A stretch of 64,000 nucleotides of DNA from Forficula auricularia. Its lineage: Eukaryota > Arthropoda > Insecta > Dermaptera > Forficulidae. This document shows, piece by piece, positions 1-64,000 of this stretch. The position numbers were made by a program, and so were the translations under genes. The DNA lies in assembly GCA_024734495.1 (NCBI GenBank), contig JALMQS010000618.1, positions 62,001-126,000 on the forward strand. The letters are read 5' to 3'. Position 1 is the stretch's first letter. Each line of letters starts with the position of its first letter. Under the pieces are notes generated by a model. The model had not been told where the DNA came from, did no database searches, and saw only the letters and a program-made list of their open reading frames with translations.

Positions 1-227
1 GGCCTACGCTGCGAAAAATGAACGAGGAGAGGATTAAAAAAAGAAATTCCATAATTCATATAGACAAAAGGTATTAGTTTGGGTTCGGGGATCAGTAGCT
101 TAGTGGATATAGGAGGTAAACCTCTTATGACAAAGCATTGCAGTACATATGCAAAGATCCCGGGTTCGAGCCCCGGCTGATCCTTTTGTCTGTAATAAAA
201 ATAATCTTTTCTTCGTTCCCTAAATTT
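1..227 (+). repeat. tRNA-containing repeat, copy 1 (may extend left of window)
   Basis: This stretch recurs at 34542-34768 with only a handful of substitutions over about 227 bp. It has a roughly 88-bp leader, a tRNA-like cloverleaf (separate entry) and a 3' tail of about 40 bp. Homology with copy 2 stops at about 227. The left limit is unknown because the copy starts at the window edge. I see no clear target duplication. It behaves like a Pol III-type SINE or a dispersed tRNA-like gene; I do not recognise the family. Confidence 0.8.
89..183 (+). tRNA. tRNA-like cloverleaf with 31-nt D-loop, anticodon position ACA
   Basis: All four stems pair perfectly: acceptor GGATCAG/CTGATCC (89-95/177-183), D-stem GCTT/AAGC (98-101/133-136), anticodon stem TTGCA/TGCAA (138-142/150-154) and T-stem CCGGG/CCCGG (160-164/172-176). 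The T-loop TTCGAGC is canonical, the variable loop has 5 nt and the anticodon loop GTACATA has T33. The A box TAGCTTAGTGG (96-106) and B box GGTTCGAGCCC (163-173) are present, and a TTTT terminator follows at 184-187. The D-loop (102-132) has 31 nt instead of about 8 and holds its own hairpin, with GGAGG facing CCTC. ACA is not a normal eukaryotic Cys anticodon, so this is more likely a tRNA-like SINE head or pseudogene than a working tRNA. Confidence 0.6.
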
Positions 228-522
228 GAATTTGGAAAAAAAAATAACATTCGCAACCACAATATCAAATATATTTTCAAGACTTTATTTTACTCTCTGC
301 CTCAGGCTCGAAGATTTGGATTAATTCGTTTCACAGGAATTTTATTTTTATTAGGTATTTCTAAAAAATTTATTCGAAGAATATTCCATTTTCTTTTCTC
401 TGTTTCTTATTCTCCTATTTTAAACTCAAAACACTTTATATTGACAATAAATAATTTGAAAATTTATATTGGGAAAATAAGGACAAGTTTTTATGTGTGA
501 CTTTTTAATTTATCCACCAACG

Positions 523-549
523 TTTCGTCGACTTTGCCGACTTCTTCAG
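523..549 (-). ncRNA. Hammerhead-like core module
   Basis: Read on the minus strand: CTGAAGA, one A, stem GTCG/CGAC, then GAAAC. It lies in the left arm of the 447-1140 palindrome. No cleavage has been shown, and the extra base before stem II departs from the canonical hammerhead, where position 10.1 is G paired to C11.1. Confidence 0.4.
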
Positions 550-1039
550 GGCTTCTACAATTATAAGAACATTCTTGATATGAATTTACAAAAGTACAGT
601 TTGAATTCAAAAACAAACATGTATCAATAGTTTACCTACCAAATAGTCATGTCACACATTCGTCTAAATTTTCTTATTCTTTTCGTTACCATTGAAGGCC
701 ATCAGAATATAATTTTCAAAAAATATTTGGCACATTCACAAAAAACACAATTTTTCTCTTTATAATAACAAGGTTGCCTTATTTTGTATATATGTGATTT
801 CTGTTCTGTTGTATTAATGAAATTGTTATTATAAAGAGAAAAATTGTGTTTTTTTGTGAATGTGCCAAATATTTTTTGAAAATTTATTCTGATGGTCTTC
901 AATGGTAACGAAAAGAATAAGAAAATTAGACGAATGTGTGACATGACTATTTGTAGTAAACTATTGATACATGTTTGTTTTTGAATTCAAACTGTACTTT
1001 GTAAATTCATATCAAAATGTTTTTATAATTGTAGAAGCC

Positions 1040-1066
1040 CTGAAGAAGTCGGCAAAGTCGACGAAA
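1040..1066 (+). ncRNA. Hammerhead-like core module
   Basis: CTGAAGA, one A, stem GTCG/CGAC, GAAACGTTGG. It is the plus-strand partner of the 523-549 module in the palindrome and is identical in core to 54362-54388. Confidence 0.4.
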
Positions 1067-1140
1067 CGTTGGTGGATAAATAAAAAAGTCACACATAAAA
1101 AACTTGTCCTTATTTTCCCAATATAAACTTTCAAATTATA

Positions 1141-2474
1141 AATTAAATTATGGACGAAAATCATAATAATTGACAATAAAATGGAAAAACTTCTCTCCTA
1201 TAGTCGTGACTCTTCAAAGTGTTCTGCAAAATTTCTTAAAGTATTAACTCATTAATTAACTATGAAAGTTTTCAAAATGTTAATAATTTGTTTATATGTA
1301 ATTAAAGAATTGATTTTTTTTCCTTTTCCAATAAAAATTGATTCGGATTTCTCGTTTTTTTCAATTCCTTATCCTCTGTTTTCGATCTTAAAGCTTAATC
1401 CATTGTCTCATCACGTGTTTGTTTTATGTGGCTCTGTTCCTCGTCCTTCCCTCTCCATCCCACACTGTATTATCTATTTTATTTTTTCCTGGAGTGTGCT
1501 AATGCGTTAAATTATGTTTCAGCAGCAACAGCAACAACATTCATGCAAGTCATGATGATATTATTATCAAAATAGAAAAACAGTCCGGAGTCACAGACCG
1601 AAATCCAGAAGTCAACGAAAGACGAATAGAGAGACCCCGGGCGTCAGGTGGGGACAGTGAGGAGACAAGTTTTTTTTTTAAGTAACATTGTGTCAAACTG
1701 ATGGAAAAAGTGTGAGCGAGTTCTTTTCTCGCTATTGTAAGAAATCTACCATATACAGGTGGGATTAATCGGTGTAACATAAAGCTTACCTATATAAATA
1801 TAACAGAATCAAATTATGGAAGCATCACCAAAATCTTCTTTTGAGTATTATAGAACAGCATTTTTCAAACTATGCTCCACAGAGCAAAAATGGGCCAAGA
1901 AGTCTGTCCTTGTGGTCCTTCACAAAAAAGAGAAACAAAAGAAACAACAAAATTCAAAAGAATAGATTATCTCACTATATAGCTGAAAATCTTCGAGTTT
2001 GGAAATTACACATGGCAATCGTCTTTTAATTTATTTATCTTCCTTCCGACTACAAGCTCTACTCTCAGCAACAAAGAAGAAGGATCAAACGCACTGACCC
2101 TGGTGCTTCTCGTCATCTTTTCATCAGAATAAATATGCCAAAAAATGCTAAATTTGCTTTCTAAGGAACAAGAGTAAGGTGGTTCGCAAGCTATTTTAGC
2201 TTATAAAAGTGGTCCCCTGCTTCAAAAAAGCTTGAGGAACGATGTTATGAGCATGAATAAAGGGTTCAGAAGTTCAAAAATAATTCTTTGGGGTCCATTT
2301 ACTGCGGAATCCAAGAATTATATAAAGCTTTGGTCCTCTGAGGATAAATTTCTGGTTACTTGCCTGATTTAGTTGTTCAAAACTTACCACCTGGTATAGG
2401 TAGTGGAAATGTCATGAATATATCTTACGTTTCGATTATAGGCCACCGATGGCTTATCTATAAAACACTCAATA
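1141..2474. other. No gene; one GC-richer patch and one coding-like trace
   Basis: The first part is AT-rich. A less AT-rich patch at 1505-1780 resembles nothing I know. From about 2030 to 2460 the base use looks more coding-like, and one frame can be followed with several stops, but I recognise no family. It could be the remnant of a larger mobile element or a chance composition shift. Confidence 0.3.
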
Positions 2475-2482
2475 TAATACAG

Positions 2483-2791
2483 CAGTGTTCTTCAACCTTT
2501 GACATCCCGCGAAACCCTTTGTTGGGACAATTTTTTTTATGGAACCCTTCGTTCAGTAGCACACTCATATTTTTTTTTTTTGAGGGTGGGGGTATCGTAT
2601 TACATATTACATGTTATGAACAATGTGCGTCACTCCCTTTGTAATAAAAACTTTAAATAAGATATAATTTTGCATTTATTCAAACAAAATATCTCTCTAG
2701 TTGTGAAACCGGGTTAATGTTCGAATTTTAGCATTGACTCGCGGAACCCCTAAAGCCTACGGTTCCGCGGAACACAGGTAGTAGAAATCTG
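2483..2791. mobile_element. hAT-type MITE, 309 bp
   Basis: The element starts CAGTGTTCTTCAACC and ends in a decayed inverted copy, GGTAGTAGAAATCTG. It is bounded by the 8-bp duplication TAATACAG (2475-2482) / CAATACAG (2792-2799), 7 of 8 identical. Subterminal CGCGGAACC-type motifs sit at the right and a related CGCGAAACCC at the left. An 8-bp duplication with CAG ends is the hAT hallmark. It has no coding content, so it depends on transposase made elsewhere. Confidence 0.85.
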
Positions 2792-2799
2792 CAATACAG

Positions 2800-4456
2800 C
2801 ATAGATTAATAATCTGTAGTACATTTATAAGTAGAACACTGAGATGTAACAAAATAATAATTTAATAGTTCACTCTTAGTTTTACAAATATGTGAACGAT
2901 CACATATTATAGTTAGTGCTGTAACCATGATAATCTGTTCAATCTATGACCAAATATCATAACATCATACTCCTGAAAAAAGTACGAATTAAAAGAAATT
3001 TCCTAGGTGGTACATAAATTTTTAGCAGTTTATTTAAAAAGGTTGGAAATTCCTGCTATATAAGAAGAGTTGCAAAACAGTCGTTCTAAATTTGTCTTTT
3101 GTAGAAAAAATTAAGTTGGGTTTTTAGTGAATATACCCATAATCCTACAATATCAGTTTTCAAGTATCTATAATGATTGAAAAAGGCATAAAATCGTATG
3201 TTTTTTATGTATAATCTTTGAATATTTTCGATTAAAATAATTCAAATTAAATTTAATTAATCTCCCTGTTCCAAACCAGAAAATCTTCCTTTCTGAATAG
3301 GTTTTGAAATGAGAATTTAAATATAAGGACGATATGCACAGTTTCGGTTCCTAGTTTGAAAAAAATAATAATTAATTGAATTTTTATACTCCTTTTCGAT
3401 TTAAACGGTTAATTAAATAAAATTGAACATTTTCACGTGATATTATCAATTTAAATTTTACAATTTTATAGATTCAATAATGTGAAAAGATTTTCATTTG
3501 TAAGAGTAAATAAATTCGTCCCATTTGTAATTTCTCCTGCCCTTTCCGTCAATTAATACATATTAAAACTATGTTGATTAGAAATATAACTAGGTATTTA
3601 ACATATGATTATTCTTTATGGTTAGGGAATAATTTTAATTAAACATGATAGATTCTCATCACGCATTTTCTTCTTTTCCGAGACCACACACAAAAATTCG
3701 GGCAAAAAAACATCACCAACAGCCGTCTAATATAGTAATTAAGAGGAATTTAATTAGCCCTTAATTTGAGATAGGATTAAAATTCTTAGAAAAACATCTG
3801 ATAAGTCAATATTTTTTTATTGATGAGTAGTGGATGAGAAGATCTTCATTCTCATCCGTTCTCGATCTGTTTTTTGGAGAAATTTGCATATAAACCGCAT
3901 AAAAAGCATTTCCACGTCCGTTTCGGACTTGGAAAATTAATTTCAAACGAGTGGTCAGAAACAAAATAAGTAATTAATTAATAAGTATGTACATATTCGT
4001 ATATATGGAGGATTTGATTTTGATTATACCATTTTTTTCTTTTTGAGTATTTGATGAGAAAATTTGATGTGCTTGGTGAAATATTCAACAAAACAAATAC
4101 TCAAAGAGGATATGTTATTAGAGATCGATTAAAAAAGTAGTAATGACAATTAGAGTGCAAGTTAGGTTTGCTTGTATTTTATTGAAGTAATTAAGTACTA
4201 GTAAAGGAATCGAGAACGTTAACGAGACTTTTTCAGCTCAAATCGGAGAATTAGAGTTAAAGAAAATAGATAATCGATATGTATTGAATTTAAATGTTTT
4301 TTTGTTATTTGTTTACTCAACCTACAAAATTAATTGATATAATATAAATATATGTAATGTTTTGTGTTCTATTAATTGATTCTGTATTTTTTTTCAGTTC
4401 AGAAAATACCTGATTTTAATTTTCTTCTTCTACCATATTTGTTTCGATTAGATTTA
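2800..4456. other. AT-rich stretch, nothing recognised
   Basis: I see no open frame of note, no terminal repeats and no RNA gene. Short inverted words such as GAGTATTTG/CAAATACTC near 4045-4103 are the only structure. Confidence 0.5.
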
Positions 4457-4662
4457 GGGCCAGTTGTAAGTCGGTTGGTAAAGTCTTTGTAAAAGTTGAC
4501 AAAGTGTAAAACTTTAGAATTCACCTTGTGCCTTGGCCGGATGGCCAATCAGATGACACGCATTTTCATCTTATTGGTCATCCCGCCGGACACTAACGTG
4601 AATTCTAAGGTTTACCCTTTGTAATCAACTTTTACAAGACTATCAACCGACATAACTGGCTC
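4457..4662. mobile_element. PIF/Harbinger-type palindromic MITE (diverged copy)
   Basis: The left end GGGCCAGTTGTAAGTCGG and right end CCGACATAACTGGCTC are inverted copies, and the similarity continues inward past TAGAATTCAC toward the centre. TTA precedes the left end; the right flank is AAA, so the duplication is decayed. Related copies lie at 46809-46901 (half), 53557-53750 and 60203-60368. TWA duplications and GGGCC-type ends are typical of PIF/Harbinger MITEs. Confidence 0.7.
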
Positions 4663-5193
4663 AAAAGTATTTTCTTCAGAATATTGTCCTCGAAAAATTA
4701 TTAGTTTAAATTCTTGTATACTAGTATGTTGATTTACAAGTATCTTCTATTATAAAAGCGCTTATGCTGTCTGTCGCGATCCACTCATTTAAAACCCACA
4801 AATAGTTTATGTCAAATTTATTAAAATTAGAAAATTTAAATTATTATTTTAAAATCCACGAATGTTCAGGATCAAAAAATCAAGATTTAGGAAGATTCCC
4901 TCCGGAGGCGGGCTTTGCAGCTGTTTTACAATAATTTAAGTGGTAAGTGAGCGCTTTTGATCCACTGGTGATTATATGGAGGTGCCATCTTATGATATAA
5001 TATTTTTGATTCAGGAGTGTATATGTATGGTGTGTTAGTGTGTAAGCCACGATAAAAGAGCATGTTGACATCATCAACAATTTGCTGGTTTACTTGGGGT
5101 TAATCGAGGGGTGAACCGCGACCTAATACCGTGTACACCTACTTCTACTTCCACTCTCATTTTAGAGTAGAAGAAAATAGATAAAGGGGCATT
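4663..5193. other. Unclassified flank; left arm of an inverted pair at 5089-5150
   Basis: A segment around GGGGTGAACCGCGA (5108-5121) reappears inverted at about 6178-6240, on the other side of the hAT element. Removing the hAT element would bring the two arms close together, so the hAT element probably jumped into an older short palindromic repeat. Confidence 0.5.
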
Positions 5194-5201
5194 ATCTAAT
5201 G

Positions 5202-6161
5202 CAGGGGTTCCCAACCGGTGGTACGCGTACCACTGGTGGTACGCAGGAACGTTTCAGGTGGTCCGCGTGTTCAACAGTCATCGCAGCCAGTGGACAAAAT
5301 AAACTCCTTCAAGAGAAAGTTGGTCCTGTTTTATTCACAAATACAGGAGGAGAATTTATTTACATTTCCCACTCTATCATCATTTTTTGAAGAAAATGAA
5401 ATATCTCCAAAAACCAGATGTGGTTGCAGATATCATTGTTCACTTGGAAGGCCTTCAAAAAATCTTTAAGAAGTATTTCTCTGAAGATTATTCAAAAGTG
5501 GACTGGATCAGAAACCTTTTTAGGGAACCTCACCAAATGAATTTGAACTAAAAGAAAGTTTTATCGATCTTGCAGAAGATAGTTCCTTGAAAAGATTATT
5601 TTAAAGAGAAATCTTTAATTAACTTCTGGATCGGATGTAAAACCGAGTACCCTCTGACCTTCCGGCAAGCTCTGCTATTTTTGATGCCATTTGTTACGAG
5701 TTACTTGTGTGAGAGTGGATTTTCTGAACTCGTGTAGATAAAAATAAACATAGAAGTAGAATAAGTGTCGAAGAGGACTTAAGAGTGAAGATAAGTTCCA
5801 TTAGTCCTAATGTTGATATTTTAATCACAGGCAAACAACAACAAGTTTCGCACTAAAGACTATAAAAGTATATTTTGTATGATGAATGATGATTAATTTT
5901 TTGCTGAGTTTGTACTAATTTTTTATTTGTATGTTTTTAGACCTATGGGTAATAAATAAAACTGTAAATTAATATCATTTAATCTTCTTATTTCTCCTTT
6001 ATTATAACCATGTTATAAATAAACAAATATCTAACCATTGAATATGAAGTTTTCTCAGGAATTTAATTTAAAAAATAAAAAAAATATTTAGGTCTGGTGG
6101 TACGCCAAAATTTCTCAAAAAATCAAGTGGTACGCAGGCGCAAAAAGGTTGGGAACCCCTG
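5202..6161 (+). mobile_element. hAT (Charlie-like) element, 960 bp, internally deleted
   Basis: It has perfect 15-bp terminal inverted repeats, CAGGGGTTCCCAACC and GGTTGGGAACCCCTG, and a perfect 8-bp target duplication ATCTAATG (5194-5201, 6162-6169). GGTGGTACGC-type subterminal repeats lie next to both ends. The interior holds the remnant of a ZBED-like transposase (separate entry). Full-length relatives are several times longer, so this copy has lost most of its gene. Confidence 0.95.
5396..5856 (+). pseudogene. Decayed hAT transposase, C-terminal dimerisation region
   Basis: Three blocks in different frames match the end of ZBED-type hAT transposases. The first (from 5396) opens with MKYLQKPDVV. 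The second (5663-5737) reads MPFVTSYLCESGFSELV near its end, the signature of the hAT C-terminal dimerisation domain. The third (about 5744-5856) contains SVEEDLRVKISSI and ends in QVSH before a stop. Frameshifts and in-frame stops separate the blocks, and the BED finger and most of the RNase H-like catalytic part are missing. It cannot encode an active enzyme. Confidence 0.85.
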
Positions 6162-6169
6162 ATCTAATG

Positions 6170-8420
6170 AATTCCATAGACGTGTACTTACACCTAATTC
6201 CAATCGCGGTTCACCTCTCGGTGTTAACTCATCGTATTGTAGTAAAGGAACGGATTTTGAATCGGCTAAATTTTTATTTTTCTTAATTTTTAAAACGAAC
6301 ATATATATTTATTAAATTTTTAAATTTAATTTATACCTACCGATTGTTCAGGTAATGTTTCGTCTTTAACTATACAATTTTTTCTGAAACAACTTGAATT
6401 ATTATTGCTAATGTGATTTCATGCATCTAATTAATTGTTCTCCAAATTTGAATGTTTTTCTAATGTTCAAAAAATAATGACACGTTTTCACTGAAGCCTT
6501 TTTCAAAAATCAAATTAATTCCATATAGCAAAGTAAAGTGGATTCGATACAATGTCCCTCAAGTTTTTTAATAAATGATTGTGTTAAGGGATGGTGGTGT
6601 AACATATTAAATAAAAAAAGAAAATTTTTGAAATTTTTTTTTGGAACTTTTTTTAAACAAGCATCTGATCTTTTATTTATGTGAAACCTACTTAGTATTT
6701 TATATTAAAAAATTTTTTTTTTTAATTTTCTTTACTTAAAATGACTGTGTTTTTAATTCAAAAGTCGGCATACGGAATTTATTTGTATTATGGATAGATT
6801 GTTCTGATGAAAATATCTCAACGACAATAAGTAATCTAGAGTTGTTTCAAATGAACATATTCAGATCACTTAGAGAATTCATAGGGTAAGAGTAATTCAA
6901 AAATCAAAGCTCAATAGAGATTGAAATTATAATTTGCAGCTTGAAATCTTAAATCTCCTTAAGTTAAGGAACTTAGTGTGTTAAATCAAAACTGAAGATT
7001 CTTATTTCCGATTGACAGCTAACAAACAGTATCTGTGCTTGCTAATAAATCATAGAGTGCTTGATGGTCCGATAATTTAATTCTTATTTTGTAGGAGTTT
7101 TTGTTGTGCAGGCCCAGATTTTTTTTTTGAAGGGTGAGATTCAGAGTGAAACCATAGAAGTATAATTTCCATAATATCTTTTGCTCAGAACTGCAACTTT
7201 TCAGCCAGAATCAAGTCCATACTTACAATTTTACTGGAACTACAACAGAATCTGCTTTGAAGTTGGTATATTAACATACTCGAACTATTTTTCTCTAAAC
7301 CATTTAACGAATTGCAAGGTCAAATAAACTATCCTTAATTTATGTTTTCGAATGTTGAACACATGTCTACAAGTCACTACACGGAGGGTGTAGATAAAAA
7401 TTGCCTTGGCTTGGGAATGCCTATAAGTAACCATTTCGCATGGCTCGAAGGTAATTGGGGCCCACGTATCTATTGACACCTCCGTCGAGTTAAAGGCAAA
7501 TTTACGAGCTTTCGATACCCGATGATCATTGGCTATTTAAAATATTCAAAATACTTAAAGGGGAGGGTCAAAGCCCTCCAGGGGGACCTCTTCACGTTTG
7601 ATTATACTTATTTGAGGATGAAGACATTGTCCCGGCCACTCCCAACACCTGCCCTTTTGTCTTCAACCAACGATAAATTAAAATAACAGTCCATTTGGAC
7701 GGATTACAACGCTACAATCAAGTCTAAATGCTAGTACGATATTTGCTTTGATAAATATTGTTATTAGCAACAACGAGTCAAATAAAAAATTATAATATTT
7801 TCATTATTACCTCTCTGATTAGAAGCGAGAAGAAGAGATAATATTTAATAGGCTAAATGATTATTCTGTGTAAGTGGAAAGTGTGGTAGGAGTATAATAA
7901 TACTACCATTTACTTGATGGACTTAAACTATTAGATTATATATTTAAATTATCGTTAAAAGTTATTTTTCTTAAAATAATAAAAGTTGTAATTTGAAAAA
8001 TAATACTTTTGATAGTTTACTTTCATTCTTCACTATTGTGAAATAAGCTGATCCACGCAGAAATAAATACATTTATTGGGGTTGTGGGGTGGATGCCAGT
8101 GAATAATAATTAATTCTACATGCCGAAACGAATCACTAATAACAATTTTAACACATATTTTGATCTTTAATTATACACTATCATTATCATAAACATTGAC
8201 ACAACAACCCCTTGTGAGTCCAAGAATTTCACCCCTAAACACTTCGGCCCTGTTCAATTGTTCCGATATCTTCTTCAACATCATCCCTCCATCTCAGACT
8301 TAATCTGCAGCTTTTTACTTTTGGAATCGGCTCAAGGATTCTTTATGGGGACCGTGACCCATTATTAGCTGATCTAGGAGAATTATAAAAGCATTATAAA
8401 GGGATAGCACATTCCATGGG
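6170..8420. other. No gene seen
   Basis: The right arm of the 5.1-kb inverted pair lies at 6178-6240. The rest is AT-rich with long T tracts near 6630-6730 and 7120. A less AT-rich patch at about 8215-8420 has no recognisable homology or frame. Confidence 0.4.
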
Positions 8421-8514
8421 AAAATTTTTAATTCAGGATAATTTCAATGATATCAGTCAAGCTTTGAGATCGGTGAAAAATTACTGTTTTGGGGAGTCAA
8501 CTCTCGCTCAACCC

Positions 8515-8585
8515 ATTTTAGTCGCCTCTTACGACAAGCAGGGGATACTGTGGACAAATTCTAACACCCTGTCCACAGGGGTTTC
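8515..8585. repeat. Conserved SINE-like domain, copy 1
   Basis: The block TTAGTCGCCTCTTACGAC, then AAGCAGGGGATACTGTGG, then a hairpin recurs at 63610-63671. The 9-bp stem is CTGTGGACA/TGTCCACAG (8548-8556 / 8570-8578). A block of this kind is widespread in invertebrate SINE-like repeats; I believe it belongs to a metazoan SINE domain but cannot name the family safely. There is no tRNA head here, so this is a fragment or tail. Confidence 0.55.
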
Positions 8586-8589
8586 TAAT

Positions 8590-10084
8590 TAAATTATATT
8601 AATGAATTAATTGTTAAAAACTTTTAGTAAATTGGAGTAAAAGTTAAAAACTTATTCAAGACTCGGTAACTTTATGCAAATTTTATTGATATGGCAATCT
8701 TTTGCCCATGAATCGTTTCAGCGAGCGAATTGAAACTATAATCGACATAGAGTTGTGGTTTAGTGTGTTAAGTTTCAGTGTATTTTATTTAATTTCAATA
8801 GCTATATAACTTTTAAAATGAAAGAAACTATAATAGAAAAACATTAAACTCGAAATAAGTACCTATGGCAAAAATGTAGTTTAATCAGAAATCGGAGACA
8901 AAATTGAAATTTTTCAAAGACTCGGTACTTATACTTTCCGCAGTTGCAATTTTTTGATAGAGTATAATTTGAGGTATAAAAGTGTTACTTGGTATAAAGT
9001 TTCAGCTTATTTATACTTTTATTTTTTACTGAAATTGAATGCAATAAGAGGCCCAACAGGAAGAAGCAATACCTATGGATCTCGAAAGACCCATACATTA
9101 CCGAATAGAAGAGTAATATGTAGACCAAATTTCAAAATATTAGTAGTAAAAGTATGCGTTCAAAAGCTTATTTTATAAAAATACAATTTTTTTTGCATTT
9201 TTCAAAGCGAAGCTCTAAATATAGAAAACAAAAAATCTAACCAATTCATAGTTTTGAAAATATAAACGTTATGACATCTGAACGAACTTTCTACGACTTT
9301 GTGTGACTCTGACTTACAATTTCCCGAATCTTATAATACCATCTTTAGTCCTTCAAGACTGAAGACCATTTCTTTTTTTGGAAATCTTGGTGATGCACCT
9401 TCTCAACACGCCCATTTTAACATTAATATCATGGGAAATAAAATAAATAAATATAATAGGGTACTTTTCTTAAGGATAACCTTAGCATCTGTCAAAATCG
9501 AAATGATATTTCAATTTAAGTACCTATATGTCAATGAGATCACTGAGATCGGATAAGAATAAAGATTCGCCTTGAAATCTGTATTGCGATCCAAATACAA
9601 TAAATCCATGTTCCACTTTACATTCTGCTTATGATTACGAATCCCCAATTATCCCACAGAATGTAGGCTACATTGTGCTGGACTGATGGATGGACGGCCA
9701 GTTGATTGGATGCTTGGGCTGAAGGAGGAGTGGATAACGTTCCATTAAAATGAATGACGGAATTTCGATAAAAGAAAATATCAGGTTCGGACAAGATCAG
9801 TAAATATTAATTATTTCGAATCAGAGTCACGACTTGGCCGTCTCGGTACCACTCGAGCCCCTCCTCGTATGGATGCGATGGCCCATTTCTGATTTCTATG
9901 TCAAACATAGAGAAATTTTAATGGAAATGAGTTCTATAAGAAAAATATATTAAAAAAGAAACTTTTTAAAATGCACAAAGAATCTAAAAATAGTTTTTTT
10001 ATAGTAAGAAATCAATAAAGTTTTCCTCTGATAGATTCAAATAAACGTATACATATACTCATTATTCATATAAAGAACGAATAT
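8590..10084. other. No gene; faint copy of the 50-kb tandem unit
   Basis: Around 8655-8790 the order ACTCGGTAACTT, AATTTTATTG, AGCGA, TTGAAACT follows the order of blocks in the 50.3-51.3 kb array, so a diverged single unit is likely. A patch at 9650-9900 is less AT-rich and apparently unique. Nothing else is recognised. Confidence 0.35.
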
Positions 10085-10480
10085 TAATATAGACGTTTCG
10101 GCCTGAATTTATCGGCCTATCTTCAGTTTATTGGGATATGGTATACTACATATTACCTACAAGTACATATGATTGTTCCTGGTTTTGTCAGCAATAGGAA
10201 ATTTAACGTTCATTTATTTAGTGTTGTAATGGAATCCAAGATGAGATTATCTTATACAAATTTGTTTTATATATAAAAATAAATAAATCATATGACCTCA
10301 TATTAGAGGTCATTTACAACCCTCCACGACAACACTAAATGTATATGAAGTTAAATTCCTTGTTGTTGACAAAACCAGGAACAATCACATGTACTTACGG
10401 TAATATGTGTATAATTCCCAATAAATCGAAAATGGCCCGATAAATTCAGGCCGAAACGTCTTTAATCTGGGAAATTTATT
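10085..10480. repeat. Palindromic element, arms 10085-10240 / 10320-10480
   Basis: The two arms are inverted and share GACAAAACCAGGAACAATCA, ATGTACTT and AAATTCAGGCCGAAACGTCT. The left arm carries a hammerhead-like module on the minus strand (10096-10126: CTGAAGA, TA, GGCC/GGCC, GAAAC). The right arm has a decayed version. A third, single-arm copy is at 16272-16475. Confidence 0.75.
10096..10126 (-). ncRNA. Hammerhead-like core module
   Basis: On the minus strand: CTGAAGA, TA, stem GGCC/GGCC with a 10-nt loop, GAAACGTC. The spacer before the stem is two bases here. It is predicted from pattern only. Confidence 0.35.
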
Positions 10481-11340
10481 GTACCCGGTGCATCCTTGCT
10501 TTGGCTGAATAACTCCCTCAACCTATTAGGAATACAAATATATGTGTACCGACCTATATAATTTATTTGTTTGAGACTATAGTTTCGGAGGGTTTGTCAG
10601 TATTTTAAATTAGAAATATTCTAGCTGTCATTTCTCATGGCTTCAAATAACTCGATTGGATATAGGAGTAGGTAAATTCGTTTAGTAATAGGAAGCTAGT
10701 CCACGCAAACGATTTGTTATTATTTCGTGTTCAAAAAAATAAAAATTTTAACTATAACTAAGGGATTGGGGCTGAATATGGAATTGGAATAATTATCGGA
10801 AAAGAGGTTTTTTTATTTAATTAGTTTTTTCCTCTTATTAAAAACAAGGAATAAAAAGATGATCAAGGACAGTCGATGGTGGAGAAGTAATCTCCGAAGT
10901 CGAAGCTCAAATACAATGTAGGTAAGTATACATTAATTGATGTAAAATAATTGGTTTAATTTAATAACTAAATTTGCGTCATGTGAATGTAATCTAAAAC
11001 AAATTTTAAAAGTGGGTTTTATAGCATGGTATTAATACTACGTAACATGTGATGAGTTGTGCCACACGACTTTCACTTATAATCTCGTCTTCATTAAATT
11101 CTTGCAATTTTCTCCATCCAAATTAGTTCACAGTAAACGCCAAAAGTGATATAGTGCTTCCAGTGGACCAATTTAGGCCAAAACGTTACTGTATTCTTTC
11201 TAGTCGGATTAACAACATAAATGTAGAATACTATTGCTTTATTTAATATTGTTCAGATATAGGTGTTTCAAATATTATTAATCCTGCCTAATCATTGATC
11301 TGCCCTTATTTTCATTTGTAATTGAATTTGTTGTAAATTT
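10481..11340. other. No gene; lone arm of the 46-kb foldback family
   Basis: At 10565-10620, GAGACTATAGTTTCGGAGG followed by TATTTTAAATTAGAA matches the left arm of the 45990-46182 element. The partner arm is missing. A related fragment is at 18960-19000. The rest is plain. Confidence 0.45.
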
Positions 11341-11452
11341 TATATAGTCAGAACTTTGTGTAGTAAATTTCTCTACGATATAGGTGGGGGGTAATCAATT
11401 ATACTTACTTGATAATATAAATTTTTTAAACACTCAAAGTTCTGACTATATA
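11341..11452. mobile_element. Short TIR element, 112 bp
   Basis: Perfect 18-bp inverted ends TATATAGTCAGAACTTTG / CAAAGTTCTGACTATATA enclose about 76 bp of unrelated sequence. Size and TA-rich ends suggest a TA-targeting (mariner-like) MITE; the target duplication is ambiguous because the ends start with TATATA. Confidence 0.7.
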
Positions 11453-11632
11453 ATATTAAATAATTTCTCAGTTAACTGAAGGAAAGTCGAATAACATATA
11501 AATCTTGAAAGAAAAAGCCAATACTTACACTTATATAATCGTAATTGAAATCACATTGTCTCATGGGAGAATCATGTGAGTTTTTGTATGATTTTTTTTA
11601 CTGGTGATATAAAATTGAATAGTCATTAAAAA

Positions 11633-12734
11633 TCTATATAATAAAAATGAATTTCTGTTTCTTTGTAAACGCAGATCTCTCAAATGCCTGGACCGATTTG
11701 GCTAATTGGAAAAGTTGCCCGAAAAATTGGAAAATTCAGGAAAAACTAAAAAAAAATCAGGTTAGCCAACATAGCTTGCCAGACAATAAAAGAACTAAAC
11801 GAGCAAAAAAAACAATAAGTGTTTACGGCCCTGTTTGTAAGATTTTTGAGTGTCATTCATTCTCAATAGTTCTAACCACATTATAGTTGAAGAAGAATTT
11901 AATAATGCAACAAAGATTTAAAAAAACTATCTATTTTTTAAAGTACATTTAAAAACAAAAATTAAAAAAATAAACTACAACGGATCGTTGCTAAACTTTA
12001 TCCAAATTCATTTGACATATTAATATATTTATTTCTTTATTATTAATCAGATATCACTTGCAATTTGCAGTTCATGTTGACTTTAATTCAAAAATAATGA
12101 TCGATTCTCATTTAACAGTCGAGGAATAACCATTCTACATTCGATTTTTGACGTTTCGGTTTTTATTGGTAGCCATTGCTAAAGACATGGAGGAATCGAC
12201 TTAAAATCAAAAATAACGATCGAGTCTTATCTAATACTAGAGGAATAACCTTATTGCATTCCATTTTTGATGTTTTGACTATTAATGGCAACCTCTACTG
12301 AAAACGTGGAAGAATCGACTTAAAATCAAAAAGACTAAATTCTTTTATGATAAACAACTCAAGCTTGAGAATAAGAGAATTTTTTATAAATAGATTGTAT
12401 ATACTTTTGTGTCTAGCAAAATGAATAATAATTGTAATTTTCAAGTTTTCTTATCTATAATAATACCTACATATAATATAACTTTTTTTTATTTTCCCCT
12501 TAATGATAACAAGTGGATTTTTAATACATTTTAAATATTTGTTTCATTTTATTTGTTATGAGTGTATATTGCAGTTAAATAGAATCTTAAGTTATATCAA
12601 TTTAAGACTTTATAATAAAACAATTATATTTATTCTCTGTAACTAATAAAACATCAATAAAGCAGCCACGTGGGGGTCCAGGGGCGAAGCCCCTGGCTAG
12701 CAAAAGGCCCGCCGAAGGCGGGGCTTGAAGCTAG
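11633..12734 (+). mobile_element. Non-autonomous Helitron, 1.1 kb
   Basis: The 5' end is TCTATATAATAAAAATG preceded by A (11632). The 3' end is CTAG (12731-12734) followed by T, with a GC-rich hairpin CCCGCC-GAA-GGCGGG at 12708-12722, about 8 nt before CTAG. TC start, subterminal hairpin, CTRR end and insertion between A and T are the Helitron signature. No Rep/helicase frame is present. The same ends occur in reverse at 51947-52849. It contains one arm of the 12.0/13.7-kb inverted repeat pair. Confidence 0.8.
11970..12342. repeat. Inverted repeat pair, left arm
   Basis: It is the inverted counterpart of 13690-14060, starting near AACGGATCGTTGCTAAAC (11979) and ending near GACTTAAAATCAAAAAGACT. 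Two diverged direct units of about 120 bp lie inside the arm, each with a GAGGAATAACC-type block, a GACGTTTCGG-type block and an AATCGACTTAAAATC-type block. The whole arm lies inside the Helitron interval. Confidence 0.75.
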
Positions 12735-13690
12735 TATAAAATGATATTTGATCAAGGAATGAAAATCTAATCAATTGTCTCACTAATCAGTCGGAAAAAG
12801 TAGAAAAAATTATAATAAGATTGGAATGGGCTTAAAGTTTTAAAGTCTGTGTATTCCTATAATAGAATAACAATAACAACAAAACACCTTTGAAGAGGGG
12901 TTTGTCTTTTGTGCAAGGGTAGTTGGGTGTGCCTCTCAAGCCTATTTGTCCATTCCATGCCAACGGGTCAGTTCAAGAAAAAAAGAAATACCAAAAGAAT
13001 TGATTTTTGAAAAGGATGTCCGGAGGTTCTCTCATCTGGAAGGGAATCATTCGCAACGCCTATATATCTGCTAAAGGGTCCTACACATTTCTTAACACTT
13101 CAAGATTAAGGTTGTTGTTTTTTTTGTTGTTTTTTTAAATTGTCCAAGTGTGTGAAAATTGATTTGGCAAAACGAATTATTTTTTGCTGAAATTTTGAAA
13201 AAACAATAAATAAATAAATTCAATATAGTGAGTTGTGAATGGCAAACTTAAAAGATCAGGGTATAAAATAATAATATATGTTTATCAATTAGATCTACTT
13301 TTCGGTCTGTCGTATGGTCCAGATCAGAGGACTAGTAGTCATTCTTTTTCTCTTTTTTCCGAAATCAGAGCTTTTCAAAATGAAAAATAGACTTCATTTA
13401 TAAAAAAATGAAGGCATAATTTAAATTGACATTTTTTTTTCAATTTTCCTGCTATTAAATCTGTTTTGACTTTATCCAATGCGAAGCATGGGTAAATTAT
13501 TGTAATCGGTCTCGCGGCAAGCGCGACTTCAAAGGGTCCTCAGGTAAAGGCTACGGAACCTATGGTCTCAATTAAAGTCACAAATTGTAATATTCATTTA
13601 GTTTGAATTTTATCCCGTGACGGTTTTGTCACAAATTACATAGGGTCTTATCCAGAGGCCAAAAACCTTGAGTTGTTCACCAAAAAAGAA
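12735..13690. other. Spacer between inverted arms, no gene
   Basis: A segment at 13478-13530 (ATCCAATGCGAAGCA, then CGGTCTCGCG) matches 30917-30962, so a small dispersed repeat is present. A patch at 12890-13110 is less AT-rich. No frame or terminal repeats were found. Confidence 0.4.
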
Positions 13691-14060
13691 TCCAGTCTTT
13701 TTGATTTTTAGTCGATTCCATGTTTGCAGTACCATTAATGGTCAAAACATCAAAATAGAATACAATAAAGTTATTCTTCTAGTGTTCTAGTATTAGATAA
13801 GAATCGATCATTATTTTTTATTTTATTTCCTCCATGTCTTCAGCAATGGTTACCAATAACAATCGAAACGTCAAAAATCCAAAGTAGATTGATTATTCCT
13901 CAAGTATTAGATGAGAATCGATGGATATTTTTGAATTTAAGTCAACATAGACTGCAAATAGCTAGTGATATCTGAATAATAATAAAGGAATCAACATATT
14001 AATATTTCAAATGACTTTGGATAGAGTTTAGCAACAATCAGTTGCAGTTTATTTTATCAT
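13690..14060. repeat. Inverted repeat pair, right arm
   Basis: It is the inverted partner of 11970-12342, with the same two-unit substructure: TTTAGTCGATTCCATG, TTAATGGTCAAAACATCAAA, CAATCGAAACGTCAAAAAT. The arm ends a few bases before the SINE's target duplication. Confidence 0.75.
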
Positions 14061-14074
14061 GTGAAATCAAAATA

Positions 14075-14267
14075 GGGGGTCAGGTTATAGGCTAGGGGTT
14101 AGAGTACTAGCCTGCTAATCAACCGGACCTGGACCCAGGTTCGAATCCGACTCGAGGCATCCGGCTAAAATCTGATCCCTGGATAGAGACAAATTAAAAA
14201 AAAAATAATAATAATAATAATTATTGTAAATTGGCTTATGACTAGAAAGACCGAAAAGCCAAAAAAA
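14075..14267 (+). mobile_element. tRNA-Ser-like SINE, copy 1
   Basis: The head has a Pol III A box region, the loop CTGCTAATC (which fits a Ser GCT anticodon), a variable-arm-like insert and B box GGTTCGAATCC. The body has an A-rich then (TAA)n stretch and the tail TTGTAAATTGGC...GACCGAAAAGCC plus poly-A. It is flanked by an 11-bp duplication AAATCAAAATA (14064-14074, 14268-14278), proving retroposition. A second copy is at 24686-24860. The mobilising LINE is not in the window. Confidence 0.85.
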
Positions 14268-14278
14268 AAATCAAAATA

Positions 14279-15236
14279 AAAGTTCAACTGAAAATTATGG
14301 AAATTATGGGGGAAAAAATGAAAGCATTTTTGGCATCTATCTTAGCAGCATACATTTATACATATATATTTGAAGGATTTCATCAGTAGGGTTAAGCTAT
14401 CTATATTCGCTCTGATATCATTCTATGTGGCTCTTGGGTTACACTTCCTAGGAGGTGAACGTAAACCCTTCTGACACCGTGACATCTAAATTCAAAATAT
14501 CAACCCACATCTTTGTTATTGGCTTTTTAATCTTTTAATTAATTAATTAATTAATTTGTTTATTGTTTGTTTTGCTTATCCATGTTCTTGAGTTATGTTT
14601 GAAATGTTGAGAAAATTCATTTTCAGGGTAGTTGTAATCTGTCTTTTTTGTATGGATTAAGATATTCACAAACGTTAATCATGAATGAAAAAGATTCATA
14701 TTTGAAACATTCACTAATTTTAATTTAAGCTATATAAGTAAGTTATGTGTTTAAATTTCGAACCCCTAGACTTCGAAATTTTTGTAAAATTTAAATCTCT
14801 GTTATCAGATGGGTCCACCTCACATGGTAGGTATTCGTATAATAATAAAATGTTCCACCTAGAACCAACACCGAACTCCTTAAAAGTTGTAGGTATTCGT
14901 GTTGGCTTGCTTTTGGTACTATGGTATCTCAAGGATAATATTAAAAATCTAAATTATAACTTTTCTGCGATTTAATAAAAATTATCTTTATCATATTATG
15001 GAATTCAATAGAAAACACTCGTGATTTTTCCAATCTAATATGACAGCTCGCATAAGATTTTTGTTATGGTCACAAAATATTTGTATTTTCAAAACAAATA
15101 ACTGATCGGATTTTGGTATTTTTAGCTTCAGAGTTTTTGGATGATCATCTAGTAAATCATAAAAATATGGGATCCTAATCTTGAATCTTGAACTTGCTGA
15201 CAAAAATATTTCCAAATAGCTGTAGATAGAGCGTGC
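14279..15236. other. No gene seen
   Basis: Plain AT-rich sequence with a TTAA microsatellite near 14535-14555. Overlapping frames of 70-82 codons occur on both strands at 14720-15239; none has recognisable motifs or convincing composition. Confidence 0.4.
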
Positions 15237-15475
15237 CAAGTTTTTTTACTTTACCATACAGGGTATAGTCAAGGATTGTAATCGTGCATGAAAATAGTGG
15301 GTTTTTTTTTGCTTCTTTTTTTTCGAAATATCTCAAAAATTGCTGAAATTACTTGATTAAAAAATTGGGCAAAACTATGGCATTTCAGTCTACAAAAAAG
15401 TCCTAATAAGTGAACATCGAAAAAATTATATTTTTCGAGATAATAACTGTTTTGTCAAAATGTCTTTTAGTTTGT
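15237..15475. repeat. Repeat family Z, copy 1
   Basis: It starts TTTTTTACTTTACCATACAG and contains GGCATTTCAGTCTACAAAAA and TTTTTCGAGATAATAACTGT. It matches 45217-45430 along its length, and 29745-29822 plus 30517-30640 in two pieces. I see no terminal inverted repeats; class unknown. Confidence 0.7.
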
Positions 15476-16271
15476 TATTCTGTGCGTTATCAAATTTTTA
15501 AAAATGTTTCTCATAATCCACCAATTTTACTTTTAATCAAAATTTTGCTATTTTCAATCAAATAAATCGCTGCTTGTATTAAATAACACTTGCAGTATAG
15601 TTGTCAAATATAATGTATCAGCGGTGTTTTCTGTCTTGGTAAACTAGACCACGGATAATAAATCATTCCTTAAGATCTCTGCGTACACCCACTTTCTTCA
15701 CTGCAGGGAAGAGTGATGGATGGCTTCTTTGTTTTACATCTGCTATTGTGTTTTTTCAAAAATCACCCGACTTTTGTTGAACGTTTCGGTTGTCGGCAGT
15801 AGCAAGTGAAGTCGGAAAAGCGTAGCGAATCCACATGGGCATTTTAGGTACAAAATGTTTATCCCCGGACAAGGAAACAATTTCTGTTTCACGTGGATTT
15901 TTCATCTATTTTTTTTTTAATATAATATATTTTAAAATTCATTCCTTGTTGTGGATGTAAATAACGTTTTTTTCAGTACGTTTCAAGTTCACTCTGATTT
16001 TATACCTTAATCCATATTACACTGATTATAAGACACATGTTTTGGTGTCTCTGATATCATGGTGTGTCTTATATTCGGTGGCATCTTACCAAGGTAAAGG
16101 CTATCCCCCGAGAAGCTGCTATGATTTAGAAAAAAAGTATGTATCTTTTAAATGGTGGCGTCTTATAATCGATGTAATACTTATATAGTAAATACTTAGA
16201 TTAAGAATATTTATATATAATAAAACAATTTGTATGAGATCACTCATCTCTGAATTGTGGGCTCCAGCACA
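15476..16271. other. No gene seen
   Basis: A patch at 15640-15900 is less AT-rich and contains ACCGAAACGTTC on the minus strand (near 15782-15796), but without a CTGANGA partner. Nothing else is recognised. Confidence 0.35.
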
Positions 16272-16475
16272 GCAGTAAATATATGAACTTAACTTTCTTA
16301 TTGTTGAGAAAACCATGAACAATCACATGTACTTATGGTAATATCTGTATAATTCCCAATAAAGTGAAGATGGGCCGATTAATTCAGCCCGAAACGTCTT
16401 TATTCTGGGAATTTTATTGGACTCGGTGCATTCTTGCTTTGGCTGAATAACTCCTTCAACCCACTACGAATTCAT
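16272..16475. repeat. Single-arm copy of the 10.1-kb palindrome
   Basis: It follows the right arm of 10320-10480 from AACAATCACATGTACTTA through CCCGAAACGTCTTTATTC to GGCTGAATAACTCC. A hammerhead-like module with the first core base changed (GTGAAGA) lies at 16364-16394, with a GGGC/GCCC stem before GAAAC. Confidence 0.75.
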
Positions 16476-16565
16476 TTATTACTCCTTTTACTATAATTTT
16501 AGTTTTTTTACCCTGCTATACTCGATTTTTTTATTAAAATTGTTGAAGGTGTTACAAAAAGTAGG

Positions 16566-17160
16566 TAAGGTAAACACCCCAGTAGTTGGCCATGCACCAG
16601 TAGTTGGACATTTAGAAATGAAGATAAAAAATAAGAATTCAGCGTGATATTGTGAAATGATTTCATGTACATAAACTGGTTTTGTCTTCTGTGCATCTAT
16701 TTCGATCATCAGCGAATGCGCTCTATTGATGCATCCATCACAACAAATTTTTTCATCTCAATATTCTCGTCCATTGTTATTTCTTGTCAATTTCTTAAGA
16801 AAACTCGTAAGAAACTCCGAAAAAAAGTATAAATATATAGTATTTTACTCTTTTTAAGGTAAGCGCATTTATTAACTATATTGTTAAGAACTTGCTGATA
16901 TAATTTAGAATTTAATAAAAAATATTAAATTATTATTTTCAAGTGGCCAACTACTAACTAAATAATTCCAAGTTGTTGTTTTTTAATTTTTCTTTAATTG
17001 ATGCATTAATCACTCATTATTCATAACTTTAATTAATTATTGTTTTTAAACCGAGCATATAAATGCTTCATTTATTAAATTTGCTAAGAAACTTTAGTGT
17101 CAGCACTGAAAAGCATGATGGCATAACACTAAGTGTCCATCTACTGGGGTATTTAACTTA
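16566..17160. mobile_element. TIR element, about 595 bp
   Basis: The ends TAAGGTAAACACCCCAGTAG and CTACTGGGGTATTTAACTTA are inverted. A GTAGTTGGCCA-type motif repeats inside (16582-16613) and inverted at 16944. No coding frame. The superfamily is not clear from the ends, and the target duplication could not be fixed. Confidence 0.65.
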
Positions 17161-17182
17161 CTAATAAAGTTTTATAAAAAAA

Positions 17183-17656
17183 ATATATATGTTGGAGTAA
17201 AAACCCGTTTTTAGTAAGAACGGGTTCTTAGTAATTACTTCACCGAATACCTTTGTGGCAACTAGAATTAACTGATGTTGGTCGAGTTTGGTTCAAAGAT
17301 CTAGAATCTTCATTTTTGACGTTTCGCCTCATTTTGGGTGTTTATTTTCAAAAATTTTTAAACGAAAATGTCAAAAATTAAAACCAAAGGATGTAATTGT
17401 CAAAATTAGAACCAAAGGATGTAATTGTCAAAAATTAGAACCAAAGGATGCAATTTTTGACATTTTCGTTTAAAAATCTTTATAAATAAAGACTCAAAAT
17501 GAGGGGTAAGATCAAAAATGAAGATTCTAGAACTTTGGACCAAACTCAACCAACATCAGTAAATTCTAGTTTCCACAAAGGTATTCAATGAAACGCGTTT
17601 TAACTAGTAAGAACCCATTCTTACTAAAAAACGGTTTTTTACTTCAACATATAATA
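17183..17656. repeat. Foldback family X, copy 1
   Basis: Long inverted arms run from TTGGAGTAAAAACCCG to the mirrored sequence near 17640, including AGTAAGAACGGGTTCTTA and GTTGGTCGAGTTTGGTTC. The centre has three tandem units of about 28 bp built on ACCAAAGGATG (17373-17455). Other copies are at 22405-22826 and 45598-45985. Non-coding; behaves as a foldback MITE. Confidence 0.8.
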
Positions 17657-18650
17657 TATATAATTTTAAAGAAAATTTTTTTTATTGATTGTTAAATATT
17701 CTATAAAACAATCTGTAAACGTTTAATCAAACCCAAACGTTTCGAGAGAATTTTTCCCTTTATCAATAGAAATTTTAAATTAAAAAAAAAAAAATTGCTT
17801 TTTTTTAAGATTTAAAAAGCAACACTAGCTAGTATAAGTAATGGAAATAAAAGACACAGCAGCTATTTAGGTGAACGAGCTTTGAAGGATAGAATTGGTG
17901 TCACTAAATATCGAATCAATAGCCAGATTACAATGGCTTACACGAGTTCGCTTGTGCAATAATTAAAGCCGTAATAATACACAAGGACAATACATCTGAA
18001 TTGGCAGAGTGGAAATATCGCTCGGCTGGGCAACCATTCTAATCCGATTGAAGCAAAAGTCACAACAGATCATAACAACTAGACTCCTGGGCACCAATTT
18101 ACGATTTTATTTGTCTACTTACTATTCCAGGCGACAACTATCACATGAATCAAATTCTACAATGAAACGAATAGGGAAACATTCAAATAGGAGTCTTTGC
18201 TGGAGGATAAACCACATTCTCTTTTTGTGATTTATGTACATTTATTGCACAAAATAAATTAGTAAAATGATCAAGCTTTCAATCTGATTAAAAAAAATTT
18301 AGAATGTGTTTAACAGACTACGTGACTTTACCTTACCCTGGCCTTCTTCTGGAAGCAGTGATTTTTAAGTCATTTAGTGTAAAGACATGCCAAATATTTT
18401 CATATCTAGACAAAAAAGTGATGGTTGAAAAATAATATTACAACAAAACTTCTTGATAATTTTTACTTCAGTTATCCAATAAAGTCCAATTCTTATCCTC
18501 CTTCTACTTCAGGCGACTTATTTTTGCCCCATTTATCCCAGGATCCTACAGAGTAATTATGCATGCAAAAATGGTAAAATCAGCTTCGAAATTCCTATTA
18601 GTTTTTGATGTACAGTGCTATTAGGTACAACATATTGGGCACTTTGCACT
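17657..18650. other. No gene; decayed hammerhead-like module at 17740-17766
   Basis: On the minus strand TTGATAA, A, a GGGA-type stem and GAAACGTTTGG match 61068-61098. A less AT-rich patch at 17860-18240 contains a 73-codon frame (18009-18230) that I do not recognise and regard as chance. Confidence 0.4.
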
Positions 18651-18912
18651 TAGGGGTCGCCCATAAATTAAGACACTCAGTAAAGGGGGGAATCTCAGAT
18701 GTGATAGGGGGCCCGGGGATCTTAAAAATTGTGATGTCACAGAAGTCAAATATCTACAATTATTAAATTATAAGGTATAAAAGTGATAGTGTGACGTCAC
18801 AATAGAAGGAGACTCAATGAAAATGTGACAGAATGTGACACAGAAGAGAGAGAGGGGAGGTGGGTCTAAAAATCTTGGAAATCGTGTGACGTAATTTATG
18901 GACCGCCCTTTA
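18651..18912. mobile_element. TIR element with GGACCGCCC-type ends
   Basis: The left end GGGGTCGCCCATAAATTA and the right end TAATTTATGGACCGCCC are inverted. Internal GTGACGTCAC-like words repeat. An isolated end of the same family (GTGACGTAATTTATGGACTG) is at 59235-59262. Similar ends are common in arthropod genomes; the superfamily is uncertain. Confidence 0.65.
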
Positions 18913-19841
18913 CAGCTAAACTTTATTTTTTAAATTTTGAAAAGACATACTATTTGTTAGGTTTGAGACTATAGATTCGAAGGCTTAGCTTAGCCTAAAA
19001 GAACCCTAGATCTTTAATCATTGTTTATAAATATTTAATTTGTTTGTTTGTTGTACTGACCATAAAAATTTATTTGAATGAATATTCCTTTGTAAATAAC
19101 AAAAATTACTTTAACAAATACTTTAATTTTTAACCAAAATTTCCTTCATTGATACCATAAAATCAACAAAACGGACTTATGGGAAAAAGGACATAAAAAT
19201 TTCGTTGTCTTTTGAACCATACCCTATTAGAAAGGATTGGAAAAGATTGTTTACCTTTTTACACCATAAAAGGACATTTAACACAATAAGGTAACGATTC
19301 CATGTGCCGGAAACAAGCGTTGTGTATTTAAAAATATTGGATAAAAATTTATTCGAAAATTCTCGAATATTTGGCTGCCCTCAAAAGCTTCAATAGAAAA
19401 ATTGGAGGAAAATGTAAAAAGTTTAATCTCTTTGCTAATTTAATACGTACACAATATGATAATATTGAGTTAAGAATATTTATAATACGTTATAATCTGC
19501 TATCTCAGCTTAACCATTGTATAATTAAGATGTGATTCTTAGTGCTTGGATCTAGTATTGTCTTTTGTACAATGTAATATCCCTATTTTTTGGATTATTC
19601 TAGAATTGTCCATATCTTGGAGTGCTTTTAGAGCAACCTATTTTAAGAAAACATGACAACAAGTCCCAACAGGCAAAGAATAGATATAAAGGATAGACCA
19701 GCTAAGAAAGGATATTAAAATGCAGAGGTACCGTGGATTTTTCCGCTGTAAATATTGTAAAATTTCACAGCCATTTAAAAAAATGCTAATTTTCTATCTT
19801 TATATTTTTCTCAAAATTAAAGGAATCTAGAAGATTATATA
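18913..19841. other. No gene; fragment of 46-kb foldback family
   Basis: GAGACTATAGATTCGAAGG at about 18965-18983 is a fragment of the 45990 family arm. The remainder is AT-rich and featureless. Confidence 0.4.
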
Positions 19842-20201
19842 TTTTTCATTAAATTGAAGGGTTGGTTGAGAAAAAAATAAAATTGAAAATAGTATTTAAT
19901 ATAATCATTAATTCAAAATAGTTTCTAGTTCACTAGTAAACGTTTTTATAAATTGTTGCTATATATGTATATATGTGTGTGTGATTGTAATGAATTGTGT
20001 GATCTATCTATATTGAAGATTTAAGAATGAATGTTTCATGTGAAATGACAAATTCCGGTTCTTGAACGAGATAACTACTGAGGATGGTCGACCAGTGGTG
20101 ACCGAAACTGTATAGTAATCAATTAAATAATTCTAATAGTTATTAAAATTATTGTTTTATTATTTTTGTGACAAAACCAACCCTTCAATTTAATGAAAAA
20201 T
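19842..20201. repeat. Inverted-ended element carrying a hammerhead-like module
   Basis: The ends TTTTTCATTAAATTGAAGGG and CCCTTCAATTTAATGAAAAA are perfect inverted copies. The inside contains a TG/TA microsatellite (about 19960-19982) and the module CTGAGGA-T-GGTC/GACC-GAAACTG at 20078-20107. Class unknown. Confidence 0.7.
20078..20107 (+). ncRNA. Hammerhead-like core module
   Basis: CTGAGGA, T, stem GGTC/GACC (loop of 10 nt), GAAAC. The variable core position (N7) is G here, which the hammerhead fold allows. AATTAAATAAT follows downstream, as at other copies. Confidence 0.4.
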
Positions 20202-22404
20202 TTAAATCAAGTCACTTAAGTTCTGGAAGAAAATTAAAAGATTATATATGTTTTACTTTAAAATATTTTTGATTCTTCTGCCTCTTTTCGAAAAAGAGGC
20301 TCACCAACAAGAGATACATTTCCCGGATGGCTGAGTATTAGATCGACTAAAAAATTACAATTATTATTATTTGTTTATCAAGCTTAGAAAATGTCTGAAA
20401 AGTAGATGATTTCTTTTGTCCGTCTGGATCAAAAGATACCCACGATAGCTTAAAAAAGAAAATCGTAGTAAGTTTGTTCTGGTGCCAAAATACTAATATT
20501 TTCCAAAAAGAGCTAATATATTTGGGTCATTAACTTGAGAACTTCTCGATCAAAATTATTGCTTTTACTCAAATAGAGATTTTTTTGTTTAATCGTATTT
20601 AGAAATATCTCAAATATGGAGAAAAGGAATTTTTTCTACCTCTTAATGTGTCTGTTGCTGGATTTAAGATATCCACGATAACAAATTTGTCAAAAGTTCA
20701 TTCTGTGGTGTCAAATGCTTTGATTTTTTTTTCAAAAGGAAGAATTTATTATTAAATATTTAGTAACCTTATCTAGAGATGAAGCAATTAAAAAAATACT
20801 CAAAACATTGGTAAAGTTTTCGCTTTAATTTGTATCTTTCATTAGTACAACTGAAAACAAAAATGTAACAAGTTATTTTTATAAATTTATTACATTTTAG
20901 TTTTTCCAGCATCAGAATTTCACAGTTTGAAATTGCAAGAAATTAGAAAAAAAAATTGATTTTTAAATAGAGAGTTATTTGTTGTAACTAATGAACTAAA
21001 ATTTGGCCCATATGATTGAATTAATAAATTGCACCTCTGGTCTTAAGTTTCAACTTTATAGCTTGAATTATTTGTTGACCCAATATTGTCAAATCACTAA
21101 AATATGGGGATTGTGTAAACTATTGAAAAGTTATCCATTTTTCCTCCATACCGAGTAATAAAATAATTTTAACACATATTTTTATAACTTCACTTTACGA
21201 TATATTGTTATTATTTGTATGGTTATGTTAAAAGTCAACAATTTTTAAGTAATCTGATATAATACTTTGAAAATATTACCTAACACGTTTCAACGTATTC
21301 ATGTTACTCGAAATAAAATAAAAAGCAAAAAGTATCTTTTACCTAAGCTTATTTACTGAAATCGAAATGAACAAAAAGCTTTTTGAACCCACAAGAGAGC
21401 AAAAGGTTTCTATTGAAGTTCAATTGTCTAAGGTGCTAATTCCCTCAGAGTGACCCAGTTGGGAATGAAATCGGGGACCACCAAGGCTTCTGAAACACCG
21501 ACAAAGAAGAGAAATTTTGACTTTTAGAAAAACATCTCGGGAGTGAAAAATGGATGGAAAAAGGTAAAACGAAAATTATTCATTCCGACCGTCTTGGTAG
21601 GTCTTCTCGACACGATGAAAAGGTAATGTAAACAAAGCAGGTTGCTCGGACAGTACCCCGCAAGTCAAAATAAAATCTAAATTTTTTTCGACTAAAATTA
21701 AAAATTTTAACATATAAGTGAATTGTTTTAATTTATATGTAGAGTAACATCATTTTTAATCGGAAATATGAAATAATTTAATTAATAAATATAATAAATA
21801 AATGTCTTTTGACTCGAGTCATTTTTTTTAAGAGAAGAGTAATGATATTTTCGATCATTTAAATTTGAATATTTACAAAACCCTAGGTCAGAAAGATTTT
21901 TTTTTAACTACGATAATTTATCTATATTAATAAAAGTTTTTTGTTTTTTTCTCAACATACGATTTGGCTATATTAATCGAAATATGTGTTTTCTTTATTC
22001 CCTACGTGTTAAAAGTCCGATTTTTAATAATTAATTACACGAAAACCTTTCGTCAGATCTTTTTCAAAAAATTATTTTATATGTATTTGTTATCAATTAA
22101 TAACATATTAAAAATTCAGATTTTTAATCCAACATTGTCTTAATGTCCTAGCAACCTTATAAAAAATAGTAATTTAAATTGAATTTGAAGGGTTTCGTAC
22201 TTTTACTTAGTAAGTATAGGAAAGTAAGGTGTAGGAAATTATTATTTTACCATATATATATATTTAATTTCTCAAAAAGGATTTTGATGAAAAATACTCC
22301 GTTTGGAAAAACACATCATAGTCGTGTCGCTTGCATCCCGTTAGAATTAAATGTCTAAAGGGGATCACTGAGAAACAAAGAGTTACAATTATTTACCCCC
22401 GGAA
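20202..22404. other. No gene; two weakly related direct segments
   Basis: Segments near 20390-20510 and 20630-20730 share ordered blocks (GTCTG, GATACCCACGAT / GATATCCACGAT, TTCTGGTGCCAAAAT / TTCTGTGGTGTCAAAT). The rest is AT-rich. A patch at 21380-21660 is less AT-rich but has no sustained frame. Confidence 0.35.
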
Positions 22405-22826
22405 AATATATATGTTGCAGTAAAAACCAGTGTTTACTAAGAACGGGTTCTTATTAGTTAAAATGTATTTCACTGAATACCTTTGTGGCAACTACAATTT
22501 ACTGATATTGGTTGAGTTTGATCCAAATGTCTTAAATCTTCATTTTTGACCATCAGCCTTATTTTTGGTGTTTATTTTCTAAAATTTTTAAACGAAAATG
22601 TCAACATTTACATCCTCTACAACTTTGCTTCTAATGAAGATGTAATTTTTGACATTTTCTTTTAAAATTTTTTTGAAAATAAACACAATAAAGATTCTAG
22701 ACCTTTGGACCAAACTCAACCAACATCAGTAAATTCTAGTTGCCACAAAAGTATTCAGTGAATCGCCTTTTAACTAGTAAAGAACCCGTTCTTACTACAA
22801 TACTGGTTTTTACTGCAACATATATT
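22405..22826. repeat. Foldback family X, copy 2
   Basis: It starts TATATATGTTGCAGTAAAAA and ends with the mirror sequence. Arms contain AAGAACGGGTTCTTA and TGGTTGAGTTTGATCC. The centre differs from copy 1 in lacking the three 28-bp units. Confidence 0.8.
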
Positions 22827-23948
22827 CATTAAACAAAATAATTATTCAACTAAAACTTGTTTTATTCTTTTTGATATTCTCTCCTCTGAGACCTAAGAGG
22901 GAAAATTTTACCCGAAGAGAGACACTATTATGTTGCGTATTCTAGGGAGAATAATGTGGTAGTTTTTCAATGTCTACCACATATCAAGATTCTGAATGGG
23001 GCTGTCGCCATTTAGGAAAGATTAGGGTATAATAGAGGAACTAGTATGGATGGAGCTCAGGACATAGTTCTCTGGGTAATCAATGTGAAATGAGTTCTGA
23101 GCTCGCCCAAGTATGGTCACTGTCCCTTAAGTAGATCTTTTCTTAACTGAGGTTCTTAAAAGAGCACCCCACTCATTAGGATAGAAGATATTTATGAAAG
23201 GAAAGGAATTAAAGAAATTGAAATAGTAATTAAAAAGGAAATTTAGGTTTGAGAAAAATTGAGAAGAGAAAGAATCCACGGAATAAGCCCCTACGTAGGA
23301 TTACCACGTAGTTTCTAGTTTGAGAAACTAGTATTCCGGGCAATTTGTTTTTATTTAATTTAATTATAATTATAATTCCAATCTATCTGAAATCTTATTA
23401 GATGATTCCTATTAAAAAAAAAAACATCAAGCTATTAAAAAATCCAAATGAAATGAAATGTTAATTAATGGAATGCTAGAATATTTCAATTTTCTATTTT
23501 CAACGATTCTATTAAACATTTAATCTTTATCATGACAAAGAATGTGTGGATTGTTTAACTGCGGTATTATGTTGTTTTTGTTGTAAATATCCATAAAAAT
23601 AGCAATTATTATTATCATTACATCTCAAACTCTCAAATAAAATATTTATGTAGGACGTAGATACAATCATAACTTTAACAATGGAAAATTGAATTTTTAT
23701 TTTACTGACTGTCTCTTTTCTTAGTTCAATTTGTAATCTATAAATAAATAGATACTAATTTAGTGTATGGATATATCCACGGATGTCCGCAGAAGGGGGC
23801 AAGAGGGTGGAGACGCCCCCCCCTCTGGGAAGGAATAAAAAATTATGTACAACTGTGACTTTTGGCCCGCCCTCATTAAACCGTATGTGTTTTGTATTTT
23901 ATCAGAAGAACTGAATCTATATTAACCGAACCTCCGAAAGTTTAGCCC
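22827..23948. other. Unclassified, partly less AT-rich
   Basis: The stretch 22870-23340 is less AT-rich, with CCCCTACGTAGGATTACCACG and the hairpin TTCTAGTTTGAGAAACTAG at its end. It could be a solo long terminal repeat, but I find no matching ends and no target duplication. No open frame. Confidence 0.3.
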
Positions 23949-24248
23949 GGGCGGGGTGTGTTTCGGGACCCCATTTTTCTCTAATCAAACACACATTGAA
24001 AACCGAACCATCCAATCGTCGGGCGGGGTGTGTTTGGGGCTCCCATTTTTTCCTAATCAAATACACATTGAAAACCGAACAACCAATCGTCGGGCAGTGT
24101 GTCTCTTTTGTATTCTCCCTTATACTGGGGAATATTTTGTCAGAAGATATTATGCCGGGGGATATTTTGTCCTTTGTATATTTTGTCGGGGGATGTTTTG
24201 TCCTTTGTATATTTTGTCGGGGGATGTTTTGTCGGGGATATTTTGTCT
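23949..24248 (+). repeat. Two adjacent minisatellites
   Basis: Two full units and a partial unit of about 72 bp (starting GGGCGGGGTGTGTTT at 23949, 24021 and about 24093) are followed by units of about 29-30 bp built on TATTTTGTCGGGGGATG (24150-24248). A 163-codon frame (23956-24447) reads through both blocks, giving repeated Cys/Phe/Gly-rich peptides. It follows from repeat length and lack of stops and is not evidence of a gene. Confidence 0.75.
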
Positions 24249-24685
24249 GAGGTTGAAATGTCGCGGTACCCTGCGAACGCTCCTTTATCTATATATCCAA
24301 GTAGCTTTGACTTGTTTCAATATTTGTACTATGTATATTATGACTATAATAGATTTAGATTTTGGATTATTCACTGTCAATATTTTTACGATACAAATGT
24401 ATACCCAAGGACATAATACAATTTTAATTGGAAAGATTTTTTGCTAAAATTTATAAACTGGTTTTCAATTTTAGAGGAGATTGGTCTCAGAGTAGAGTTA
24501 AACGCCTGGATAGATTTTTTGATACTTGGGTTCGATTTCCGAGGAAGAGGCGACCAGCATCAACTTTTTTATCCTATAATCAAACTTATCTAATAAGATT
24601 TTGGATAAATAAGTACCCAATTAAATAGACTATAGCAAATGAATTTATCTAGTTATATTAGCTTTTAATAAAAATTAAAAAAAAT
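24249..24685. other. No gene seen
   Basis: AT-rich, with two short overlapping frames of no recognisable family. Confidence 0.35.
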
Positions 24686-24860
24686 GGGGTCCGGTTAGTT
24701 GAAGGGTTAGCGTACCATCCAGCTAATCATGTGGTCCCGGGCTCGAATCCGACTCGAGGCAACCGGCTAAAAATCTGATTCCTGCATAAAAGTCTTAATT
24801 TAATATCAGTATCGTAAATTGGCTGATGTCTAGAAGGGCCGAAAAGCCAGAAAAAAAAAA
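24686..24860 (+). mobile_element. tRNA-Ser-like SINE, copy 2
   Basis: Same head, body and tail as 14075-14267: GGGGTCCGGTTAG, B box-like GGCTCGAATCCGACTCGAGG, acceptor-like CCGGTT/AACCGG, body, TTGTAAATTGGCTGATG, GGGCCGAAAAGCC, poly-A. The target duplication is obscured by A-rich flanks. Confidence 0.8.
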
Positions 24861-26092
24861 TTAGAGATGAAAGAAATTTATTGAACTACATTGTTTGTGC
24901 CCTTTTTAAGTTTTTAATCGATTTGTTGCAAGTTTTCTGACATCTTTAAGTATCCATCCTGTTTATAAATATTTGTGTTGGTTGTAATCCTCTTTAGTAG
25001 TAACAAATCGATTATACCCATTAAGGTTATAGAACTATAGAGGGTATTATCGGTACATATACAAAAGCTGTCTAATTTTAAAAATTATTATTCTCCCGCC
25101 GGGTACTTTTTTTAACTAATATATAAATAAACTTAGAAAATATTTATGATATTTAATTTGAAATCTCACTTATATGCAAAAAGTAATAATGAAAATTACA
25201 CAACCATAAAATCATAGTAGCTATCCTTTGAATATGTAAATACAACAATTACTTATTTGCAATAGAATATAAGAGATTCTCAACCCTTTGACGGGAGTAT
25301 ATTTAGAAGCCTTCAGGGCATGAGGTATTGTTTGACCAGACAAATGCATCAATTAAATATTTATTTTTTACTTTCCTAAAGAAACACAAAGAATCCTAAT
25401 TAGAATTGAAATATATTTATATTTTGAAAAAATAAATACCTCTTCAATGTAAATGACTAATTACATTTGGGAAGTAATTTTTCAACCACCAACTGTTATC
25501 TAAACAAATGCATTAAAATAATGAACAACAAATTAACTTGGTAAAAAAGATAAAAGAGAGCAAGGTGAATGATAATAAAAAAAAAAAAATAGCCGGCTGA
25601 TGGCTGTTCCGACTCAAAACAAACATTTCTGACAGAAGAGCCGGAACTGCCGGTGTGGCTGTTCATCGTTCTCAATAGAATACAATTCATTTTGATGTTT
25701 TTCTTATAATAAACGGTGTGATTAAACGCAAAATGACAGTCATACTGGAATTTACAGAGTCAGAACAGAGGCTATGGTTTACCTCGTCACCGTGAGTTCA
25801 AAAATAGTCAATTGTTTTTCACTAGCTTGGAAAAAATATTTCTGCAAATCAACGCAACCTGTTGATTTATGTTGTATCTTGGAAATCTATATTATTATAG
25901 ACTTAGAATTTTCAAATACCCAACTTATTAAAGAAGCGACGATCCTCTTACTGCTATGAGGGTTGTTGGATATCAGGGGTTTCCAAATTTTTTCTGGAAA
26001 AGGACAAAATTATTGATTGAAATGTTCAGGCGGTCCTCATATACCAATAATATAGCCTTCATAACTTGTCTTTCCTTGGGTGACACCATACT
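24861..26092. other. No gene; possible lone hAT end
   Basis: AT-rich. CAGGGGTTTCCAAA at 25975-25988 looks like an hAT end but I find no partner. A patch at 25590-25680 is less AT-rich. Confidence 0.35.
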
Positions 26093-26535
26093 ATATATAG
26101 GGTGGGGCATAAAGATCTACCACATTTTGAAGAGGTATAAAAAATGAAAAAATTTAACTAGAAAAAACTATATAGGTGTAATATTTTTGAAAAAAAAAAT
26201 AAATAATAATTTCTTTTTTTTAATGTGTTTTAAAAATTATATCAGACGAAAAAACGGGGGGTGGGAGGTCAAAAATGAACATTCTAGCCCTTTCAACCAA
26301 ATTCAACCAAATTTTGTATACATATTCTGTGAACCGCCAGAAGGCTAGAAATGCAAAAACTAACCATCCAAAATAAGGGGGACGGTCAAAAATGAAAATT
26401 CTAACCCTTTCGACCAAGCTACTTACTATATGTATACAAAATTTGGTTAGTTTTTGCATTTCTAGCCTTCTGGAGGTCCACAGAAAATGTATACAAAATT
26501 TGGTGAAGTAGATCTTTATGCCCCACCCTGTATAA
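26093..26535. mobile_element. Foldback family Y, copy 1 (mariner-type ends)
   Basis: The left end GGGTGGGGCATAAAGATC and right end GATCTTTATGCCCCACCCTG are inverted. Inside are blocks of the shared core: a GTATACAAAATTTGG-type word, AAAATGAA-ATTCTA and AGAAGGCTAGAAATGC, in both orientations. The TA-flanked CAGGGTGGGGC end is of Tc1/mariner type. No transposase. Confidence 0.75.
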
Positions 26536-27071
26536 CACGATCTAATGCTCGAATCTTTTGATAAAATAAAATTTAAAACGATTTTTTTAATATTAAATAA
26601 TTTATTTGATGTTTTAATTATAAAATAAGGTGTACATATATTATATTTAGATTATTATTCGATTACACTGAGAACCGCAGATTGACGACTCATTCTATAT
26701 ATGAGGCGCTCAGGAATAAAGTGGATCAAGTCCAAAATTGTAAAAATTATGTTTATTGCGGATAAATAATTGTTACTGGTGTATATTTTCAGAAACATAG
26801 TGAACTAAGTCTCTGCTATGCTATTTTTAAAAGATGCAGTAGTTGTCTTTGGACCTGAAAAACTATCATGAAATTTCCGAGGCAAAATGGATCAAGCCCA
26901 AGATCCAGATATAGCAGCACATATCAATGAATCAAGTCCAGTAAATTATGATTTAAAATTAAATTGACACCTTAATTATTGTTTTTGAATTTTCAAATTA
27001 TAATCCATATATTTAAGTTAGTCTTCATAATACAAGAACAAAAAAAATATCCTCTATCACTTTAGGATTCA
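26536..27071. other. No gene seen
   Basis: AT-rich. AGTGGATCAAGTCCA, ATGGATCAAGCCCAAGATC and AATGAATCAAGTCCAG recur at 26718, 26888 and 26927, suggesting a decayed short repeat. Confidence 0.35.
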
Positions 27072-27078
27072 TCTAGAG

Positions 27079-27352
27079 CAGTAATGGCCACACTTTTTTG
27101 ACCGCGTAGCCTTATGACGAAAATAATCATAAATTGTAACCCCTTGTGTGTCTGTGTGTGTCAAAAATATTTTTTTTCTTCAGGAATTGGACGGAAAATT
27201 CAGAAAATCTAGTTATTTTATTTTTTAATATATATACATGCAATTGATGAATTACAAGAGGACATAAAGTATTTTGAAGAGAAATATGGCGTACCCCCTA
27301 GAATTTTCGGCGTACCGCTCGGGATACGCGTACCCCACTTTGGAGATCACTG
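27079..27352. mobile_element. hAT-type MITE, 274 bp
   Basis: The ends CAGTAATGGCCACACTT and AGTGGGG-type / GGAGATCACTG form a decayed inverted repeat. The duplication TCTAGAG (27072-27078, 27353-27359) is exact over 7 bp. Subterminal GGCGTACC and GGATACGCGTACC motifs resemble those of the 5202-6161 element, so the two may share a transposase family. Confidence 0.75.
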
Positions 27353-27359
27353 TCTAGAG

Positions 27360-28271
27360 TTAATAAACTTTAATCTCATATAATGCGGTTATCGACGCGA
27401 CGTTACTCCGAACACTAGCGGAAACGGCCGAAGACATTTAATATTCATCATATAAGTCTCACTTTTTAAACACAAGTCAGTTATTCATATAAAAATATAA
27501 TTTATTGAATGATTGAATTGTCTACTAACCAATTTCGATGTGCATAAATGTTACGTACATAAAAATATCTTGCTTAATAATATTAAATAATTTAAATTGT
27601 GTTTGTTTTAAAAAAATAAGTCGTGATCAAAAAGCAAAGCCGAGGGAATTTTTAACCAAGTTGTCGCGCTGCTGTGGATTTGAATTGTTGATGGTGTCTT
27701 TTTGGATGTTGTTTTAGGCTTAATAATTAGCTTAATGAAGTCGCGCATGGAATCGTTTGCTGTGCAATGGCTCGTAACCTTTTATTTTCTCATACGAAAA
27801 AAAATAAAAATAATAATAGCATCATAATTTGTTTTCTTTTTATTATTATTATTATCATCATTTTGTGTTTATTATTAATATTATAGAAAGAAAAACCACT
27901 TCCTCCCTCTGGCTCTTTCATATGTTTGAAAAATAAAAAATATTAAAAAGGATTTAAGTCCATTTAATGGAAGTTGTTTTTTTAATAATGTTTCGTGGGG
28001 GAAAAATGAGGATCATTATATTAGAAGGTGAAAGAAAGCTAAGTTATTCGAGATAATAACTATAATAGAAACATATGGAAAGAAATGTTTATAATAGATC
28101 TAAATGGTAAAAGTAAGATATTTAACTTAATAATAAAGTTTTTTAAAAATATCACAAATATTCAGGGTTTGTCAGGGAAATGGGCGATAATTAAAACATA
28201 TACCTGTAAATTAAAATATTTTTCCATACTTGAAATTTTTAAAAATAATACTCTTCAATCACTATTTAAAC
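27360..28271. other. No gene; single-copy, less AT-rich island at 27600-27790
   Basis: The island contains GTTGTCGCGCTGCTGTGG and TTAATAATTAGCTTAATG and has no repeats or frames. It could be regulatory; this is inference from composition only. Confidence 0.3.
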
Positions 28272-28275
28272 TGAA

Positions 28276-28872
28276 GGGAGTTCGGGACAGCTTATTATTT
28301 ATCTGGTTGATCTTCGAAAAAATCTTGTATTTCTGCAGAGTGATAACGTCTGCCTACTAAATTTTTTAATAAAAAAATTGTGAATAATGAGTTTAATTTC
28401 TAATAAAATCTTTGTTTTGATAATATTAATAAAAAGAATATTGAGATAAATTTTTTCTCGTTATAAAAAGATTTAATTAACACAAAAACGATTTCAAGAA
28501 ATAGATTTGGAATTCTACACTAGTGCTTTTGTTATATTCTGTTGGCTGCAAATAACTTTTTATTTTAACATTTATGTATAACTAATTAACTAGACTGTCA
28601 ACTCTATTGAAAAATGTATCACTCATAAAAGTTGAATTATTGATCTGTATAAATTAGTTGAAAATGGTATAATTTGTATATAAGTTATAGCCCTTTTAAA
28701 AGCAGGGTCCATTTGCTTCCATGTTAAAAGGACAATTTTCAATAATTTATTTCTCGGTAATTGGACAAACGATCAACTTCAAATTTCGAGAATAAATATT
28801 TAATGCATCAATGATTCTATGGTAAAAATTTGAGAATTTTCTTATAAAAATGCTAAACAGTCCCGAACCCCT
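28276..28872. mobile_element. piggyBac-type MITE, copy 1
   Basis: The ends GGGAGTTCGGGACAGCTTA and TAAACAGTCCCGAACCCC are inverted. TTAA follows the right end; the left flank is TGAA (decayed). Three other copies are at 48685-49391, 54816-55489 and 58205-58806. TTAA target duplications indicate piggyBac-type transposition. Non-coding. Confidence 0.8.
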
Positions 28873-28876
28873 TTAA

Positions 28877-29744
28877 CTATTCAATTCTTTTTAACATCCT
28901 TGTACTGGAATGATAAATTTACGTAAAAATCTTTAAATTTATCAACCCCCTTATTAAAAAATTATTTTTGTTATTCCTTTTATTGATTTTCTTAATTTTA
29001 ATTTTCTTTTCATTTAATATAATAATTTAATGTTTATTTTTTCATTTTTTTTTCGTTTCATAAATTTAATTTTCAATTTGACAGTAAATTATTTGTTTAT
29101 ATAATGTTTCTTGAATACATTCTTCAGATGATTAAAAATCCTAATTTCCATAGAAGTCTCTATTATTTATGGTCTTACTAATTATTTATTATAACCAACA
29201 ACGGCAATACACTTGCGTATTTCAATTGTTTCTCTAGTGGGAGGGCTTAATCTTAAATCTGGTGATTTATGAATCTCTCTGCAGAGGAACCTTGAAAGGG
29301 GAGAGGGAAAGAGAGGAGTGGATTTTTTTTAAGAATCTCACTCTGAAAAGGCATACTCATACATATATCGAGGTGTTTTCGGAGGTAAATAAAAAAAATA
29401 AAGCGGTGGTCGTGATTGACCGAGACAAAGCGATCGTGACGCGTGGGTGACTTCAACTGACAAATGGAGTACCAAGCGATTCGATTATATAATAAACTAT
29501 ATAACTAAAAGGAAAATAGGATGGATAGATTCATTCTTTGACAAAAAGCGATTGGAGAAAGTGCTCTGGTCGGGAATGTGGATGTACCAAGGTTCTATAT
29601 TATTCAGAGTAACGATGCAAAAAATTCCAAGAATCATTCAAGGTGATAGTAAAAATAAGAAGAGGGTCATTACTCACAAAATACTCTAAATATCAAAAAT
29701 CTCATTGGTTGTTATTTACATCAAGATCTTTACTTACCATATGG
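28877..29744. other. No gene; small less AT-rich patch 29200-29460
   Basis: Overlapping frames of 61-67 codons occur at 29253-29456 on both strands, neither recognisable. The rest is AT-rich. Confidence 0.3.
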
Positions 29745-30640
29745 TCAAGTATTGTATTGTAATTATTAATGAAAAACGTTTTTTTTCTCGAAATAACTAT
29801 CTCAAAAACTGTTCAAACTATAATACAGGGTGGGGCATAAAGATCTTTCAAATTTTGAAGAGGTATAAAAAATGAAAATGTAACTACTAAAAAATTAAAT
29901 ATATTTTTGAAAAGAACATAAAATATATTTTTTTTAATGTGTTCTAAACATTATATCAAATGAAAAAGGGTGGAGGGGATCAAAAATGAAAATTCTAGTC
30001 TTTCAACCAAACTCAACCAAATTTTGTATACATATTCTGTGGACCCCCAGAAGGCTAGAAATTCAAAAACTAACTACCCAAAATGGGGGAAGGGTCGAAA
30101 AATGAAATTCTTGTCCTTTCGATCAAACTATGTATACAAACTTTGGTTAGTTTTTGCATTTTTAGCCTTCTGGGGGTCCACAGAATATGTATACAAAATT
30201 TCGATGAGTTTAGTCAAAAGGGATTGAATTTTCATTTTTGACCCTGCCGCTATTTTGGGTGGTTAGTTTTTGAATTTCTAGCCTTTTTGGGGCCCCCAGA
30301 ATATGTATAAGTACAACATTTCGTTGAATTTGGTCGAAAGGACTAGAATTTTCATTTTTGCCCCCTCTCCACTTTCTGTTTGTCTGATATTGTTTTAAAC
30401 GCATTAAAAAAAAATTATTTTATGTTCTTTTCAAAAATATTTTCAGTTTTTTTCATGTTAAATTTTTGCATTTTTTATACCTCTTCAAAATGTGGTAGAT
30501 CTTTATGCCCTACCCTGTATTTTGATAAAAAAAATTGAGCTATACCATAGCATTTCAGTCTACAAGAAAGCCTTATAGAGTCGACATTGAAAAATTAATT
30601 ATTTTGTCAAAATATATGTTATATACCATATCTGTGCGTT
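29745..30640. repeat. Repeat family Z, copy 2, split by a foldback
   Basis: The left part (29745-29822) and right part (30517-30640) match consecutive segments of the uninterrupted Z copies at 15.2 and 45.2 kb. The 0.7-kb gap is the Y element (separate entry). Confidence 0.7.
29826..30515. mobile_element. Foldback family Y, copy 2
   Basis: The left end CAGGGTGGGGCATAAAGATC and right end ATGCCCTACCCTG are inverted, with TA on both sides. The inside has several shared-core units in alternating orientation (about 29985-30370), each with a GTATACA-type word, AGCCTTCTGGGGGTCCACAG, and TTCATTTTTG. It sits inside a Z repeat. Confidence 0.8.
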
Positions 30641-32426
30641 TCCAATTTTTTTTCCGGTGCGTCGCAGAGACTACTGCAACAGACAATGAGCGACGCAGGC
30701 TTGTCAAGGGTGGGGGAAGATTCATCAGACACAATCATCTTCAAAACTGTCGCAACACGTTCGCTGTTTACACGTAGTAACAACCGATCATTTTATAGCT
30801 ACATCTCATATAATGGGAGCCCCTGCTATTTAGACAACTAACTTGTCATATCAGTTAAGGGTATGTCTACCCTGTGAAAAAAAAGGCGCAACCCATTTCC
30901 TCATTTTTAATTTATCCAATGCAAAGCAGATAAAGTATTGGACCGGTCTCGCGCCAAGTGTGCAGATGGATGAATGGATGAATGAATGTACGTATTTTTT
31001 TCGTCTACGATTTTTTTCACACCGTTCAACCGATTAAAATTATATTGAAACCATACCATTATTACCAATGGTCAATTGGAATTGATAGTGAACCAAAAGA
31101 GGGGGGGGGGGGGCAAAAATTATTTAAAATAAAAACAATTTCAATCGAAAATCGAAGAAAGCTGATTTTTATGTTACAAAAATCTCATATTTAAAAAGAG
31201 ATATGATTTAATTTTAATGGTCCCAAAATGTCAGGAGGTTCTCTTAAAAAACTACATTATAAAATTGCCGGTCTAAAAATCGCATGCGCATTATTATGAG
31301 AATCTTAAAATGTGCATGCGTATTTATCTAAGTGGATACTGATAGAATAAGTCAAATTTTCTTTAAAATAGCCTCATGGCCTGAAGAGAATGGGATAAAA
31401 TAATGAAAAATGTTGTAGAAGGTAGAATAAAAGATCACCATGGGGTATATTTTTTTTTCAATTCAGAAAAAAAATATTAATTCTTTTCTCTTTTTTAAAT
31501 TCACATTGTGAATTCAACCAACAAATTATTTATCATTCAGAATGGAAATTTTGTTTATAAATAAAAAAATAAAAAAAATAAAATAATAAAAATGAGGGAG
31601 AGAGCGAGTGGTTAAGTAATTTTGTTTTTTTTCTTTCTTCAATGACCAGGCTGTAATCTCTCTACTGAAATTCGAAATATATCACATGTGACTGTCGTTT
31701 AAATTAGAAATGAATTTCAAATGGGAATCAACAAAGATGAGATTTTATGGTAGCCGGAGTCGGGCTGCGTGGGCAGACACCTGATACGGGAGGACAATTC
31801 AAAATAAAGAGATGCGGGGATATTCCAAATAAAGATATAAATTTGAAATTAAATTCAAAAGAAGCTCGAGCCTTTCACTTTTCTACCGCGCCTCTCTAAA
31901 ATTTATTCTCCAAAGAGGGCGTCTAGGCTCAATTGAATTAATCTTAACAAAGATAATGAATTTATTTAGTAGCCCATTTGGTAAACTTTCACAATAATAT
32001 AATAAAAGTCATAAGAGAGGAGGAATTCAAAATAGAATTGGAGCAAAAATTGAAAATATTTTCAAGACTCTCGTTACGAATTTTGAAAATGTTGTTAATT
32101 TGGCTTTATTTGGCTGCTGGCGGTTTGAGCTAAAACTTGGCACAAAGGTGAAGTGAGTTCATTATTGGCTTATCTTTCTATTGAAAAATAAATTTCCGCC
32201 ACGTTTCAGATATCTCTTTAAAATGAATATTTGCAACAAAATCCATTTAATATTTTTTGAGGGAATCCAACATTCTGTTCTCGCGGTAGTTTTCATAAAT
32301 AATATCATAAAACCTTATCAGGAAGAGATTAAAATTATTATGTATGAAAATTTCGGAAAAAAATGTTTTCGGAGAGAGGCTAATTAATTTCTTATCAAAG
32401 AGAAGTTTCAGCTCAAAATCTCCTAG
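30641..32426. other. No gene; small dispersed repeat and homopolymers
   Basis: At 30917-30962, ATCCAATGCAAAGCAG and CCGGTCTCGCGCCAAG match 13478-13530. A TGAATGGATGAATGAATG microsatellite (30968-30986) and a long G run (about 31101-31115) follow. A patch at 31740-31960 is less AT-rich. At 32040-32140 ordered blocks resemble the 50-kb tandem unit. Confidence 0.4.
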
Positions 32427-32434
32427 ATTAGACA

Positions 32435-32788
32435 CAGGGCTGGATTTAAGAGTATGTAGGCTAAATTCCATTTGCCGCCCCCTCTATAGTTCATGCTAAA
32501 ACACATTTTTAAGTAACATGTATTCTTAAAAAGAAAGAATTTAATTTCTAGGATTTTAGTAAAAATATTTTTAATGAGCTTATTTTTTGAAAAACATTCC
32601 AATTTTCAAAAAAATAAAGTAAAAATGCTCAAATCTTTAGTTTTATGTATTCTTAAATTCGTGCGTAAAATATTATTAACATCTGAAATACTTCATTTTA
32701 ACTTTTGAATAAATTGCCAAACTACTGCTCCTGAAAATTTTCCGCTCTAGCTTGCAGCCTACTTAGCCTATTTAGAAATACGGCCCTG
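32435..32788. mobile_element. hAT-type MITE, 354 bp
   Basis: The ends CAGGGCTGGATTTA and TAGAAATACGGCCCTG are inverted. There is an exact 8-bp duplication ATTAGACA (32427-32434, 32789-32796). The element sits in a dispersed repeat whose uninterrupted sister copy is at about 61.4 kb. Confidence 0.9.
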
Positions 32789-32796
32789 ATTAGACA

Positions 32797-34057
32797 TTTA
32801 ATGAAATAATTTTACCACAATGCACAACGTTTCGACACTTGATTTTGGAGTCAATGTTAAATGCTTGTGAATTCATTACATGAGATAGAGTGGAAGAGAA
32901 CCTTAGGGATTCCCAAAAGAATTCAATTTCCCTCCTAAGCGACAGTCATGTGACCAGAGGACGCGGCAACTTGAAGCGAAAATATTTAAAAAACGAATTA
33001 TACAATGATTCAAAACTCCAAAAAAGGAAAATATTACAATCCACATCTCCACATAGTATCCAAATATTAACAATCAAGTTTTTTGGGGATTTTTGAATAG
33101 TTTTTATTTACATATTTAATTATTTTTGAGAGATTTATTTATTTAAAATGAAAGAAATGTTATTTTATTGAAAGTTTTTTTAATTTTGGTGTTTAAATTA
33201 ATTACTATTTCACCTAAGTAATAAATATTTTTACTTTTTAAGGTTTTAGTGATAATGACTGTCTATTTCTAATACCTGGTTCTTACACACAAGAGACCGA
33301 CACTCCATAAATAAATAATACATTCTTAAGGAGAGGAAAATTATCCTCCATCGAATGTTGCTTGATTAGTATAAAAAGAAATCCTATGGAATCAAGAGAA
33401 ATTTGAATATTCCATCATAATTTCTAAACTTAGATAAAAATCTAATTCTTTGTCTAATGAACCTTCTTCGGATTGGGGACGATGGAATAGATTAAAGAAA
33501 ACGAAAATTATTCATAGAGATGTTTATCAACAGACGATGATACTCTCTCGAATAGGAAAGAAAATGACGTTTTTGAATGGACAAGCTGATTTAAAATAAA
33601 AAAACTTTTAGTAAAGTCAAATGAAAAATCCAAAAAAGTGAATATTCTTGGTTTTTAAAATCATTCAAGAGTCGGATTTGACCAGTGCAGAATCTTGATT
33701 TCAATTATGAACAGAAGTATTGGGAATGGCATCTCTAGAAATTTTCAGAAGAATTCTGTTTATTTATTATAAATTTCAATTATCACAAATTTTTGAATTC
33801 TTGTTAGGATTATAAGATAACCTTAATGGTTAGACCAAAAATGTTGAACAAAAATCCTATCATTGGGTTCTACAGAGACATTCTTGATCTATATGTCTAT
33901 GTATCTATATTTAAAACTTTAATTGTTGAAAAAGGTAAATCTCAAAAATATTAAATTTAATACAATTTATAACAAACCAAAAAATAATTCAGTGTGGTTC
34001 GAACTTGAAACCTTTCGAAATTTTTCAAAACAAACTTAAATAAATCAAAGAAGTTTT
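32797..34057. other. Flank of a dispersed repeat, then no gene
   Basis: 32797-32885 (CAACGTTTCGACACTTG, TGCTTGTGAATTCATTA) is related to 61457-61535. A 68-codon frame at 32890-33096 is unrecognised. The rest is AT-rich. Confidence 0.4.
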
Positions 34058-34330
34058 TTTTAATGATATTGATGTGAGAAGGAGATACACCAGAAGGTCC
34101 ATCCCCTAAAGGCCTGTATGGGCTGGCCCCTCCATCGTGAAAAGAACAGAGTAGAAGGAAAAGAAACCGGGATCACGAGCCAATCTCAGAAACTTAGATA
34201 CAATTCAATATCCAATTTACTAACGTTTTAGGGGCTTCGAGCAGTGGTAAAATCCTCCGTGCGTTGTTCTCTGCTTAGTCCGAGTTGTTATAGATCATTT
34301 GTTTACTTATCCTAAACGATCCTTCGATTT
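34058..34330. repeat. Dispersed repeat shared with 46655-46790
   Basis: GGAGATACACCAGAAGG, CCCCTAAAGGCCTG and CATCGTGAAAAGAA occur in the same order at 46.7 kb. This may be part of an old SINE or the edge of a larger element; class unknown. Confidence 0.5.
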
Positions 34331-34541
34331 GGGAGAAGTATATCAGGTGCAGAGTTGTGACTTATTTTAAATACAGATACAAAATACGTATTTTCATCTT
34401 ATATTTGAAATACTTTTTTTAATTTTAATTTTGTATATTGTATTTTAGATACATTCTTTTTGGTGGTATCTTAGTATTTTGTAAAAGATTAATAAAATTG
34501 GGAGAGCGCTGGAATATTTAATTGTATAATTAATGAATCAA

Positions 34542-34768
34542 GGCCTACGCTGCGAAAAATGAACGAGGAGAGGATTAAAAAAAGAAATTCGATAATTCAT
34601 AAAGACAAAAGGTAATAGTTTGGGTTCAGGGATCAGTAGCTTAGTGGATATAGGAGGTAAACCTCTTATGACAAAGCATTGCAGTACATATGCAAAGATA
34701 CCGGGTTCGAGCCCCGGCTGATCCTTTTGTCTATAATAAAAATAATCTTTTCTTCGTTCCCTAAATTT
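34542..34768 (+). repeat. tRNA-containing repeat, copy 2
   Basis: About 97% identical to 1-227 by eye, including leader, cloverleaf and tail. Because it sits inside the hAT element, both of its ends can be estimated here, which sets the repeat length at about 227 bp. Confidence 0.8.
34630..34724 (+). tRNA. tRNA-like cloverleaf with 31-nt D-loop, copy 2
   Basis: Same as 89-183 except for one change in the variable loop (AGATA instead of AGATC). Acceptor, D, anticodon and T stems and both Pol III boxes are intact, and CTTTT-type T residues follow. Keeping all 21 stem pairs in both copies suggests either a recent common source or selection on structure. Confidence 0.6.
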
Positions 34769-34957
34769 AAAATTTGTTATTAATAAAAATATTTTTTTCT
34801 TTCACAAAGTATTTAGAAAATACGTATTTTGTATCTAGTATTTCAAAAACCATTTACAAAAGTATCTTGTACAAGATATCTCAAATACCAAAAGTATCTT
34901 GTAACTTGTATTCCAGATACTTTTTATGAGGTTATCTTGTACATCTCTGATCAGCTG

Positions 34958-35807
34958 GTGATAGAGTTTAGACGGGTTTCGCCTCAATGGTCTGTCTAGT
35001 TATTTATCCCTTTGATTTTATCCCCGGGAGACTGAATATACAGTATTCCTTCTGATATGTAAAAATTGTCATCTATCTCCTTCCAAATTAGCCGACCTGA
35101 TCAAGAAAAAACTGCTATTTTCAGTACAATATTGTTTAATACGTGTGTTTACACTATCCTATTATATACACCAAAAAAATGTAATTCTTGATATAGAGAT
35201 AAAATTGAAAAATTAAAAATAAATAAATGAATGAATAAATTAAAACTAGAATTATTTTTGAGAAAATGATGAAAACTCCTAAAATTACTTTAAAGAAAAG
35301 AGGTGCTTCCCGAGAACCAAAACTTTATCGTGATATTTCGAACTAATTTCTAACTTAAGCTTTAAATATTATTTTTATAGAATTTACTGACTTTTTTGGT
35401 AGGTATTAGAAACCAAAAAAATAGATAATTTTTTGAAAATCCTTCTCCTTCTCCTCCTCATAATCACCACACAAGTAGTTCCACAACTTTTTCGACTATA
35501 GTTTCCCTTGAAATCCCATTTACTTATGGTAATAATATTGCGCCAATAAGAAGTTCTCATATCAGTTGTGATTATTTCCAAACTTTATATAAGTACTGTA
35601 ATAAATATAATAAATAGTATTGGTTTAAGCAGAGAGAGTCACAAAATATATGTGTAAGTATAAATTTACTTAAAATTATTTATTTGCATATATTATTAGC
35701 TATGTTTTATGTGCATTTAATTGTATCAAGCAGATGAGGAAACTCTATTTGATTAGTTTTTAGAAATTATTAGTTTTTAATAAATTATAGTTTAAAAAAC
35801 ACGCTTT
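34958..35807. other. No gene seen
   Basis: AT-rich. A 65-codon minus-strand frame at 35384-35581 contains an Arg-rich run from CTT/CTC repeats and is not convincing. Confidence 0.4.
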
Positions 35808-36001
35808 TGTCAGTAATGAATTAAAAATTACAAAATAATGTAATAAACTTTTTAACGTCCAATAATTAAGCAAAAAAGTGTGGGGTGCAGAAGCATGTAC
35901 TTTTAATTAATTTCGACAAAGTGCCCCACGCTTTTTGACTTAGTTATTTGACATAATAATGTTTATAACATTATTTTGTAATTTTTAGTGTATTACTGAC
36001 A
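35808..36001. mobile_element. Foldback MITE, 194 bp
   Basis: The ends TGTCAGTAATGAATTAAAAA and TTTTTAGTGTATTACTGACA continue as inverted arms through AAAATAATGT and ATTAAGCAAAAAAGTGTGGG / CCCCACGCTTTTTGACTTA. The whole element is a near palindrome with a loop of about 40 nt. No coding content. Confidence 0.75.
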
Positions 36002-36600
36002 ACAGTCACATTGATTCACACAGGTGAAACTAATAAAAGCGTATTAAAAATGAGGAATCGGTTTGAATATAAGACTCATAAAATAGGAATCGGAATCCTT
36101 GAAACGTCACGTCTCTGTTGATTAAGTGACGTTAACTGTCCACTATGACAGTCTCGATGTTAAATGTAACTATTTTCATATTTAATGCCCGGGTGAAGCG
36201 GAAGGTCTTCAGCTAATAGATTAATAACGAAACAAATGGAGAATTAAAAGATTGTCGTCTATTAAGGCAGAGAGAAAAAACATTTCCCGGCAGCCACCTG
36301 TCGACCACCAACCTGGCTGACCCGGTGAAAAAACAGCCAAAGGCTCGTTTCCATATTAACCAGCATGCGTTATTGCCCGATGTATTTCATTTCGGGGCGT
36401 TTTTTGCTCCAGATCGTGATTAATATTCTTGAGTGGACGATGTCTTCTCGGTCTAATGCACGTCCTTTCGGGGTTGCATGTCGCCTGTTTCTTTATTAAG
36501 TGATTTGTATCGTTATTTGAAGATCCTAATTATCACGAAGAAGTTCTTAGTGGAAGTTAGAGTTTCAGAAGTAGAGAATACACAGTATTGCGAATTTTAA
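36002..36600. other. Single-copy, less AT-rich island (36230-36510)
   Basis: The island has no frame and no repeats and contains CCTGTCGACCACC, CATATTAACCAGCATGCG and GTGATTAATATTC. It stands out from the AT-rich flanks. It is a candidate regulatory element; the evidence is only composition and lack of repeats. Confidence 0.35.
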
Positions 36601-36868
36601 CTTTAGAAAAGTTGTTGGTATCAGTGATTAAAATTCTGATTCCTACACCTAAATACAAAAAAATTAGTACCTATCTAACAAATTCAATCACATCACAAAT
36701 ATTTGATACTTTTTGAAATTTTCAATTTATTTTTAATTTTTCGTTTCATTTAAAACCCAATAACTTACTCAGAAATTAAATTTGTTGCGCTGATATGTGA
36801 TATTATTAAAAAAGATGTGATTAAAATGCTGATTCCTACAGCCAAATACAAAAGAAATTAGTATCTAC

Positions 36869-37171
36869 CAGTGCAGGATTTACGTATAAGCTACACAAGC
36901 TATGGGCCCCCAAAAAAATTTTCCGAGTTAGAAATTGTCATATATGCTTAAATATTCTGCAAGATTATTTGTTTGTTGCTTTTTTAAGTTTGTTATGAAT
37001 AAAGATTTATTATTTCACTATCTAGATATTTAATTGTATTTCAGTTTAACCCTCTAAGTATCCGAAAATTACATCTGGCACTGACAAAATTATAGTATAA
37101 TATCTGGACTTATAAAGGGCCCCATATTTCTCATATAGATTAGGGCCTTATCAAGTCTAAATCCGGCCCTG
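36869..37171. mobile_element. hAT-type MITE, 303 bp, inside tandem unit 2
   Basis: Starts CAGTGCAGGATTTA, ends TAAATCCGGCCCTG. Flanks are GTATCTAC (36861-36868) and GTATCTTA (37172-37179). Other units of the array carry an uninterrupted site of the form GTACCTAT / GTTTCTAT, so both flanks derive from one 8-bp target. Related in end sequence to 32435-32788. Confidence 0.8.
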
Positions 37172-37328
37172 GTATCTTATCTAACAAATTAAATATCATC
37201 CAAAATTTTTAGTACTTTTTAAAATTTTCAATTTATTCTTAATTTTAATTAATCTAAAACCCCATAACTTATTCAGATTTTTTTTATTTTATTTATTTAT
37301 TTTTTTATTCAATGCGCTGACAAGTGAT

Positions 37329-37436
37329 CCCTAGTAGCACAATGTTTCAAACTATATATTAACTATATAGTGCCTATATAGATTCTCAAAATATATATAG
37401 GGGTAATATAGTTACTATACCATATAGTTTGAACTA
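37329..37436. mobile_element. Small palindromic insert in tandem unit 2
   Basis: CCTAGTAGCAC...TTTCAAACTATAT and ATATAGTTTGAACTAGG are inverted. The other units run straight through this site, which shows it is an insertion. The target duplication is unclear. Confidence 0.6.
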
Positions 37437-38135
37437 GGAATATTATTAAAAAATGTGTGATTATAATTCTGATTCTTACACCCAAATACAAAAGAAATTA
37501 GTTTCTATCTAACAAATTCAATCACATTACAAATTTTTGGTACTTTTTGAAATTTTTAATTTATTCTTAATTTTTAATTCATTTAAAACCCCATAACTTA
37601 ATCAGAAATTAAAATTTTTATTTTATTTATTTATTTATTTATTATTCAATGGGCTGATAAGTGATATTATTTAAAAAGATGGGATTAAAATTCTGATTTC
37701 TACATCCAAATACAAAAGAAATTAGTACTTATTTAACGAATTCAATCACATCACAAATTTTTCGTACTTTTTAAAATTTTCAATTTATTCTTAATTTTTC
37801 TTTCATCTAAAACCCTATAACTTATTCAGAAATTAAAATTTTTATTTTATTTATTTATTTATTTTTATTATATTTATATTATATTTATATTAAGTGATAT
37901 TGAGAAAAAGGGTGTAATTAAAATTCTGATTATCCTACACCCAAATACCAAAGAAATTATTATCTAATAAATTCAATCACATCACAAATTTTTGATATTT
38001 TTTAAAATTTTCAATTTATTCTTAATTTTTCTTTTAAACCCCATAACTTAATCAGAAATTAAATTTTTTTATTTTATTTTATTTATTTATTTATTTTTAT
38101 TCAATGCGCTGATAAGTGATATTATTAAAAAAAGA

Positions 38136-38988
38136 AAATTTTGAAAAAACAACTATTTTTACAGGGAATAACAGAAAGACTTTTTCTTTTTTCACTTTAC
38201 GAGTAACGTTTTGAGTTTGCAAGAAGGACTACAAAACGATGCGTGATGATCTCCATTTTAAATGGAAAGTTAAAACAAAAAAATTACTTAATATATAAAA
38301 CAAAAAATTAATAATGGTAATAATTAAAAGCAGTCGATATTATTAATATACAAAATTTAGAGATCATTCAACCAGATAAATAAACTTTTTGAAAATGAAA
38401 TTCAATTTGAAACCTGTTCTACCCTGTTTGGTCTTCTTTTCAAATAGTAGATTAAAGGATTAAGTGCATGTGTCAAATTGATAGTTTCGTGCTCAATAGA
38501 CTACTCTCTGATCAATATATTATTCACATGCAAGTAGACGACGAGATCGAGGTCATGATGAGAAAAACGGGTAGCTTGTCAAAACGTTACCAATAAGAAA
38601 CTAGAAATTCAAATTAGACATGAAGACCAAAAGGTAAAACTTCATATCTTATATCTCAGAAAATGTCAAATTATTATTTAAGCAAATTTTAGAGAAAGTA
38701 TAAATCTTGACACTAGGCAAAGCCATTCAGAAACTGTCTATATATATATATAGATTTCAACTCAACTTCACTATAGAATAAGATCTATCATAGTAAAACT
38801 TTAGTTCATATCTTCAGGCGAAAAAGCGACTTTAATGACTGTTTTTTCAATCCGACAACTTGTATTTCATTTTAATGAGTATACTTTTTAAAACCAGATA
38901 GTTGTTTTGGCTAAGGTTGCAGGGCTGAGTTTATAAAATCAAATCAAAGTGAGTGTTTTCTGATTGATCTGAGATATAATAGATAATA
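38136..38988. other. No gene seen
   Basis: AT-rich, with a short TA microsatellite near 38740. Nothing recognised. Confidence 0.4.
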
Positions 38989-39058
38989 ATTAAGTAATGG
39001 AGAGGGATTCAGCCAATGTAGCCTCTGCTGAATAAAAAACTCCCAATTATGGAAAACG

Positions 39059-39090
39059 TTTCGGCTTTAATTAAATAATGCCATCATCAG
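39059..39090 (-). ncRNA. Hammerhead-like core module
   Basis: Minus strand CTGATGA, T, stem GGC/GCC, GAAACG. It has the canonical hammerhead 5' heptamer CTGATGA. Confidence 0.4.
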
Positions 39091-39110
39091 TTCCTAACAG
39101 CTCTTAGGAA

Positions 39111-39142
39111 CTGATGATGGCATTATTTAATTAAAGCCGAAA
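39111..39142 (+). ncRNA. Hammerhead-like core module
   Basis: CTGATGA, T, stem GGC/GCC with an A/T-rich loop, GAAAC. It is the mirror partner of 39059-39090; a transcript from either strand would carry a core. Confidence 0.4.
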
Positions 39143-39211
39143 CATTTTCCATAATTGGGAGTTTTTATTCAGCAGAGAGACCCATTGGCTGAATCCTCTC
39201 CATTACTTAAT

Positions 39212-40305
39212 TATATACATATACAGCCATCAAAATTGTATCAAAGATATAATAGATAATTTTGCTATGATGGGATGTTTAGATATTTGACTAAAATGTA
39301 ATTCCTGATTATAAATAGGTTTGTCTCGAAAAATCGCCAACGGCCTGGATAGACTTTAAGCCCTTGGACTTGATTTCTGAGGGACGACAGTCCTTCTGGC
39401 ATATATGAAAAATGATGTATAACATTACAGATCAAGTAAAGAAGACTTTTTATTTTATTTTAAATAAATTTTATCCAGATTGTATAGTAAATAAGGAGCT
39501 TAGAGATCGATTTAGAGATTAAATAATGTATTCAAGTAAATAATTATTTGTTTATTATATGGACTTCATGAAATATATGAAATATTAAGGTAAAACGATT
39601 TGATCAAAATGAATTGATTAACAAGAATTTGTCTATTATATGAGGACCATATTTTGAAATAGAAAAATCTAAGAATCTAAATAAGGGATGAAGAGAAATT
39701 TTTGGACTACACATATCACATTTTTTTTAATTTATTCAATGAACCATTCAGGTAGTTTATTAAAATAATCGGAACCTCTACAAATTAAAGACAATTACAT
39801 TAGAAATAATAAAAAGAATATTGCTACATATATAATAAGTTAGAAGTGGTAGTAATTCCTTGATTTCGATGAACTAATGTTATATGTTGGTAAATTTGTG
39901 TAGGAGGAAGTAACAATTTTTATAAATTCGACAGAATAATCTGACCTAGTGTAACAAGTTTTGTTGAATATAGCTCGATAATATCTAAGTGTAAATCGTT
40001 TTGATTGGTAATTTTTAAGTAAATCTCAAAAAGTCATTAAATGATTGTTTATTTATTTCATTTTGCTTAGTGAACTTACCCAGTGGAGAATAAACTATAT
40101 CTAGTAGCTCAATCATTTACACGGTAGTTAAATTCCACAAAAATCGCGCAAACCGAAACCATGTAAAACGAGTCAGGATTTAATAACTTACTAAAATAAT
40201 ATAAATTATATAGAAAAACAATTTAAAAATGTATAATTGAATTTTTAAACGATTGTGTTTAGAGTACGTAAAACAATTTATGTCAAACAAACTAAAACTT
40301 TTTTT
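39212..40305. other. No gene seen
   Basis: AT-rich with no repeats or frames that I can support. Confidence 0.4.
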
Positions 40306-40472
40306 TTAATTTAAGAACCTAAATACGGAACCGTGGAAATCGAGTAGCAAGTAGAGCGCAATTCGAGAGATTGGTATATAACCAAAATAATACAAACTAA
40401 CTTGATTAAATTCAATCATGTGATTGTTATGGGCAAGAATAAAAAACTTTTTTAATGCAATCACATATTCAC

Positions 40473-40524
40473 CTTGAATAATTACAGTGGAGTCATCTCC
40501 CGATTCAAATTTCCTAGAAGCCAT
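40473..40524 (-). CDS. Speculative first exon (minus strand)
   Basis: From ATG at 40524 the frame reads MASRKFESGDDSTVIIQ and then reaches CAAG|GTGAAT, a good 5' splice-site match, at 40473/40472. The open frame continues to 40306 (72 codons) but turns hydrophobic and AT-biased after the donor, as an intron read-through would. I recognise no family and see no downstream exon. It may be chance. Confidence 0.12.
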
Positions 40525-40756
40525 CTATCTGCTTTTGAAATGGATGAAATGATTTTTATCTAGAAATATTCAAAAAACTCATTAGTAATTCCTAACCTTT
40601 CATTTGCTCCATACTCCATTTATCTCTGAGCATGGAGCAAATGAAAGGACAAGGTGTGCGTCAATTCATCTCAATTGACATTAATTATTATTTGTTTTTC
40701 AAATTGAATGATCGATAAAATAAAACCCGTTTGAACTGATTAATCTATCGAAAGCC

Positions 40757-41249
40757 TGAAGAAATTCGTATCATTGAGAACAAACTTGATTTTTTGGAAT
40801 ACGCGGAAAGAACCTGAGCACAGGACGAGCTGAAAAATATCCTGCTTAAACAAGAGAAGGGTTTGTGGTTAAGTAGAATGCAATCCACGGTCTTTCTCAA
40901 ACCGAGCACAGGGTACAAGGTAGCCCGCTATATAACCTAGGTAATCCTTAAGAAAACATGGTCAAACCTTCCTACCACGGTTTAGTCCATAGAGCCACCT
41001 CAAACTCACCCTCAGAGATACAAAAAACAAATCAGGCTTCCTGTGGAAGAACATAGATACACAGATACAAGAACTTGGACCACGATCTCTGAAAATCCGA
41101 TCGTATCGGTCGGTTGTCTTCCCAGAGTTCATCCAAGAGGGGTCGTCCATTTCAGCTTTGAATTCTTGGCAAACCAACATGCAAGTTCGAAACACAAAAC
41201 ACATAACCTAAGCTTTGACATGGCGTATCCCACCCACCCAACTACCTAA
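40757..41249 (+). pseudogene. Possible decayed coding remnant, family unknown
   Basis: One frame can be read for about 164 codons with three internal stops, ending in MAYPTHPTT and a stop. Base composition is far less AT-rich than the flanks and no repeat family covers it. The reverse strand also has an 80-codon frame (40962-41204). It could be an old transposon gene fragment, a pseudogene or just a GC-richer island. Confidence 0.2.
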
Positions 41250-44200
41250 CTCTAAAGTAATTTCTATTTTAGTGTAGTATCGTTTAACTCATCTGGCACT
41301 TTAAGGTCACTCCGTAATATTTACACTCTATTTAACAGCAAAACTGTGTTTAGATATTTAATATTTCAAAAAGCGTCAGTAGTATTTAAAATTAAATCCG
41401 AATTTTATAATTTACACCCTGGAAAACACCCACATATTCAATAATTATAAGAATAAATAAACGTATGTCATTAAAAATTAAAACATTATATTTTGAATTA
41501 AATTTTTGGGTGATTAAACACTTTAAAAAAAGGGTAAATTAAAATAAATCACTCTTCCGTAAAAAAAACTTTCAGAACTTATCTATAAATAATTTTATTT
41601 TTTAGAAACTTCCCTTCAGGGTTATTGGACCCCTTTTGAACAAGCTTATTAAAAAATGGAGGATTTAATAGTAGGTATATTACATTTTTAAACATTTTTG
41701 AGTCATTCATAGGCTACCTTAAAAATACGTGACAATTAAATTAAAGACCAAATTGAAAGTATTTAATAAGATGTTTTTTCAAAACTCAACCGAACAGGCT
41801 ATATTTTTACCAAAAATCTTTACAATATAAAGAACTTATAGGTCAAATCAACGATCTTATTAGAAGTGATTCATTCCATTTTAGAAGGAATCAATTCCCG
41901 AAGGATTGATCCTTTTTGAACTGAAATAAGACATGTATAATAAGATCTTTAATTCGCCCTGTGAATTCTTAATAATGTAAAATTAAATTTATTTAAAATC
42001 TCATTGAACCCTCCATTTCAAACCCCTTCCTAATATCTTTTAAGATCTTTTAACTATAGAAACACCTCTCTACAAAGTAAATCTCTAATTTGGTAATAAA
42101 TTTATTAAAATTGAAAAATATTTTTTTAATTGCAATAATCTTTTCTGAAATGTAATTGGAAATGTGTAGTTTAGTTAGTCAATTAGAATGGAGTTTGTTC
42201 AATGAATACTTAGAGGAAAAATGCTTCAGACTTTATAAGACCATATGAGTTTAATACTAATAAAAACTTATAAAATCTGTGATTATCATTATTTAGAATC
42301 ATAATTAATCAAATTGAATTTAGAATCGCACCCTGATAACTAATATAGAAAAATACAGTTTGATGGTGTAATGCTAGTTCCCACGGTGGGCGAGGCGATG
42401 ATACTGAAAGAAAAGTCCCTAACGACAAAAGATTAGCATCCGACAATTCTAGCTCTCCGAAAATTTACCAATTCTAATGTCTTACTTGTTGAAGTTCTCC
42501 TTTGATCCTTGTCACGTAGTTCAACCGATAAATGCAGAAAGTGTATGCTGAAAAACTTCTTTAAATTTAAAAAAAAAATTTAAAAATCTAAATTTGAAAA
42601 TATAATAATAAATTTATTATTTAAATTTTAAAATTAGTAACTTTATTAAAAAATAAATAAATAAAGTTGACTACTAAATAACTTACAAATTCAAAATAGA
42701 AAATAATATTTTAATAAAATTTAATAAAAATATAATTATTTTAAATGTTATTTCTTATATAATTTCTATTCTAAAATTGAAAAAAAAATGACAGGGTCTC
42801 GGGAGGCTGAAAGAAAACATCCTATTCTATTTCTATTTTTTAAATCACTTATAAAAATTATAATTTATACCAAGTAACAATTATTTGATTGTATACTTAA
42901 ATCCCAAAAGCTCAACTAAACGCCATGCAATAAAAATATTTTCATACTCAAGTTTGGTTGTGTAGCTGATGTGTAGAATGAAGTTTCGGGTGAAAAAAAG
43001 TCATTGGTATAGAAGAAAACGCCATTGAGTAAAACACACCATGAAAAATAAAAGAGAAAAATAATAATTAAATAAAATTCATTATTAAAGTTATAATAAA
43101 ATACTTATATTTAATTATCAATCTAAGAATTTTGAATATATTTATTTATATATTTACCTCGTAGGCCAAAATATGGCGTTTTCTCGCAGCAGACTAAAAG
43201 GACCAGAAAATCATTGAGGGATGACAATTTTCACCTGAAAAAAGAAAAGCAATATAATTAAAATGTTATGAATTGATGAACAAAAACTACTTTAAAAAAA
43301 TACCAATATAATTTCGAAAAAAAATTAAATTAAAAAATCTCAATTTTTTTGTATGTTTTATTTTTTAGTTGTACCTTGAGTTTGAACTTTCATGCTCTAA
43401 TATGTCGTTATTTAAATTAATAATTCGAGAAATGATATTAAAAATACCGGCTAGTATAGGCTGCTAAAGTTAAAAAAAATGTGTGAGACCCACATAAGCT
43501 CACGGGGGAAGTGAAACTTTAATTTTAAATCCCACTAATAGCTCATGACAAATAATATGTATTAAAATTAGGAAATTTAAGTTTTTATTTTTAAAACCCA
43601 CTAATAGACAATTACAATTAATTACAAGTAGGAAATTTAATGTTTTTTAAATCAAGGCTTGTCTCTTATTTCCCCTCAATTAGGTCATTTCCCCTTTATT
43701 GTAACAAAAAAATACAAACAGATTCGTCGCAAAAGAAGTTTCACTTAAAAAAAAGAAAAGGAATTCGATCCCTATAACTTTTACTTAATCTTTTTGGAAT
43801 TAAAAAAATAGAAATTTGAATTCCGCTAAAAAAAATATATGAAAAACAATTATATATATTTATTGTCATTTTTTAAGGATGTCCTTTCGCACGTCAATGT
43901 TAAATAAAATTTTTTATATTATTACTATAACTTAATTTTTTATAATAGTTTAAGTCTCTATCTATGCTTTGGTGAAGTTTCAATCACACATTACCGTGCA
44001 AATTTTTGAAAATAAAATTTTTTAAAATGTAAACATTTTCTCAGAGTCTTATGGAAAATTAAGATCTTGACACTTTCTCTTGAATTTTACTACTATTAAT
44101 TGAATAGATAAAGTTTAAAAAAAAAAAAAAAAACTAAAAATTAACTTTTTGAAACATGCCGGTTTCTTTTTTTGCAATAAAATATATCATTAGCCGTCAA

Positions 44201-45216
44201 ATTTACTGAGATATTTACTTTAAAAAATCACATATATGCTATGGTTGGATTTAAACATAAACAGTATTAATACAACACATTGCCAAATCATACAAGAGTT
44301 AATATCAGCTGATTTGAATAAATCAAACTAACTTTTGTATTTATTTTTTTTTTATAATTGTTTTTATTTCAAACATTTATGGCTTTCATACTATTTATTT
44401 TTTAATTCTATTATTTTTAATGGGTATTTTAACTTATTTTATTAAATATTAGATACTATACTTCTTTTGACTCAACTGGAGCGAAAGGCCCTCCTTAAAC
44501 AAATCATTAAGAACATATAAATTTGTAAATATTTAAATAACAAAAATACAAACATTAGTCCTTAATAAGAAAAATCACAAATATATATTTTACGAGGAAT
44601 TTTCCCATTACTTAATTTTCATGTCTAAGTACAATTTAAAATAAATATTTTGTTTATTTTCCTTTTCTGTGTTTTTCTGTCAAGTAATTGTGCACCGATT
44701 CAAGAATAATTGCATGGATGTCACCTGACACCAAAATGAGAAGAAAAAAAACAAAATGCAAATGAAGTTCCCCACAGACAGGAGTTAATAAGCTTTTTAA
44801 CCGGAATGTATCGCATCAGGCCACAAATTGCCGACAGATTGACAGACGGACAAACAAACAAATTGCAAGTGAAATGACTGGCATAACTCAGGAATGATTT
44901 TATTAATTACTGTTTGAAAATAGCCGAAAAAGAATTGAGAGTTAAGTGGGGAAAACGAGTGTGGAAAATATTCAGCTGGTGGGGGAATTAATTAAGCACT
45001 CTTTGTCTTAATAATGCTTAACTGATTAAGGGAATAAGAACAGGGAAATCTAGCATTCGATTAACATTAACTCAACAAATGTTAATTAGTCGTTATTTGT
45101 ATTTCATACAAAATGGTGCTCTTTTGATGTAAGAATTTTGTAGATTGTATTTCATTCATTTTTCTTTTGATTTGATTATGATATTTCACTATACCTAAGC
45201 TTTTATTGAGAATATC
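41250..45216. other. Long AT-rich stretch without genes
   Basis: Mostly plain AT-rich sequence. A two-unit direct repeat of about 67 bp (TTTTAAATCCCACTAATAG / TTTTAAAACCCACTAATAG) lies at 43514-43645 and a poly-A run at 44119-44132. A single-copy, less AT-rich island lies at about 44690-44960. No terminal repeats or frames of note. Confidence 0.45.
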
Positions 45217-45430
45217 GTAACATTTTTTTACTTTACCATACAGGGTATTGTAATCGTACATGAAAAAAGTGTTTTTTTTTGCTTATTTTTTTTGAAATAT
45301 CTAAAAAACGGCTGAAACTATTTTGATAATAAAAATTGGGCGAAACCATGGCATTTCGGTATACAAAAAAGCTACAATAAGTGAACATCGAAATAATTAT
45401 ATTTTTCGAGATAATAACTGTTTTGTGTGT
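45217..45430. repeat. Repeat family Z, copy 3
   Basis: It begins TTTTTTACTTTACCATACAG and runs parallel to 15237-15475, including GGCATTTCGGTATACAAAAA and TTTTTCGAGATAATAACTGT. This copy is not interrupted and shows the empty site for the Y insertion in copy 2. Confidence 0.7.
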
Positions 45431-45597
45431 GAATATCAAAACAAAATTTCACACGTTGTTTTGGTGCATTGAGATTGAGAGCTGATTAGATTTTGATGCA
45501 TATCGACCCAAAATTAAGAGGTGGGGGGGGGGGGTTAAAATTTAAATTTATAATATTTTCAAACTAAAAAAACAAGAAAAATAAAATATAGGAAATA

Positions 45598-45985
45598 TTT
45601 TTTTAGTAAGAGGGGTTCTTACCAATTAAAACGAATTTCCCTGAATAACTGTGTGACAACTAGAATTTACTGTTGTTGGTTGAGTTTGGTCCAAAAGGTC
45701 TAGAATCTTCATTTTTGACCTTCCGTATCATTTTAAAAGACAATGTCAAATGTTGCCCCTCATTAGTTGTAGGGGATGTAATTTTTGACATTTTCGTTTA
45801 AAAAAGTTTGAAAATAAACACACAAAATGAGGCGGAAGGTCAAAAATAAAGATTCTAGACCTTTGGACCAAACTCAACCAACATCAGTAAATTCTAGTTG
45901 CCACAAAGGTATTCAGTGAAACGCGTTTTAACTAGTAAGAGACCGTTTTCACTAAAAAACGGGTATTTACTGCAACATAAATATA
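45598..45985. repeat. Foldback family X, copy 3
   Basis: Left tip truncated compared with copies 1 and 2. The arms include TTGGTTGAGTTTGGTCCAAA, and the centre has ATTAGTTGTAGGGGATGTAA. The right end GTATTTACTGCAACATA is intact. Confidence 0.75.
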
Positions 45986-45995
45986 ATGACTATAG

Positions 45996-46022
45996 TTTCG
46001 AAGATTTAACTTTCATCATCAG
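45996..46022 (-). ncRNA. Hammerhead-like core module
   Basis: Minus strand: CTGATGA, T, imperfect stem GAA(A)G/CTTC, GAAAC. It is the partner of 46143-46169. Confidence 0.35.
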
Positions 46023-46142
46023 CATTTTAAATTAGAATATTTTCTAATGGGTTCAAATACCAACAAGCAAGCTGGCCACAATCTTTTGTTATGTGATCAG
46101 CTTGCTATAACAACAAGACGAATTTATGTCTAATTAAAAAGA

Positions 46143-46169
46143 CTGATGATGAAGGTCAAACCTTCGAAA
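46143..46169 (+). ncRNA. Hammerhead-like core module
   Basis: CTGATGA, T, stem GAAGG/CCTTC with a 5-nt loop TCAAA, GAAA. The 5-bp stem and full CTGATGA make this one of the best-formed copies. Confidence 0.45.
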
Positions 46170-46182
46170 TATGGTCTCTAAC

Positions 46183-46654
46183 AATTAAATTACAAATTAA
46201 AGGGGACAATAAAAGATAATAATAATATGGGCCGATTTTTTTTTTGCTCCCAAGTGTATTTTAAAAAGATCTCTCTGTGTGTGTATGTGTGTGTGTGTGT
46301 ACGGTCAAATATTGCATATTTCTTAGTTTACAAATTAAAAAAAAAAAACAGAAAAAATAAATAATTAAATAATTATATTAATAACGAATTCCATATATAG
46401 TACTTGTTGTGTAGGTATATTTAGATTATGAGCTGATTGAAATCGGATCCTGCATACTTGACGTTTTCTCTTGATATATTTTTTTAAATAATTAATTCAT
46501 ACACATTACATACGCACGCAATCTTGGAACGTAATGATCTGAAAATATCAATTTCTCGAAAGCAAGACTTCCATTAATATGTATGTATAAAAAAATTGTT
46601 ATTAATATTTTTATTTTTTTATTTTAATTCCATTTTAAAGAGAGAATTGTTTTT
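46183..46654. other. No gene; GT microsatellite
   Basis: A GTGTGT repeat at about 46275-46300 and AT-rich flanks. Nothing else. Confidence 0.5.
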
Positions 46655-46790
46655 TTTTTATTAAATTGATGAGAGAAGGAGTTACACCAAAGAGCTACTT
46701 CCCCTAAAGGCCTGGGTTGGTCCCTTGATCGTGAAAAGAAGAAGAACAGTGGAAATTAAGGGCTGGGTAGGAGGTATCTATGGGTGCGCG
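46655..46790. repeat. Dispersed repeat shared with 34058-34330
   Basis: GAAGGAGTTACACC, CCCCTAAAGGCCTGGG and ATCGTGAAAAGAA appear in the same order as at 34.08 kb. Confidence 0.5.
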
Positions 46791-46808
46791 TCTTAATCAC
46801 TTAAAGTT

Positions 46809-46901
46809 CCTGTCATCTGATTGGCCATCCCAGCCCCTCCATTTACCATCTACCTTTGGTTAGTGGTAAAAAGCATTTACTTTGCGACATACAACCGGCC
46901 C
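46809..46901. mobile_element. PIF/Harbinger-type MITE, right half only
   Basis: From CCTGTCATCTGATTGGCC to CATACAACCGGCCC, followed by TTA. The left half is missing. It matches the right halves of 53557-53750 and 60203-60368. Confidence 0.75.
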
Positions 46902-47162
46902 TTAGAGGTAAAATAGTTGGTGAAATCCCTGGTTCGAATTTTATCAAATTTGACAGCGAAGGGGTGCTGAGCGTTCGAAAACTGAGTGTTTCTCGTAAAG
47001 AGGGCTTTTGGGGGGTAATTGATTTCAGCTCGACTGAACAGACACCATGGTACAGGGAAAGGGCAGAAAATGTTTTTCGGTGACCCAGGGAGTCGAGTGA
47101 GTTAGTTAGGGCCGGGTCTCCTATTTGATTGTTTTTTTATAAAAGATGTATACTGTATAGGT
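46902..47162. other. Less AT-rich unclassified segment
   Basis: Contains B-box-like GGTTCGAATTTT (46931-46942) and CCCAGGGAGTCGAGTGAG. A 75-codon frame (46856-47083) overlaps the MITE end and is a shadow. It may be part of an unrecognised SINE. Confidence 0.3.
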
Positions 47163-47703
47163 ATATATATATATTAGAGTGGTTTTAGAGGATATGGGAA
47201 ATTTCAAATTATTCGAAAATCAACGGGACAACCCGGGAACTAGTTCGTATATATAAAAAACTAATAACTGTAAATTTTGAGATATATCGAACATCGCGTA
47301 ACCGAGCCGAATTCCCTCTAAAGTATGAAAAAGTAGGTTTTTTCATTTTGGTCCACCCAATTTTAAACGGCCGGTTTTATTATTAACCATTGAAGAGTAT
47401 CGCAAGAAATTTTAATAAAATGATAGGTATCTAGAAAATGTACAAAATTTTGAAATATACACATATGATATAACTAAAAAATCCATAGCTCCGTCAATTT
47501 TAGTCCGAATTCCGTTTAATATAAGGGTGGGAAAAAATTAAAAAACCTACTTTTTCAAACTTTACAGGGCTACTGCTCAATTACGCGATGTTTGATATTG
47601 CTGAAAATCTAGAGTTATTAGTTTTTCATCAATACGAACAAGTTTCAGGGTCGTCTCGTTGATTTCCACATACTTCTAAAATAAGAACCACTCTAATATA
47701 TAT
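47163..47703. repeat. Foldback element, about 540 bp
   Basis: Arms of about 190 bp start TATATATTAGAGTGGTT and end in its inverse. Shared inner blocks are AAAACTAATAACT, AACATCGCGTAA and GAAAAAGTAGGTTTTTT. The centre is single copy. Non-coding MITE of unknown superfamily. Confidence 0.8.
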
Positions 47704-47862
47704 GTTTATTTGCATCAAACAGAGGACAACCTCATTGATTTCTCTTTATGAAGAAAAAATAATACTTGAAAATATGGATACAAAGTTTAGTCTATATATA
47801 GAACACTCGATCTCAAAGGTGTCTTTTTCCAGCTATTACTTACTATTGTCTTTAAGGCCTTT

Positions 47863-48147
47863 TCAAGATATCTTGGTGAAGTGAGCTATCAGGGTAGTTT
47901 CTTGTCTTCCTTTTCTACGTAGATTGTCTAAGAGCTTCAACCAATTAACTATTACATAATGATGTGCCAATTGCATTTGGTAAGCTTCGTACTTATCATT
48001 GTTCCTGATTCTAAACATGCCATATGTGCGGATTTGATATGGCTTGTCGAGAGCATCTGCGAAATGTTGTATGTAGCCAGTTATCTGTATTTTACCCAGA
48101 CATTTGAGTGTTATTTTTAAACCGAAAGATTGAATCGATTCCATCAA
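47863..48147 (-). CDS. Unrecognised 94-codon frame, low confidence
   Basis: It starts MMESIQSFGLKITLK and ends AHFTKIS. Residue mix is more protein-like than the other chance frames here, and the flanking 48150-48330 is also less AT-rich, with another short minus-strand frame containing AHFIENWTE just upstream. I recognise no family, promoter or splice pattern. It may be part of a decayed mobile element. Confidence 0.15.
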   Translation of the reverse strand: MMESIQSFGLKITLKCLGKIQITGYIQHFADALDKPYQIRTYGMFRIRNNDKYEAYQMQLAHHYVIVNWLKLLDNLRRKGRQETTLIAHFTKIS

Positions 48148-48330
48148 AAGGTTTTCATTAAGTACATATTTTTTTTACTCCGTCCAGTTCTCGATGAAGT
48201 GAGCCTTGTAAGGTTTCCTAAGAGGTCTGCTTGTTGTCTTGGATCTTCTCTGCGCCTCCCACATCGACAGGCCGGCTGTCATTAATATTCCCAAATTACA
48301 CACAACGTGTGATCGAAGATTAGCGAGGCA

Positions 48331-48680
48331 AACCATCTAACATGTGTGGAGAGGGAAACCTTGCCAATGTTACAAGTTATCACAAGATAAAAAAAACAAC
48401 AACAACCAGAGAGAACAAGTTCAAATAATCAAATTCAAATATCTCAATATTATTATTTTGGATGTTGTGTTATTCTATTAAATAAATTTTAATTAATCCA
48501 GAGATTATTTTTTTTGAACATGAAAAAACATTCGGATTAGTCATTTCGATTTATGGTTTTTCGATCTGTTAACAAAGAATTGTGTAATTAATCTAAACCT
48601 CGACTTAAAAATATTAATTTATAATGTCAATAGTAGAAGGATTTGATTTTATAAGAAATAACACTTAAATCTTTCTCTGC
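48331..48680. other. No gene seen
   Basis: AT-rich, nothing recognised. Confidence 0.4.
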
Positions 48681-48684
48681 ATAA

Positions 48685-49391
48685 GGGAGTTTGGGACTGT
48701 TTATAATTTTTATAAGAAAATTCTAAATTTTTTAACATCGAATCATTGATGTATTAAATATTTATTCCAGAAATTTGAAGTTGATGATGAAATAAATTAT
48801 TGAAAATTGTCCTTTTAACATGGAAGTAAATGGACCGAGCTTTTAAAAGGGCTATAACTTCTATACAAATTGTACTATTTTCAACAAATTTATACAGATC
48901 CATAATTCAACTTTTATGAATCGAATGATACAATTTTCAATAGATTTGACAGTCTAGTTAATTAGTTATTCATAAATGTAAAAATAAAAGGTTTTATTCA
49001 GAGCCAACAGAATATAACAAAAGCACTAGTGTAGAATACCAACTCTATTTCTTGAAATCGTTTTTGTGTTAAATAAATGTTTTTATAATGAGAAAAAATT
49101 TTCATCAATAAAAAGTTATTTGCTGCCAACAGAATATGGCAAAAGCACTAGTGTGGAATTTCAATACTATTTGTTGAAATCGATTATATGTTAAATAAAT
49201 GTTTTTATAAAGAAGAAATTTTTCTCAATATTCTTTTTATTAATATTATCAAAATAAAGATTTTTATTCGAAATTAACCTCATTATTAAACATTTTTTAT
49301 TAAAAAATTTGGTATGCAGAAGTTGTCACTCTGGAGAAATACAAAAGATTTTCCGAAGATCAAACAGAAAGATAAGCTGTCCCGAATTCCC
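48685..49391. mobile_element. piggyBac-type MITE, copy 2 (reverse orientation)
   Basis: The ends GGGAGTTTGGGACTGTTTA and AGCTGTCCCGAATTCCC are inverted. TTAA follows the right end and ATAA precedes the left. An internal direct duplication of about 115 bp (GCCAACAGAATAT...TTTTTATAA) makes this copy longer than the others. Confidence 0.8.
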
Positions 49392-49395
49392 TTAA

Positions 49396-50334
49396 GTTTC
49401 GAATTTCGTAGCTCTGAGACTTATGGCTGCGAAACGCAAGGGTACGTACATACGACCAACTGATTTTTGGTCACTTTTTAGCCTCTGAGGACCACAATAT
49501 CCGGTTTTATGTCCTACATCCAGTTTCAAACTATTAAGGGCATCGACTCCTTCCACCTAGATGTCACAAAATGAATTTAACTTTTTTCATCTCTGAGATA
49601 CAAGATCTCAAACAGTCAAGACCCTGGCAGGCGATCACAATACTTCACATTATATTCTATAGAAAATAAATGTGAAAGTAATTATATTCTATAGAATATA
49701 AATGTGAGTAAAAAATTAATTTTTAACATTGAAATAGTTCAAATTGCCGATAGAAGTAAACTTTAAATTCTTAAGAAAATCACAAGAGATTTTCATTTAC
49801 TAGCGATGGATTGGATTATGATCTTTTATATTTGCTGTTTTCATTCAGAGTATGAATTTAAAGTCTACTTCTATTGCCAATGGGGACTCTTATGTTTTTA
49901 ACATTTGAAAAAATTCAAAAGTAAATGAAAAGCAGAATCGATTAAAGATTTGCCGCGACATATAGAGAGCAATTTATCACAAGCAGCGAGCGATGCCTAT
50001 AATTCTCGTCTGAGTGAAATCCGAGCCTCTCAGGTTCTTAATGATTGTTTATCCACCCGTTTTGACCTTTTTCGCGTTGCTCAATTAGTCATTTGTTTTT
50101 TGTTTGTAAGAGATTCCGTTTCGCTGATCTGATAATTATTTATTAGTCGAAACCATATCAACGGGTGTAAAGTGATCGCTTCTTAAGTCAACCAGTCACT
50201 TCTGAGAAGAAGATCTATTTGGACTCAGTATGGGGCAAATCGATCGTTAAGTTAACAGCCGTTAAATGGACAGCTTGAAGGTTACCAGAAGAAAATCAGG
50301 ACAGAGAGAAAAAACCATCCACAGATATAAATCT
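49396..50334. other. No gene; less AT-rich island at 49935-50320
   Basis: Near 49735-49800, CAAATTGCCGATAGAAGTAA and TCACAAGAGATT are fragments of the 50-56 kb mosaic. The island contains CGCGTTGCTCAATTAGTC and CAAATCGATCGTTAAGTTAA and has no repeat match. A 60-codon frame there is unrecognised. Confidence 0.35.
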
Positions 50335-51345
50335 TAAGGGGTGGTTTTTAATTATCATCAATAAAATAAACACGAATCTCTATATATAGACATTTTACTT
50401 AAGAAGACAACTTTAATAAAATGGAATAAAAACGAAAACTTTTTCAAAACTCGGTATAAGTTCTGTGTATTTTTTAGTGGTTTAGCTATTTTTGTCAGCG
50501 AATGACTTGTACTAGGGAGTTGAAACTTATATTAAGGGTTGTTTTTATGAGAGATTTCAAGCTGCCAATAGCAATAGAATTTTCTAAAAAATAATTAATA
50601 ATAATCCATTCAATCTCAGATCTAATAGATGACATCCTCTTGGGATTTGTTAAGGTTGTTATTTGATTACCATCAATAAAATAAAGATGAAACTCTATCT
50701 ATAGTATATTTTACTTAAGAAGTTGTCAACTTGACAAAAATTAAATTGAACTAAAAAGAGAAACCTATTTTAAAACTCGGTACGTTCTAAATAAATTTTA
50801 GTGGTTTAGAATTTTTTGTCAGCGAATGACTTGTGCAAGGCAGTTGTAACTTATATTAAGAATTGTTTTTTTACGAAAGAGTCCAAGCTGCCGGTTGAAA
50901 TAGATTTAAATTTTCTGAGAAACAACCCTTCTGACATATAATTAAAAATGATCCGTTCTATTTCGGATCTAATAGATGACACCCTCTTGTGATTTTCTTA
51001 GTTAGTTCTTTTTAATTATCATCATTAAAATAAAGACAAAACTCTATCTATAGTCTATTTTACTTAAGAAGTTATCAACTTGAAAAAAAAATTAAATTAG
51101 AGTAAAAAGAAAACGTTTTTCAAAACTCGGTAGGATTAAGGAATTTTTTTCAATCAAAGGTTGTTTTTAAATCGACAATAAAATAAAGATGAAACTCAAT
51201 CTATTGTCTATTTTATTTAAGAAATCGTCAATTTGAATAAAATTAAATTGGAATAAAACCTGAAAACTTACTTAAAACTCGGTACGTTCTGTGCAAAATT
51301 TCGTTATTAGAATTTTTTGTCGGCAAATGACTTCTATTAGTCGGT
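50335..51345. repeat. Tandem array, about 310-350-bp units
   Basis: Units start near 50342, 50652, 51002 (truncated) and 51160. Each has TTATCATCAATAAAATAAA, CTATTTTACTTAAGAAG, CAAAACTCGGTA, GTCAGCGAATGACTTGT, GAAACTTATATTAAG, and TCAGATCTAATAGATGACA followed by TTGTGATTTTCTTA. The last block is the reverse complement of a block in the 53.5-55.9 kb array. Diverged single units appear near 8.65 and 32.05 kb. Confidence 0.8.
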
Positions 51346-51946
51346 TGAAACTTAGAGCAGAGCTGTAAGCTATTTACAAAAATGTGCATGCCTAATTTCA
51401 GCTTATTAGCTAAAACTGTTCGCTAACTCTATGATAACCTGATTTTTGTTTCTTTTTCAAACGAAAGTTGTATCTAAAGCTAAAGAACTTGAAACAGGCG
51501 GATTCATTGTTTAAGATGGTCGATTTCCATCTCAGAGACTGTGGAGTTTAAGTCACAAGAATGAATTTCTGACTCCTACCCTCAATCACACAAAGCAGTA
51601 TCCGTTTGGGGCGAAGGACCCAAAATTTATTTTTAAAAAATCTAATGTTAAATTTGAAAAATAACGAAAATGATGCCGTATTTGATTAACTTTGCAAAAA
51701 AAAAAGCTAAGTTTAATAAAATTAAAAAAAATGAAATGTACTTTTTTGGACATCTCCTGGTTGAAGTTCCACTGGTAGGTAATTATATTGAATTTAATCA
51801 AAATATTCAAAAGAAATCTCTAATGTGATGAAATCCTTTTTTGATCATTTTCTCCAAATAATTCTAACGAATTTTTAAATATTTTCGGTATTTACCAAAA
51901 AATAAAAAAAATTATTATTATTATTATTTAAGAAATTTATGCTTAA
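51346..51946. other. No gene seen
   Basis: AT-rich, with an (ATT)n tract just before the Helitron end. Confidence 0.4.
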
Positions 51947-52849
51947 CTAGCTGCAAGCCCGCCTTCGGCGGCCCTCTTGCTAGCCAGAGGGCAGGCCCAC
52001 ACACACAGCACACCACCACCCGCACCCCACCCACCTCGGACCCCGCACCCCATCCACCCCGGACCCCACCCCGCGCCCTCCAACTCTGCGCACCACACCC
52101 CCGCTATGCCCCCTGGACTCCACCCCGCACCACCCCCTGCACCCCCACCCTACTCCGCCTCACCCCACCCCCATTCCCACCCCTGCACCCAGTTTTTGCA
52201 TTTCTAGCCCTCTAGTGACCCACAGATTATGTATACAAAATTTGGTTGAGTTTGGCCCAAGAGAAAGAATTTTCATTTTTTGACCCCCCCATTTTGGGTG
52301 GTTAGTTTTTGCATTTCTAGCTCTCTAGAGGCCCAGAGATTATGTATACAAAATTTGGTTGAGTTTGTTCCAAGGGCAAGAATTTACATTTTTTCACTCT
52401 CCCCCCCTTTTTGGGAGGTTTTTTGGGGAAATTTTTTTAAACAAAAGTTGTTAGAAATCATATTCCCTACAATTATTTATCATAAAATTTGCTGTAGGGT
52501 AATAGTTTAGGAGTTATTTGATAATTTTTATTCGTGCGCCCCCCCCCCCAAACCTCCTTCCGGGGTCAAAATATCAAAACGTTATATAGCTAAAAACGTA
52601 AGTTAGAAGACATCTGATGTAAATATGGAATTTCATAATAATCCCTTCAGCCGTTTTTACGTGAATCGTGAGTAACTTTTCGGAAACCACTGAAACTGAC
52701 AGACATACATACAGACATACAGACATATATACAGACAGAAATTTTGTTGAGGGTGTTTTCGTTCATAACTTTGCTTGAAACGTGTGCAACCAAAATTTGG
52801 CGTGATTTGGAGCAATGTACAAACAAAACCTTAATTTTATATATATAGA
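51947..52849 (-). mobile_element. Non-autonomous Helitron, reverse strand, 0.9 kb
   Basis: Read on minus: 5' TCTATATATATAAAATTAAG preceded by A; 3' hairpin CCGCC-GAA-GGCGG, about 10 nt, then CTAG followed by T. The ends match the 11633-12734 copy. Contents: a C-rich tract (51985-52195), two units of the X/Y shared core (52195-52400), a CAGACATA microsatellite (52701-52735) and ACTTTGCTTGAAACGTG. No Rep/helicase frame. Confidence 0.8.
51985..52195. repeat. C-rich low-complexity tract
   Basis: About 210 bp of CCACCC/CCCCGCACC-type sequence in a genome that is otherwise AT-rich. It leaves a 76-codon Pro/His-rich frame open, which is compositional. Confidence 0.8.
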
Positions 52850-53490
52850 TATCCCGGATTTTTTTTTAATTTTGCAAATATAAAACTTATAAATTTCGTT
52901 TATTTGTGCTTCAATTAAAAGCCAAATGATTTTAACTATACTCAAACTTTTCTTCCTTTCTTCAGAAGGCGCTTTTTTTTTTTTTTATTTAAAATGAACC
53001 AACCCTTTCAAAAAAGATCACGATTAACCAATTCGTAATACTTAAGCGAAACATCTTACTTTTAGACTCATTTGGTTAACTTGATGATATAGGTGTATCA
53101 TTAGTGAGGCCGGACCCGAAAGCGCTTGTAATTCCGTAAGGGTTGGTCGTCGAAGATAAAGCGACATTGTTAATGGGCCTCGATTAAAAACGGAGGACTC
53201 TGATTAAAGAGTCCAGGGGCAAGACGCCATTTGCATTCGTACCCTACGGCTTTTGATTAGCTTAATTTGCCTCGGCTGTGAACCTGCGATCACAGGGGGT
53301 AATTAATATCTAATGGACAGTTACAAGGAATTTTACATTCTGTTAGCAGTCGAGCCCCTCCACAAGACCACCTCGACAATACATGACAGAATTATTAAGT
53401 AGCGAGTTGGCTTTCACACCTCCCTCTCAGTTGTTAATTACTAACCAGAAAAAATTGCCAAAAATCATTCTTTCGGTATAGATAAAAATA
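52850..53490. other. Single-copy, less AT-rich island (53100-53400)
   Basis: No frame and no repeat match. It contains CCTCGGCTGTGAACCTGCG, GGGGGTAATTAATATC and TTTTGATTAGCTTAATTTGC. Homeodomain-type TAATTA words cluster here. Candidate regulatory element by composition only. Confidence 0.35.
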
Positions 53491-53556
53491 AAATTCCGGC
53501 CAAAATATCCCTGTGATATATTTATTCAATCTCCCACCGACGTTTCGGACCCTTAA

Positions 53557-53750
53557 GGGCCGGTTGTATGTCGCAAAGTAAATGCTTTTACCACTAACAC
53601 AGGGTAGATGGTAAATGAAGGGACTGGGAGGGCCAATCAGATGCCAGGACTGTCAGTGCCTATCATCTGATTGGCCATCCCAATCCCTCCATTTATCATC
53701 TACTCTGTGTTAGTGGTAAAAAGCATTTACTTGCGACATACAACCGGCCC
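53557..53750. mobile_element. PIF/Harbinger-type MITE in array junction
   Basis: GGGCCGGTTGTATGTCGC and GCGACATACAACCGGCCC ends, with TAA on both sides (53554-53556, 53751-53753). Adjacent monomer junctions read CCCTTAAG uninterrupted, so the 3-bp duplication is confirmed by an empty site. The arms (GTAAATGCTTTTACCACTAA...) are almost the full element. Confidence 0.9.
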
Positions 53751-54042
53751 TAAGATGTTCGAATTAAATGGCGAAAGTTTTTTTGGAAGATTTTATATTT
53801 ATTAACTAGTCTATGCTCTAAATAAGGATACCGAAACGATAGCTGAATAAATATAAGTACGAATTGCCGATAGAAACAAATTCACGAGAGGTTGTCATCA
53901 TTTAGATCCGAGATGGAATGAATTATTTTATATGTATTTATTCAACCTTCCACCGATGTTTCGGACCCTAAATGTGTTCGATTTAAATGGCGAAAGTTTT
54001 TGGAAAAATTGATATTTTTATTAACTATTTTACTTAGGGAAA

Positions 54043-54262
54043 GTGGTGTGGGTTTTAGGTGAAACATGATATTAATTAATAAAGTAAAGGGAGTCTAGTT
54101 TCACAATGAAAGAAATAAAACTCAAAGAGTCTTATACAGACCGTTTTTAATCTGTAAACTCCTGATGATGGACTAATAACCCGAAATATATTGAGTCTGT
54201 ATAAACCTCTTTGAGTTTTATTTCATTCGTTGTGAAACTACACTCACTTTACTTTATTAATT
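54043..54262. mobile_element. Palindromic insert in monomer M2, with module
   Basis: Other monomers run straight from TATTAAC into TAGCC/AAGCC. Here about 0.23 kb intervenes, with inverted ends AATTAATAAAGTAAAGGGAG / CACTTTACTTTATTAATTA and inner AAAACTCAAAGAG / CTCTTTGAGTTTT. It carries the module at 54162-54186 (CTGATGA-T-GG...CCC-GAAA). Confidence 0.7.
54162..54186 (+). ncRNA. Hammerhead-like core module
   Basis: CTGATGA, T, short GG/CC stem, GAAATATATTGAG. The stem is only 2-3 bp, the weakest of the CTGATGA set. Confidence 0.3.
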
Positions 54263-54285
54263 ATTTTTATTAACAAGCCTATGCT

Positions 54286-54315
54286 CTGAAGAAGGATACC
54301 ATCGAAGATCCGAAA
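54286..54315 (+). ncRNA. Hammerhead-like core in monomer M2
   Basis: CTGAAGA, A, stem GGAT/ATCC, GAAACGACAGCTG. Equivalent cores in sister monomers: 54650-54679 (GGAT/GTCC, with a G-U pair) and 55561-55590 (GG/CC). M5 and M1 have lost CTGAAGA. Confidence 0.4.
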
Positions 54316-54356
54316 CGACAGCTGAATAAATAAGTACTATTTATAAGGACTATTTG

Positions 54357-54475
54357 AAGCCCTGAAGAAGTCGGCAAAGTCGACGAAACGTTGGTGGATA
54401 AATAAAAAAGTCACACATAAAAAACTTGTCCTTATTTTACCAATATAAACTTTCAAATTATGAATAAATAAGTTC
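54357..54475 (+). repeat. Single-arm fragment of the 447-1140 element, in M2
   Basis: From GAAGCCCTGAAGAAGTCG to CTTTCAAATTATGAATAAAT, matching 1034-1140. The module is at 54362-54388. Next to it the monomer resumes with AGTTCGAATTGCC, so this is an insertion by target-primed or template-switch-like joining. Confidence 0.75.
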
Positions 54476-54815
54476 GAATTGCCAATAGAAACAAAATCAC
54501 GAGAGGTTGTCATCATTTAGATCAGAGATGGGATGAATTATTTTATATTTATTTATTCATCCTTCCACCCATTTCGGACCCTTAAGGAGTTCGAATTAAA
54601 TGGCGAAAGTTTTTTTGGAAGATTTGATATTTATTAACTAGACTATGCTCTGAAGAAGGATATCATCGAGGGTCCGAAACGACAGCTGATTAAATATAAG
54701 TTCGAATTGCCGATAGAAACAAATTCACGAGGGGTTGTCATCATTTAGATCCGAGATGGAATGAATTATTTTATATGTATTTATTCTACCTTCCACTGAT
54801 GTTTCGGACCCTTAA

Positions 54816-55489
54816 GGGGGTTCTGGACTGTTTATCATTTTTATAAGAAAATTCTCAAATTTTTATCATCGAATTATTGATGTATTAAATATTTATTCTT
54901 TAAATTTGAAGTTGATTGTCTGTCCCATGAGCAAGAAATAAATTATTGAAAATTGTCCTTCTAACATGGAAGTAGATGGCCAAAATGAAACATTTGATTT
55001 CTAAGGCCAAAAGTTGTAATAAATAAATAAACATGGAAGTAAATGGAACGAGCTTTTAAAAGGGCTTTAACTTCAAAACAAATTATACCATTTTCAAAAA
55101 ATTTATACAGATCAATAATTCAACTTTTATGAATCGAATGATACTTTTTTTAATAGATTTGACATTCTAGTTAATTAGTTATTCATAAATGTAAAAATAA
55201 AAAGTTATTTGCAGCCAACATAATATACCTAACAAAAGCACTAGTGTAGAATTCCAAGTCTATTTCTTGAAATCGTTTTTGTGTTAAATAAATGTTTTTA
55301 ATAATGAGAAATTTTTTTCTCAATATTCTTTTTATTAATATTATCAAAAGAAAGATTTTTATTCGAAATTAATCTCATTATTAACAATTTTTTTTATTAA
55401 CAAATTTAGTAGGCAGACGTTGTCAGCCTGTAAAAATACGAAGGATTTTTTCGAAGATCAACTATATAGATAAACTGTCCCGAAATTCC
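54816..55489. mobile_element. piggyBac-type MITE, copy 3, in array junction
   Basis: GGGGGTTCTGGACTGTTTA and AAACTGTCCCGAAATTCC ends, with TTAA on both sides (54812-54815, 55490-55493). Sister junctions show a single CTTAAG, proving TTAA duplication. A 60-bp internal insert/duplication (about 54974-55035) repeats ACATGGAAGTA-ATGG. Confidence 0.9.
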
Positions 55490-55917
55490 TTAAGGTGTTC
55501 GAATTAAATAGCGAAAGTTTTTTTTGGAAAATTTGATAATTTTATTAACTAGCCTAGGCTCTGAAGAAGGATAATTTCGAAAACCCGAAACGACAACTGA
55601 ATAAATATAAGTTCGAATTGCTGATATAAACAAATTCACGAGAGGTTGTCATCATTTAAATCCGAGATGAAATTAATTATTTTCTATCTATTTATTTAAC
55701 CTTCCACCGACTTTTCGGACCCTTAAGTTGTTCGAATTAAATGGCGAAAGTTTTTTTGTAAGATTTGATATTTATTAACTAGCCTATGCTCCGGAAGGAT
55801 ATCATCGAGGGTCCGAAACGATAGCTGAATAAATATAAGTTCGAATTGGCGATAGAAACAAAATCACGAAAGGGTGTCATCATTTAGATCCGAGATGAAA
55901 TGAATTATTTTATATGC

Positions 55918-58204
55918 CAGATGGATTGTTTCCACCCCCTCAGGAATCGTACACTGGTGACAAAATTAGCAATTCGCTAGCTAAAAGACTACCCTGTGGG
56001 GTGAAAACAACCCTGCTGACAGATAAAATAATCAATTCCATCTTGGATTTAATAAATGACAACCTCTCGTGATTTTATTTTATTTAAATACTGTTTCTAA
56101 CGTCGTAATTAATTTGACTGGAATTTTATTTGAATTTATTTCTAGAGAATATAACATTTATTGGTGTCGTCATCTTCACATTTAATAATTGAGATATTTT
56201 TATATGCAAGTACATATTGCCGATAGATCAGTCTTTTTAAAGAATTCACTATAGATTTCCCTGTACTAAATAGCCCTGCTGACATGTAATAAAAATTATT
56301 AATGACAGATTAGATTTAGTAGATGTGAATCCCTCGTAATTTATTTAGAGATATTTTTAAGTTCGATTTATTTTCCTATACCTATATATTAAATAAATAT
56401 CACCTGCTTTTGTGGAATAATGAAATGGTAAAAACACTACATTTAATTCTGAAAATGGTGATAAATGTTTATTTTACTTGGTTCTGCTGCCTCCCAGGCG
56501 GGCGTAGTATTAAATTCAAAATATATTTCTAAAGATTGTCGTTTCAACATTACACTTCACTACTCTCTGGTCTCTTGCATAAGAAAAATTTTAAAAATCT
56601 TATCCTGTGAATGTAACCCATCAGCTTCTAAATCTATATGAAAATCGCAAAATTTTATAAAATTTATAGACAACAAATTCCATGTAATTTGTGATAAATA
56701 TAGAAAAATCAAAAAATGAATAAGGCAGTCCTAGGGACTGCCGACAAAAGTGAAAACTTTTAAAACTATGAAATAACAGCGATTTTTTTTTTTGTTTTTT
56801 TAATTTACATATTATTAAATTTTAATTTTTGATACTAGTATTAATTTGAAATCACCACTTTTCTAGAAACACCACTTCCAATGTCCAATCTGTGGATGGT
56901 TAGGCTCATTCGATAGGTAGAGGCACCAAAATTTTATCAAAATCCCTTAACAGGAAGTCCCTTTTTCCCTGAATTTTCCGAAAATTCTTCCCCCTTAACG
57001 GAAATTTTCTCCCGCCGCTATTCCAACAGCAAGCATCTTCCCCGCACCCTAGAAAGCAGAAGCCCCCCTCCCGCTCCTAACTACTAGAAGCGGCCAACTG
57101 CACCTTTCCCTCACCCCAGCAGGCAGGCTACCCCTCTTGCCTATATTCGACCAAACAAGGAGCCATGTATATGAGCGTGACGGTCACACGAGTTAAGTGC
57201 TTTTTCCCCATCCCAAAAGTGCCCAAAGTGCCTAAAGAAGTTTTCACTTCAAAAAAATTAACATCTTTGAAAATTTTTTCAAGAAACATTACTAAATACT
57301 AAAACTCTCTAATGTATATTTATGGAATCCCAAAACGTGTATTTTCGATAAAGACATTCTGACGCCATTTTAAGTTATTGTATAACAAAGTATATTATAT
57401 TAAAAAGCAATAAAAGGGGATATTAGCCCCCTTTATCGACTCATCACTCCCCCTCCCTTTCTCCTTTTCGACTTATCTCCACTTAAAACAAATAGTATTA
57501 AGGGAGTTGGAAGAGTTGTCGAGATCTACATTCGACTTTTCAACTTGGAGTAGAATAAAAACAAACAACATCAACAACAGCTTGAGAAGTAAGAAACTTT
57601 AAGCTTGCCTTAAGTTGCACTTTTGGGAAACTTGGTATCATTCGAGTTGTGTCGGGAAGTTGGCGAGATGATCATCTTACTGATTGATTCTTTATGTCAA
57701 TAGAAAGTACTTGCGAAGAAAAAGAAGCTTTCAATTTGTTCTCTTTCTGTAATATTAACAAAATTAAACATAATAATACAACCGAAAGATATTTTGATTC
57801 TCATGCACTAGATTAGGAGAAAAAAGAGTGAGCCAGCCAGATCCTATGGGAGGTGCAGGGGTCTGTAGCCCTGAGGCCCGGTCTCTGAAGGAGCCCGGGG
57901 CGTTCAGCAAATTAGTTTAAATTTATGGGTATTTTTATTCAAAGTATTTTAAATTTTTATCACATTTCAGATAGCACACTCGCTCTAGAAGATGTCTTAT
58001 TCAGTTTTTATTGTCTTTAAGATATCTAGAAGATCTCCTAGTGCCTAGAAAACATCTTCTAGACCAAGAGTGCTAACAGGGACATTAAATAAAATACTAT
58101 ATAATATATTTTAATAAATATTTCAATAAGAGTGAAGGAAGATTTAAATCCCGAGTTCGAGCAAGCCCCGTCTCTATGAATGGAAATATAGTAGAAACAA
58201 TTAA
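55918..58204. other. Mosaic fragments, then no gene
   Basis: 55970-56350 carries further fragments of the array modules (CCCTGCTGACAGATAAAATA, GACAACCTCTCGTGATTTTA, and CCTGCTGACATGTAATAAAA). 56640-57900 is unclassified, with a C-rich patch at 56990-57200 and hairpin GGCAGTCCTAGGGACTGCC (56725-56743). A small TIR pair (TAGCACACTCGCTCTAGAAG at 57973 and its inverse ending 58077) marks a 105-bp MITE. Confidence 0.45.
57973..58077. mobile_element. Small TIR element, about 105 bp
   Basis: TAGCACACTCGCTCTAGAAG and CATCTTCTAGACCAAGAGTGCTA are inverted with a few mismatches. Internal CTAGAAGAT-type words repeat. Non-coding. Confidence 0.5.
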
Positions 58205-58806
58205 GGAGGTTCGGGACAGCTTATCTACTGGTTGATCTTCGAAAAATCTTTTGTATTTCTGCAGAGTGACAACGTCTGCATACTAAATTTTTTAATAAAT
58301 TATTGTTAAACATGAGGTTAATTTCGAATAAAAATCTTTGTTTTGATAATATTCATAAAAAGAATATTAAGATAATTTTTTCTCATTATAAAAACATTTA
58401 TTTAACACAAAAACGATTTCAAGAAATAGAGTTGGTATTCTACATTAGTGCTTTTGTTATATTCTGTTGGCTGCAAATAAAATCTTTTTATTTTTACATT
58501 TATGAATAACTAATTAGCTAGACTGTCAAATCTATGGAAAAATGTATCATTCGATTCATAAAAGTTGAATTATTGATCTGTATAAATTTGTTGAAAATTG
58601 CATAATTTGTATAGAAGTTATAATCCTTTTAAAAGCTTGGTCCATTTACTTCCATGTTAAAAGGACAATTTTCAATAATTTATTTCTCGGTAATGGGACA
58701 GACGATCAACTTCAAAATTCGGGAATAAATATTTTAATGCATCAATAATTCGATGGTAAAAATTTGAGAATTTTCTTATAAAAATTATAAACAGTCACGA
58801 ACCCCC
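58205..58806. mobile_element. piggyBac-type MITE, copy 4
   Basis: GGAGGTTCGGGACAGCTTA and TAAACAGTCACGAACCCCC ends; TTAA on the left, TAAA on the right. Same internal sequence as copy 1. A 68-codon frame inside (58303-58509) is chance and lies in repeat sequence. Confidence 0.85.
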
Positions 58807-58810
58807 TAAA

Positions 58811-60199
58811 GGAAAAAGTGAAATCTTTTTCAAAATCGATACAGTCTCTGTAAATTTTGCAGATGGTGAGGAGGACTCACCTGTCACAGGTAGCTAGGCG
58901 TAAAGCCCCCCATATAATATTTATAAAAAATAAACTATTCAAAATTAATTTTTTGAAACATATCTTTGTTTCTTTTCATACATTTTCATCACATGAAAAT
59001 TTCTATAAAATCATAATTTTTTTGCATTTTTGATCCCGAAGTTCTGGGAGAGCCCAAAAACTATTAATTTTCCGAATGGAAATACAAACATCTTGACATC
59101 AGAACAGACTTTATATGACTTTCTATTCTTAAGATACCATGGTATCTGAATCCAGATAGAAAAACAAATAGAAAAAAATATTGATTGAAATTAATGTTTC
59201 TCCACTCTTCACATAATTAAAATAATAATAAAAATGTGTGACGTAATTTATGGACTGCCCCTTCTAAAAATTAATTTATATATAGATAGAGGTCGGAATC
59301 AAAGTTTACCTATTTTCCCACGAATTTTTTTACCTAACAAAATTTCAAAACCATTGATCATTAAATTAATAAAGATTCTTACAAATTTGTCTTTATGTCT
59401 TATCAATGAAAACTGAGAACTAAATAGATCTCTCAAATATTTTGAAAGTTATATAAGGTTCTGAACTCTCGGTATGCTAGTCTTTCTAACACTTGACTGC
59501 TTTTTTCTTTGATTTTAATTCATTGCTATGTATATATTTATTTCTGAATAATATATAATTATATTAGAACAATCAATTAAACGGATAGACATGAGAGCAA
59601 AAATTTGGAATACACATTTTTGAGCTTAAGTTTATATAATCAAGCAAATCCAAAAATTATATTAATAACATTTATTTATTTTATTTATTTCACCTTTAGA
59701 TAGATAAATTATAAACGAACGATGGTATAAATATTTACTTTATTCCCGTGTAAACTATATGGTGTAGTCTTTAGATTTAGGAATCGTGAATGAGTCAGTT
59801 GCTTAATGAAAACAAGATCACCTGACCTCATCGACGCCGACGCAAGCATCGACTGGTCATCTAGTGAAAACAAAGCCAGCCAAAACAAGATAAAACACGA
59901 ACGTCCGTGTCAAAATTAGAGTTTTATTATCAGTGAATTCAGTAATCAATGAAATATCACCTAATGATTCACTTTAAAGAATTACGAAAAATTAATTATT
60001 GTTATTGAATTCAGTAATCAATTATCACTTAATGATTCAGTTTAATGAATAACGAAAAATTAATATCTTCTAAATGATAAAAACTAATGAGATTGAAAAT
60101 TATATGAACATCTTTAAAAGACTCAAATGAAGCCAAGGTCTTTGAAAATATGGATATTCTCCAAACGCATTCACTATCAAGGAATTTAATTTCGTCGCC
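58811..60199. other. No gene; one MITE end and a two-unit direct repeat
   Basis: 59235-59262 is a lone end of the 18651-18912 family. 59929-60063 holds two direct units of about 76 bp (GAATTCAGTAATCAAT, AATGATTCA-TTTAA, ACGAAAAATTAAT). Otherwise AT-rich. Confidence 0.45.
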
Positions 60200-60202
60200 T
60201 TA

Positions 60203-60368
60203 GGATCGGTTGTATGTCGCAAAGTAAATGCTTTTTACAACTAACAAAGGGTAAATGGTAAATGGAGGAACTGGGATGGCCAATCAGATGACAGGCACTG
60301 AGATTCCATTTACCATCTACCCTTTGTTAGTTGTAAAAAGCATTTACTTTGCATCATACAACCGGCCC
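60203..60368. mobile_element. PIF/Harbinger-type MITE, 166 bp
   Basis: GGATCGGTTGTATGTCGC and CATACAACCGGCCC ends, TTA on both sides (60200-60202, 60369-60371). The central ATGGCCAATCAGATGACAGG is shared with the other copies, so the family is recent enough to align end to end. Confidence 0.9.
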
Positions 60369-60371
60369 TTA

Positions 60372-61438
60372 GAGTGTAAACCTGTTAACTCACAACAAGG
60401 AAATTTTACAGGGCAGAGAAAAAATAAACAAAATTTAATATTGTTGTTATGGAAAGAAACTATTTTTCACATTTTTTCTATAACTTACGATTGTAATTTT
60501 AAGTAGGTAGCAGTTTTACTTGTCTTTTTTTCGAACGGTAATAATATGTCATATATGATAAAAAATTGATTTAGCAGGCTTACACTCTAAGGCGATGATT
60601 TAAAAATTTCATTTTGGATAATTTAAATGAATGCTTAGATTGTGACGGAACAGAGGGAACAGGTAAAACAATATTTTTAAAATCTAGAATTTAAGAACAT
60701 AAATATTCAATTATAATAAAAAATTACAAATATACAATTCTAGCTAGCTAGGTAGCCATTTAACTAACTTGTGGGACACAATTTTGACTTTTCTAATCCC
60801 AAAATTTTAAATAAAGAGCGGAATTTAGAAAAAAAAATTAATTTTAGAAATGATCAAAGTTTTAAACAACAAAAATTCAAATTACAAAAGGTCAGATATG
60901 GACTGTATCTCTAATATTTTTCAAAAATTAAAAAAAAGTCATAAATATTTGTATTTTTAATTTGTATTAAAGGTAATTTCATCTCCAAGACTGACTGTTT
61001 TAGAAATATTTCTTTGTTTAGGATTGCTTTACATTCTTAAAGCAACTTTTTTTCTTTCAAAATTCCATTGATAAAGGGAGAAAGAAATTCTCCCGAAACG
61101 TTTGGATGTTGAATAAACGTTTTAAGATTAATTTCTATAAAATATTTATATTTATTTTTTATTTATAAAAACAATCATTAATATTTTTCAGGATAATTTA
61201 AATTAGTACTAATTTCTCCACCATATATGTAAAATATAGACGTAATTAATAATTTCTCATAAAAATTAAATTATAGAAAAAAGAAAAGTTTTTTTATTAT
61301 AAACAAAACGATCAGATGAGGTTTGATCCCGGGTTCTTCGTATGTACGTGATTGATTGGAAGTCGTTTGAATCTAGTTTCTTAAAAATACTGACAATTGA
61401 GAATCAAAAGAAAAGTTTTTGCTAAAACAACCTCGATT
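60372..61438. other. No gene; hammerhead-like relic at 61068-61098
   Basis: TTGATAA, A, perfect 7-bp stem GGGAGAA/TTCTCCC, GAAACGTTTGG, then TTGAATAAACG. Two core bases differ from CTGANGA. The minus-strand relative is 17740-17766. Confidence 0.4.
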
Positions 61439-61568
61439 AGACATTTTTAATGAGACATTCTCATTAGAATCTACGACGTTTTGAAACCCAATTCTGGAAC
61501 TGATTTCAAGTGCTTGTAAATTCATCGATAGATTGTTATTTCTTATGAGATTGTCTCATTAAAATGTC
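61439..61568. repeat. Inverted-ended repeat; empty site for the 32.4-kb hAT
   Basis: GACATTTTTAATGAGACA and TGTCTCATTAAAATGTC are inverted. The flank CGATTAGACATTTTTAATG holds a single ATTAGACA, the target duplicated around 32435-32788, so this is the paralogous unoccupied site. Confidence 0.65.
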
Positions 61569-63594
61569 CAATCTTTCATATTTGACTATTCTTGTAACCA
61601 GCATCCAAAGGTACCTTCAATTCCGACCCAATCCCTGATTTATTTCTATCCTCCTTCATTTCAGTCCAACTTGGATATGAGTTGGACTTTATTAGTGCAA
61701 CAGCTTCTTGTATCAATATAATTTAATAAAAATAGATTAAGCAAAGGACACTCTCAGTAATTTTACTTATAAAATGAAACTCTTGAACTTTTTAATTTGT
61801 ATATTTTTATCATATGATCTAGTTCAATTAGTGTTCATTGCCGTATTAACTCTTGAAAACCGCCATAAAAGTTATATAAGAAAATTAATTGAAATTTTAC
61901 ATGACTTCAATGGGTGGTCCAACCAAAAAAATAACCTTCCAAAACGTCGATTTTCTCTACTATGCGTGATCTTAATCAAAAAAGCATTCCAATTAATCAT
62001 CAATATCTAAAAAATAATTATAATCATTATCGAAAAGTATTCATTTATTTTATAATTTATGTATTTTATTAAATATATATATAAAAAATTTGGCTGGAAA
62101 AATTCCATGTCTGCTTCTCATATTTCATATAGATCCTCCTCTTTCTCAAAATATGGCCGAAACGGTTTTCCGTGAGTAGTAATTAGCTCGTTTTGTATTC
62201 GGATCCCTGGACCCTATAATTATTTCCATCTGTGGCAAATATTTACCTAAAACGTTGTATTTTTGTATCCTAGGGTCTCTGTCGGTTTCTTGACCCGTCG
62301 GGCGCCTATACCAATTTTGTTTTGAGCCCCTAGCCTGTCGCCAGGGACTCCTTTAAAGAATCCCGCCCCGGGGTTCTATTGATGAGTGGCCTTATTTATC
62401 ACACTGACCACACAGACTTAAATCAATGGCCGCCCTCCATATAATTAAGCGCGGTTCAATTTCAGCGCTGCTTATCGGGAGCAAGCAGCAGGCTGTTTGT
62501 TTTTTAAGGACCTGAGCATCCCTTCCCACTTAATTATCAGATAAGAGAACAAGGGTTGAAAGTGGTACACTTGCAGCTGAGAGTTTAACACATCTCGCAG
62601 GGTTTTAGGCTACATGTCACGTTCCATATTAATATTGGAAACAAGCAGAGTCATTAATCCGAATAAAAAGAGACCTCTACTGAATGATGTAAAATATATC
62701 GCTCTAAGATATTTTATTATCAAAATATGAAATTCTAAATTTTATTTTTTATTTTTTTTACTTTATCATACTCAGTATTGGTAAGCACATCGCACATTGC
62801 TTAGACTTAATTTTTTTAAACTATTTTGATAATTGAAATTAACAGAAATCACAGCGTCCAGTTCGGCAAAAATATTAATGTCTGTAGTGGTACTTCATAA
62901 AGCGTCACATTTTTAATTTTTAATTTATTTAGTTTTATTATTCAATTCAAATTATTCTATTTGTGTAAATATCTACATATTTACCTATCTACATATTTTT
63001 TGTGTTATTATTAGAAATAAAAAATATTTTTTTTTTATTGATAATCTGCATAAAATTGAATGAACGTTCTCAAACTGTTTAATTAAAAATATTAAAAATT
63101 TTCAGTTATTTTGAAAAACTGGGCAAAAACATTAATTATTTTCATTTAAACACCACTTTAAGAAACTAGTTTTTAGAGATTTTTTTAAAGACTTATTTGT
63201 AGTTAATTTTTTTAAACACATTGTCTACCATTTTTTGAGAAATTTTGAAAAAATTTATTAAGAAAAAGTAATAGCAATTAAAAACCATCAATTAATTTAC
63301 AGACATACACACATATATATAAATATAAACGAATACATTGAAAATATGATATTAAGTACATAGGATCTGACCAAGTAAGCATTTTGTTCCCAAAAATTAA
63401 GACCAACATATTAGCATACATTAAAAAAACTGTTATCTGGATTCGGGGAAACTCTAAATTTCATTTTTTTTAGAAATATAATATTTGGATTAATCACGTC
63501 TCTTCTGAAAGAAATTTCAGCGTGAATGATGGTAAAAACTACATTATAGGCTTCTGTAACTGTAAAGTTTTTTACGGATGAGGGTTGTTATACT
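61569..63594. other. No gene; single-copy, less AT-rich island at 62150-62640
   Basis: The island contains AATGGCCGCCCTCC, ATTAAGCGCGGTTCAATTTC, and TAATTATCAGATAAGAG (GATA and TAATTA words), with no repeats. A 78-codon frame at 61774-62010 starts with a hydrophobic stretch but is AT-driven. 62757-62890 is a possible decayed Z repeat. Confidence 0.35.
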
Positions 63595-63609
63595 CACTTC
63601 CAACCCCTT

Positions 63610-63671
63610 TTAGTCGCCTTTTACGACAAGCAGGGGATACTGTGGACCTATTCTAACCCCGGTCCACAGGG
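63610..63671. repeat. Conserved SINE-like domain, copy 2
   Basis: TTAGTCGCCTTTTACGAC, AAGCAGGGGATACTGTGG, then stem CTGTGGACC/GGTCCACAG (63640-63648 / 63661-63669). The terminal pair of the stem is C-G here and A-T in the 8.5-kb copy, a compensatory change. Confidence 0.55.
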
Positions 63672-63713
63672 GGTTTTTAAATTATGCTTTTATAAATAAT
63701 AAAAATAATAAAT

Positions 63714-64000
63714 AAAGAAAGAATTTAATTAAGGTCAAAAATCTAAGATTTTATTAGAATATTTTTACATTACACATCAGAGAGCTTCGTGGAGTTCAGA
63801 GTTGAACCCGAGTTGAACCCGAGTATTAACACGCTAGACGGGCTTGTTAGTTCGACCCTCGAGACCCACCCAACTAAGAAACCCGGCAAGCGTGTTAGTA
63901 CTCGGGTTCAACTCCTGAGGGGACGAAGCCCTCTGATGTGCAATGTAAAAATATTCTATTAAAATCTTATATTTTTGACCTTAATTAATTTCTTTCTTAA
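63714..64000. repeat. Foldback element with Pol III-like boxes, runs off the window
   Basis: Outer arms (AAGGTCAAAAATCTAAGATT...TTTTTACATTACACATCAGA) are mirrored to the last base of the window. The central part has GTTGAACCCGAG twice in tandem, TAGTTCGACCCTCGAG and CTCGGGTTCAACTCC. On the minus strand TTAGTTGGGTGG and GGGTTCAACTC resemble A and B boxes. No full cloverleaf could be folded. Confidence 0.7.

What the first reader, a model, noticed from the sequence alone, without database searches (positions are those of the whole stretch)
523..61098. A hammerhead-like core recurs in many unrelated repeats
At 13 places I read CTGANGA, a short spacer (usually one base), a 2-5 bp hairpin stem, then GAAA: 523-549(-), 1040-1066, 10096-10126(-), 20078-20107, 39059-39090(-), 39111-39142, 45996-46022(-), 46143-46169, 54162-54186, 54286-54315, 54362-54388, 54650-54679, 55561-55590. 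Relics occur at 16364, 17740(-) and 61068. Stems and loops differ between families, yet pairing is kept, and the one variable core base (A, T or G) is the position the hammerhead fold leaves free (N7). A TTTATT/AATAAA word usually follows. Hammerheads are known in Penelope-like elements and retrozymes. The departure is the extra unpaired base before stem II, where a canonical hammerhead has a G10.1-C11.1 pair. Either this is a variant ribozyme family, a relic of one, or a different structured RNA end shared by several retroelements.
Basis: partly seen in the sequence, partly recalled or inferred. Interest (0 to 1): 0.75.

Follow-up and report, generated by a model that had tools for sequence, protein, structure and literature searches.

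The report
Retrotransposon hammerhead ribozymes lacking stem III
The recurring motif is a stripped-down hammerhead (self-cutting RNA) sequence carried in the end repeats of Penelope-like retrotransposons and present in tens of thousands of copies in this genome; the kind is already known, but the paired changes seen here suggest that its catalytic fold has been kept by selection.

Summary
In detail: all 13 sites exist and the motif is far above chance (11 exact CTGANGA..CGAAAC sites in the window, 0.03-0.1 expected; 55,600 loose matches genome-wide, 126 for the reversed control).

The rest of a hammerhead is there too. A stem I follows GAA-ACGU after exactly one base (H17; C or U in 52 of 56). 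Stems I and II covary strongly. In place of a cis stem III stands a self-complementary word (24 of 30 sites in sequence not chosen by motif, background 15%), as expected of hammerheads that act as dimers. The extra unpaired base before stem II is real and nearly constant (A/U). Two of the three "relics" belong to U3-A8 families in which the core C3-G8 pair changed on both sides (6,815 sites; 85 expected if independent).

One motif family lies in the pseudo-LTR of an intact, tandem Penelope-like element. Inverted short copies of several families show that anatomy. This fits the published class of minimal PLE hammerheads. Cleavage and the dimer mechanism were not tested.

The parts
440..451 (.). 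left copy of a 12-bp putative target-site duplication (ATTGACAATAAA)
   Evidence: exact repeat with 1169-1180 at the ends of the arms
451..1139 (.). near-palindromic element: two head-to-head pseudo-LTR-like arms
   Evidence: self-alignment 92% over 700 columns
511..557 (-). hammerhead motif of the left arm (stem I GCC/GGU, stem II GTCG/CGAC, ACGU, H17=U)
   Evidence: CM R1 41.3 bits, E 6e-9
1032..1078 (+). hammerhead motif of the right arm
   Evidence: CM R1 41.3 bits, E 6e-9
1169..1180 (.). right copy of the putative target-site duplication
10084..10134 (-). hammerhead motif with A where G10.1 is expected, so that the spacer reads as two bases
   Evidence: CM R1 26.9 bits, E 7e-5
   Evidence: CM R1 24.0 bits, E 4.6e-4; sequence
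   Evidence: CM R1 26.0 bits, E 1.2e-4; core GTGAAGA
17728..17774 (-).
   Evidence: CM R1 40.5 bits (a training row); core pair U3-A8
20078..20107 (+). motif; just downstream a possible cis stem III hairpin (ACU-GUAU-AGU); no clear stem I
   Evidence: sequence; not found by CM R1
39047..39098 (-). hammerhead motif, left half of an inverted pair
   Evidence: CM R1 45.1 bits, E 5e-10
39103..39154 (+). hammerhead motif, right half of the inverted pair (ACAU instead of ACGU)
   Evidence: CM R1 38.6 bits, E 3.4e-8
45987..46030 (-). hammerhead motif of the ACUAUAGU family, left half of an inverted pair
   Evidence: CM R1 19.6 bits, E 0.0083; 75% identical over 71 columns to the pLTR of the PLE at C563
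46135..46184 (+). hammerhead motif of the same family, right half (palindrome altered)
   Evidence: CM R1 19.5 bits, E 0.0089; 85% over 54 columns to the C563 pLTR
54162..54186 (+). motif of the AUAUAU family (stem I ACUC/GAGU, H17=U)
   Evidence: sequence; the similar sites at C4:1,037,168 and C4:1,097,751 have a 9-pair stem I incl. G.U; not found by CM R1
54278..54327 (+). motif with ACGA in place of ACGU (stem I GCU/AGC)
   Evidence: CM R1 28.0 bits, E 3.5e-5
54354..54400 (+). hammerhead motif, same family as 1032-1078
   Evidence: CM R1 43.9 bits, E 1e-9
54642..54691 (+). motif with ACGA, same family as 54278
   Evidence: CM R1 26.9 bits, E 6.9e-5
55553..55602 (+). degenerate motif, same family as 54278
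   Evidence: CM R1 17.2 bits, E 0.04
61060..61110 (+).
   Evidence: CM R1 45.0 bits (a training row)

Best explanation
The motif is a minimal type I hammerhead ribozyme of the Penelope-like-element (PLE) kind, carried in the pseudo-LTRs of several PLE families. Shown by sequence: stem I, core CUGANGA (or UUGANAA), one unpaired A/U, stem II beginning G10.1-C11.1, GAA, a self-complementary A..U word in place of a cis stem III, H17 (C or U), stem I 3' strand; for one family, a position about 200 bases upstream of the first Met codon of an RT + GIY-YIG ORF; for several families, copies made of two head-to-head arms with a one-sided tail and target-site duplications. Inferred: in transcripts that hold two pLTRs, or between two transcripts, the palindromic word of one copy pairs with that of another to make stem III, and each core cuts its RNA after H17, releasing unit-length RNA for target-primed reverse transcription. 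How far cleavage matters to transposition is open.
For: Covariation on 56 sites chosen on core and CGAAACGT tail but not on pairing (48 distinct, loops cut out): 80.2% of cells paired against 51.7% shuffled; 148 cells changed on both sides against 54.8 +/- 6.0, 0 of 500 shuffles as high; sliding by one column drops the covariation score from 0.698 to 0.274 or 0.179. Stem I fits best with one base after ACGU: 49, 48 and 51 of 56 at pairs 1-3; H17 is C 29, U 23, G 4. Palindrome from A15.1 in 24 of 30 sites of the C4 stretch and window, sequence not chosen by motif, and 63 of 70 with the chosen loci, duplicates removed; background 757 of 5067 GAAA places. Core pair genome-wide: C-G 49,816, U-A 6,815, U-G 2,159, C-A 1,967; U-A expected 85 if independent. 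PLE link: 827-aa ORF with RVT_1 (61.1 bits) and GIY-YIG (26.6 bits) in a tandem of 2.9-kb units, the motif between two ORFs; motif in 4 of 7 stretches fetched at PLE ORF starts (L177-L180; not in L181-L183). A palindromic copy (L015) matches that pLTR with tail at 95.5% over 242 columns on one strand and the pLTR at 95.9% over 193 on the other. Repeats of 12 bp or more at the two ends in 10 of 17 elements against 8 of 262 mismatched flank pairs.
Against: No cleavage assay. No Rfam hammerhead model matches the window even at E<=10; RF00163 genome-wide gave no match among 73 scored of 118,820 first-look candidates, with a control that rang nowhere. The extra base departs from the textbook core. 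The pLTR family with the intact ORF has only 2 bp of stem I in the hammerhead register (3 in a register that would make H17 a G) and an alternative AGACUG/UAGUCU helix in its minimum-energy fold. Some families have broken palindromes (ACGA at 54278). In the one PLE assayed in print, the hammerhead was inactive without protein and not needed for insertion in vitro (PMC11167929, passages). Copies are related, so counts are not independent events. Motif families other than ACUAUAGU were not tied to an ORF.
Confidence: 0.85

Rival explanations
1. A hammerhead-derived but non-catalytic structured RNA: the fold is kept because the PLE protein binds it (for packaging or for placing reverse transcription), and cleavage is incidental or lost.
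For: The extra base, the short stem I in the autonomous family, the alternative fold and the published PLE whose hammerhead is dispensable for insertion in vitro and active only with protein (PMC11167929, passages).
Against: What is kept is specifically the catalytic core: C3-G8 or U3-A8 pairing (odds ratio about 80), a UH cleavage site in 52 of 56, and palindromes at the stem III position. A mere binding fold need not keep these.
Confidence: 0.2
2. Relics: the motif was a ribozyme in ancestral PLEs and the present copies are neutral debris.
For: Many fetched copies are short and non-coding, and several window copies are degenerate; no PLE coding remnant was found in the window.
Against: Neutral decay would give U3-A8 at about the product of single-change rates (85), not 6,815; a PLE with an open 827-aa RT + GIY-YIG frame carries an intact motif. 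True of many individual copies, not of the families.
Confidence: 0.08
3. A DNA-level feature of palindromic MITE-like elements (a transposase or terminal-fold signal), not an RNA motif.
For: Many motifs sit in long inverted repeats, and these copies are short and non-coding.
Against: Duplications are variable (12-19 bp in the 10 elements that have them) with a one-sided tail, as in PLEs (PMC3846280, passages), and the same pLTR lies between RT ORFs in direct tandem. DNA terminal repeats do not predict hammerhead covariation.
Confidence: 0.02

Closest known systems
Minimal hammerhead variants of Penelope-like elements (Cervera & De la Pena 2014; Lunse, Weinberg & Breaker 2017; neither paper held, known here from reference lists and from passages of reviews PMC7761336 and PMC6155905)
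   Same: Hammerhead core with helix III lacking, dimer action proposed, location in PLE pseudo-LTRs and as dispersed copies in thousands per genome.
   Different: Here a nearly constant extra A/U between A9 and G10.1 and abundant U3-A8 families. Whether the published consensus already has the extra base could not be checked.
Hammerhead of the Anolis PLE PAc (PMC11167929, passages seen)
   Same: Stems I and II, core and cut site at the pLTR/ORF junction of an RT + GIY-YIG PLE; tail.
   Different: There the ORF begins at stem II and the cut site is 26 bp past the start codon; here, in the C563 family, H17 lies 197-198 bases upstream of the first Met codon.
Natural hammerheads with U3-A8 (Perreault et al. 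2011, PMC3088659, section 8 read whole)
   Same: Compensatory change of the C3-G8 core pair.
   Different: There several examples; here 6,815 sites, with at least five stem II types among the 100 listed, in motifs without a cis stem III.
Metazoan retrozymes (PMC7229834, passages seen)
   Same: Type I hammerheads in small non-autonomous retroelements; weak helix III in amphibians.
   Different: Retrozymes are short direct tandem repeats with canonical type I hammerheads; these are single copies or inverted pairs, with one direct array seen.
PLE architecture in Adineta vaga (PMC3846280, passages seen)
   Same: pLTRs in direct and inverted (head-to-head) order, 31-bp tail, short target duplications.
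   Different: Here ORF-less inverted pairs of arms, with 12-19 bp duplications where found; in the 200-kb stretch not chosen by motif, 3 such pairs and 19 unpaired motifs (strict scan).

Membership tests
Canonical hammerhead ribozyme (textbook / Rfam) | Core CUGANGA and GAAA | tested here: met
Canonical hammerhead ribozyme (textbook / Rfam) | Stem II stacked directly on A9/G12 (G10.1-C11.1 adjacent) | tested here: not met
   one extra base: of 61 sites taken on core and tail, 52 pair best at spacer 1, 1 at spacer 2, 0 at spacer 0, 8 have no stem of 3; the genome-wide count for spacer 0 did not complete
Canonical hammerhead ribozyme (textbook / Rfam) | Stem III formed in cis | tested here: not met
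   only a palindromic word of four to ten bases and H17 separate GAA from stem I; 20078 is a possible exception
Canonical hammerhead ribozyme (textbook / Rfam) | Match to an Rfam hammerhead model | tested here: not met
   window: 0 at gathering, none at E<=10; genome: RF00163 no match among 73 scored candidates, silent control, RF00008 did not complete
Minimal PLE hammerhead | Stem I and stem II with hammerhead core | tested here: met
   also 111 (rows chosen for stems)
Minimal PLE hammerhead | Stem III diminished, self-complementary so that dimers can form | tested here: met
   24 of 30 sites in sequence not chosen by motif, 63 of 70 in all
Minimal PLE hammerhead | UH cleavage triplet | tested here: met
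   C 29, U 23, G 4 of 56
Minimal PLE hammerhead | Located in PLE pseudo-LTRs | tested here: met
   4 of 7 stretches fetched at PLE ORF starts, one PLE family; other motif families not tied to an ORF
Minimal PLE hammerhead | RNA cleavage as a dimer | not testable with these tools
   needs an in vitro assay
Minimal PLE hammerhead | Published consensus at the base after CUGANGA | not tested
   defining papers not held; [quoted passage not shown]
Penelope-like element (EN+) | Single ORF with RT and GIY-YIG | tested here: met
   RVT_1 61.1 bits, GIY-YIG 26.6 bits in 827 aa, one ORF read; 245 related proteins, 120 listed, 15 of these name an organism, 11 of them insects
Penelope-like element (EN+) | pLTRs in tandem and/or inverted, tail, target duplication | tested here: met
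   (duplication of 12 bp or more in 10 of 17)
Retrozyme | Short direct tandem repeats with canonical type I hammerhead | tested here: not met
   motif lacks a cis stem III; mostly single copies or inverted pairs; one 5-copy direct array seen

The most novel reading that the evidence does not exclude
This genome holds a distinct hammerhead sub-class: a fixed inserted A/U between A9 and G10.1, stem III made only between two copies through family-specific palindromes of 4 to 10 bases, and a core pair that alternates between C3-G8 and U3-A8 across families. The alternation shows that cutting itself, not just folding, is under selection in living PLE lineages.
Probability: 0.3. Interest if true: 0.55.

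Novelty: new member of a known kind. Interest (0 to 1): 0.4.

Why it matters
[quoted passage not shown] A single genome with about 57,000 exact matches (C-G plus U-A patterns), thousands of them with a compensated core pair, gives comparative evidence that the catalytic fold is maintained. It also supplies natural variants (inserted base, palindrome length, U3-A8) with which dimer cleavage can be tested directly.

Tried and rejected
Rfam scans of the window gave no hammerhead; the best matches at E<=10, to microRNA families, lie on foldback elements or other inverted repeats. A search of viral contigs for relatives of the PLE protein found none. No PLE coding remnant was found in the window by tblastn with two PLE proteins at E<=0.01. 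A first idea, that the motif at C4:1,121,447 and the PLE ORF at C4:1,124,954 form one element, was dropped: 3.5 kb apart, ORF fragmentary. Dimer folds by free energy favour a symmetric duplex and say nothing about a dimeric hammerhead. Literature searches for the sequence, for inverted-repeat PLE hammerheads and for C3U/G8A found nothing closer in their listings. Genome-wide counts with spacer 0, of a matching spacer-1 pattern and of G3-C8 cores were asked but did not complete. An earlier palindrome count, 71 of 79, held duplicate places and loci chosen by motif; it is replaced.
Full report
WHAT WAS CHECKED. The window is G000:C566:62001-126000 of an unnamed 1.06-Gb genome in 845 contigs, by its content a eukaryote. 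The 13 sites are there as described. The motif is far above chance in the window and has 55,600 exact loose matches in the genome against 126 for the reversed pattern.

THE FOLD. I collected 56 distinct sites from the window, the first 28 fetched loci (chosen from the motif listing) and a 200-kb stretch of contig C4 (not chosen by motif), on [CT]TGANGA..CGAAACGT only. The pattern fixes the C of pair 1 of stem II, nothing else of either stem. Stem II pairs with a spacer of one base in 54, 56, 50 and 50 of 56 at its first four pairs; with spacer 0 in 0, 37, 39 and 13. Stem I pairs in 49, 48 and 51 of 56 at its first three pairs when exactly one base follows ACGU; with none in 13, 42 and 14, with two in 40, 11 and 25. 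That single base is C in 29, U in 23 and G in 4: the H17 of a hammerhead. The spacer base is A in 41 and U in 15. On the gap-free alignment of these rows (stem II loops cut out; 48 distinct), 148 cells are changed on both sides against 54.8 +/- 6.0 in shuffles, 0 of 500 as high, and every slid version is far lower. A second alignment with loops (16 family representatives, chosen for having both stems and a C-G or U-A core pair, so biased) gives the same picture. On 61 sites (duplicates removed; loci L001-L021, C4 stretch and window; U3-A8 cores included) the best spacer is 1 in 52, 2 in 1, 0 in none, and 8 have no stem of three.

STEM III. I took sites with core, spacer 1, stem II of at least four pairs and GAAA, without looking further. 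In the C4 stretch and window, the sequence from A15.1 is self-complementary in 24 of 30; with the chosen loci added and duplicates removed, in 63 of 70; the background is 757 of 5067 GAAA places. The chosen loci were listed for a CGAAACG tail, so the first figure is the fair one. The words differ by family: ACGU, ACAUGU, ACUAUAGU, AUAUAUAUAU; the window's 54162 site adds AUAUAU. A cis stem III is absent, except perhaps at window 20078 (ACU-GUAU-AGU). Self-complementary words at this place are what a dimeric hammerhead needs. Dimeric action is published for the newt and viroid hammerheads (PMC6155905, passages) and, by its title, for PLE variants (Lunse et al. 2017, seen in reference lists; its content is recalled only).

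THE CORE PAIR. The third, 16364, has a single change at position 3. [quoted passage not shown] With one pattern (XTGANYAWGN{4,26}CGAAACGT) the genome holds C-G 49,816 (reversed control 3), U-A 6,815 (control 15), U-G 2,159 (control 17) and C-A 1,967 (control 3). If the two positions changed independently, 85 U-A sites would be expected; the odds ratio is 80. The 100 listed U-A places show at least five stem II types. Such covariation was reported in 2011 in several natural hammerheads (PMC3088659, section 8 read whole), so it is known in kind; here it occurs in large families. Related copies are not independent events, and the number of independent switches was not determined.

WHERE IT SITS. 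Pfam GIY-YIG gave 3,423 first-look candidates in the genome, of which 150 were scored, all over the cut-off; six lie in open frames of 858-864 aa, and at C563 three matches lie 2.9 kb apart in tandem. I fetched short stretches at seven expected ORF starts. Four (L177-L180) carry the ACUAUAGU-family motif upstream of an ORF start, H17 being 197-198 bases before the first Met codon. L177 lies between two tandem ORFs; in L178 a partial ORF copy stands between the motif and the long ORF; L179 also has the inverted pLTR beside the direct one; three (L181-L183) have no motif. The one ORF that I read whole, at C563 (827 aa from the first Met), has RVT_1 and GIY-YIG. The motif is thus in the pLTR of a PLE with an open frame. 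The window copies at 45987-46184 are diverged relatives of this pLTR. For the other motif families I did not find the autonomous partner.

THE SHORT COPIES. In the fetched loci, the C4 stretch and the window, a strict scan gave 18 inverted pairs (minus then plus) and 42 unpaired motifs. These include overlapping loci, and I picked many of the loci because they showed pairs; in the C4 stretch alone there are 3 pairs and 19 unpaired motifs. For 17 of the 18 pairs arms could be defined: 10 of 17 have an exact repeat of 12 bp or more at the two ends (12-19 bp) against 8 of 262 mismatched pairs of flanks. In these 10, one end carries about 29-47 bases outside the arms, the other almost none: a one-sided tail. 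For L015 the element matches the C563 pLTR with tail at 95.5% over 242 columns, and the pLTR again on the other strand at 95.9% over 193. This is the PLE anatomy described in Adineta vaga (inverted head-to-head pLTRs, 31-bp tail, short duplications; PMC3846280, passages) and explained by internal initiation of reverse transcription in PAc (PMC11167929, passages).

MECHANISM. Shown: sequence, fold by covariation, place of one family. Inferred: cleavage after H17; that it acts as a dimer through the palindromes; that in tandem or read-through transcripts it frees unit-length RNA. Against: no assay; the family with the open ORF has only two base pairs of stem I in the hammerhead register and a competing helix; PAc did not need its hammerhead for insertion in vitro and its hammerhead was inactive without protein.

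NOVELTY. Minimal type I hammerheads lacking helix III in PLEs, in thousands per genome, are known (PMC7761336, PMC7229834, PMC6155905; passages). [quoted passage not shown] I could not see the defining papers, so whether the nearly constant extra A/U is already in their consensus stays open. I file this as a new member of a known kind.

Noticed in passing
C4:1,022,593-1,023,097 (locus L151): Five direct copies of the hammerhead motif at about 110-125 bp spacing: a small tandem array, like a satellite or retrozyme, unlike the inverted pairs and single copies seen elsewhere.
   Followed up: no
window 89-184(+): A tRNA covariance match of 48.3 bits in the permissive Rfam run that the gathering run and ARAGORN did not report; it lies in a 233-bp repeat that recurs at 34542-34774 with 97% identity, so perhaps a tRNA-derived SINE.
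   Followed up: partly
window 39018-39181, 45683-45874, 53608-53699: Matches below gathering score to microRNA precursor families (MIR7807, MIR7504, MIR171_1) on long foldbacks; probably spurious consequences of inverted repeats.
   Followed up: no
window 37440-38132: Tandem array of a 224-bp unit, 3.1 copies, 81% matches; no CM R1 match lies in it.
   Followed up: no
window 20078-20107(+): A site with a possible cis stem III hairpin just downstream (ACU-GUAU-AGU followed by A17); stem I is unclear.
   Followed up: no
window 54278-54327, 54642-54691, 55553-55602 (+): A local direct-repeat family whose three motif copies all have ACGA in place of ACGU, so the A15.1-U16.1 pair of a dimer would be broken in all three.
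   Followed up: no
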